Source: an uncultured Bacteroidales bacterium
GTDB lineage: Bacteria; Bacteroidota; Bacteroidia; Bacteroidales; UBA932
Assembly (NCBI GenBank): GCA_900318565.1
Contig: ONLD01000014.1
Coordinates: forward strand, 56,678-94,760
Direction of reading: 5' to 3'
DNA: 38,083 nt
Below, one piece after another: positions 1 through 38,083 of the stretch. The notes beneath the pieces were generated by a model. That model did no database searches. It saw only the letters and a program-made list of their open reading frames with translations, and was not told the origin of the DNA. Position 1 is the first letter of the stretch; each line of letters opens with the position of its first letter. The position numbers and the translations under genes were made by a program.

Positions 1-201
1 CCCGATGCGTATTTCCGCAAAATCAGGCTGTCCCGTAATCGGGCAGAGACTGGTAAACTCCGGGCAGTTGAAACGGACCCAGTAGTCGTGGTCCTGATGG
101 CGGTTCTCGAAAGCTTCGAGCACTTCGGGAGCATAGTTAACCTTATATTCTGTCTTGTTTCCGAGGGACTTCAGGCCCTCTTCTTTGCGGGAATCTTTCA
201 T
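1..201 (-). CDS. queF: NADPH-dependent 7-cyano-7-deazaguanine reductase, 5' part only (QueF)
   Basis: QueF reduces preQ0 to preQ1 in queuosine biosynthesis for tRNA modification, in the cytoplasm. Only the first 67 codons are in the window; the gene runs off the left edge. The visible part contains the family signature [15 protein letters not shown] at residues 47-61. Cys53 matches the nucleophile that forms the thioimide with preQ0, and Asp60 matches the conserved catalytic acid. The ATG at 199-201 is the only sensible start. The gene lies 8 bases after the stop of the thioesterase gene and is probably the last visible member of that minus-strand operon. The signature is diagnostic, so the family call is firm. 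Whether the rest is intact cannot be seen. Confidence 0.93.
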
Positions 202-209
202 AAACAAGT

Positions 210-626
210 TTAATTGGACTGTACACTTGAGAGTATTGCGGTATGGAGTTCCGGGAAGCGGTCCGCGAGCACTACAGGGCGGCCGGCCTCAAGGAAACAA
301 TGAGTGCTGGAAGCCGTGCAGACGATTTTGCCGCCGACTTTCATCGTATAGGAGAAACTTATCTTGAGCTCGCTCATAGAGGCCACCTTGATGGAAATCT
401 CGATGACATCCTTGAAGGTCGTAGTGCGCTTGTAGTTGCATTCTATCGCCATCACCGGCGACACGATGCCCTCCGCCTCCATACGCTCGAAGCCATAGCC
501 AAGCTGGTCCATCCAGTCGATGCGCGCTTCCTCCATAAACCTGATGTAGTTGGAATGGTGGGTCACACCCATACGGTCACACTCATAGTATTTGACCTCG
601 TGGCAGTAGGGCTTGAGTTCGCTCAT
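210..626 (-). CDS. Acyl-CoA thioesterase, YbgC/FadM (4HBT) family
   Basis: This is a 138-residue single hot-dog domain protein of the 4-hydroxybenzoyl-CoA thioesterase family, which hydrolyses acyl-CoA thioesters in the cytoplasm. The N-terminal motif [15 protein letters not shown] (residues 13-27) matches the family active-site loop, with Asp17 as the catalytic residue, and the length is normal. There is no signal peptide. It starts 3 bases after the DUF3575-like gene and ends 8 bases before queF, so co-transcription is likely. In related Bacteroidota such thioesterases often sit in housekeeping clusters; the natural acyl substrate cannot be deduced from the sequence. I chose the ATG at 624-626 because the motif sits at the normal distance from it. 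Confidence 0.85.
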
Positions 627-629
627 ACG

Positions 630-1703
630 CTATTTTTTATTGTAGTGAATCATATAGGTCAGCGTCACCTTGAAAGAGCCCGGATCGGGAAGGCGGCTGT
701 GGATGACGCCTCCGGGAAGAGCTCCGTCGCCAACTAGGTCGTAGCGAGTGAAGTCGCTGATCATCATACCTATATTGCCGGAAAGGTCGAGTCTCCACCA
801 AGGCCCGAATGCCCAGGTGTAACCGCCGCCGATACCGCCTATGATGGCAGTACCCTGAACGCCCTGACCGTTCCAGGCCAGATTGTATTTTCCGGTCGCC
901 ACGGCGGCAGAGAAGAACCATCCCTTATAGACATCGCTTCCCCTGTATTCCCAAGGCTTGAGATAGTAACGTGCGCCAAGGTCGAGACACTGAATCTGCA
1001 TAGCGCGCATACCGTCAGCAGAGCTCCACATAGGAGTGGTAATGCCGATATGGGCACCCCAGTGGCGTCCGATGGGCACTTCGATACCCAGGTTGACCGC
1101 CGTAAGGGCATCGAGGAAGAGGTTGGAAGATATTCCGGCGAGAGCCACGGGGCCGCCGACAACGGCCGGAGGCACGGGTTTGGCCGGCTTCTGGGGTTTC
1201 TCCGGCTTGGCCGGTTTTTCGGGCTTTGCAGGTTTCTCCGGCTTCGCAGGTTTCTCGGGTTTGGCCGGTTTTTCAGGCTTAGCGGGCTTTTCCGGTTTGA
1301 CGGGTTTCTCCGGCTTCGCCGGCTGCTCGGGCTGCTCAGGCTGCTCGGGCTTAACCGGCTGCTCAGGCGTGACGGGCTGCTCTGGTTTTGCAGGCTGTTC
1401 AGGCTTTGCCGGTTGTTCGGGTTTGGCCGGCTTCGCGGGCTGAACGCCCACCACTGGATCCTCGATCTCGTACTTCTTCGGAGGCTGTACCTGAGCGGGG
1501 CTGGGAGGCAGCACCGCATCGTCCATCAAGATCATCAAGTCTTGGGACTCAGTGCCTTTCGCGGGCTCAGGCTGCACAGGCAGGAGCCCCGGGGGCACGT
1601 CCTTCTTAGGCTTCCCTTCCTTATTATTTTGTGCAGAGGCCGGAAAGACTAAAAAAATGGCAGACAAGGCTGCCATTATAACTGCTATTTTGAACTTTGC
1701 CAA
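630..1703 (-). CDS. DUF3575-like outer-membrane protein with long Pro/Lys-rich repeat linker
   Basis: A 357-residue exported protein in three parts. Residues 1-24 form a signal peptide (Lys-rich start, hydrophobic core, ending ASA|Q). Residues about 25-90 are Pro-rich, and 91-177 are a six-residue repeat of the KPEQPA/KPEKPA type. From about residue 185 a beta-rich domain (SSNLFLDALTAVNLGIEVPIG onward, cut into short strands) resembles the DUF3575 family of Bacteroidota outer-membrane proteins and ends in an aromatic/basic YMIHYNKK. The best start is a TTG at 1701-1703, five bases after the upstream stop: it gives a complete n-region, whereas the next ATG (codon 10) would remove the basic residues. 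The repeat resembles a stiff periplasm-spanning spacer, as in TonB, but that is inference. It is co-transcribed with its neighbours. Function is unknown. Confidence 0.75.
   Translation of the reverse strand: MAKFKIAVIMAALSAIFLVFPASAQNNKEGKPKKDVPPGLLPVQPEPAKGTESQDLMILMDDAVLPPSPAQVQPPKKYEIEDPVVGVQPAKPAKPEQPAKPEQPAKPEQPVTPEQPVKPEQPEQPEQPAKPEKPVKPEKPAKPEKPAKPEKPAKPEKPAKPEKPAKPEKPQKPAKPVPPAVVGGPVALAGISSNLFLDALTAVNLGIEVPIGRHWGAHIGITTPMWSSADGMRAMQIQCLDLGARYYLKPWEYRGSDVYKGWFFSAAVATGKYNLAWNGQGVQGTAIIGGIGGGYTWAFGPWWRLDLSGNIGMMISDFTRYDLVGDGALPGGVIHSRLPDPGSFKVTLTYMIHYNKK
1172..1433 (-). repeat. In-gene tandem repeat encoding KPEQPA/KPEKPA
   Basis: About 14 imperfect 18-base units encode the hexapeptide KPE(Q/K)PA inside the DUF3575-like gene. 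The upstream units use Gln (PEQPA) and the downstream units use Lys (PEKPA), so the array has two sub-blocks. DNA copies differ at third positions, which suggests selection on the peptide rather than recent duplication. Such arrays can change length by replication slippage. Confidence 0.85.
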
Positions 1704-1708
1704 AATAC

Positions 1709-2185
1709 CTACTTAAAGCTTACGTTGTTAAGTTCGAAACAGGCGCCTATGCTCTTCACGTCAAGCTGGGGGCAGAGCACGCAGAGCTTGACCTTCGTGA
1801 AGGAATCAGCCTCCTTTGCCACGTTCTTGATGAGGATGTGGCACTTCACGGGAACCTTGGACGGGAACGTCATAGCGCTGTACTGGTCCGTCAGGCTCTT
1901 GTTGGCCACGGAGACCAGGATGCTGCCGAGTTCATAGACGTTGCCGTCATTGTCATATGCGACGGATCCACCCATTCCGGTCTGGTAGATACCACCGACG
2001 AGGTTGACGAGCACCTCGGAAGACGACATATTGGTCACGAGCACCGTGAGTTCGACATCGTATCCTACCAGTCTGGAACTCTTGTACTGAATCTTAAGGT
2101 CCTGGCTGGGGGTGGTGGCTGTGGTCTGGGCAAATGCCATTACACCGAAGAGCAGAGCCGCAATGATGGTGAACAACTTTTTCAT
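1709..2185 (-). CDS. Small secreted protein of unknown function
   Basis: I do not recognise this 158-residue protein. The ATG at 2183-2185 (MKKLFTII) gives a classical signal peptide ending at AFAQ; an in-frame ATG four codons earlier would only lengthen the n-region. The rest has a beta-strand pattern (alternating hydrophobics, for example YDVELTVLVTNMSS and VPVKCHILIKNV), like an immunoglobulin-type or DUF-type periplasmic domain. Two cysteines in KLCVLCPQ and one in GACFEL near the C-terminus could form a disulfide. It is the first gene of a minus-strand operon behind a good TTG...TAAATTTG promoter, and is followed within 5 bases by the DUF3575-like gene, so a joint envelope role is plausible. 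Confidence 0.7.
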   Translation of the reverse strand: MKKLFTIIAALLFGVMAFAQTTATTPSQDLKIQYKSSRLVGYDVELTVLVTNMSSSEVLVNLVGGIYQTGMGGSVAYDNDGNVYELGSILVSVANKSLTDQYSAMTFPSKVPVKCHILIKNVAKEADSFTKVKLCVLCPQLDVKSIGACFELNNVSFK

Positions 2186-2213
2186 ATTTGGGTACACAAT
2201 TCTTAAATTTCGG

Positions 2214-2244
2214 CAAATTTAAATATTCTGTTTTAGAAAAACAA
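2214..2244 (-). promoter_or_regulatory. Bacteroidota-type promoter for the envelope/thioesterase/queF operon
   Basis: Read on the minus strand, TTG at 2244-2242 is followed after 20 bases by TAAATTTG at 2221-2214, matching the TTTG / TAnnTTTG consensus. The expected transcription start near 2208 gives a leader of about 22 bases before the ATG at 2185. Confidence 0.6.
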
Positions 2245-2258
2245 GAACTTTTTACCTC

Positions 2259-2510
2259 TTAGGCATATGAATGCATACCGCCGAGCACAAGGTTCACGCC
2301 AAAGTATGTAAAGAGCACGCACGCAAACGCTACTATGGTATAAACGTGGAATGCCCGGGGCTTCTGAAGGAAACACAGGCTGCCTCCGTGAAGCGCTCCC
2401 GCATATACCAGAAGCGTCACGAGCGCCCAGGTCTCTTTGGGATCCCAGGACCAGTAGCTGCCCCACGAAATATTGGCCCACACGGCTCCGAGGAAGGTGC
2501 CGAAGAGTAA
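2259..2510 (-). pseudogene. 3' remnant of a cytochrome c assembly gene (CcsA/ResC-like)
   Basis: Eighty-odd codons read LLFGTFLGAVWANISWGSYW and continue SWDPKETWAL, the tryptophan-rich haem-handling segment of CcsA/CcmC-type cytochrome c synthetases. They are followed by hydrophobic helices and the typical C-terminal end GGMHSYA. The family is several hundred residues long, so the N-terminal part is missing. Reading upstream, the frame loses similarity at about 2511 and meets a TGA at 2523-2525. At the same point a different gene remnant begins. No start codon with a proper context precedes the fragment. I call it a broken gene; an assembly join is the main alternative. Confidence 0.75.
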
Positions 2511-2701
2511 CGGTACACATTGTCACTGTAGAAATTGCGGCTCAGGGCCACTTCTCCGTAACCTCCGACGGTGAGGCCGCCCCGCTGCCCGGAGTCAGGG
2601 GCTGTCTGCGCAAAAAAGGGCGCAAAATTACTGACGAGCCAATAAAACGGCAATCCCCAATTATTGTGATTTTTTACTATCTTTGGGCGATTAAACGTCA
2701 A
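2505..2701 (-). pseudogene. 5' remnant of an outer-membrane porin-like gene
   Basis: In another minus-strand frame the segment GGLTVGGYGEVALSRNFYSD followed by NVYRY (residues 41-65 of the open frame) matches my recollection of the N-terminus of a common Bacteroidales porin-like protein, where the signal peptide is followed by a GGYGE...RNFYSDN...RYS block. Similarity stops at about 2508, exactly where the ccsA-like frame begins, and the frame then runs on into unrelated sequence until 2417. The region upstream of residue 30 is a poor signal peptide (LPFYWLVSNFAPFFAQ), so the true 5' end may be lost as well. The porin call is from memory of the family and is less certain than the break. Confidence 0.55.
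2678..2685 (+). promoter_or_regulatory. -7 box TATCTTTG for the nicotinamidase gene
   Basis: TATCTTTG matches the Bacteroidota -7 consensus TAnnTTTG and lies 21 bases before the ATG at 2707. I see no convincing -33 TTTG at the right distance. It overlaps the upstream end of the porin-like remnant. Confidence 0.5.
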
Positions 2702-2706
2702 TATAT

Positions 2707-3252
2707 ATGGCCAAGAGGAAGATTTTGCTTGCAGTTGACCTGCAGAAAGATTTCATAGACGGCACCCTTACCGTGCCCGGAGCCGCGACCGTGATTCCGG
2801 AAATCAACCGCGTCAAAAAAGATTTCGACCTGGTGTACTTCACCCTCGACTTCCACCCTCTCGGGCACTGCTCTTTCAAGGAGCAGGGCGGTCCCTGGCC
2901 GGTGCATTGCGTGCACCACACCGCCGGAGCGTCGATTCCCGACGAGGTCTTCGAAGGACTTGAGGAAAGCAAGGTCCGCTTTATCCTCAAGGGGCGCCGT
3001 CCCGAAAGGGAGGAATACGGTGCCTTCGTGGACTTCGACATTGAGAATCAGGACCTTTTCCGGGAAGGAGACGAGGTCGTGGTATGCGGCATCGCGGCGG
3101 AATACTGCGTGCTGGAGACCCTGAAGAACCTGTATGAAATCAGCCGCAAGATAGGCTTCACCGTACGGGTATTCCTCGGCGGCACCGCCAAGTTCGAGAA
3201 CTACGATACCGTCCTCGCCTTTATGGAGGAAAACGGTATCAAGGTCTGGTAG
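2707..3252 (+). CDS. pncA: Nicotinamidase / isochorismatase-family hydrolase
   Basis: A 181-residue cytoplasmic hydrolase that most likely deamidates nicotinamide to nicotinate in NAD salvage. The cysteine-hydrolase triad is visible as Asp11 (VDLQKDF), Lys95 (ILKG) and Cys134 (GIAAEYCV). The metal-binding residues of true nicotinamidases are present in DFHPLGHCSF (Asp48, His50, His54) and in WPVHCVHHTAGA (His67). That second motif is what separates nicotinamidases from general isochorismatase-like proteins. Length is slightly short but complete. The ATG follows a TATCTTTG box by 21 bases. It stands alone on the plus strand and ends tail-to-tail with the GH3 gene 12 bases away. No link with the pectin locus is evident. 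Confidence 0.9.
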   Translation: MAKRKILLAVDLQKDFIDGTLTVPGAATVIPEINRVKKDFDLVYFTLDFHPLGHCSFKEQGGPWPVHCVHHTAGASIPDEVFEGLEESKVRFILKGRRPEREEYGAFVDFDIENQDLFREGDEVVVCGIAAEYCVLETLKNLYEISRKIGFTVRVFLGGTAKFENYDTVLAFMEENGIKVW

Positions 3253-3268
3253 AGGACTCCTCCCCTAC
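3249..3268. terminator. Possible weak bidirectional terminator between convergent genes
   Basis: GAGG (3252-3255) and CCTC (3259-3262) can pair around a 3-base loop, with outer GTA/TAC, followed by TTTATTT. It overlaps the pncA stop codon and lies between convergent genes. The stem is short, so this is tentative. Confidence 0.25.
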
Positions 3269-5535
3269 TTTATTTCCAGAGACAGTGAGCAACGGATATC
3301 TTCGGAGCTGGAGCCCACGAGGACATTGTATGTACCGGGATCGACGACCCAGGAGTGCGAAGCTTCGTCAAAACGGGTGAAGGACCGGAGCGGAAGCGAG
3401 ATGGCCACATCCCTGCTCTGCCCCGCAGGCACAAACACCTTCTCGAAGCCGCGCAGTTCCTTGACAGGGCGCTCCACGCCGCCGGAAGGGGCTGACACAT
3501 AAAGCTGTACGACTTCAGCGCCATCCCTGCCGCCGCTGTTGGCGATACGCACGGTCGCGCCTACCGCCTCCCGTCCCAGGGCAGAGTCGGAGACGGAATA
3601 GCTGCCGGCGGCCTTTATCTGCTTCTTGGAGAGAGAGGCTGAAGCATAGTCGAAACTGGTGTAGCTCAGGCCGTGACCGAAGGGGAACTGCACCGGAATG
3701 CCTTTACTGGAATACCAGCGGTAGCCCACGAACACGCCTTCGTCGTAATACTCCTGCCACCACTTCTCCCCTTCAGGCTTGATGCCGGGATACTGCCTTT
3801 CGCTCTTCAGCGGCCCGTCCTCAAGGGAGGCGGGGAAAGTGAAGGGAAGACGCCCGGAAGGGTTGACGGCCCCGGTCAGCACGTCGGCAAGGGCCCTGCC
3901 GGACTCCGAACCGCCGTACCAGCCCTGCACTATCGCCTTTACGCTCTTTTCCCAAGGCATAGCCACAGGAGAGCCGGAAATGTTGACCACTATCAGATCA
4001 GGCACCTCCGCGGCAAGCGCCTCGATCAGTCCGTCCTGCCCGTAAGGCAGGCGGATGTCCAGACGGTCCGTGCCTTCATTATCCTGGTTCGCGCTCTTGT
4101 TGAGACCGCCGATAAACACCACAGCATCCGCGTCCTTTGCTGCAGCAAGGGCATCCGACAGCAGCTTTTCGGGGCTGCGCGGGTCACTGAGGTCCTGCCC
4201 GGTATCCACCTTGTTGTAGCTGGAGCCCGTGTCGCCCACGTAGCCGCGCTCCCAGACCACCTGGGCGTCGGGCAAAGCCTCACGCAGAGCATCCAGGGGC
4301 GTGATTTCATAGCGTGTCTTGAGGTTGGACGAACCGCCTCCGACCACCATTTTCTTGACGGCGTTCTCGCCCACGAGCAGCAGGCGCCCGCCCTTCGGGA
4401 CATTCAGCGGCAGCAGTCCGCCGTCGTTCTTAAGCAGCACGGTGCCGGCGGCTGCGATGCGGCGCGCGGCGTCATAGTGCTCAGGGGAATTGAAGCTGCC
4501 GTAGTGCGGCACGGCGCTCATCGACGTGCGGAAAATCAGGCGCAGGATGCGCGCAGCTTTGTCGTCCAATTCCTTAGTCCCGACGCGTCCGTCGCGTATG
4601 CGCTCGAGATAGGGGCGGGCAAGATGGTAGTTGTTGTAGCTGTCGGAAGGCGCTCCCCGCAGGCCGTTGGTCCAGGTACCGTATTCCATATCCAGGCCGT
4701 TCGTGATGGCCTGGTCGTCGTCGCGGGCGCCGCCCCAGTCGCTGACCACCACGCCGTCAAAGCTCCACTCGCCCTTCAGTATGTCGAGCAGCAGGCGCTT
4801 GTTGTGGCAGTTGAATTCGCCGTTGTAGAGGTTGTAGGAGCCCATTATCGCCCAGGCTCCGCCGTCCTGTACGGCAGAACGGAATGCAGGCAGGTATATT
4901 TCGTAGAGGGTGCGGTCGTCCACCACGGAGTTCGTGGCTGTGCGGCGCGTCTCCTGGTTGTTGACGGCAAAGTGCTTGACGCAAGCGGCCACTCCGTTCT
5001 CCTGCACACCCTGCACGTACGGGGTCACCATTGCGCCGGCGAGGAACGGGTCCTCACCCATATATTCGAAATTGCGCCCGTTGAGCGGAGTGCGGCAGAT
5101 GTTCACGCCGGGACCCAGCAGTATATCCTTCTTGCGATAGCGGGCCTCCTCGCCGATTCCGCGGCCGAAGAGCAGCGCCATTTCCCTGTCCCAGGTCGCT
5201 GCAAGGCAGGAAAGAGCGGGGAACGCAGTACAGGAATCATTGGTCCAGCCGGCCTGGTCCCACTCGTCCCAGAGCACTTCGGGACGGATTCCGTGCGGGC
5301 CGTCGGTACACCACACCTCGGGGATTCCGAGCCTGGGCACGCCGGGCGAACTGAATTTCGACTGGGCGTGGGTCATCGCCACCTTCTCCTCAGTGCTCAG
5401 ACGCGGCAAGGCGTCCTGGACACGTTCTTCGACGGAACGCGAAGGGTCAAGATACACGGGGATGTCCTTACGGGAGGGGCTGCTGCAACAGACCAAAAGC
5501 GCTGCGGAAAAAGCCGCTACACAGAATCGTCTCAT
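3265..5535 (-). CDS. GH3 beta-glycosidase lipoprotein (beta-glucosidase/xylosidase type)
   Basis: A 756-residue retaining exo-glycosidase of family GH3. The ATG at 5533-5535 gives a lipoprotein signal (MRRFC...LLVCCSS, Cys16/17); an open frame extends 22 codons further but crosses the promoter, so I reject that start. The N-terminal TIM-barrel-like domain carries the nucleophile in VVVSDWGG (Asp266), with KHFAVNNQE and GPHG nearby. The alpha/beta sandwich carries the acid/base in NEGTDR (Glu487). A C-terminal FnIII-like domain follows the GHGLSYT motif. The periplasm or cell surface is the likely location. The substrate cannot be read from the sequence; GH3 enzymes act on beta-glucosides, xylosides and others. 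It is transcribed alone, away from the pectin operon, so involvement in pectin is unproven. Confidence 0.92.
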   Translation of the reverse strand: MRRFCVAAFSAALLVCCSSPSRKDIPVYLDPSRSVEERVQDALPRLSTEEKVAMTHAQSKFSSPGVPRLGIPEVWCTDGPHGIRPEVLWDEWDQAGWTNDSCTAFPALSCLAATWDREMALLFGRGIGEEARYRKKDILLGPGVNICRTPLNGRNFEYMGEDPFLAGAMVTPYVQGVQENGVAACVKHFAVNNQETRRTATNSVVDDRTLYEIYLPAFRSAVQDGGAWAIMGSYNLYNGEFNCHNKRLLLDILKGEWSFDGVVVSDWGGARDDDQAITNGLDMEYGTWTNGLRGAPSDSYNNYHLARPYLERIRDGRVGTKELDDKAARILRLIFRTSMSAVPHYGSFNSPEHYDAARRIAAAGTVLLKNDGGLLPLNVPKGGRLLLVGENAVKKMVVGGGSSNLKTRYEITPLDALREALPDAQVVWERGYVGDTGSSYNKVDTGQDLSDPRSPEKLLSDALAAAKDADAVVFIGGLNKSANQDNEGTDRLDIRLPYGQDGLIEALAAEVPDLIVVNISGSPVAMPWEKSVKAIVQGWYGGSESGRALADVLTGAVNPSGRLPFTFPASLEDGPLKSERQYPGIKPEGEKWWQEYYDEGVFVGYRWYSSKGIPVQFPFGHGLSYTSFDYASASLSKKQIKAAGSYSVSDSALGREAVGATVRIANSGGRDGAEVVQLYVSAPSGGVERPVKELRGFEKVFVPAGQSRDVAISLPLRSFTRFDEASHSWVVDPGTYNVLVGSSSEDIRCSLSLEIK

Positions 5536-5555
5536 ATCTAAAATTATTAATCCTA

Positions 5556-5563
5556 CAAATTTA
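5556..5563 (-). promoter_or_regulatory. -7 box TAAATTTG for the GH3 gene
   Basis: On the minus strand TAAATTTG is a perfect TAnnTTTG match. The expected start of transcription near 5550 leaves a leader of about 15 bases before the GH3 ATG at 5535. This is why the ATG at 5535 is preferred over the longer open frame. Confidence 0.6.
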
Positions 5564-5574
5564 CACTTTTTTCG

Positions 5575-5582
5575 TATATTCG
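5575..5582 (+). promoter_or_regulatory. Imperfect -7 box TATATTCG for the UbiA gene
   Basis: TATATTCG differs from TAnnTTTG at one base. It ends only 7 bases before the ATG at 5590, so the transcript would start at or within a few bases of the start codon, giving a leaderless or nearly leaderless message. It lies back-to-back with the GH3 promoter. Confidence 0.4.
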
Positions 5583-5589
5583 CGCCATT

Positions 5590-6495
5590 ATGGCAAAACA
5601 CAGTATTAAAGAATGGTTCGCGGCCACACGATACTGGTCATTCCCGGTATCGGCGATGCCGGTCATAGCAACTTTCGCTTATTTATTCAGCACTGGGCAG
5701 ATTCCAGCAGGAGCCACCCCGGTAATCGCATTCGTCCTGTCCCTTATCGGGATCGTGGTCCTGCATTCCGCCGGCAACCTGCTCAGCGACTGGGCCGATT
5801 TCCGCAGCGGGGTTGACAACGAGAACGCCTTCGCGGTGCCGAACCTGGTATTCCACAAGTTCGAACCCCGTGAATACCTGGTCTTCAGCATAATACTCTT
5901 CGCCGTCGGAGTAGCCGCCGGCCTCGGGATCACGCTTCTGAGCGGCTCCGGGCTGCTGATCATAGGCGGCATCGGAGTCCTGCTGACAATACTCTACCCC
6001 TTCCTTAAATACCACGCCCTCGGCGACCTGGATATCTTCATCGTGTTCGGCATCCTGCCGGTGCTCGGCACAGCGTATGCCGTGACCGGGCAGTTTATCG
6101 CCGACGCCCTCGTGCTCTCGCTCCCCATAGGCATAATCACCGTGTCCGTGCTGCACGCCAACAACACTTACGACATCAAGTCGGACGGCGATGCCGGCAT
6201 CAAGACATTCGCTATGGTCATAGGAGGAAAGGCCTCCAGCGTGCTGTACCGTATCTATATGATAATCCCGTTCCTGTGTATCGTGCTCGCCGTCGCGCTG
6301 GGGATGCTGCATCCGGCAGCGCTTCTGAGCCTTGTCGCCGCAGTGCCGGCATTCCGAAACTTCAAGCAGGCCGCGGGATATGACAAGATCGGCATCGAAG
6401 CTATGCGCGGCCTCGACCAGGGCTCCGCAAAGCTCCAGCTGGTGTTTTCCGGACTTCTGTCCCTCTCGCTTTTCATCGCAGGTCTCCTCGTATGA
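5590..6495 (+). CDS. UbiA-family prenyltransferase (MenA-like)
   Basis: A 301-residue integral membrane protein with about eight or nine hydrophobic helices. It carries the two polar prenyl-diphosphate motifs of the UbiA superfamily: NLLSDWADFRSGVD (residues 63-76; Asn63, Asp67, Asp70, Asp76) and NNTYDIKSDGDAG (191-203; Asp195, Asp199) followed by KTFAMVIG. The second motif plus KT-A resembles MenA, 1,4-dihydroxy-2-naphthoate polyprenyltransferase of menaquinone synthesis. Other UbiA enzymes cannot be excluded because no other men gene is nearby. Its stop overlaps the next start by four bases (ATGA), so translation is probably coupled to the CPBP protease gene. Confidence 0.82.
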   Translation: MAKHSIKEWFAATRYWSFPVSAMPVIATFAYLFSTGQIPAGATPVIAFVLSLIGIVVLHSAGNLLSDWADFRSGVDNENAFAVPNLVFHKFEPREYLVFSIILFAVGVAAGLGITLLSGSGLLIIGGIGVLLTILYPFLKYHALGDLDIFIVFGILPVLGTAYAVTGQFIADALVLSLPIGIITVSVLHANNTYDIKSDGDAGIKTFAMVIGGKASSVLYRIYMIIPFLCIVLAVALGMLHPAALLSLVAAVPAFRNFKQAAGYDKIGIEAMRGLDQGSAKLQLVFSGLLSLSLFIAGLLV

Positions 6496-7136
6496 GCAAG
6501 AAACTGCGCAATGTCCTCGTTGCCGTCTGCACAGCAACGGCGCTGTGGTTCTATATGTTCAGCCCCTGGACCGGAGGGTGGCCCAATTTCTGGCTCGTAA
6601 TGGCTATGTCGGCCATCATCCTGACCAGCCTGGGTCTCATATTCTCGGGCGGATTCAAGAACCTGCCGAAAATAGAGAAGCCTTTGTTGCAGTCAACCCT
6701 GGGCGTAGTTATCGCATTCGCGCTCTGGGGCATTTTCTGGATTGGAGACAAGGCATCCTCGGCGATGTTCGATTTCGCCCGTCCGGAGGTCAATGCCGTC
6801 TATGCGATGAAAGAGGGATTCTCCCCCGCCGTAATCGCGGTCCTGCTGATCCTGCTTATCGGCCCCGCGGAGGAATTCTTCTGGAGGGGCTTTGTGCAAC
6901 GCAGCCTGGATGACATTTTCAAGGGCAGATACGCCCGCGACCTTTCGTTCATCGCGACCGTTGCAATCTATACCCTCATCCACATCTGGTCATTCAACTT
7001 TATGCTCATTATGGCCGCGCTCGTCGCCGGAGGCGTGTGGGGCCTTATCTACCGGTTCTGTCCCAAGGCGCTGCCCGCTCTGGTGGTCAGCCACGCCATC
7101 TGGGACGCCCTCGTATTTGTAATAATTCCCATATAG
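6492..7136 (+). CDS. CPBP-family intramembrane metalloprotease
   Basis: A 214-residue membrane protein of the CPBP (Abi/Rce1-like) family. The three family motifs are visible: PAEEFFWRGF with Glu127, Glu128 and Arg132; His164 in TLIHIWSFNF; and SHAIWD with His201 and Asp205. These residues form the metal-dependent active site in the membrane plane. Members include CAAX-type prenyl proteases and bacteriocin-immunity proteins; the substrate of this one is unknown. It overlaps the UbiA gene by four bases and is followed after two bases by the GH43 gene. The pairing of a prenyltransferase with an Rce1-related protease is suggestive, but the two may simply share a promoter. Confidence 0.87.
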   Translation: MSKKLRNVLVAVCTATALWFYMFSPWTGGWPNFWLVMAMSAIILTSLGLIFSGGFKNLPKIEKPLLQSTLGVVIAFALWGIFWIGDKASSAMFDFARPEVNAVYAMKEGFSPAVIAVLLILLIGPAEEFFWRGFVQRSLDDIFKGRYARDLSFIATVAIYTLIHIWSFNFMLIMAALVAGGVWGLIYRFCPKALPALVVSHAIWDALVFVIIPI

Positions 7137-7138
7137 CC

Positions 7139-8806
7139 GTGAAACGACTTGCCTCCCTCGCCGTCCTCGCGCTGCTCGCCCTTCCCTGCCGGCCGCAGCC
7201 AAGCTACACCAACCCCATCCTGCACGCCGACTACAGCGACCCGGACGTGTGCCGCGTCGGGGAGGACTACTGGATGACCGCATCTTCGTTCAACTGCCTT
7301 CCCGGGCTTCCCGTGCTGCATTCGCGGGACCTGGTGCACTGGCGGCTCGTCGGCGCCGCGCTGGACAAATACCCCTTCGGGCGGGAGCGCGTGTGCCACG
7401 GTGACGGCGTCTGGGCCCCTTCAATCCGCTTCCACGACGGCTGGTTCTACATTTTCGCGGGCGACCCCGACCGCGGCATCTTTATGGTGCGTACCCAGGA
7501 CCCGGCAGGGCGCTGGGAGGAGCCCGTGTGGGTATGGCGCGGGAAAGGCGCAATCGACCCCTGCCCGCTTTGGGATGAAGACGGCCGGGCCTGGCTTTCC
7601 CACGCCCTGGCAGGCTCGAGGGCCGGCCTCAAGAGCGTCATCCTCGTCGCTCCGATGGCCCCGGACGGCAAATCCCTGCTCGGCCATGCCCGCATCGTGT
7701 ATGACGGACACGACAGCCAGCCCACCATCGAAGGCACAAAGTTCTACAAGAGAGGAGAATACTATTACATTTTCGCTCCGGCCGGAGGTGTCGCGACGGG
7801 ATGGCAGACGGTACTGCGTTCCGCTTCGCCGTACGGCCCCTGGGAAGAGAAGGTGGTGATGTATGCTCCCAAAGGGAGCGAGGCGCGCTGCAACGGACCT
7901 CACCAGGGGGCCTGGGTGCAGACTCCCCAAGGCGGAGACTGGTTCCTGCATTTCCAGGACAAAGGCGCATACGGACGCATTGTGCACCTTCAGCCCCTGG
8001 AATGGGGCAAAGACGGCTGGCCCGTGGCCGGAGCCCGCGGCAGGAAGGGAGGTCCGGGAGTGCCTGTCCACAGCCAGACGGCTCCCTGCGCGTTTTCCGA
8101 AGCCGGCCCGGCGCAGGAAGGTCCCTACGGCATTTCCCTTGACTGGCAGTATCCCGCCGAGCCCCTCCCCTGGTGGCACTCGGCTCTGCCGGACGGAGGC
8201 ATCAGGCTGTACAGCGTGGAGCAGAATCCGGGATACCGCAACCTCTGGGACTGCCCCAACCTGCTGCAGCAGAAATTCGGAGCCGAGTCTTTCTCGGTCA
8301 GCGCCACCCTCGTGTTCCGTCCCAATCCGGTCCTGCGCGGGGAGACGGCCGGATTTGCCGTAATGGGAGAAGATTATGCCGGCCTCAGGCTGCGGGAGAC
8401 TCCCGAAGGCGCTGCGCTGGAGTATTTCAGCTGCTCTGACGCCTCTTCAGGCAGCGCGGAGGAAGTCTTGCCGCTCGCCCTGCTGCCCTGGGCCGGAAAG
8501 GAGCAGAATTTCCCCTACGCATCGGCGGGCGTCAAGGAAGTGCAGTATCCGGCGGTGCGGGAAGCGCGCCTGTGGGTGCGCCTCAGCGTAAAGCCCCGCT
8601 ACGGCAAGGGAGAATGGGTGCCCGATGCTATGTGCAGTTTCTCCTACAGCACCGACGGAGTGCACTTCACCGAAGCCGCGGAGCCTTTCCGGGCCGCTCC
8701 GGGCCGCTGGATAGGGGCTAAATGGGGATTCTTCTGCAACCGCACCAGGCCCAAGAACGACTCCGGCCGGCTGGACGTACTGCAGCTCCGAATAGAGACT
8801 GACTAA
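7139..8806 (+). CDS. GH43 glycosidase, two-domain (arabinofuranosidase/xylosidase type), exported
   Basis: A 555-residue exported glycosidase. The start is the GTG at 7139, two bases after the upstream stop, which gives a signal peptide (MKRLASLAVLALLALPC); the open frame extends upstream but inside the CPBP gene. The N-terminal five-bladed propeller shows the GH43 triad: Asp34 in YSDPD (base), Asp140 in GAIDPCPLWDEDG (pKa modulator) and Glu198 in TIEGTKF (acid). From about residue 330 a beta-sandwich of the LamG/XynB C-terminal type follows (LLQQKFGAESFSV...). Such two-domain GH43 enzymes remove alpha-L-arabinofuranose or beta-xylose from side chains; here arabinan or arabinoxylan attached to pectin is plausible. 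It ends overlapping the convergent lacI-type gene. It contains the only CATG of the window. Confidence 0.88.
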   Translation: MKRLASLAVLALLALPCRPQPSYTNPILHADYSDPDVCRVGEDYWMTASSFNCLPGLPVLHSRDLVHWRLVGAALDKYPFGRERVCHGDGVWAPSIRFHDGWFYIFAGDPDRGIFMVRTQDPAGRWEEPVWVWRGKGAIDPCPLWDEDGRAWLSHALAGSRAGLKSVILVAPMAPDGKSLLGHARIVYDGHDSQPTIEGTKFYKRGEYYYIFAPAGGVATGWQTVLRSASPYGPWEEKVVMYAPKGSEARCNGPHQGAWVQTPQGGDWFLHFQDKGAYGRIVHLQPLEWGKDGWPVAGARGRKGGPGVPVHSQTAPCAFSEAGPAQEGPYGISLDWQYPAEPLPWWHSALPDGGIRLYSVEQNPGYRNLWDCPNLLQQKFGAESFSVSATLVFRPNPVLRGETAGFAVMGEDYAGLRLRETPEGAALEYFSCSDASSGSAEEVLPLALLPWAGKEQNFPYASAGVKEVQYPAVREARLWVRLSVKPRYGKGEWVPDAMCSFSYSTDGVHFTEAAEPFRAAPGRWIGAKWGFFCNRTRPKNDSGRLDVLQLRIETD

Positions 8807-9855
8807 TAGTATTCCGCGTTGTAGCGCGTCAGGATGTCCATATGCATATAGTTGTCGCGGCGGACGGGATTCTTGCCGAACACTATGTGCTCGCTCAGGG
8901 CCTGTACCGCAAGTGACACCTGCTCATCGGGGTGCTGCGCAATCAAAGTCGATACCGTGCCGCGGCGAAGCGCCGCAATGTTGGCGTCCAGGTTGTCAAA
9001 GCCCACCACCCGGCGCGCCAGGGCCGGATTCCTCTCCAGCCAGGGTACAATCAGGTGGATGCGGGAGTTGAACATCGCGATGTGGTGCGTGCCGGGGAAG
9101 GCGGCGAAAAAGGCGCTGAGTTCCTGGTCCGTGCGGTCCGGGTCGTCGGGATCTACGAACAGGCTCCTTACGATGCAGTCGGGGTTGTGTTCTTCCAGGT
9201 ACGCCTTGAAGCCGGCCCGGCGGTTCACGGTGGGGTCGGACTGGCGCAGGGGGTCGCGCTGCAGGCGGACGACAAGCACTTCATCAACGGGCAGTCCTCC
9301 GGTCAGCTGGTCACCGCAGAGATAGCCGCTCTTGAATTCGGGCAGGCCGAAATACGCCAGATAGCCGTCATCCTCAATTTTGGAGTCGAAAAAAACATAC
9401 GGGATGCCGCGCTTTTTCATATTGTCTATCAGCAACTTGGTCTCATCCCCGAACATAGGGGCGAGCACCACTCCCGCAGGCTCCGATTCGAGCATCTTCT
9501 GCCCCGTGCTCCGGAAAGACGCGATATCTCTCTGGTCGTATTCGAACACTTCCACATCGATGCCGAGGGGGCCGACGATTTCCTTGGCCTTTTCAACGCC
9601 TGCAACCGCTACGCTCCAGAATGAGCCCCGCCCGTGGACAGGTATCAGAAGCGCCACGCTCCTGGCGGAGCCGCGGGCCAGCATCGAAGCGTACAGATTG
9701 GGTTCGTAGCCAAGTTCGTCGATTGCCGCCATTACCTTGGCATAACTCTTCTTAGAGACTTCGCCGCGGTTATGCAGCACCCTGTCCACCGTCCCTTTCG
9801 AGAGTCCGGTGATGCGGGCGATATCCATTATCGTGGGTTTTTCATTCTGGGACAT
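8803..9855 (-). CDS. LacI-family transcriptional regulator
   Basis: A 350-residue regulator. An N-terminal helix-turn-helix (TIMDIARITGLSKGTVDRVL, residues 8-27) and the hinge helix segment are followed by a type I periplasmic-binding-protein-like sensor domain. The start is the ATG at 9853-9855; an in-frame TTG six codons earlier lies at the predicted transcription start and is unlikely. It is divergent from the 26.7-kb pectin operon, with two CGTGCACG palindromes between the two promoters, so it probably represses the operon and itself. A sugar acid or short pectic oligosaccharide is the expected inducer (inference). The 3' end overlaps the convergent GH43 stop by a few bases, with no room for a terminator. 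Confidence 0.9.
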   Translation of the reverse strand: MSQNEKPTIMDIARITGLSKGTVDRVLHNRGEVSKKSYAKVMAAIDELGYEPNLYASMLARGSARSVALLIPVHGRGSFWSVAVAGVEKAKEIVGPLGIDVEVFEYDQRDIASFRSTGQKMLESEPAGVVLAPMFGDETKLLIDNMKKRGIPYVFFDSKIEDDGYLAYFGLPEFKSGYLCGDQLTGGLPVDEVLVVRLQRDPLRQSDPTVNRRAGFKAYLEEHNPDCIVRSLFVDPDDPDRTDQELSAFFAAFPGTHHIAMFNSRIHLIVPWLERNPALARRVVGFDNLDANIAALRRGTVSTLIAQHPDEQVSLAVQALSEHIVFGKNPVRRDNYMHMDILTRYNAEYY

Positions 9856-9875
9856 ATCGCAGGTTTTATCCAAGG

Positions 9876-9883
9876 CAAAATTA
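9876..9883 (-). promoter_or_regulatory. -7 box TAATTTTG for the lacI-type gene
   Basis: On the minus strand TAATTTTG matches TAnnTTTG. Transcription would start near 9870, about 15 bases before the ATG at 9855. The matching -33 position falls near 9902, inside the upstream palindrome, which fits autoregulation. Confidence 0.5.
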
Positions 9884-9901
9884 ATAAAAAATTTTAATTA
9901 C

Positions 9902-9915
9902 CGTGCACGTGCACG
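9902..9915. promoter_or_regulatory. Operator candidate O1, 14-base perfect palindrome
   Basis: CGTGCACGTGCACG is its own reverse complement and contains two overlapping copies of CGTGCACG. With its left flank it shares TTACCGTGCACG with the second site exactly 30 bases downstream. It covers the -33 position of the lacI-type promoter. LacI-family proteins bind such palindromes with a central CpG or GC step. Confidence 0.65.
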
Positions 9916-9930
9916 AAAAATTTTCCGTTA

Positions 9931-9940
9931 CCGTGCACGG
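9931..9940. promoter_or_regulatory. Operator candidate O2, 10-base perfect palindrome
   Basis: CCGTGCACGG is a perfect palindrome, preceded by TTA as in the first site. Its centre is 30 bases (about three helical turns) from the centre of the first CGTGCACG copy, so two dimers could sit on the same DNA face. It covers the -33 position of the pectin-operon promoter. Confidence 0.65.
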
Positions 9941-9956
9941 AATTCAAAAATTATTG

Positions 9957-9964
9957 TATATTTG
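9957..9964 (+). promoter_or_regulatory. -7 box TATATTTG of the pectin operon
   Basis: TATATTTG is a perfect TAnnTTTG match. Transcription should start near 9970, leaving about 20 bases before the ATG at 9990. It is the only convincing promoter I find for the 16 co-directional genes that follow. Confidence 0.65.
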
Positions 9965-9989
9965 CAACCGGACACTATAATAATAATCA

Positions 9990-11459
9990 ATGAATTGCCT
10001 TCTGAAATCAATGCTTTTCGCGGCCTCCGCCCTGGTGGCAGCGGCCTGCGGCGGCCCTGCAGACCAGTTTGAGGCCGTTTATGACGGTCTTCCCTTCGAT
10101 ATGCCGAGAGTCCAGGCCCCCTCGATTCCGGAGCGTTCGGTCAGCATCGCGGACTACGGCGCCGTCGGCGACGGCGTGACGGACAACACCCGCTCTTTCG
10201 CCGAAGCTCTCGATTATCTCGCATCCAAAGGAGGCGGCCGCCTGACGGTGCCCGCCGGCATCTGGCTGACCGGCCCCATAGGGCTCGGCAGCTGCACGGA
10301 ACTGCACCTCGAAAAGGAAGCCATCCTCGTGTTCAATCCCGACCGGGACCTCTACCCCATCATTGACACCAACTTCGAGGGACTTGACGTCCGCCGCTGC
10401 CTCTCCCCCATCCACGCCGAAGACGCACACGACATCGCAATCACCGGCGAGGGCATCATCGACGGGGCGGGAGACGCCTGGAGGGAAGTCAAGCGCCGCA
10501 AAGTGTCCGACGACCAGTGGAAGCGCATCATCGCCCGCGGAGGTTTCGTGCCCGAAGACCAGAAAGGCTGGTACCCCGACGAGGGCTACTACAAGGCCCG
10601 TCTGACCGCAGGTTCGCTGAACCTTCCCGACGCCTCCCTGGACGAAAACGAAATCAAGTCTTTCCTGCGCCCCGTGATGGTGTCGCTGCGCGGCTGCAAG
10701 AGGGTGCTGCTCGAAGGCTGCACCTTCCAGAACTCCCCTTGCTGGAACATCCACCCGCTGTGGTGCGACCACCTCATAATCCGCGGCATCAACGTACGCA
10801 ACCCCCATTATTCGACCAACGGTGACGGCATCGACATCGACGCCTGCACCAACGTCGTCCTGACCGGTTCGACCTTCGACGTGGGCGACGATGCCATCTG
10901 CATCAAGTCCGGCAAGGACGAAGACGGCCGCAGGCACGCCCGGAAATGCGCAAATCTCATAATCTCCGACTGCACGGTCTATCACGGCCACGGCGGCTTC
11001 GTCATCGGCAGCGAGATGTCCGGAGGCGTGGAGAATATCCTCGTGCGCGGCTGCCGTTTCATCGGCACCGACGTGGGCCTGCGCTTCAAGAGCACCCGCG
11101 GCAGAGGCGGTCTCGTCAAAGACATCTGGTGCCGCGACATCTATATGAAAGACATTGTCTCCTACGGAGTTATCTTCAATCTTTACTACGCAGGCGTGGC
11201 CGCGACGGATATGTCCGGGGACGCCAAGTCCGACCTGCAGCCCGTGGACGAGACTACCCCTGAATTCCGCGACTGCCACTTCAGCGGCCTCGTGTGCGCC
11301 GGAGCCGACCAGGCAATCTACGTCAACGGCCTGCCGGAGCAGCCTGTACGCGGCCTGGACTTCACCGACTGCTGCTTCAGCGCCAAGAAAGGCGCCGAGG
11401 TGCATTTTGCAGAAGACGTCAGTTTTGATAATGTCACCGTGAACGGAGAAAAATTATGA
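9990..11459 (+). CDS. GH28 polygalacturonase-family glycosidase, lipoprotein
   Basis: A 489-residue inverting glycosidase with a right-handed beta-helix. A lipoprotein signal ends at ALVAAAC (Cys20). GH28 motifs appear in order: STNGDGIDID (Asn277, Asp279), VGDDAICIKSG (Asp300, Asp301), HGHGGFVIGSE (His334) and LRFKSTRGRGG (Arg365, Lys367). The substitution of G for T in NGD, and the YGAVGDGVTDNT entry motif at residues 56-67, are common in Bacteroidota GH28 exo-enzymes. It should hydrolyse galacturonan or rhamnogalacturonan ends at the surface or in the periplasm; endo- and exo-activity cannot be separated by eye. It is the first gene behind the regulated promoter and overlaps the next gene by four bases. 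Confidence 0.93.
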   Translation: MNCLLKSMLFAASALVAAACGGPADQFEAVYDGLPFDMPRVQAPSIPERSVSIADYGAVGDGVTDNTRSFAEALDYLASKGGGRLTVPAGIWLTGPIGLGSCTELHLEKEAILVFNPDRDLYPIIDTNFEGLDVRRCLSPIHAEDAHDIAITGEGIIDGAGDAWREVKRRKVSDDQWKRIIARGGFVPEDQKGWYPDEGYYKARLTAGSLNLPDASLDENEIKSFLRPVMVSLRGCKRVLLEGCTFQNSPCWNIHPLWCDHLIIRGINVRNPHYSTNGDGIDIDACTNVVLTGSTFDVGDDAICIKSGKDEDGRRHARKCANLIISDCTVYHGHGGFVIGSEMSGGVENILVRGCRFIGTDVGLRFKSTRGRGGLVKDIWCRDIYMKDIVSYGVIFNLYYAGVAATDMSGDAKSDLQPVDETTPEFRDCHFSGLVCAGADQAIYVNGLPEQPVRGLDFTDCCFSAKKGAEVHFAEDVSFDNVTVNGEKL

Positions 11460-13138
11460 TGAAAAGACTGTTTCCTGCGGCTTTTGCCGCCCTCTGGCTG
11501 ATTTGCAGCTCCTTCACCATCCATCTGATGGGAGACAGCACTATGGCCGAGAAAGACCTCTCCAAAGGCAATCCCGAGAGGGGCTGGGGTATGATGTTCC
11601 AGAACTTCCTGGATTCGGAAGTGAAGGTAATCAACTACGCCCAGAACGGACGCAGCACCAAGAGCTTCATCGACAAAGGCCTCTGGGCCAAGGTCTATGA
11701 GGCCGTACGCCCCGGAGACTACGTATTCATCGAATTCGGACACAACGACTCCAAAGAATCCGACCCCGAGCGCTACGCCGCTCCCTGGGGAGCATATCAG
11801 GACAACCTTCGCATCTTTATCAAGGGCGTGCGCGAGAAAGGCGGCACCCCTGTTCTCCTCACCCCTGTCGCCCGCCGCTGGTTCAAGGAAGGCAAGCTCG
11901 ACCGCGGATGCCACGGGGAGTACCCCGCCGCTATGAAGCAGGTGGCGGAGCAGGAAGGAGTGACTCTCCTGGACGTAACCACCCCTACCCTGGACTGGAT
12001 AGAGGGCCTGGGAGATGAAGCCTCGAGGCCTTACTTTATGCACCTCGCCCCCGGCCGCTACGCCTGCGCCCCCGACGGCAAGACCGACAACACCCACACC
12101 GTCGCTTCCGGAGCCCGCAAGGTGACTGAAATCGTGTGCGGTCTCATCAAGGAGCAGCTGCCCGAAATCGCCCCGCACCTCGTGCGCTACGACATCGTGG
12201 TGTCCGGCGACGGCCACGGCGACTATATGACCGTACAGGAAGCCATCAACACCTGTCCCGACTACAGCCACAAGGAAATCACGCACATCCTGATACGCAA
12301 GGGCATCTATAAAGAGATGGTCAACATCCCGCACACCAAGTTCCGCCTGCATATCAAGGGCGAGGATGCGGACGAGACCGTCATCACCTGCGGAAAATAC
12401 GCCCGCCAGAACTGGCCGGGAAGGGATTTTGCCGTCGGCACGTCAGGCAGCGCCAGCATCTACATCCACGCCAGCTACATCACCTTCGAAGACCTGACCT
12501 TCGAGAACAGCGCCGGCGAGGGCAAGGAAATCGGACAGGCCGTGGCAGTGTTCACGGACGGAGACTTCCTGTTCTTCAAGGGCTGCCGCTTCCTCGGCAA
12601 CCAGGACACGCTCTATACCTACGGGCGCTACGGCAAATTCGGAGGCATCAAGCGCAACTACTTCCTGGACTGCTACATTGAAGGCACCACCGATTTCATC
12701 TTCGGCACCTCCATCGCATACTTCGAGAACTGCACGATTCATTCGAAGAAAAACAGCTACGTGACCGCTGCCTCGACCCTGCAGGGCCAGAAATACGGCT
12801 ACGTCTTCAAGGACTGCACCCTCACGGCGGAGCCCGGAATCGACAAGGTGTACCTCGGACGGCCCTGGGGCGCCTACGCCAAGACGGTTTTCATCCACTG
12901 CAACCTCGGCCCCCACATCGTGCCTGAAGGATGGCACGACTGGGAGAAGGAAGGAAAGCCCGACACCAAGAAGAATTCCTACTACGCTGAATACGACAAC
13001 TACGGCCCCGGTGCCGCAGGCCCGAGGGTGAAGTGGTCCAAGAAACTTAACGCCAGGAAGGCCGCGGAGTACAGCTTCGAGAAAGTGATGTACCAAAAAG
13101 AAGACGGCATTATCTGGAATCCCTACGAGAACCGATGA
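11456..13138 (+). CDS. Two-domain pectin esterase: CE12 acetylesterase + CE8 methylesterase
   Basis: A 560-residue exported protein with two esterase domains. Residues about 22-235 form an SGNH/GDSL domain like rhamnogalacturonan acetylesterase (CE12): GDST with Ser28, the block EFGHND (residues 93-98), and DNTH with Asp211 and His214. Residues about 245-555 form a CE8 pectin methylesterase beta-helix: Gln361 in GQAVAV, Asp384 in GNQDTLY, Asp413 in GTTDFIFG and Arg469 in YLGRPW, all intact. One secreted polypeptide would thus remove both acetyl and methyl groups before lyase or hydrolase attack. A short hydrophobic start (MMKRLFPAAFAALWLICSS) is the signal. The start overlaps the GH28 stop, and the next start overlaps its own stop. 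Confidence 0.93.
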   Translation: MMKRLFPAAFAALWLICSSFTIHLMGDSTMAEKDLSKGNPERGWGMMFQNFLDSEVKVINYAQNGRSTKSFIDKGLWAKVYEAVRPGDYVFIEFGHNDSKESDPERYAAPWGAYQDNLRIFIKGVREKGGTPVLLTPVARRWFKEGKLDRGCHGEYPAAMKQVAEQEGVTLLDVTTPTLDWIEGLGDEASRPYFMHLAPGRYACAPDGKTDNTHTVASGARKVTEIVCGLIKEQLPEIAPHLVRYDIVVSGDGHGDYMTVQEAINTCPDYSHKEITHILIRKGIYKEMVNIPHTKFRLHIKGEDADETVITCGKYARQNWPGRDFAVGTSGSASIYIHASYITFEDLTFENSAGEGKEIGQAVAVFTDGDFLFFKGCRFLGNQDTLYTYGRYGKFGGIKRNYFLDCYIEGTTDFIFGTSIAYFENCTIHSKKNSYVTAASTLQGQKYGYVFKDCTLTAEPGIDKVYLGRPWGAYAKTVFIHCNLGPHIVPEGWHDWEKEGKPDTKKNSYYAEYDNYGPGAAGPRVKWSKKLNARKAAEYSFEKVMYQKEDGIIWNPYENR

Positions 13139-14304
13139 AGAAATTACTGATAATAACTGCGTTAGCCTTGACCGCCTGTACGGCCGAGGCGCCGCTGTAT
13201 TTGGAGGTAGCCCGCAGCGAAATGTCCCGCTGCCCCGAAGGGAGCTATATCGACTCCCAGAACGGCAATCTCAAGTGGAACTACACCACCGGGCTCGAGC
13301 TCAAGGCCCTGCTGGACGCTTACTCCGCCGCCGGCTCCCGGGATGACTCCATACTGAAGTACGCGGACGCCTGGTACGATGCGGTCATCGACTCGGCGGG
13401 AGCCATCGGAGGGAAATACAAGAAATCCAATTATTCCCTTGACCACATCTGCCCAGGCAACACCCTCTTCGACCTGTATGAGCTGACCGGCAAGGAGAAG
13501 TACCGCAAGGCTATGGACTCCTTGTACGTGCAGCTCCGGGAGCAGCCCCGCAACGCCGAGGGCGGCTTCTGGCACAAAAAAATCTATCCCGGCCAGATGT
13601 GGCTGGACGGGCTTTATATGGCGGAGCCTTTCTACGCCCGCTACACTATGAGCTATCTGGACGGCACGGAGAAGCAGGACAACATCAAAGACATCATCCA
13701 TCAGTTCTCCCTCGCCTACGAGCATTGCTATGACCCTGCGACCGGACTTCTCCGGCACGCCTGGGATGCCGACGGCTCTATGTTCTGGTCCGCCCCCCGG
13801 ACCGGCCAGTCCGCCCACGCCTGGGGCAGGGCCCTCGGATGGTATTGTATGGCACTCGTGGACGTGATTGACATCCTCGGGCAAGAGAACAGCCGGGAGC
13901 TTGTCGAAATATTGTGCTCCCTGTTCCGGAGCCTCAGAGAGAACGCTGACCCCTTGACGGGGCTGTGGTTCCAGGTGCTTGACCGTCCCGGCGAGGAAGG
14001 CAACTACCTTGAAGCGACTTGCTGCGCTATGTTCAGTTACGCCCTCTCAAAGGCCGTCAACATAGGCGTGTATTCCGACAGGCGCTATGCCGCAGAAGTG
14101 TACCGCAAGACAGTCAGGCAGTTCGTCACCCGCGACAGCCAGGGTCTCGTAAACCTGGAGCGCTGCTGTGAGGTGGCCGGCCTCGGCGGCAAGGACAATC
14201 GCAGCGGAGACTATGATTATTACATACACGAGCGCGTGCGCGCGAATGACCCCAAGGGCATAGGTCCGCTGATATGGGCATCCATCGAATCTGAAAAGCT
14301 ATGA
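13135..14304 (+). CDS. GH105 unsaturated rhamnogalacturonyl/galacturonyl hydrolase, lipoprotein
   Basis: A 389-residue (alpha/alpha)6-barrel hydrolase that removes the 4,5-unsaturated uronate left at chain ends by pectate or rhamnogalacturonan lyases. The signature YPGQMWLDGLYMAEPF (residues 151-166) contains Asp158, equivalent to the catalytic Asp of YteR. It is followed by AHAWGRALGWY and NYLEATC, also typical. A lipoprotein signal ends at LALTAC (Cys15), so this enzyme acts outside the cytoplasm. That matters for the pathway: the unsaturated uronate, which rearranges to 5-keto-4-deoxyuronate, would be released in the periplasm or at the surface, where the exported KduI could meet it. Four-base ATGA overlaps at both ends indicate translational coupling. 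Confidence 0.93.
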   Translation: MKKLLIITALALTACTAEAPLYLEVARSEMSRCPEGSYIDSQNGNLKWNYTTGLELKALLDAYSAAGSRDDSILKYADAWYDAVIDSAGAIGGKYKKSNYSLDHICPGNTLFDLYELTGKEKYRKAMDSLYVQLREQPRNAEGGFWHKKIYPGQMWLDGLYMAEPFYARYTMSYLDGTEKQDNIKDIIHQFSLAYEHCYDPATGLLRHAWDADGSMFWSAPRTGQSAHAWGRALGWYCMALVDVIDILGQENSRELVEILCSLFRSLRENADPLTGLWFQVLDRPGEEGNYLEATCCAMFSYALSKAVNIGVYSDRRYAAEVYRKTVRQFVTRDSQGLVNLERCCEVAGLGGKDNRSGDYDYYIHERVRANDPKGIGPLIWASIESEKL

Positions 14305-16139
14305 GCATAAAAAAGCAAATATTCCCCACTCTCGCGGCTCTCTTCTGCCTTGTCTGCTGCAACGGCACCAAGGGACAGGAAGAGTCCGCCGCGCCGGCAG
14401 TTCCCTCCGGCATCAGCCTCAGGGAAGCTACTGAAAGCAGCCTCGCCATACAGTGGAACGTTTCCGAAGGCGCCACCTCCTACGATTGGAAGCTCCTCAA
14501 GGACGGCGCTGAGGCCAAGAGCGGCCACACATCAGGCCGCAGCGTCATCATTTCCGGGCTGGAAGCGTCCACGGCCTACCGTTTTTCGGTACGCAGCCTC
14601 GCCGACGGCAAGGCTTCCGACTGGTCCGCCTACGTGGATATGAAGACTCAGGGCAGCACCGAACCTTCAGTTGACCCCGGAAGCGCCGAGAAGTACGATG
14701 AATTCGGCATCCCCTCCTGCGAAGAGGACGGCAAGCCGCGCGCTTTCCCCGGAGCCCAGGGCGGCGGAATGTACACCAGCGGTGGCCGCGGCGGCAAAGT
14801 CTATCACGTGACTTCGCTCGAGGACAACGCCTCCGCCGCCGGCACCCTCCGCTACGGCATCGAGAAGGAAAGCAGGCCCCTTACCATAGTCTTCGACGTG
14901 GCCGGCATCATCGAACTCAGCAAGCAGCTCAACGTCACCAAAGGCGACCTCACCATTGCCGGCCAGACGGCCCCTGGAGACGGTATATGCCTGAAAAACT
15001 ACACTTTCCGCATCTCGGCGAGCAACGTCATCGTGCGCTTTATCCGCTGCCGTATGGGAGACGAGAAAAAGACGGAAGACGACGCCATCCAGGTAATGTC
15101 CCACACCGACGGAGCCTACAAGAACATCATCATCGACCACTGCTCCGTCAGCTGGAGCACCGATGAATGCGCGTCCTTCTACGGTATGACCGACTTCAGC
15201 TTCCAGTGGAACATCATATCGGAGAGCCTCCGCGTGTCGGTCCACGAGAAAGGCACCCACGGCTACGGCGGCATCTGGGGCGGAGAGAACGCCTCCTACC
15301 ACCACAACCTGCTCGCCCACCACGACAGCCGCAATCCCCGCATCGACCACGACTACGTCTCCACCCAGAAGGGTCCCCTCAGCATAGTCAACAATGTGAT
15401 TTACAACTGGCGCGGCAACACCTGCTACGGAGGCGAAAGCGCCAACAACACAGGCACTTACCGCAAGTACAACATCCTGGCCAATTACTATAAGCCCGGT
15501 CCCGCCACCCCGTCCAACCACATCTGGTTCCTGGACCCCACCACTTCCTGCAGCAACTGCTCGGACCTGCACACCGGTCCCATAATGCCCGGCCACTTCT
15601 ATATGGACGGAAACTATATGTACGGGAAGAGCGCGATGAGCGAAAACAACTGGAGCGGCACCACAGCTTCTTCCAACCTCATCAACACCATAAAGGCCTC
15701 CGAAGCGTTCAAGTATGACGCCAATCCCAGTTCCATATCCATCCACTCCGCACAGGACGCCTTCGAGGCCGTGCTCAACTGGTCCGGAGCAAGCTTGAAG
15801 AGGGACAGGATCGACGTCCGCATCGCCGATGAAGCACGTAACGGCACGGCAGGCTGCAAAGGCAGCAAGAGCGGCATAGCCGGCCTTATCGACACCCAGT
15901 CCGACGCCGGCGGCTGGCCGGAATACAGCTACGACTCGGAAGTCCACGACTCCGACGGAGACGGTATGCCAGACGCATTCGAAGCACAGTTCGGGCTCAA
16001 TAAATCCAACGCCGCGGACGGCGCCGCAAAGGGCCTGGACAAGCACGGACGCTATACCAACCTGGAAATGTACCTGCACTACCTGGTACGGAACATCGTA
16101 GCAGCGCAGAACGAAAAAGGAACATATACAAAACTCTAA
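14301..16139 (+). CDS. Pectate lyase PL1 with N-terminal FnIII domain, lipoprotein
   Basis: A 612-residue surface lipoprotein (Cys19/20 in CLVCCNG). Residues about 34-116 are an FnIII domain (SSLAIQWNV...YRFSVRSLADG). Residues about 145-540 form a PL1 beta-helix lyase: AFPGAQGGG at 148-156, IDHCSVSWSTDE at 278-289 for calcium and substrate binding, and HDSRNPR at 341-347 with Arg344 and Arg347 as candidates for catalysis. Near the C-terminus DSDGDGMPDAFE resembles a calcium-binding thrombospondin-type-3/EF-hand-like loop followed by a helix. It cleaves de-esterified galacturonan by beta-elimination, giving the substrate of the GH105 next door. It starts in a four-base overlap with GH105 and is followed by a 37-base gap before susC. 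Confidence 0.92.
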   Translation: MSIKKQIFPTLAALFCLVCCNGTKGQEESAAPAVPSGISLREATESSLAIQWNVSEGATSYDWKLLKDGAEAKSGHTSGRSVIISGLEASTAYRFSVRSLADGKASDWSAYVDMKTQGSTEPSVDPGSAEKYDEFGIPSCEEDGKPRAFPGAQGGGMYTSGGRGGKVYHVTSLEDNASAAGTLRYGIEKESRPLTIVFDVAGIIELSKQLNVTKGDLTIAGQTAPGDGICLKNYTFRISASNVIVRFIRCRMGDEKKTEDDAIQVMSHTDGAYKNIIIDHCSVSWSTDECASFYGMTDFSFQWNIISESLRVSVHEKGTHGYGGIWGGENASYHHNLLAHHDSRNPRIDHDYVSTQKGPLSIVNNVIYNWRGNTCYGGESANNTGTYRKYNILANYYKPGPATPSNHIWFLDPTTSCSNCSDLHTGPIMPGHFYMDGNYMYGKSAMSENNWSGTTASSNLINTIKASEAFKYDANPSSISIHSAQDAFEAVLNWSGASLKRDRIDVRIADEARNGTAGCKGSKSGIAGLIDTQSDAGGWPEYSYDSEVHDSDGDGMPDAFEAQFGLNKSNAADGAAKGLDKHGRYTNLEMYLHYLVRNIVAAQNEKGTYTKL

Positions 16140-16176
16140 TTTATCCATACTAACAACATTAACCAACAAACTCCAA

Positions 16177-19100
16177 ATGAACAGTTTAGCAAAGAAACTA
16201 TTTCTTGCTGTCCTCTGCCTGGGAGCAGCCTGGTCGCTTTCCGCACAGACTACCGTCAAAGGTATCGTGACGGACGAAAGCGGCGAGCCGTTGATTGGTG
16301 CGGGTGTCTTCGTAGAAGGCACCACCATCGGTACGGTGACCGGGCTTGACGGTGACTATGAACTCACCGTGCCGGCGGATGCAGTAAATCTGGTGTTCTC
16401 GTTCATCGGCCTCGCCGACCAGACCGTTCCCATCAACGGAAGGTCCCGGATCGACGTGACCCTTGCCACCGACACCACAGTCCTCGACGAAGTCGTCGTG
16501 GTGGGTTACCAGACAGTCAAGAGGCGCGACCTTCTGGGTTCCGTCTCCTCCGTGAGCAGCGACAAGCTGACGGAGCAGCCCGTGACCAGCGTCAGTCAGG
16601 CCCTTTCCGGGAAGATGGCCGGCGTGTCCGTAGTGACTACCGAAGGCGACCCTGACGCCGACATCAAGATCCGCGTCCGCGGCGGCAGTTCCATCACCCA
16701 GGACAACTCCCCTCTCTACATCGTGGACGGTTTCCCCGTGGAATCCATCAACGACATCCCTTCCTCCGAAATCCAGAGCATCGACGTGCTCAAGGATGCA
16801 TTCTCGACCGCAATCTACGGTAGCCGAGGCGCAAACGGCGTCGTCATCGTGACCACCAAGAGCGCCGAGAAGGGACAGAAGATTTCCGTCAAGGTCAACA
16901 CCTACTACGGCCTCAAGAGAATGGCCAACGCAGGCGCCATCAAGGCAATGGATGCCGAGAACTTCGTAAAGTTCCAGTACGAGCTCGGCTCCATCCGCGG
17001 CGACCTCAGTTCCCACTACACTCCCTACTTCGGAGCTTTCAGCGACATCGACCTCTACACCGGCCATCCCGTCAACAACTGGGTTGACGCAGTGTTCGGA
17101 AATACCGGATCGTCCTTCAGCGCAGACGCTTCCGTGTCCGGCAGCGGCGAAGGATACAACTGGACCCTCGGCTATGCCCATATGGGCGACCAGGCCATTA
17201 TGGCCGGTTCGAACTACAGCCGTGACAACCTCAGCTTCAAGGGCCACTTCAAGACCGGCAAGACCACCAGCATCGATGCCAACATCAGGTATTCCAAGGT
17301 GAACGTGCGCGGATCCGGTGCCAACGGCATCAACGATACCGGCACCACTTCCGGCAACGGCCGTCTCAAACACGCCGTCTCCTACGCCCCCATCCCCGTC
17401 TCTATGTCCATCCAGGGCGCCGACGAGGAGCAGGACTACGGTGACAACGCTCCGCCGCTCCTTTCCGTGAGCGACAACGACTCCAAGCGCATCCGCACCA
17501 CCTGGAACGCCAACGCCGCCTTCAACTGGGAGATTATCGAGAATCTCCGCCTCAAAGTCGAAGGAGGCCTGGAGGATTACCGCCAGGGCGACGACCGCTT
17601 CTATGGTCTGACCACCTATTACGTTGCCAACAACTCCACCGTGAAGAACACCCCTTCGACTCAGCACAAGGAGGCCTTCCGTACCCGTTACCGCAACACC
17701 AACACCCTGAATTACGACTTCTCCAATATCCTCGGAGAGAAGCACAACCTGACGGCCCTCATCGGTGAGGAGCTCACCATCACCAAGAGCAACACCCTGA
17801 CCGATATGATTGACGGCCTGCCCGTGTTCTACGACGCCCAGATGGCCTGGAACTTTATGGCTTCCGGCATCCCCGCATCGTCCAACAACTACTACAGCCC
17901 CGATGACAAGCTGCTTTCCTTCTTCGGAAGGGTCAACTACGACTACGACCACCGCTACTCAGTCGGTGCGACACTCCGTACCGACGGCAGCTCCAAGTTC
18001 GCACGCGGCAACCGCTGGGGATTCTTCCCTTCGGCAGCTGCTTCCTGGACCATTTCCAACGAACCCTGGATGGATGAAGCCCACAACTGGCTCGACCAGC
18101 TCAAGCTCCGTTACAGCTTCGGTACCGCCGGCAACAACAACATCCCTTCGGGACAGCTGCTCAAGCAGTATGCTTCCTCGACGAGTGCCTGGCTGTCGAT
18201 GACCAACAACATCTTCACCGCCGGCAAGGTGCTCAACAATCCCGACCTGACCTGGGAGACCACCTATACGCACAACATAGGTCTGGACTTCAGCTTCTGG
18301 CAGAGCCGCCTGAGCGGTAGCCTCGAGGTGTACCAGAACGACACCAAGGACCTGCTCATCAACTTCCCTATCCCCGGCTCGGGCTACAACACCCAGTACC
18401 AGAACGTGGGTTCCACGCGCAACCGCGGTATCGAGCTCACCATCAATGCCCCTATCATCTCCAAGAAGGACTTCTCGCTGAATTTCAGCGGCAACATCGC
18501 GTACAACAAGAACGTTGTCACCGACCTTGGCGGACTTGACAGCATCACCGCTCAGTCTTACTGGGCATCCACCGAAGTCGGAGATGACTACATCGTGCAG
18601 AAGGGTCAGCCCCTCGGCAATATGTACGGCTATATCAACGACGGAATGTACACCGTCGACGACTTCACCTGGAACGGCTCCAAGTGGGTCCTCAACGAGG
18701 GCGTGGTCGATTGCTCACAGATACTCGGCGACACTTACCTGCGTCCCGGCGCCCCCAAGTTCAAGGACCTCGAGAACGTGCCCGTCTATGACGAGGACGG
18801 CAAAATCACCGGCTACACCACCGACGGAAAGGTGACCGTGGCCGACCGCACCGTCATCGGCAACGCATCTCCCGACTTCACCGGAGGTTTCTCCCTCAAC
18901 GCCTTCTTCAAGGGCTTCGACTTCGGCGCCAACTTCAACTTTATGATAGGCAACCAGGTCTATAACGCCAACAAGGTCGAGTTCACCTCCTCCAGGAAGT
19001 TCTACAACCGCAACCTCATCGATATGATGAACGTCTCCAACCGCTGGACCAGCGTGGACTGGAGCACCGGAGAGCTCATCACCGATGCCGAGACCCTCAA

Positions 19101-19422
19101 GAGCGTCAACGCCGGAAAGACTATGTGGAACCCCGCAATGGGCAACGCAATCTTCAGCGACTGGGCAGTGGAGGATGCTTCCTTCCTGCGTCTGCAGACC
19201 CTCACCCTGGGTTACACCCTTCCCGAGAAGCTTACTGAGAAAGTGCATATGCGCAGGGTCCGTCTCTACGTCACCGGCACCAACCTCTTCTGCCTCACCA
19301 AATACTCCGGTTATGACCCCGAAGTGGATACCCGCCGTGCCACTCCCCTTACCCCGGGCGTGGATTACTCCGCTTATCCCAAGAGCATTGGCTTCGTGGC
19401 CGGTCTGAATCTTACCTTCTAA
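16177..19422 (+). CDS. SusC/RagA-family TonB-dependent outer-membrane transporter
   Basis: A 1081-residue outer-membrane transporter. A signal peptide (residues 1-24, ending SLSAQ) is followed by a carboxypeptidase-regulatory-like domain (TTVKGIVTDESGEPLIGAGV, to about residue 95). Next come a TonB-box-like segment LDEVVVVGYQ, the plug domain with SGKMAGVSV and RVRGGSSITQDNSPLYIVDG, and a 22-strand barrel ending in GFVAGLNLTF with the usual terminal Phe. It imports the oligosaccharides produced by the surface lyases, working with the SusD protein encoded 12 bases downstream. Ligand specificity cannot be read directly; the neighbouring enzymes point to homogalacturonan or rhamnogalacturonan pieces. 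There is no separate promoter that I can see. Confidence 0.97.
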   Translation: MNSLAKKLFLAVLCLGAAWSLSAQTTVKGIVTDESGEPLIGAGVFVEGTTIGTVTGLDGDYELTVPADAVNLVFSFIGLADQTVPINGRSRIDVTLATDTTVLDEVVVVGYQTVKRRDLLGSVSSVSSDKLTEQPVTSVSQALSGKMAGVSVVTTEGDPDADIKIRVRGGSSITQDNSPLYIVDGFPVESINDIPSSEIQSIDVLKDAFSTAIYGSRGANGVVIVTTKSAEKGQKISVKVNTYYGLKRMANAGAIKAMDAENFVKFQYELGSIRGDLSSHYTPYFGAFSDIDLYTGHPVNNWVDAVFGNTGSSFSADASVSGSGEGYNWTLGYAHMGDQAIMAGSNYSRDNLSFKGHFKTGKTTSIDANIRYSKVNVRGSGANGINDTGTTSGNGRLKHAVSYAPIPVSMSIQGADEEQDYGDNAPPLLSVSDNDSKRIRTTWNANAAFNWEIIENLRLKVEGGLEDYRQGDDRFYGLTTYYVANNSTVKNTPSTQHKEAFRTRYRNTNTLNYDFSNILGEKHNLTALIGEELTITKSNTLTDMIDGLPVFYDAQMAWNFMASGIPASSNNYYSPDDKLLSFFGRVNYDYDHRYSVGATLRTDGSSKFARGNRWGFFPSAAASWTISNEPWMDEAHNWLDQLKLRYSFGTAGNNNIPSGQLLKQYASSTSAWLSMTNNIFTAGKVLNNPDLTWETTYTHNIGLDFSFWQSRLSGSLEVYQNDTKDLLINFPIPGSGYNTQYQNVGSTRNRGIELTINAPIISKKDFSLNFSGNIAYNKNVVTDLGGLDSITAQSYWASTEVGDDYIVQKGQPLGNMYGYINDGMYTVDDFTWNGSKWVLNEGVVDCSQILGDTYLRPGAPKFKDLENVPVYDEDGKITGYTTDGKVTVADRTVIGNASPDFTGGFSLNAFFKGFDFGANFNFMIGNQVYNANKVEFTSSRKFYNRNLIDMMNVSNRWTSVDWSTGELITDAETLKSVNAGKTMWNPAMGNAIFSDWAVEDASFLRLQTLTLGYTLPEKLTEKVHMRRVRLYVTGTNLFCLTKYSGYDPEVDTRRATPLTPGVDYSAYPKSIGFVAGLNLTF

Positions 19423-19434
19423 TATGATGGCCAT

Positions 19435-21267
19435 ATGAAAAAGATTATATATATCCTTTCCGCCGCGCTGATTGCGGTATGCGCCTCTTCCTGCGAGAAG
19501 TTCCTGGATTCCGAGTCTCCCTCGACCTTCGATTCGGCGACCGTATTCTCCAACTACAGCCTCGCTGAGAGCCAGATGTTCTCCGCCCTGCAGTCCCTCG
19601 GCGAGACCAATTCCTACCGCGGACGCTACCTCAGCTGGATAGGTCTCAACAGCGACATCGAGTGGTACAACACCTACAAACCCGATGATCAGAAATACCA
19701 GATTGCAGGTTATTCCCAGCTGCCCAACAACAGCCAGCTGAACCTCAACAACGGTCCCTTCGCAATGATGTACGAAGCCATCGAGCGCCTCAACCTCTGT
19801 ATCGAAGGGCTCCAGGCATACGGCAAATGCGAGGAGAACGCCGATATGGCCTCCCTCCTCGGCGAAGCCTTCACCCTCAGGGCGATGATCTACTACGACC
19901 TCATCCGCGGCTGGGGCGACGTCCCAGCCCGCTTCGAGCCCACGACCAGCAGCACCATCTACAAGGCTAAAGACAGCCGCGACGTGGTGTTCAAGCAGAT
20001 TCTCTCCGACCTGGAGGTTGCAATCCCCTATCTGAGCTATCCCGGCAAGACTGCCGTGACTTCGCGCACCGACCGCGTGAACAAGATGTTCGCCCAGGGT
20101 CTTTACGCCCGCATCGCCCTTATGGCCTCCGGATATGCCATCCGTCCCGACGATGGAGCAGTCGGCACCGGTGACCTCGGCACAGTGCGCACCACTTCCG
20201 ATCCTGAGCTGCAGAAGGAGGCTCTCTATCCCAAGGCTCTCGATTATCTGCGTGAAGCCATCAGTTCCGGCACCGCCGGCCTCGAGGATTATGAGACTCT
20301 CTGGAAGAACCAGAGCAACCTCAGCAACCTCACGGCAGGTCCCGGCTACGAGACTCTCTACGTGATTCCTTTCTCTGACGGCCGCGGCCGCTGGAACTTC
20401 ACCTTCGCAGTGCGTTCCGAAGGCTCCTCCTACGCAGGAGGCGCTACCGTTACCCGCGGCGGCGACGCCGGCCCCGTGCCCACAATGTGGTTCCGCTACG
20501 ATCCCAAGGATGTGCGCCGCGACATTACCTGCGTCAACTGGCGCTGGAACGCTTCGGACGAGAAGGAACTTCCCGGCATCCAGAAATGGTATTTCGGCAA
20601 GTATCGCTTCGAATGGATGAAGAACAAGCCTTACACCGGCGGCAATGACGACGGCGTGAAGCCTGCAGTGATGCGCTACTCCGACATCCTCCTTATGGCA
20701 GCCGAAATCGCCAACGAGCTGGGACAGCTCGATGAAGCCAAGAACTACCTCCTGCCCGTGCGCGAGCGTGCCTTCAAGGGCAACGAGACTATGGCTGAAG
20801 ACTATGTCGGCGCCATAGGCAGCAAGGATGCTATGTTCAACGCCATCGTGGACGAAAGGGCCCTGGAGTTCTGCGGCGAAATGACCCGCAAATTCGACCT
20901 CGTGCGCTGGAACCTCCTCAAAGCCAAGATGGATGAGACCATCGCCGAGATGAAGGCCCTGCGCGATATGACCGGCCGCTTCGCCGGCATCAACGGTCTG
21001 GGCGGTGACGTGTACTGCCAGGCGGACGGCAGCGAAATCCGCATCTGGGGCCTCTCCGGCGAGACCACCACGCCTACAGGCAACTGGGAGAAGAAGTCCG
21101 AATACATCAACAAGACCATTGACTCCAAGGGACAGGACACCGGACTGTACGACGCCCTCGTCGAGGGTCTGTACACCGGAGATCCCGAGCGCCATACTTT
21201 CTGGCCTATCTACTATGATTCCATCACGAACAGCCAGAACAATCTCGTAAATGACTATGGCTATTAA
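19435..21267 (+). CDS. SusD/RagB-family glycan-binding lipoprotein
   Basis: A 610-residue surface lipoprotein. The signal ends at CASSC (Cys20) and is followed by EKFLDSESPSTFD, the typical SusD start. The TPR-rich helical core is evident (for example ALQSLGETNSYR, EAFTLRAMIYYDLIRGWGDVP), as is the C-terminal part RALEFCGEMTRKFDLVRWN. SusD proteins cap the SusC barrel and deliver oligosaccharide to it. Length is at the upper end of the family. It lies 12 bases after susC and 12 bases before the beta-helix lipoprotein, forming the usual transport trio. A long reading frame on the opposite strand across this gene is a codon-usage shadow. Confidence 0.96.
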   Translation: MKKIIYILSAALIAVCASSCEKFLDSESPSTFDSATVFSNYSLAESQMFSALQSLGETNSYRGRYLSWIGLNSDIEWYNTYKPDDQKYQIAGYSQLPNNSQLNLNNGPFAMMYEAIERLNLCIEGLQAYGKCEENADMASLLGEAFTLRAMIYYDLIRGWGDVPARFEPTTSSTIYKAKDSRDVVFKQILSDLEVAIPYLSYPGKTAVTSRTDRVNKMFAQGLYARIALMASGYAIRPDDGAVGTGDLGTVRTTSDPELQKEALYPKALDYLREAISSGTAGLEDYETLWKNQSNLSNLTAGPGYETLYVIPFSDGRGRWNFTFAVRSEGSSYAGGATVTRGGDAGPVPTMWFRYDPKDVRRDITCVNWRWNASDEKELPGIQKWYFGKYRFEWMKNKPYTGGNDDGVKPAVMRYSDILLMAAEIANELGQLDEAKNYLLPVRERAFKGNETMAEDYVGAIGSKDAMFNAIVDERALEFCGEMTRKFDLVRWNLLKAKMDETIAEMKALRDMTGRFAGINGLGGDVYCQADGSEIRIWGLSGETTTPTGNWEKKSEYINKTIDSKGQDTGLYDALVEGLYTGDPERHTFWPIYYDSITNSQNNLVNDYGY

Positions 21268-21279
21268 TACCGATGCTTT

Positions 21280-24135
21280 ATGAAATACCGTAATATAGTA
21301 AAATCCGTATTTTTCGCCGTCCTCGCCTTGAGCTCCGCCGGCTGCGTGCAGAAGGAGTTCAACGAGATTACCGAAATGCAGCTCAAGCAGTGCCTCGAGC
21401 CGCAGAACCTCGCGGCGCGCGTCAACAACGCCACCGGCGACGACGTCACCTTCTCCTGGGACGTCAACAAGGACGCACAGTACTACAACTTCGTCGCTTA
21501 TACCGACGAGGCTATGACCACCGTGGCCCTCGAGAACGCCACCCTGGCAGCTTCCGATGTCCCCTACACCGTCAAGCTCCCTGCAGACCAGGAATACTTC
21601 TTCAAGGTCCAGGCTGTCGCCGAAGGCAAGGAAAGCTCGAAATGGGCTGTCTATGACGGTTCCGTCAAGACCTTCGCGGTCAAGGACAACCTCTTCCCCG
21701 TGATTGTCGCCCGCACCGAGAGCAGCATCACCCTCAAATGGGAAGGGGCCGACTTCGCCTCCGACTTCGACCAGGTGACCCACATCACCGCCCGTCCTGT
21801 CGCAGGTGGCAGCAAGGTCGAATACAACCTTACCGACGCTGAGAAGCAGGCCTGCTCCGCTACCGTCAGCGGCCTTGCAGCTTCCACCGAGTATCAGGTC
21901 ACCCTGTTCTACCTCTCCGCTTCCCGCGGCGCCCTTGACGCCTGGACAAGCGCAGAGCAGGGATCTGCCGTGACCGTATCTTCCTCCGCTGAGCTGCTCG
22001 CCATCATCGCCACCGGCGGTGAGGCCTACCTGACCCTTGCCGGCTCGCCTTACGAGATCAGCAACGCCAAGCCCAAGGCCGGCCTCAAGCTCATCGGTGA
22101 GCTTGCAGCCGACGGAAGCAAGCCCGAGGTCATAGGCAAGTTCGAGCTCACCGACGGCCTTGCCGACGGCAGCGAGTTCTACGCCGAGGGCATCAAGTTC
22201 AACGGCGGCGCAGCCCAGTCCCGCATCGTGGAGCACACCGGAGCGGCGCTCAACCTCACCGGCGTGACCTTCAAGAACTGCGAAATCACCAACTATCTCG
22301 CAGGTCTCTTCTACGACAACAACGACAACGTCCTGAAACTCGGCGCCCTCACCTTCGAGACCTGCGACATCTACAACATCGCGGGAAGCGGCGGTGACGC
22401 AGTCGATGTCCGCAAGGCTTGCGAAATCGACAAGATCGTGATGAAGAACAATACCATCTATGACGGTATGCGTACCTTCTTCCGCATCGACGCCGTCGAG
22501 ACCATCAAGATAGGCGAGGTCGATTTCGAGAACAACACCGTGAAGGGCATCGCCGTCATCAACGACGGCAACAACCAGGGCCTCTTCGCCTTCAAGTCCG
22601 CCACCACCCTTACCCTGAAGAACAACCTGTTCCTCTATGAGGACGGCGGCGAGACCGACGAAGCCACCCCGGACAAGTGCCAGCTCATACGCGACAACAG
22701 CGCCATCGTGGTGCCGACGCTCAACGCCTCCGGCAACTACAGCTTCGCACAGGGCAAAGACTTCTTCAAGAAAGTCAGCGCCGCCGAAGCCGGATTCACC
22801 ATTCTCACCGAAGACCCTTGCTACAACTCCAAGGGCGGTTTCTTCCAGCTGTCCAACGCCAACCTCATCGACGCCAAGGTCGGCGCCTCCAAGTGGTGGA
22901 TTTCCTACACCCAGAAGGCTGAAGACCTGACCCAGAACGTGCTCGCAGGAGCCCACACCTGGAACCTCCAGGACGCCAAGCTCTTCGCAGGCGACGTGAC
23001 CGGAAGCCGCGTGCGTGAGGAACTGATGCTCGTGGCCAGCGAGGCCGTACCTATGAACGCCGACGGCGGCATCAACTTCCTGTCCGCCGCTCCGCTCAAC
23101 CGCAAGGGAGTTCCTACCGACGGCTACGTGTCCTTCATCGTGGACACTCCCGGTTCCGTGGACCTGGAGGTCGCCGACAATGAGAACCGCGGCGCCAGCG
23201 TGGTCGTGGGCATTGCAGACGACAACGGATTCCGCGTACTTGGCGGCGCAGTGGCTTCCGAGCAGAACGGCGGCGTGGTCAAGGTAGTGGCGAAGGAAGT
23301 AGCGGGCCAAGGCACCGTGTACATCTATCCTACCGGCCCCATCAGCATCGTCAAGCTCGCCTGGAGCAAGGACGTCCTCGCCGGCAGCAAGGTGCTTCCC
23401 ACCCCTGCAGTGAAAGTGGAGCCCGTGACCCTCACCGAGGGCGACGAGACCGCAGTCACCATCACCTGGGACGCCATCCCCAATGCAGCCGCATACAAGG
23501 TAATCTTCAACAAGAAGGCCTTCGAGGAGCAGACCGAGTGCAGCTTCACCGTCGAGGCAGCCGACATCGCTGCCCTCAAGGCAGGTCTTTACAGCTTCAG
23601 CGTGCAGGCATTCCCTGCCGAGGGAGACATCTACTACCAGAAGTCGGAGCAAGGAACGGCCTCCTTCGCCATCCAGCCTAAGGGCGGCGCCGGCGAAATG
23701 GTCACCGTAGAAAAGGTCTGGGACTTCTCCCAGGCTGACTGGCAGGCCGAATTCGCGAAGGTAGGCGCATCCGGTACCGACATCACGAACTGGAGCCTCA
23801 GCTACGACGACCTCTCCGTCAACTCCAAGAGCAAGAGCAAGTACGGAAGCTCCTACTTCCAGTTCGGCGGCAAGTCCGGAGAGATGGACCGCTACTTCAA
23901 GTTCACCGCTCCCGAGCAGGGCACCCTCAAGATTACCGTGTCCAACACCGGTGACAAGGAAGACCATACCCGTACGGTCGACGTGACGGTCGGCTCCGAT
24001 ACCCAGAGCCAGCCCGGCGGCGTACCGGCCTCCGCCCCTGTGGAACTGGAATACAGCGTGATGGCGGGCGAAGTGGTAATCACCGCCCCCGTGAACGGAC
24101 TGCGATTCTATCGCATCTACTACACCAACCAGTAG
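21280..24135 (+). CDS. SusE-position surface lipoprotein: FnIII + beta-helix (DUF4957/DUF5123-like) + VWDFS module
   Basis: A 951-residue lipoprotein (Cys22 in LSSAGC). Residues about 40-240 hold two FnIII-like domains (FSWDVNKDAQYYNF; ITLKWEG...). Residues about 245-540 form a non-catalytic right-handed beta-helix resembling DUF4957/DUF5123 proteins of pectin loci (ALNLTGVTFKNCEITN, FRIDAVETIKIGEVDFENNT). A further FnIII-like domain follows at about 715-805. Residues 813-951 are the VWDFS module shared with two later proteins of the operon. No lyase Arg/Lys signature is visible in the helix, so binding rather than cleavage is likely. Its position right after susD is that of SusE/F surface glycan-binding proteins. 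Domain names are from memory of the families; borders are approximate. Confidence 0.78.
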   Translation: MKYRNIVKSVFFAVLALSSAGCVQKEFNEITEMQLKQCLEPQNLAARVNNATGDDVTFSWDVNKDAQYYNFVAYTDEAMTTVALENATLAASDVPYTVKLPADQEYFFKVQAVAEGKESSKWAVYDGSVKTFAVKDNLFPVIVARTESSITLKWEGADFASDFDQVTHITARPVAGGSKVEYNLTDAEKQACSATVSGLAASTEYQVTLFYLSASRGALDAWTSAEQGSAVTVSSSAELLAIIATGGEAYLTLAGSPYEISNAKPKAGLKLIGELAADGSKPEVIGKFELTDGLADGSEFYAEGIKFNGGAAQSRIVEHTGAALNLTGVTFKNCEITNYLAGLFYDNNDNVLKLGALTFETCDIYNIAGSGGDAVDVRKACEIDKIVMKNNTIYDGMRTFFRIDAVETIKIGEVDFENNTVKGIAVINDGNNQGLFAFKSATTLTLKNNLFLYEDGGETDEATPDKCQLIRDNSAIVVPTLNASGNYSFAQGKDFFKKVSAAEAGFTILTEDPCYNSKGGFFQLSNANLIDAKVGASKWWISYTQKAEDLTQNVLAGAHTWNLQDAKLFAGDVTGSRVREELMLVASEAVPMNADGGINFLSAAPLNRKGVPTDGYVSFIVDTPGSVDLEVADNENRGASVVVGIADDNGFRVLGGAVASEQNGGVVKVVAKEVAGQGTVYIYPTGPISIVKLAWSKDVLAGSKVLPTPAVKVEPVTLTEGDETAVTITWDAIPNAAAYKVIFNKKAFEEQTECSFTVEAADIAALKAGLYSFSVQAFPAEGDIYYQKSEQGTASFAIQPKGGAGEMVTVEKVWDFSQADWQAEFAKVGASGTDITNWSLSYDDLSVNSKSKSKYGSSYFQFGGKSGEMDRYFKFTAPEQGTLKITVSNTGDKEDHTRTVDVTVGSDTQSQPGGVPASAPVELEYSVMAGEVVITAPVNGLRFYRIYYTNQ

Positions 24136-24148
24136 TATCATACTTTGG

Positions 24149-24174
24149 GGAGCCGGGCCCGACCGCCCGACTCC
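24149..24174 (+). terminator. GC-rich hairpin between the sus trio and uxaC
   Basis: GGAGCCGGGC (24149-24158) pairs with GCCCGACTCC (24165-24174) through nine of ten positions (one C/A mismatch) around a 6-base loop. There is no following T-run, so it is more likely an mRNA-stability or partial-termination hairpin than a full intrinsic terminator. It lies in the largest gap (65 bases) of the operon, between outer-membrane and cytoplasmic functions. Confidence 0.5.
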
Positions 24175-24200
24175 TTCCCAACTAAAATACTAGAATTAAT

Positions 24201-25616
24201 ATGAGCTTTATCAACGAAGACTTTATGCTCCAGACGGAGACTGCAAAGCGGCTCTACCACGAGAGAGCCGAGAAAATGCCTATCATCGACTACCACTGCC
24301 ACCTCGTGCCCCAGCAGATTGCCGAGAACATCCAGTTCCGCGACATCACCCCGCTCTGGCTCGTGGACGGCCACTACGGCGACCATTACAAGTGGCGCGC
24401 GATGAGAGCCAACGGCGTAAGCGAAGACTACCTCACCGGCGGCAAGTACAGCGCCTGGGAGACCTTCCAGAAATGGGCCGAGACAGTCCCCTACACTATG
24501 CGCAACCCCCTGTACCACTGGACGCACCTGGAGCTGAGCCGCGTGTTCGGCATAGACAAGCTCCTCTCCCCCGCCACAGCCCGCGAGATTTTCGAGGAGT
24601 GCAACGCCAAGCTCGCCACCCCCGAGTTCCGCGGCCAGGCCCTGATCCGCCGCTTCAACGTAGAGACCGTCTGCACCACCGACGATCCGGCAGACGACCT
24701 GCGCTGGCACAAGAAAATAGCAGCAGAGCCCTTCGGCACCCGCGTCATTCCCGCCTGGAGGCCCGACAAGGCTATGGCAATCGAGAATCCCGCTGCATAC
24801 AAGGAATATCTCAAGGTCCTGGGCGAAGCCGCCGACATAGAGATTGACTCCTACGCCGACCTGCAGGAGGCGCTCAAGAAGAGACACGACTACTTTGCCG
24901 CCAACGGATGCAAGCTCTCCGACCACGGCCTGGAGAACTTCTATGCCGCCGACTACAAAGAAATCGAAATCGAGCTTATCTTCAAGAAAGTGCTTATGGG
25001 CATAGCCCCCGGTCCCAGGGAGCTGGAGAAATTCCGCAGCGCATTCCTCTACGACCAGGCCGTAATGGACGCCGAGGCCGGCTGGGCCCAGCAGTTCCAC
25101 ATCGGCGCCATACGCAACAACAACAGCGCTATGTTCGCCAAAGTCGGTCCGGACACAGGCTTCGACGCTATCCACGACCAGGAAATCGCCGCGGCGGGCC
25201 ACCGTTTCTTCGACCGCCTCTCCGCAGCGGGCAAGCTCGCCAAGACCATACTCTACTGCCTCAATCCCAAGGACAACGAGGTAATGATGACGATGCTCTA
25301 CACCTTCAACGACGGCACAGTCCCCGGAAAGATGCAGTTCGGCAGCGGCTGGTGGTTCCTGGACCAGGAGGTCGGAATGCGCCGCCAGATGGACGCCCTC
25401 AGCGTACTCGGCCTGTTCTCCCGCTTCGTGGGAATGCTCACCGACAGCCGCTCGTTCATCAGCTATCCCCGCCACGAGTACTTCCGCCGCATTCTCTGCG
25501 ACGTGCTCGGCCGCGACATCGAGGAAGGCAAGCTCCCTGCCTCAGAACTCGACTTCATCGGAAAGATGGTCGAAGACATCAGCTACAACAACGCCAAGAA
25601 TTATTTCAACTTCTAA
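24201..25616 (+). CDS. uxaC: Uronate (glucuronate/galacturonate) isomerase
   Basis: A 471-residue cytoplasmic enzyme that converts D-galacturonate to D-tagaturonate (and D-glucuronate to D-fructuronate). It is a complete amidohydrolase-superfamily UxaC: the metal-binding HxH is in DYHCHLVP (His32, His34), followed by WLVDGHYGDHYKWRAMR, TTDDPADDLRWHK and the C-terminal GWWFLDQEVGMRRQ and TDSRSFISYPRHEYFRR blocks. It has no signal peptide and length is typical. It is the first cytoplasmic enzyme of the operon, after the GC-rich hairpin, and its TAA overlaps the ATG of uxaA by one base (TAATG), implying coupled translation. Confidence 0.97.
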   Translation: MSFINEDFMLQTETAKRLYHERAEKMPIIDYHCHLVPQQIAENIQFRDITPLWLVDGHYGDHYKWRAMRANGVSEDYLTGGKYSAWETFQKWAETVPYTMRNPLYHWTHLELSRVFGIDKLLSPATAREIFEECNAKLATPEFRGQALIRRFNVETVCTTDDPADDLRWHKKIAAEPFGTRVIPAWRPDKAMAIENPAAYKEYLKVLGEAADIEIDSYADLQEALKKRHDYFAANGCKLSDHGLENFYAADYKEIEIELIFKKVLMGIAPGPRELEKFRSAFLYDQAVMDAEAGWAQQFHIGAIRNNNSAMFAKVGPDTGFDAIHDQEIAAAGHRFFDRLSAAGKLAKTILYCLNPKDNEVMMTMLYTFNDGTVPGKMQFGSGWWFLDQEVGMRRQMDALSVLGLFSRFVGMLTDSRSFISYPRHEYFRRILCDVLGRDIEEGKLPASELDFIGKMVEDISYNNAKNYFNF

Positions 25617-27094
25617 TGAAATACATCAAAATCAATCCCGACGACAATGTAGCCGTGGCCTTGCAGGACCTGCAGGCAGGGGATGTCGTGGAGGGCGTGA
25701 CGCTCCTCACCGACGTGCCCCGCGGCCATAAGGTGGTCCTCCGCGACCTTGCCCAGGGCGAAAATGTCATAAAGTACGGCTTCCCCATAGGCCACGTCAC
25801 CCGCAACAAGGAGGCCGGCACGGTGGTGGACCACACGTGCATAAAGACCAACCTGGAAGGGCTCCTGGACTATAAGTACTCCCCCTCGCTCGTGGAAATC
25901 CCGCCGGCAGAACGGAAGTACAGCTTTCTCGGTTTTCCCCGGGCCGACGGCCAGACCGGCATACGCAACCAGATATGGGTCATCCCCACGGTAGGATGCG
26001 TCAACGGCATCTGCGAGGAGCTGGTCAGGCGCTTCCGCACCGAAATATCCGGACGCGAGGGCAGCATCGACGCAGTTGTCGCGTTCCCCCACAATTACGG
26101 GTGCTCCCAGCTTGGCCCCGACCACGAGAACACGCGTACGATTCTCGCCGATATGGTGCACCACCCCAACGCCGGCGGCATACTGGTGGTGAGCCTGGGC
26201 TGCGAGAACAACCAGCTCGACGCGTTCCGCACCCTTGTCGGCCCCGTTGACGAAAGCCGCGTGCGGATGTTCGCGACACAGAAAGTCGGTGACGAAATCG
26301 AATACGGCCTGCAGCAGCTGCGGGAAATCTTTGCGGTTGCAAGCAAGGACGAACGCGTCCCTGTGCCCGTGAGCGAGCTGCGAGTCGGCCTCAAGTGCGG
26401 CGGTTCCGACGGGCTCAGCGGCATCACGGCCAATCCCCTTCTGGGAGTCTTCTCAGACTGGATCGTGGCCCAGGGCGGCACCACCGTCCTCACCGAGGTC
26501 CCCGAAATGTTCGGCGCAGAGACCATCCTTATGAACCGCTGCCAGGACGAAGCCACCTTTGACAAGACCGTCAGCCTCATCAACGACTTCAAGGAGTATT
26601 TCATCAAGCAGGGTATGCCGGTCTATGAGAACCCGTCCCCAGGCAACAAGGCCGGCGGCATAAGCACGCTGGAAGAAAAGAGCCTCGGCTGCACGCAGAA
26701 ATGCGGCAAGAGCATTGTGCGGGGCGTGCTTAAATACGGCGAGAGACTGAGCGCCAAGGGGTTGAACCTTCTCAGCGCTCCCGGCAACGACCTTGTGGCC
26801 AGCACCGCCCTTGCGGCCAGCGGATGCCAGATTGTGCTCTTCACCACGGGCCGCGGCACCCCGTTCGGCAGCTTCGTGCCCACTATGAAGATAAGCACCA
26901 ACACTCCCCTTTTCGAGGCCAAACCCGGCTGGATAGACTTCAACGCCGGAGTGCTCGCGCAGGACGTCCCGATGGAGGAAGTCTCCAAACGCTTCACAGG
27001 CGCCGTGCTCGCTGCAGCCAGCGGCGAGTGCGTAAACAACGAGAAGAACGGCTACCGCGAAATCGCGATTTTCAAGAGCGGAGTGACACTATAG
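25616..27094 (+). CDS. uxaA: Altronate dehydratase
   Basis: A 492-residue cytoplasmic dehydratase that turns D-altronate into 2-keto-3-deoxy-D-gluconate. It has the small N-terminal SAF-like domain (residues 1-90, with LQAGDVVEG and GEVIKYGFPIG-like sequence) and the large C-terminal UxaA domain (FPHNYGCSQLG, LKCGGSDGLSGITANP, MFGAETILMNRC, PSPGNKAGGISTLEEKSLGC, TTGRGTPFGSFVPT). The metal-site cysteines in these motifs are present. I chose the ATG at 25616, which overlaps the uxaC stop; the open frame extends upstream inside uxaC but has no homologous sequence. A 27-base gap separates it from the first micropeptide gene. UxaC, UxaA and UxaB are all present, but UxaB is encoded 5 kb downstream. 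Confidence 0.97.
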   Translation: MKYIKINPDDNVAVALQDLQAGDVVEGVTLLTDVPRGHKVVLRDLAQGENVIKYGFPIGHVTRNKEAGTVVDHTCIKTNLEGLLDYKYSPSLVEIPPAERKYSFLGFPRADGQTGIRNQIWVIPTVGCVNGICEELVRRFRTEISGREGSIDAVVAFPHNYGCSQLGPDHENTRTILADMVHHPNAGGILVVSLGCENNQLDAFRTLVGPVDESRVRMFATQKVGDEIEYGLQQLREIFAVASKDERVPVPVSELRVGLKCGGSDGLSGITANPLLGVFSDWIVAQGGTTVLTEVPEMFGAETILMNRCQDEATFDKTVSLINDFKEYFIKQGMPVYENPSPGNKAGGISTLEEKSLGCTQKCGKSIVRGVLKYGERLSAKGLNLLSAPGNDLVASTALAASGCQIVLFTTGRGTPFGSFVPTMKISTNTPLFEAKPGWIDFNAGVLAQDVPMEEVSKRFTGAVLAAASGECVNNEKNGYREIAIFKSGVTL

Positions 27095-27121
27095 GACAAA
27101 CAATACAAAGCATTATAGATT

Positions 27122-27253
27122 ATGACTAAAAAGTATTACACCGCCCCCGAGGCGGAAAGGCTCGAAGCTGTCAACGCCAGCAGCTTCCTTGCAGAGAGCC
27201 CCAGCGGCGAAATCCCCGACCTGCAGGACAGCGGGATCGAAATCGAATGGTAA
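27122..27253 (+). CDS. Micropeptide 1 (43 residues), unknown function
   Basis: A 43-residue open frame begins MTKKYYTAPEAERLEAVNAS and ends SGIEIEW. I think it is real: it fills the gap between uxaA and the lipoprotein gene, and it shares an ungapped framework with a second short frame at 28871 (Met1, Lys3, Tyr6, Pro9, Glu12, Leu23, Ser26, acidic C-terminus ending Glu-aromatic). Both directly precede a fimbrillin-like lipoprotein gene. There is no signal peptide or hydrophobic helix; after a short basic start the peptide is acidic. Its stop codon forms part of a strong AAGGAGG in front of the next gene. Small peptides of this look occur in other Bacteroidales, but I know of no function. Confidence 0.65.
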   Translation: MTKKYYTAPEAERLEAVNASSFLAESPSGEIPDLQDSGIEIEW

Positions 27254-27258
27254 GGAGG
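27252..27258 (+). promoter_or_regulatory. Strong Shine-Dalgarno AAGGAGG overlapping the micropeptide stop
   Basis: AAGGAGG lies 8 bases before the ATG at 27267 and begins inside the TAA of micropeptide 1. Such a strong site is unusual in Bacteroidota, which mostly initiate without one, and it suggests coupled or very efficient translation of the lipoprotein. Confidence 0.6.
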
Positions 27259-27266
27259 ACAGAACA

Positions 27267-28865
27267 ATGAAAAAGTTTTTTGCATTCGCCCTTACAGCCA
27301 TTGCGCTGCTCGCCGTTTCCTGCGAGAAGAAAGCCGTCGAGGCCATAGACAGCCCCGCGACCGCCACCATCGAGAAGACCTTCACGGTCCTCGCTCCTGC
27401 AAGTGACACCAAGACCGCCCTTAACGGACCGGACAAAGTCGTATGGTCCGAAGGCGACCAGATTACCGTGGTTGCAAAGACTACCGGCAATCTCGCCACC
27501 TTCACCCTCAGCGAGGGCGCAGGCACTTCTTCCGCCAAGTTCAGCGGCTCCATCGACGAAGCCGACGCTGCGGAGACCACTTTCTATGCAGTCTATCCTG
27601 CAAGTGCGACGCTCAACCTCGCTGACAGCAACTATCCATTCTCCAGCGGGTACCTGACGGTAAAGAGCGCCCTGCCCCAGAGCATTGACGCCGTCGAAAA
27701 CGGATTCAGCTCCACCCACGCAGTTATGACTGCCAAACTTGACTCCGACGGGAAATTCATCTTCCGCCACGGCGCCGCCTACTTCAAACTGACCATCTCA
27801 ATCGACGGCGTGGAGTCCGTCAAGTTCAACGCCCCCGGCAAACTTATCGGACGCCCCTCTTACGAGGCTGAAACCGGTACATTCGTCCAGCTCCAGGGCA
27901 CCAAGGAAGACGTCACCCTTAACGGTCCCCTTACAAAGGGTTCCACTTATTATGTGCCCGTTATGCCCCACCACAAGAACAAGGTCGGGACACTGACGCT
28001 TACTTTCACCGACACAGAGGGCCGCGTGGCGGAGATTTCCACCTCGTCCCTCTCCGGCACCGTGCTTGAGACCGGCAAGATATATGACCTCAAGTCTCCC
28101 GCAGTGAGTTTCGAGCCCATAATCGTAGCTGACGACATTACAATCAATGCAGATGCCACTTCAGGCTCTATCGCATACGAAATCACCAATGCCGTCTCCG
28201 GCGGCGTGCTCACCGCAGAAGTCGAGTCCGGCGCAACTTGGCTCAGTGTCGGGTCCATCTCCGACGATGCAGTCAATCTCGTCGCCGAAGCCAATACCGG
28301 CAGCCGCCGCTCCGCCGCAGTGACTCTTACCTACACATACGGAAGCAAGTATCTGACGAAGGAAGTGACTGTAGCCCAGACCGGAAGCGCATCCGCTTCC
28401 GAAGACTATGTATGGGATTTCAGCTCCACGGAATGGCAGGCCGAGCTCGCAAAGTACGGCGATGCAAACAAGGACATCACCAACTGGAATATGACCCTTG
28501 ACGGACTCACGTTCAATTCCGTCAGCAAGAGTAAATGGAATACATCTTCCATCGGTGAAGTGACCTATTACTACATTCAGTTCGGCGGCAAGAGCGCCGT
28601 GAGCTCGAATGACCGTGTATTCTCATTCACTACCGTAAAAGCAGGAACCGTATCCGTTATGGTTTCCAACACCGGCAATTCGGAAGCGACAGACCGTAAA
28701 GTCGTTGTCAAAGATTCCGAAGGCAACACCCAGGAAGAAGTCGGCGGAGTACCTTCTCTTTCTCCTACTGTCTTGACCTTCAAGAACGTTGCCGCGGGCA
28801 CGACGCAGATTTATGTTACCGGCAATGCCCTGCGCTTCTACAAGATTGAATTCCACAGCAACTGA
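27267..28865 (+). CDS. Surface lipoprotein: fimbrillin-like + BACON + VWDFS module
   Basis: A 532-residue lipoprotein (Cys19 in LLAVSCEKK). Residues about 36-285 resemble the fimbrillin/Mfa-like fold common in Bacteroidales (SDTKTALNGPDKVVWSEGDQ at 46-65, then a second sandwich with GTLTLTFTDTEG). Residues about 288-374 are a BACON domain, a proposed carbohydrate-binding domain (SGATWLSVGS...VTVAQTG). Residues 381-532 are the VWDFS module also found in the SusE-position protein and the second pectate lyase. No catalytic signature is visible. A glycan-binding or surface-scaffold role is inferred from domains and context. The ATG at 27267 has a strong Shine-Dalgarno; the upstream in-frame extension lies within the micropeptide and is rejected. 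Confidence 0.75.
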   Translation: MKKFFAFALTAIALLAVSCEKKAVEAIDSPATATIEKTFTVLAPASDTKTALNGPDKVVWSEGDQITVVAKTTGNLATFTLSEGAGTSSAKFSGSIDEADAAETTFYAVYPASATLNLADSNYPFSSGYLTVKSALPQSIDAVENGFSSTHAVMTAKLDSDGKFIFRHGAAYFKLTISIDGVESVKFNAPGKLIGRPSYEAETGTFVQLQGTKEDVTLNGPLTKGSTYYVPVMPHHKNKVGTLTLTFTDTEGRVAEISTSSLSGTVLETGKIYDLKSPAVSFEPIIVADDITINADATSGSIAYEITNAVSGGVLTAEVESGATWLSVGSISDDAVNLVAEANTGSRRSAAVTLTYTYGSKYLTKEVTVAQTGSASASEDYVWDFSSTEWQAELAKYGDANKDITNWNMTLDGLTFNSVSKSKWNTSSIGEVTYYYIQFGGKSAVSSNDRVFSFTTVKAGTVSVMVSNTGNSEATDRKVVVKDSEGNTQEEVGGVPSLSPTVLTFKNVAAGTTQIYVTGNALRFYKIEFHSN

Positions 28866-28870
28866 TTCCA

Positions 28871-29008
28871 ATGTTGAAGCCCCCCTACGCAACCCCGCGT
28901 TGCGAATACGACAAATACCTCGAGGCCACTGCCCTGCTTACGGGCAGTGACCTTACAGACGACGGCCCCGGAGAGTTCCTGACCGGCGGCGGAGAATATG
29001 AATTCTAA
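28871..29008 (+). CDS. Micropeptide 2 (45 residues), unknown function
   Basis: A 45-residue open frame begins MLKPPYATPRCEYDKYLEAT and ends GGEYEF. It starts 5 bases after the previous stop and ends 13 bases before the pectate-lyase start codon I prefer; an earlier in-frame ATG of the lyase (28998) would overlap it. Aligned without gaps to micropeptide 1 it keeps Met1, Lys3, Tyr6, Pro9, Glu12, Leu23 and Ser26, with similar residues at 20 and 22. The tail is Gly/Asp/Glu-rich. There is no signal peptide. The two copies at equivalent positions argue for a real gene family; function is unknown. Confidence 0.62.
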   Translation: MLKPPYATPRCEYDKYLEATALLTGSDLTDDGPGEFLTGGGEYEF

Positions 29009-29021
29009 CCCCTGCACAGCG

Positions 29022-32000
29022 ATGAAAAAGACATTCATTACCCTTTTGGGCATCGCCGCTGTAGCAGCGGTAGCCTGCCAGCCCAAGGAAGAGGCTGAAA
29101 TTGCAAACGGACACAGAGTCTCCGTCACTCTCTCTGCGGCACAGCCCGGGACCAAAACATACATTGAAGAGGAGTCCGACGGCTGGAGGCCATATTGGAG
29201 CGCTGATGACGAGATAGTTGTGACCAACACGGCTGATTTCGACACCGAGTCGCCGAAGGACAATCCCTTCGTCAACCAAAGCGGCGCCTGCCTCAACGCT
29301 TCCTTTGCGGGGAGTATCGTGGCGGAAGACGGCGAGGTGACGGTACACGCATACCGCCCGCGGAGGGCTAACCGCAGCAAAGGCATCTTCAAGTTTGCCA
29401 TACCTGCCACCCAGGCCGTTCCGTCCCTCACCACCTTCAACCCCGACTACGATCTTCTCGTCGCCGATCCCCTTACCCTGACTGTCGCTAACCAGACTGT
29501 CACAAGCGCGAATCCGCTCCGCTTCCACCGTCTCGTATCCGTGGTACGCCTCATCGCCAACGACTACACGAAAGTTGCTGCACTTGCGGGCAAGACTATC
29601 AGGAGCGCCAGGTTCAGCGCCGACGGAGTCACCCTCTGCGGCGAACTCGGCGTCGATATCAAGGCCGTGCAGGTGGAGAAATGGTACGATAAATCCACCC
29701 CCGCGGCCAGCTACGTAGAAGCGACTTACGACGGTACCGACTGGGTACCGGACGGAAAGGCGTGCGCCTACGTCCTCACCGGCCCCGCGACCATTCCCGC
29801 CGGCACTTCGATCAGCCTCAAGCTGACTCTGTCGGACGGCAGCGAAGTCACCGCATCGCGCATCGCGCAAGAAGAAATCAAGCTGGAGAGCGCAAAGGTC
29901 GTCACGCTCAAGTTCAACTTCACGGACAGCGACCTCAAGGCTGAGGAAACCGCGCCCGTCATTTGGGACTTCTCGAAGAGCGCGTGGCAGAACGAATTCG
30001 CCAAACTCGGCGATGCCACTTCTGAACTTCCCGCCGTCAGCATCACCCTTGACGGACTCTCCATAACGGGAGACGCCAAGAGCAAGTACGGTGCCACCTA
30101 CTTCCAGACCACCGGAATCGGCTCCACCCAGGCCAACTTCTTCAAGTTTACTGCGGCTGAGGATGGTCTTGTGACAGTGAACGAGTCCCACACCGGCTCC
30201 TCAGCCCCCGACCCCATACGTTACATCTGTGCCTTCAACAACGGCGAAGAGCAGCGGATCGAGGGAAGCGTGAACTCGAAGAGTCCCAAGAACTGCTGCT
30301 TCAACGTCGTGGCCGGAGACGTCTATATCTACGGCACCGGCGGCGCAAGGTTCTACACCATCAAGTTCGAGGCCGGCAAGAGCATCAAGCCTGTCGACCC
30401 TGACAATCCCGACGATCCTTCTACCGACCCCACTGGCGAAGGCGGCGAGCTCACCATTCCCGAGTCCGAGAAGCCCGCTACGGCTACCGTGGATCCCGAC
30501 AAGATGTACGGTTACGCCGAGGCTGCCGGAGTCACCGGCGGGGAGGGTGCAAGCCAAAACAACATCCTCCACTTCGACAACGGCAAGGCACTCCAGACCT
30601 GGCTGCTCGCACGCGCCAAGAGTGAGAAGAAGGGAGACCACAGTCCCGTCATCATCTGGCTCAGCGGAACCTTCGGTCCCTCCGACGGCCGCGACTTCAG
30701 CGAGGCTCATCCCTGGTTTGACGTCAAGGAAGTCAGCAACCTGAGCTTCTTCGGCACCGACGGCTTCGTGATGGACCGTATCGGTCTTTTCCTCGTACGC
30801 TCCAGCAACATCGTCATCCGTAACATCAACTTCCAGCAGCCCAAGGCAAACAACGGCACAGACGCCGTCTCTATGCAGGAAAGCGAGGGAGTATGGGTTG
30901 ACCACTGCACCTTCACGTCCCTCAACCAGACCAAGGACTACGAGGACGGCAGCACCGACGTCACCCACGGAAGCAATGGCGTCACCGTCAGCTGGTGCCG
31001 TTACATCAAGACCCAGAAGAGCTGCCTGGTGGGCCATTCCAACAACCAGAGCTCCGATACTCAGATTACCGCGACCTTCCATCACAACTGGTTCGACGGT
31101 TCGAGCTCCCGCCACCCGCGCGTGCGCTTCGGCCGCGCCCACGTGTACAACAACCTGTATGACGGCTGCACCACCTACGGCGTAGGAAGCGCATACGGAG
31201 CCAAAGTGCTTGTGGAGTACAACTACTTCGACGGCGTGCAGCTGCCTACCGACATCTGCTCTTATCCGGCCAAGGAGAACAATGAGTCCAACCTCACCGG
31301 CAGCGTGGCAGGTTATCTGTTCGCAGGTGAAGACATACTCGTCAACCGGCCCGCCAAGGCCAAGGAACCGTATCCTCTGACCAACCTCAAGTACAAGTCC
31401 TACAACGGCGAGACGCTTTCAACTCCCCTCACCTATGCCGACTTCAAGCCCTCATACAGCTATGTCGTCACCCCGGCCGCTAACGTACCCGAGGTCGTCA
31501 AGGCAGGTGCCGGCTACGGCAAACTCGGTTGGGCCGAAGCTCCCGTAGCCGTCAACAACGGCGGCATCACGGAGTACAACGGCACGGACGACAACCCCAC
31601 CGATCCCGCCACAGGCGATGAACCCGGAGACGAACCTTCAGGAGACGGTACCTATTCGCTGTATGTCAAAGCCGACAAGTCAATTGCCGCAAGCGGCAGC
31701 TACTTCAGCTACAGCACAAGCATAGCCGATTTCAGCAAAGACTACAGCGGGAGTTTCACCATAGGCGGAACCGAATACGCTTACGGTCTGAAGATGGACA
31801 GCAAGGGCAGCGTGAGCTTCACCACGTCCTCAAGCAAAACCACCACGGTGCAGTTCTTCTTCGCACGCCGGAAGTCCGGCGCCACAGGTGCAAAAATGCA
31901 GCTTGTCCCGTCCGCCGGAGAGCCTCAGGTCTTCGAAACAGCCTACGACAATTACAGCGACTCCGGTGTCATCACCCTCGAAAAGGGTATCAGCTACACC

Positions 32001-32057
32001 ATCAAGCAGAAGTCTGACGAACAGGCCATCATACTCGTAAAAGTTACTGAAAATTAA
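29022..32057 (+). CDS. Pectate lyase PL1 with fimbrillin-like N-terminus and VWDFS module, lipoprotein
   Basis: A 1011-residue surface lipoprotein (Cys19 in AAVAC). Residues about 30-300 resemble a fimbrillin/Mfa-like domain (GTKTYIEEESDGWRPYWSAD). Residues 314-452 are the VWDFS module, then an acidic Pro/Asp linker (457-475). Residues about 490-840 form a PL1 lyase, with WVDHCTF (Asp627) for calcium binding and RHPRVRFG (Arg697, Arg700, Arg702) for catalysis. After a second Pro/Asp linker, residues about 878-1011 form another beta-sandwich. The start at 29022 is chosen because it gives a clean lipoprotein signal just after the micropeptide stop. The fusion suggests a lyase displayed on a surface-anchoring domain. 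It belongs to a different PL1 subgroup from the lyase at 14301. Confidence 0.88.
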   Translation: MKKTFITLLGIAAVAAVACQPKEEAEIANGHRVSVTLSAAQPGTKTYIEEESDGWRPYWSADDEIVVTNTADFDTESPKDNPFVNQSGACLNASFAGSIVAEDGEVTVHAYRPRRANRSKGIFKFAIPATQAVPSLTTFNPDYDLLVADPLTLTVANQTVTSANPLRFHRLVSVVRLIANDYTKVAALAGKTIRSARFSADGVTLCGELGVDIKAVQVEKWYDKSTPAASYVEATYDGTDWVPDGKACAYVLTGPATIPAGTSISLKLTLSDGSEVTASRIAQEEIKLESAKVVTLKFNFTDSDLKAEETAPVIWDFSKSAWQNEFAKLGDATSELPAVSITLDGLSITGDAKSKYGATYFQTTGIGSTQANFFKFTAAEDGLVTVNESHTGSSAPDPIRYICAFNNGEEQRIEGSVNSKSPKNCCFNVVAGDVYIYGTGGARFYTIKFEAGKSIKPVDPDNPDDPSTDPTGEGGELTIPESEKPATATVDPDKMYGYAEAAGVTGGEGASQNNILHFDNGKALQTWLLARAKSEKKGDHSPVIIWLSGTFGPSDGRDFSEAHPWFDVKEVSNLSFFGTDGFVMDRIGLFLVRSSNIVIRNINFQQPKANNGTDAVSMQESEGVWVDHCTFTSLNQTKDYEDGSTDVTHGSNGVTVSWCRYIKTQKSCLVGHSNNQSSDTQITATFHHNWFDGSSSRHPRVRFGRAHVYNNLYDGCTTYGVGSAYGAKVLVEYNYFDGVQLPTDICSYPAKENNESNLTGSVAGYLFAGEDILVNRPAKAKEPYPLTNLKYKSYNGETLSTPLTYADFKPSYSYVVTPAANVPEVVKAGAGYGKLGWAEAPVAVNNGGITEYNGTDDNPTDPATGDEPGDEPSGDGTYSLYVKADKSIAASGSYFSYSTSIADFSKDYSGSFTIGGTEYAYGLKMDSKGSVSFTTSSSKTTTVQFFFARRKSGATGAKMQLVPSAGEPQVFETAYDNYSDSGVITLEKGISYTIKQKSDEQAIILVKVTEN

Positions 32058-32072
32058 TTTATTATAAAGTTT

Positions 32073-33512
32073 ATGGAAAGATTAAACCGCACAACAGCCC
32101 CGCAGGCGAAAAGCTACACTGAAAAAGTAATCCAGTTCGGCGAAGGTAACTTCCTTCGCGCATTTATTGAGTGGATTATCTGGAAGACCAACCAGAAGAC
32201 CGATTTCGGCGGCTCCGTCGTCGTGGTCCAGCCCATCGAAAAGGGTATGGTCAGCTGGCTCAATGAGCAGGACGGCCTGTACCATCTCAACCTCCAGGGT
32301 CTCCAGAACGGAGAAAGCGTGGACAGCGTCGATCTGATTGACGTGATTTCCCGCGGCATCAATCCCTACGAGGACTTCCAGGCCTACCTGAAACTCGCCG
32401 AGCAGGACGAAATCCGCTTCGTGATTTCCAACACCACCGAGGCCGGCATCGCATTCGACCCGGCCTGCAAGCTCGACGACGCCCCCGCCTCTTCCTATCC
32501 CGGCAAGCTCACCCAGCTGCTTTATCACCGCTGGGAGCATTTCAAGGGCGACCCTTCCAAGGGCCTTATCATCTTCCCTTGCGAGCTGATTTTCGAAAAC
32601 GGCAAGCACCTCAAGGAGTGCATCCGCCAGTACATCGACCTTTGGAAACTCCCCGAAGGATTCAGCAAGTGGTTCGAGGAAAGCTGCGGCGTGTACAGCA
32701 CCCTGGTGGACCGCATCGTCCCGGGATATCCCCGCGACACCGCGGCCCAGCTCTGCGAAAGGGTGGGCTACCAGGACAATCTCCTGGACAAGGCCGAGAT
32801 TTTCCACCTCTGGGTAATCGAAGCTCCCAAGGAAGTCGCAGCTGAATTCCCTGCCGACAAGGCCGGTCTCAACGTGCTGTTCGTGCCTTCCGAAGCTCCT
32901 TACCACGAGCGCAAGGTCACCCTTCTCAACGGTCCCCACACCGTGCTGAGCCCCGTCGGCTACCTCAGCGGCCTCAATACCGTCAAGGAATGCTGCGAAG
33001 ACCCCGAAATCGGCAAATTCGTCCACAAAGTGATGTACGATGAGCTTCTTCCGACCCTCAACCTGCCGAAAGAGGAGCTTCTCAAGTTTGCGGACGACGT
33101 GATGGAGCGCTTCCGCAATCCTTACGTGAAGCATTTCGTGACTTCCATTATGCTCAACTCCTTCCCCAAGTTCAAGACCCGCGACCTCCCCGGCCTCAAG
33201 ACCTACCTGGAGCGCAAGGGCGAACTGCCCGTCGGCCTGGTGCTCGGCCTCGCCGGCATCATCACCTACTACAAGGGAGGCAAGAGGGGCGAAGACGAAA
33301 TCGTGCCCAACGACGATCCTAAGATCATCGAACTCCTCCAGAACCTCTGGGCCACGGACGACCCGGCAAAGGTCGCCGACGGAGTGCTCGGAGCCGAATT
33401 CATCTGGGGCGAGGACCTCAGGGCCATTCCCGGCCTGCAGAGGCTCCTTTCCAAGGCGCTCGCTCTCATCTATATGGAAGGTATGCGCGCAGCAGTAAGG
33501 GCTATTATCTAA
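32073..33512 (+). CDS. uxaB: Tagaturonate reductase (altronate oxidoreductase)
   Basis: A 479-residue cytoplasmic NADH-dependent polyol dehydrogenase of the mannitol-dehydrogenase family, reducing D-tagaturonate to D-altronate. The N-terminal nucleotide-binding region starts at VIQFGEGNFLRAFIEWI (residues 19-35). It is followed by FVISNTTEAGIAF, the FPCELIFENGKHLKE block and VDRIVPGYPRD, all typical of UxaB rather than fructuronate reductase UxuB. The C-terminal helical domain contains KVTLLNGPHT, including the conserved Lys and Asn-Gly-x-His active-site residues. It lies 15 bases after the lyase gene and 6 bases before the transporter gene. Together with UxaC and UxaA it completes galacturonate to KDG. 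Confidence 0.95.
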   Translation: MERLNRTTAPQAKSYTEKVIQFGEGNFLRAFIEWIIWKTNQKTDFGGSVVVVQPIEKGMVSWLNEQDGLYHLNLQGLQNGESVDSVDLIDVISRGINPYEDFQAYLKLAEQDEIRFVISNTTEAGIAFDPACKLDDAPASSYPGKLTQLLYHRWEHFKGDPSKGLIIFPCELIFENGKHLKECIRQYIDLWKLPEGFSKWFEESCGVYSTLVDRIVPGYPRDTAAQLCERVGYQDNLLDKAEIFHLWVIEAPKEVAAEFPADKAGLNVLFVPSEAPYHERKVTLLNGPHTVLSPVGYLSGLNTVKECCEDPEIGKFVHKVMYDELLPTLNLPKEELLKFADDVMERFRNPYVKHFVTSIMLNSFPKFKTRDLPGLKTYLERKGELPVGLVLGLAGIITYYKGGKRGEDEIVPNDDPKIIELLQNLWATDDPAKVADGVLGAEFIWGEDLRAIPGLQRLLSKALALIYMEGMRAAVRAII

Positions 33513-33518
33513 GCGGCA

Positions 33519-34967
33519 ATGAGTACACAGAAAAAATTAATGACCAACTGGCGGTGGTGGATATGCAGCCTGCTGTTTATCGCCACCACGGTGAACTACC
33601 TTGACCGTCAGGTACTGTCCCTGACCTACAAGGAGTTCATCGCTCCCGAGTTCCACTGGACGGACAACGACTACGGCACCATCACTTCCCTCTTCTCCAT
33701 CTTCTACGCCATCGCCTGCCTGTTCGCGGGCAAGTTCGTGGACTGGATGGGCACGAAGAAAGGCTACCTCATCGCCATCGGAGTGTGGTCTCTGGGCGCC
33801 GTGATGCACGCCGGCTGCGGCATCGCCACGACCTGGTTCGTGGACGGCGTGGACAGCGTGGAGGCCCTCAGGGCCGTCGAAGCCGGATCCAACGTGGCGC
33901 TGGCCATTTCCACGACCTCGGTGTACCTCTTCCTGCTGTGCCGCGGCATCCTTGCGCTCGGCGAGTCGGGCAACTTCCCCGCAGCCATCAAGACCACGGC
34001 CGAATACTTCCCGAAGAAGGACCGTGCATTCGCCACTTCCATCTTCAACGCAGGAGCTTCCGTGGGCGCCCTCGCCGCTCCGTTGCTCATACCGCCGCTG
34101 GCCAAGAACCTCGGCTGGGAGTGGGCATTCATCATCATCGGCGGCCTGGGATTCATCTGGATGTTCCTCTGGCAGATTATGTACGACAAGCCGGAGAAGA
34201 GCAAGAAGGTCAACGAAGCCGAACTCGAGTACATCCACCAGGATGACGCGGCGGAGGCAGCAGAGAAGGCGGCAAGCGCTTCCGAGAAGAGCATTCCGTT
34301 TATGCAGTGCTTCCGCTACAGGCAGACCTGGAGCTTCATCTTCGGCAAGTTCTTCACCGACGGCGTGTGGTGGTTCTTCCTGTTCTGGGCTCCTGCCTAT
34401 TTCCAGGACCAGTTCAACGCCCCCGCCAGCTCGCCTCTCGGGCAGGGCCTTATCTTCACGCTCTACGCCATCGTGACGGTTATTTCCATCTTCGGAGGAT
34501 ACCTGCCGCGCGTGTTCGTGGACAAGAAAGGTATGCACCCCTACAACGGCCGTATGCTCGCGATGCTCATCTTCGCATTCTTCCCGCTGGTGGCCCTTGC
34601 CGCGCAGCCTCTGGGAGCTATGAGCCCCTGGTGGCCGGCAATCCTCATCGGCATCGCCGGCGCAGGGCATCAGGCCTGGAGCGCCAACATCTTCTCCACC
34701 GTGGGTGATATGTTCCCCAAGAGCACCGTGGCCTCCATCACAGGCATCGGCGCAATGGCAGGCGGCATCGGCTCTATGATTATCCAGAAAGTCGCCGGCA
34801 AGCTCTTCACCTACGCCGAAGCACAGGGCGCCGCCTTCAGTTTCTTCGGATTCGAAGGCAAGCCCGCGGGCTACTTCATTATGTTCTGCTTCTGCGGTCT
34901 GGCTTACCTGATTGCCTGGAGCATTATGAAGAGCCTCGTGCCCAAGTACAAACCCGTGGAGATTTAA
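33519..34967 (+). CDS. MFS hexuronate transporter (ExuT-like, ACS family)
   Basis: A 482-residue inner-membrane carrier with about 12 transmembrane helices. The N-terminus NWRWWICSLLFIATTVNYLD (residues 10-29, then RQ) and FAGKFVDWMGTKKGYLIAIG match the anion:cation symporter family that includes ExuT. The insertion MHAGCGIATTWFVDGVDSVE, preceding the third or fourth helix, is seen in Bacteroidota members. The middle loop (YDKPEKSKKVNEAELEYIHQ) is cytoplasmic. It most likely takes up galacturonate from the periplasm by proton symport. Its position between uxaB and a pectin methylesterase supports this, though glucuronate or other acids are possible substrates. One base separates its stop from the next ATG. 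Confidence 0.92.
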   Translation: MSTQKKLMTNWRWWICSLLFIATTVNYLDRQVLSLTYKEFIAPEFHWTDNDYGTITSLFSIFYAIACLFAGKFVDWMGTKKGYLIAIGVWSLGAVMHAGCGIATTWFVDGVDSVEALRAVEAGSNVALAISTTSVYLFLLCRGILALGESGNFPAAIKTTAEYFPKKDRAFATSIFNAGASVGALAAPLLIPPLAKNLGWEWAFIIIGGLGFIWMFLWQIMYDKPEKSKKVNEAELEYIHQDDAAEAAEKAASASEKSIPFMQCFRYRQTWSFIFGKFFTDGVWWFFLFWAPAYFQDQFNAPASSPLGQGLIFTLYAIVTVISIFGGYLPRVFVDKKGMHPYNGRMLAMLIFAFFPLVALAAQPLGAMSPWWPAILIGIAGAGHQAWSANIFSTVGDMFPKSTVASITGIGAMAGGIGSMIIQKVAGKLFTYAEAQGAAFSFFGFEGKPAGYFIMFCFCGLAYLIAWSIMKSLVPKYKPVEI

Positions 34968-34968
34968 A

Positions 34969-36729
34969 ATGAAGCGGCTTTTTTCAGTAGCAATCACGCT
35001 TACTGCGGCACTGGGCCTGGCGGCCTGCGGCGGCACGTCCGGGACCGATACTACCACTCCCGACGCTGCCCCCGCGACGCCGACGGGCCTGGTGCTCACA
35101 GGCGCGGAGCAGACCTCCCTGAGTTTCAGCTGGAACGCCTCGGCCGGCGCGGACAGCTACAAGTGGCGTCTCGTCAAGGGCGTCACCGCAGCGGCTGAAG
35201 GGTCTGTCCCGCAGACCTCCGTGACCATTCCAGGCCTGGAAGCCGGGACCGAGTACACCTTCTCAGTGCGTGCCGTCTCGGCCGCAGGGATGTCGGTGTG
35301 GAGCAACCTCGGCGCCTCGACGCAGAAAGCCCCGGCCCCCGAGCCGCAGCCCGGCGGGAAAGTCCAGTGCACGGACGCTCCGATAGTCGTGGGGTATTCC
35401 GGCACTCCGGTGCTGGGCAAGTCGGGCCTGATACGCGTCCTCGACTCCAAAGGCAGCGAGGTGGACAGGATAGACCTCTCCGACATCGCCACCGTGGACC
35501 TGCTTCCCGACGGCACTATGATTCCCAAGGGAGCCGACGCCGACAACGGCAAGATAGCCATCGGCAACGATTACGTCTTCAACAGCTTTATGGACGCGCT
35601 GCACAGCTCCAACTACAGAGCGGTGCACTACACTCCCCTGCGCATCAACGGCAACACGCTCGAGATAAAACTACACAACGAGGCTCTTGATTTCGGCGCC
35701 GCCTACACGGTTAAGATCGACGATGCCGTGGCCGGTATGCCGGCGGAGGACATAAGTTTCACGACCAAGGCCGCTCCGGCCGACGAAGCGACCATACGGG
35801 TAGCCGCTGACGGTTCCGCCGACTTCTGCACAGTACAGGGCGCATTGAGCTATGTATCCGCCAAGATCAAGAAAGACGCGCCCGTGACCATTGAAATCGC
35901 AAACGGGACTTACCGGGAACTGCTTTTCCTCCGCAACAAGAACAACGTGACGCTGAAAGGGGCTTCCCGCGAGGGCACGGTCATCGCCTACCCCAACAAC
36001 GACAGCTACGAGACCGGCTCCGGCGCTTCGCTAAGTTCGAAGCCGCGTGCGGGCGCCTCCATCGGCAAGTCCGGCGGGCGTTGCCTCTTCCTTGTCGAGA
36101 GCTGCGACAATCTTGTCATAGAGGGACTTACCATCGAAAACACTTATTCCATTCCCAGCCACAAAGGCCAGGCCGAGACAATCTACTTCAATGCCGACGG
36201 CAAGCGCCTCACCATCGGAGACTGCGACCTGCTCTCCTGGCAGGACACTTTCCTCTGCAAGGGCAAAGTGTGGGTGCACGATTCCCTCATCGCGGGACAC
36301 GTGGACTTCATCTGGGGCTATCCGGAAGCGTGTCTTTTCGAGAACTGTGAAATCCGCTCCCGCGCCGGCGGCTACATCGTGCAGGCCCGCATCAACAACG
36401 CGGCAGACAAGGGATTCGTGTTCCTTGGCTGCACCCTGACCGCAGAGAGCGGCGTCAAAGACGGAAGCGTGTATCTCGCCCGCAGCGGCGGCGACAGCAG
36501 CAAATGGGACAACGTGACCTACGTCAATTGCAAGATGTCCTCCGCCATCGCTCCTGCCGGCTGGTTCAGCAACCCGGCGCCGAATCCGGCATCGCCGAGC
36601 GCCGTTTCAGGCTGGAAAGAGTTCGGCACCACAGGCGCCTCCACTGCCCAGCGCAGTACGCAAGGCCGCCTGCTCACGGCCGAAGAAGCAGCTTCTTACA
36701 GCAGCAAGCAGGCGGTCCTGGGATGGTGA
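34969..36729 (+). CDS. Pectin methylesterase CE8 with N-terminal FnIII domain, lipoprotein
   Basis: A 586-residue lipoprotein (Cys20 in GLAACGG). Residues about 36-120 are an FnIII domain close in style to that of the PL1 lyase at 14301. A beta-rich domain spans about 132-268, and a CE8 beta-helix about 274-580. Active-site residues are Gln401 (GQAETIYF), Gln425 and Asp426 (SWQDTF), Asp446 (GHVDFIWG) and Arg505. The last lies in VYLARSGG instead of the usual YLGRPW, so the Trp that follows Arg in plant-type enzymes is missing; this variant occurs in some Bacteroidota CE8 proteins as far as I recall. It is the last gene of the operon, ending one base from the convergent kduI stop. Confidence 0.9.
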   Translation: MKRLFSVAITLTAALGLAACGGTSGTDTTTPDAAPATPTGLVLTGAEQTSLSFSWNASAGADSYKWRLVKGVTAAAEGSVPQTSVTIPGLEAGTEYTFSVRAVSAAGMSVWSNLGASTQKAPAPEPQPGGKVQCTDAPIVVGYSGTPVLGKSGLIRVLDSKGSEVDRIDLSDIATVDLLPDGTMIPKGADADNGKIAIGNDYVFNSFMDALHSSNYRAVHYTPLRINGNTLEIKLHNEALDFGAAYTVKIDDAVAGMPAEDISFTTKAAPADEATIRVAADGSADFCTVQGALSYVSAKIKKDAPVTIEIANGTYRELLFLRNKNNVTLKGASREGTVIAYPNNDSYETGSGASLSSKPRAGASIGKSGGRCLFLVESCDNLVIEGLTIENTYSIPSHKGQAETIYFNADGKRLTIGDCDLLSWQDTFLCKGKVWVHDSLIAGHVDFIWGYPEACLFENCEIRSRAGGYIVQARINNAADKGFVFLGCTLTAESGVKDGSVYLARSGGDSSKWDNVTYVNCKMSSAIAPAGWFSNPAPNPASPSAVSGWKEFGTTGASTAQRSTQGRLLTAEEAASYSSKQAVLGW

Positions 36730-36730
36730 T

Positions 36731-37651
36731 TTACCGCATTTCGGTGTAGGGCAGCTTGTCCATATCGCCGTAGTCCAGGTTCTCACCTGCCATACCCCAG
36801 ATAAACATATAGTTCGAGGTACCCGCGGCGGCGTGGATACTCCATTCAGGGCTCATAACGGCCTGCTCATTGGCAAGCCATATGAGCCTTTCCTGTTTGG
36901 GCTCGCCCATCAGGTGGCATATCATATTGCCCTCAGTCACATTGAAATAGAAGTAGGCCTCGATGCGGCGGGAATGCGTGTGGGCGGGCATAGTGTTCCA
37001 CACGCTGCCGGGCTTCAGCTCGGTCAGGCCCATCTGCAGCTGGCAGGGTCCCTCCTGGAGCACGTTGCCGACGATGAGCTGGTTGATGACGCGGTCGTTG
37101 CTGTCTTCCATCTTGCCGGCGGCGAAGGAATTGGCCTTGATGGAGCCCTTGCGGCCGTCAATGGTGATGAGCTGGGTCTTGTAGGCTTTGTGGGCCGTGG
37201 CGGAATTGATGTAGAACTTGGCGGGGCACTTGGGGTCCTTGCTGCGGAACTCCACGTTCTCGCCCCCCCTGCCCACATAGAGAGCGTCCTTGAACTTGAG
37301 GGTGTACTCCTTTCCATCGACGCTGACGATACCCTCGCCGCCGATGTTGATGACGCCCAGTTCCCTGGAATACAGGAAGTAAGGAGCTTTAAGAGGGTCG
37401 ATGGTCTCGAGCTTCAGGGGCTTTGTCGCGGGCACGGCGCCGCCGAAAATAAAGCGGTCGTAAAGCGAATAAGTGAGCCTGATTTCATCCGGTACCATCA
37501 CCTCGCTCATCATAAAGCGGGCACGGAGGGTCTCGGTGTCATAGTGCTTGACATCCTCGGGATGGCAGGCGGTCTGGATGGTGTACTTGGTCTGTGCGTT
37601 CATTGCAATGCTTGCGAGCAGCATAGCTGCCATTATGGTTAATCTCTTCAT
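36731..37651 (-). CDS. kduI: 5-keto-4-deoxyuronate isomerase with signal peptide (KduI, predicted periplasmic)
   Basis: KduI converts 5-keto-4-deoxyuronate, which forms from the unsaturated uronate released by GH105, to 3-deoxy-D-glycero-2,5-hexodiulosonate. All metal ligands of the cupin are present: His224 and His226 in MPAHTHSRR, Glu231 in IEAYFYF and His273 in SIHAAAGT. The N-terminus [20 protein letters not shown] is a Sec signal peptide placed before the normal KduI start ([15 protein letters not shown]). No start codon lies between the signal and the conserved region, so a cytosolic form from this gene is unlikely. The family is classically cytoplasmic and about 278 residues; here the mature length is about 286. 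It begins 2 bases after the IIC gene. Confidence 0.92.
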
Positions 37652-37653
37652 TT

Positions 37654-38083
37654 TTATTTGTTTTCAAAGGATGCTTTGATGATGCGGCGGCGGTTGATGA
37701 CCGCCATCACGGTAGTGCCTGCAACAAGGATGCCGCTGCCTATCCACTTGAAGTCGTGGACCAGGTGGAATATGACCCAGGAGAAGATGCTGGACGCGAA
37801 GTCCAGGCTGCCGCCCTGGAAGCCCTCGGGAATCGCCACTGCGGCGTCTCCGGTGCGGGCGTGAACGTCCTGGGCCGCGAGAGTGAACCAGGGCGCGAGG
37901 TCGGTCACGAAATACAGGCCGACCACAAGGGCCACGAGTCCCACGATGAAGGTCTTGACCACGTTGCCCTTGGTTATGGGCAGCACGGCCGGGAACACGT
38001 AGAACATACCTGCGAGCGAGGCCAGGGGCAGGAACTCATTGCCGGGAAGCACCACGGAGAGCAGCAGGGTCACGGGGATGAGG
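37654..38083 (-). CDS. PTS galactitol-type IIC permease (GatC/SgcC-like), 3' part only
   Basis: About 143 C-terminal residues of a membrane protein are visible; the frame is open through the right edge ([17 protein letters not shown] upstream of an internal GTG). The pattern [55 protein letters not shown] resembles the C-terminus of galactitol-type IIC proteins. The end IINRRRII-like basic tail suggests a cytoplasmic C-terminus. Bacteroidales generally lack a full sugar PTS, and no IIA or IIB is visible here, so it may act as a secondary carrier or channel. It is tightly linked to kduI (2 bases), which suggests a deoxyketouronate as substrate. The family call rests on a partial sequence. Confidence 0.72.

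Follow-up and report, generated by a model that had tools for sequence, protein, structure and literature searches.

Restriction-site avoidance is usually viewed as a slow and partial bias. NlaIII, and IceA1-HpyIM of Helicobacter pylori, are known restriction-modification (R-M) systems with the recognition site CATG. According to excerpts from Rusinov et al. 2015 (PMC4687349), nearly all documented site avoidance, including that left behind by a lost system, concerns orthodox Type II systems, and site reduction takes many generations. In H. pylori, CATG (HpyIP) is listed and yet not avoided, with an observed/expected ratio of 1.25 by base composition (excerpts from PMC3849833). A further CATG-specific Type II system, UpaP162 of Ureaplasma parvum, has an endonuclease that by its authors' search resembles no known one, so that a CATG system need not resemble NlaIII (excerpts from PMC6191088). 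Among the papers listed, judged by titles and the beginnings of abstracts, we found no earlier report of CATG depletion in this genus.

Here we describe the genome of a bacterium (G000) whose nearest known relatives are rumen dwellers. It shows a phenomenon of a known kind that is unusually complete and fast.

Results

We analysed a stretch of 38,083 nt of G000, hereafter the window. It harbours a single CATG, exactly where a preliminary description of this DNA had placed it. Dinucleotide shuffling gave a mean of 138.77 (sd 10.15) and trinucleotide frequencies an expectation of 132.6, in agreement with the approximately 140 sites estimated before. The features of the window are:

1-38083, no strand: CATG-purged stretch (CATG 1 versus 133-140 expected; CTAG 2 versus 38; GATC 46 versus 133)
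7037-8806, + strand: open reading frame of the GH43 gene that carries the single CATG (Glyco_hydro_43 match, E 6.7e-66)
7685-7688, + strand: the only CATG, in frame as CAT GCC (His-Ala)
16177-21267, + strand: SusC/SusD-type pair of a pectin-degradation cluster, lying in purged DNA and with no part in the mechanism

Only CATG, CTAG and GATC fell below 0.5 of the trinucleotide expectation among the palindromes of the window, so general palindrome avoidance was rejected. GTAC, TGCA, GGCC and TCGA, described earlier as plentiful, were indeed present at 0.88, 0.97, 0.83 and 1.18 of expectation. The same had been said of GATC, which is wrong for the window (46 versus 133.4), and the near absence of CTAG (2 versus 38.1) had not been mentioned. 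Much of the genus is poor in CTAG, and G000 carries a DpnII system.

In 1.28 Mb of sampled contigs (~55% of the G000 genome), we found 148 CATGs versus 4,200 expected, and not the count near expectation that, according to the preliminary description, would speak against avoidance. Outside 15 CATG clusters (at least three sites with gaps under 3 kb, a rule set after seeing the data), there were 36 CATGs versus about 4,060 expected. A whole-genome pattern count gave 25 for CATG versus 631 for the control word. CATG is far below Markov expectation across the genome, while GTAC, TGCA and TCGA were normal in the same contigs; GATC reached 0.36 of expectation.

Using our own codon-model gene calls, we compared the three codon frames of G000 with those of non-depleted relatives, a set chosen after seeing the data by leaving out L029, L036, L046, L048, L050, L091 and L114 as depleted or masked. 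Before ATG, 66 of the 3,693 codons with C or T in third position had C (72.8% in the relatives), compared to 82.7% before other A-starting codons, so the bias in the codon before Met is real. CAT followed by G was found in 23 of 1,938 cases (relatives 37.1%), which is 1.2% versus 38.5% for CAT elsewhere, and NCA followed by TG in 17 of 2,147 (relatives 23.2%). After removal of clusters and contig ends, the non-coding DNA, part of it possibly transcribed, contained no CATG versus 14.2 expected. Since synonymous choices in all three frames and the filtered non-coding DNA lack CATG, it is the DNA word that is selected against and not the protein, as had been proposed from the window.

The tempo of this loss can be read from the sister pair L237/L240, which is 89% identical (about 10% nucleotide divergence). 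None of 66 CATGs was kept. When polarised, none of 43 ancestral CATGs was kept in the depleted sister, compared to 63-94% for sixteen control words. Both amino acids were unchanged in 55 of 64 coding exits, which rejects a protein-level cause, and both non-coding sites were lost. When codon pairs with an amino-acid change were excluded, synonymous C was kept in 0 of 48 cases when ATG followed and in 706 of 792 when the next codon was another one starting with A. For the ancestral subset these values were 0 of 34 versus 587 of 645, a loss before ATG that is at least 26-fold faster. The equilibrium estimate was made without genes carrying at least two CATGs, a choice that followed inspection of the data. 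Because all 43 ancestral sites disappeared over about 10% divergence, the long-standing restriction system predicted earlier is not required.

Furthermore, we searched G000 for a cognate system in the ICEA, D12, N6_N4 and C5 classes, in an assembly that lacks about 3.5% of the genome. The ICEA search gave no match, whereas the same search matched two congeners, G122 and G185. The CATG methyltransferase that the preliminary description had suggested looking for was not among the D12, N6_N4 and C5 matches, which all belong to two other systems:

L012, 7057-7914, 7917-8834 and 6170-7051: predicted DpnII (GATC) R-M system from gene matches (DpnII endonuclease, adjoining Dam-type and N6_N4 methyltransferases)
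L179: predicted EcoRII-type R-M system from gene matches (EcoRII-N plus EcoRII-C endonuclease adjoining a C5 methyltransferase)

A resident cognate system is not needed for the trace of a lost one. The DpnII island carries 19 CATGs of its own in 12 kb and was therefore rejected as the cause of the purge; in addition, G005 and G013, with DpnII 95 and 96% identical, have normal CATG counts. The C5 enzyme, with EcoRII and Vsr as neighbours, was rejected as well. CCWGG is not avoided in G000 (0.96-1.00).

Mobile elements, proposed earlier as a check, do not share the depletion. Recent arrivals retain CATG, namely the DpnII/Argonaute island, the EcoRII system, transposases and AbiE. In total, 24 genes carry at least two CATGs, and among 13 proteins scanned, eight were transposase, AbiE, DpnII-island or Argonaute proteins, four were others and one was unmatched. 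One CATG is present in a 16S rRNA gene. In viral contigs, the SusC search gave 0 loci and the DpnII search one.

Across the genus, 31 of 200 genomes were CATG-depleted, G000 among them, and 169 were above the cut-off (CATG/GTAC ratio 0.35, set after seeing the data, with six genomes at 0.35-0.6). The closest sampled relatives of G000 are undepleted, and the nearest named relatives have 93 CATGs of 112 expected and 74 of 108. Depletion is a species-level trait that arose repeatedly in separate species. In an FtsA tree of 48 rows (15 of 63 dropped as identical FtsA; L096 omitted because of a fused frame), the five depleted rows need five changes, one of these rows, G081, being only moderately depleted genome-wide (0.38).

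ICEA was found in two of the 200 genomes, G122 and G185, both depleted (Fisher p 0.023), and in none of 14 control genomes. A close D12 partner was found in four, three of them depleted (Fisher p 0.012). In G185 and G122, ICEA sits between two methyltransferases, one D12 and the other, of N6_N4 type, abutting or overlapping ICEA. G153 carries the same two methyltransferases, but the endonuclease position between them is taken by a 422-aa gene that is unrelated to ICEA by BLASTP and contains a PD-(D/E)XK-like stretch. G119 has the D12 gene alone and an intermediate CATG level. These arrangements look like stages of turnover, and by homology the ICEA/D12 cassettes are candidates for CATG specificity. 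ICEA relatives were absent from phages and solved structures, none was confirmed in viral contigs, and plasmids gave one 32% match.

None of the methyltransferase classes searched was enriched in depleted genomes. D12 was found in 6 of 31 depleted genomes versus 7 of 31 controls and N6_N4 in 15 of 31 versus 15 of 31 (12 and 12 above the cut-off), against controls hand-picked after seeing the data and mostly more complete, which favours matches in controls. C5 was found in 7 of 31 versus 44 of 169 others. Moreover, in 28 of the 31 depleted genomes nothing matched the NlaIII-type D12 methyltransferase at more than 60% identity. A solitary 446-aa methyltransferase of G063 (L225) was rejected as a candidate, with a strong match in G063 only and two weak ones elsewhere among the 200 genomes.

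Discussion

We consider it probable (about 70%) that CATG was purged by selection from a CATG-specific Type II R-M system that was recently lost or lies on unassembled DNA. An NlaIII/IceA-like system, or another enzyme of the same site, would have been resident in the lineage until recently, or would persist on DNA absent from the assembly. Any lapse in methylation would make every CATG a target for the cell's own enzyme. Any synonymous change destroying CATG would then be favoured, and sites would be lost via whichever codon position is free. The restriction system proposed in the preliminary description thus stands as the most likely agent, although no CATG enzyme was found in G000 among the classes searched. 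We infer that this agent was a restriction enzyme reading CATG. Because the imported DpnII island keeps its CATGs and the chromosome has regained almost none, any loss of the system must be very recent. The lack of enrichment of the methyltransferase classes and the non-avoidance of CATG in H. pylori count against restriction-modification.

The missing association with methyltransferases, including the 28 genomes that lack a close NlaIII-type D12 match, would also fit selection by a CATG-targeting agent without methylation-based restriction, such as a nuclease of unrecognised type or a process tied to replication. We regard this as unlikely, since an unprotected cutter would hardly allow the 19-CATG island and the 16S rRNA site in the present chromosome, and the ICEA-bearing genomes are depleted. 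Mutation pressure without selection, for instance through Vsr-like repair or the deamination of methylated cytosines in CATG, fits the sister pair, in which CATG most often became TATG (39 of 66), and the presence of a C5 methyltransferase and Vsr in G000. However, this enzyme belongs to the EcoRII-type system, and exits from His CAT before G to CAC (5 of 6) and from xCA before TG to CCTG (3 of 4) are impossible by deamination, which refutes single-base chemistry as the sole cause. The rarity of CAT before G in G000 argues in the same direction, as does the absence of CATA products in gene orientation, though CATA would mostly alter the protein. Mutation pressure is therefore very improbable.

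Avoidance at the RNA level, for instance through an mRNA interferase cutting CAUG, deserves no more credence. As CATG is palindromic, coding data alone cannot tell RNA from DNA, but the filtered, CATG-free non-coding DNA of G000 and the loss of both non-coding sites in the sister pair speak against it. A low CATG content inherited genus-wide, or an assembly artefact, is the least credible explanation. In its favour, a second palindrome, CTAG, is scarce in much of the genus; however, most genomes lie above the cut-off, the nearest named relatives are close to expectation, other palindromes are normal in the same contigs, and the sister comparison refutes it.

A broader and more tentative reading is that the genus is repeatedly swept by CATG-reading cassettes with an endonuclease part that is interchangeable or of unrecognised type, each stripping the chromosome within about 10% divergence and then vanishing. 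It builds on ICEA in G185 and G122, the 422-aa gene in G153 and nothing recognised in most depleted species. If so, the CATG-free chromosome would be the record left, and later imports would be visible by their CATGs.

As in the cases excerpted from PMC4687349, one short palindrome is underrepresented while most others are normal, and as in the lost-system traces there, the cognate system was not found in G000 and a candidate is present in some relatives. Unlike those cases, the purge of G000 is near-complete outside the clusters and recurs in 31 of 200 genomes of the genus; a tempo comparable to that of the sister lineage is not given in those excerpts. The host of UpaP162 still holds 1,450 CATG motifs (excerpts from PMC6191088), in contrast to G000. 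Like NlaIII and IceA1-HpyIM, G122 and G185 combine an ICEA-family gene with an adjoining D12 methyltransferase, but they have the second methyltransferase, G153 has its 422-aa gene instead of ICEA, and G000 has no ICEA match.

The sister pair provides a polarised clock (0 of 48 versus 706 of 792 kept), by which the selection that a defence system exerts on its own host becomes measurable from natural genomes. It is a datable record of the speed at which such enzymes reshape genomes. With closed genomes of depleted species, one can ask whether purges go with systems that are resident, lost or mobile. The CATG-free background acts as a stain, against which later arrivals are recognisable by the CATGs they carry.

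CATG depletion in the window and its genome

A word count found CATG only once in the 38,083 bases of the window, at 7685-7688, as the preliminary description had reported. The trinucleotide-based expectation is 132.6, and dinucleotide-preserving shuffles gave a mean of 138.77 (sd 10.15). GTAC, TGCA, GGCC and TCGA were found at 0.83-1.18 of expectation, in line with that description, but GATC, which it had called plentiful, occurs 46 times versus 133.4 expected, and the scarcity of CTAG (2 versus 38.1, same trinucleotide table) had been missed; these two side remarks therefore have to be corrected. CGATCG (0 versus 16.5 expected) and AGATCT (0 versus 7.8) are absent from the whole window, and flanking bases may govern GATC loss. 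Opposite SusD and neighbouring genes, the minus strand has a 1,808-aa open reading frame at 18715-24141, probably a by-product of codon bias.

From the assembly of the window's genome, G000 (2.31 Mb, 104 contigs, 96.5% complete; the window lies in contig C48), 81 stretches including the window were sampled (1,282,938 bases, 12,594 of them N). The genome-wide count proposed earlier gave 148 CATGs in this sample, far below the 4,200 expected (0.035). CTAG (181 versus 1,514) and GATC (1,839 versus 5,096; 0.36) were also scarce, and GTAC and TGCA reached 0.87 and 0.88 of expectation. No CATG was found in 48 of the 81 stretches, including five masked ones, nor in 860 of the 907 called genes. The remaining sites are clumped: 15 clusters within 41 kb hold 112 of the 148, and outside them 36 CATGs occur in 1.23 Mb versus about 4,060 expected. 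At its start, contig C30 carries part of a 16S rRNA gene (L135:1-92) in which one CATG is retained; this stretch of 16S is widely conserved.

Selection acts on the DNA word

The bias before Met, which the first reading had put forward as a test, was evident in G000: the preceding codon ended in C in 66 of 3,693 cases, versus 82.7% before other A-starting codons. Similarly, His was encoded by CAT before G in 23 of 1,938 cases (38.5% elsewhere) and NCA was used before TG in 17 of 2,147 (14.4% before other T). In non-depleted relatives, the same three frames show 72.8, 37.1 and 23.2%, respectively. Strict non-coding G000 DNA, with clusters and contig ends removed, contained no CATG versus 14.2 expected in 13.9 kb; the unfiltered count, in which both are included, was 11 versus 43.5. 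The depletion of CATG is real, strong, selective and species-specific.

Rapid CATG loss in a sister lineage

Two sister loci were aligned, and changes were polarised by the outgroups L247 or L242:

L240: isolate RGIG9677, yak omasum; FtsA identical to that of the depleted congener G063; CATG 0 versus 82 expected
L237: RUG13810; FtsA identical to that of G023; CATG 67 versus 98 expected

The loci are 89.2% identical across 21,370 aligned bases. None of the 66 L237 CATGs in ungapped alignment is retained in L240; eleven other words were retained at 54-82%. Among polarised ancestral CATGs 0 of 43 were retained, and sixteen control words at 63-94%. At the 54 sites in the C|ATG frame, L240 carries TATG (39), GATG (6), AATG (4) or others (5), while the other exits were in the CAT|G frame (6, of which CACG 5), the xCA|TG frame (4, of which CCTG 3) or non-coding (2). 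Both amino acids were unchanged in 55 of the 64 coding exits. A synonymous C was retained before ATG at 0 of 48 sites and before other A codons at 706 of 792. In the ancestral-only subset these values were 0 of 34 versus 587 of 645, a loss at least 26 times faster (95%), which under simple population genetics suggests a scaled selection strength of that order in the L240 lineage. The equilibrium ratio in G000 corresponds to about 7. Three comparisons of G000 with the closest named relatives, at 79-80% identity, showed no retained CATG (0 of 77, 0 of 56, 0 of 35); TGCA was retained at 35 of 70, 37 of 67 and 20 of 35 sites.

Depletion recurs within the genus

In 200 genomes of the genus, G000 included, we took whole-genome counts of CATG bordered on either side by two G/C bases, relative to the reversed word GTAC, a ratio that leaves codon use uncorrected and whose denominator itself varies. 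The median was 1.28; 31 genomes had ratios under 0.35, another six were at 0.35-0.6, and G000 was the lowest (0.04; 25 versus 631). FtsA was matched in 196 of the 200. The genome closest to G000 by FtsA (G169, 81% identical) is not depleted, and among the 12 genomes with FtsA at least 70% identical, G063 is the only depleted one. A 48-row FtsA tree requires five changes to account for its five depleted rows; this count lumps gains and losses, and one of the rows, G081, is only moderately depleted. The FtsA search also yielded 34 named loci; most belong to Bacteroidales assemblies, with ruminant gut as the source when the title gives one. One of them, Candidatus Cryptobacteroides avistercoris (L264), shares an identical FtsA with G191, a member of the same genus as G000, which makes Cryptobacteroides the very probable genus.

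CTAG is scarce genus-wide, with 16 of 51 stretches (at least 8 kb, at least 20 expected) below 0.25 of expectation, and two named relatives are low in GATC (L262, 7 versus 68; L259, 0 versus 27). A 15.5-kb stretch of another congener (L038, G010) is depleted of ACGT (3 versus 46) and AGCT (3 versus 33); the purged words therefore differ between species.

Rusinov et al. 2015 (PMC4687349) report that orthodox Type II systems lead to site avoidance in about half of cases; avoidance was also seen in 3.9% of control site-genome pairs, many of which may be traces of lost systems. The G000 case is of the same kind; its completeness, tempo and recurrence within one genus are unusual. Having a CATG system is not enough to bring about a purge, since CATG is not avoided in H. 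pylori (O/E 1.25; PMC3849833) and U. parvum, which carries the CATG system UpaP162, has 1,450 CATGs (PMC6191088).

Candidate agents of the purge and other methyltransferase genes

The NlaIII/IceA-type endonuclease family (ICEA) was found in two of the 200 genomes, G122 and G185, both depleted. In both, an N6_N4-type methyltransferase directly adjoins or overlaps ICEA on one side and a D12 methyltransferase lies on the other; the G122 cassette is divided between two contigs. The CATG specificity of ICEA and its D12 would follow from homology: in PMC2749054, NlaIII and IceA1 share 52% identity and a cited title names hpyIM as CATG-specific, and phage relatives of D12, at 36-45% identity, bear the annotation 'ulcer associated adenine specific DNA methyltransferase'. 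The depleted G153 harbours the same methyltransferase pair (N6_N4 74% identical to that of G122, D12 67% to that of G185), with another gene in the ICEA slot. This gene and a solitary methyltransferase of G063 are:

L072:239-1507 (with L222:1501-2289), G153: 422-aa gene between the two methyltransferases
L225:679-2019, G063: 446-aa methyltransferase (TSPPY motif) flanked by WecB-like and nitroreductase-like genes (names by eye)

The 422-aa protein showed no BLASTP similarity to ICEA (E 0.07), no PADLOC match and only sub-threshold Pfam matches (RE_Alw26IDE, EVE); by eye it contains a PD-(D/E)XK-like stretch, and it is a candidate new CATG endonuclease. In G119 (ratio 0.56), D12 lacks such partners nearby in a 4-kb locus. 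These arrangements look like turnover stages of one cassette. The 446-aa methyltransferase has a strong match in G063 only among the 200 genomes, and its locus holds 8 CATGs versus 19.6 expected.

None of the three methyltransferase classes compared was enriched in depleted genomes, which speaks against a resident enzyme in most depleted species: D12 occurred in 6 of 31 versus 7 of 31 controls, N6_N4 in 15 of 31 versus 15 of 31 (12 and 12 over the cut-off) and C5 in 7 of 31 versus 44 of 169 others. The CATG systems of most depleted species are therefore lost, unassembled or outside these classes.

Restriction-modification genes and imported DNA in G000

D12 and N6_N4 each have one match in G000, both adjoining a DpnII endonuclease on contig C32, and the one C5 methyltransferase adjoins an EcoRII-N/EcoRII-C endonuclease and Vsr on contig C66. 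When the 1.27 Mb sampled were scanned for motifs, no further clear DNA methyltransferase was found; the remaining hits were judged by eye, and two resemble RsmD and PrmC. The C32 island also encodes a DUF3987/PriCT_2 protein and:

L012:2489-4579: prokaryotic Argonaute (PADLOC pAgo, E 1.5e-209)

This island has 19 CATGs between contig positions 2,669 and 14,602; the contig has one more at position 62 and none in 14.6-19.2 kb (20 versus 56.6 expected in total). The EcoRII locus has 7 versus 12.6 expected, and CCWGG is at 0.96-1.00 of expectation in G000. Among the 24 genes with at least two CATGs, 13 proteins were scanned: eight were DpnII-island, transposase or AbiE genes, and the others DcuA/B, an acyltransferase, a histidine kinase, DUF3575 and one without a match. 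Several of the latter are close to contig ends and may be misbinned.

The intact islands and the 16S site would be difficult to reconcile with an unprotected CATG cutter now active in G000. Most likely, the purge was caused by a CATG restriction-modification system that is now gone or unseen. The layers in G000 would be ordered as the CATG purge, followed by DpnII with partial GATC loss and finally by an effectless EcoRII.
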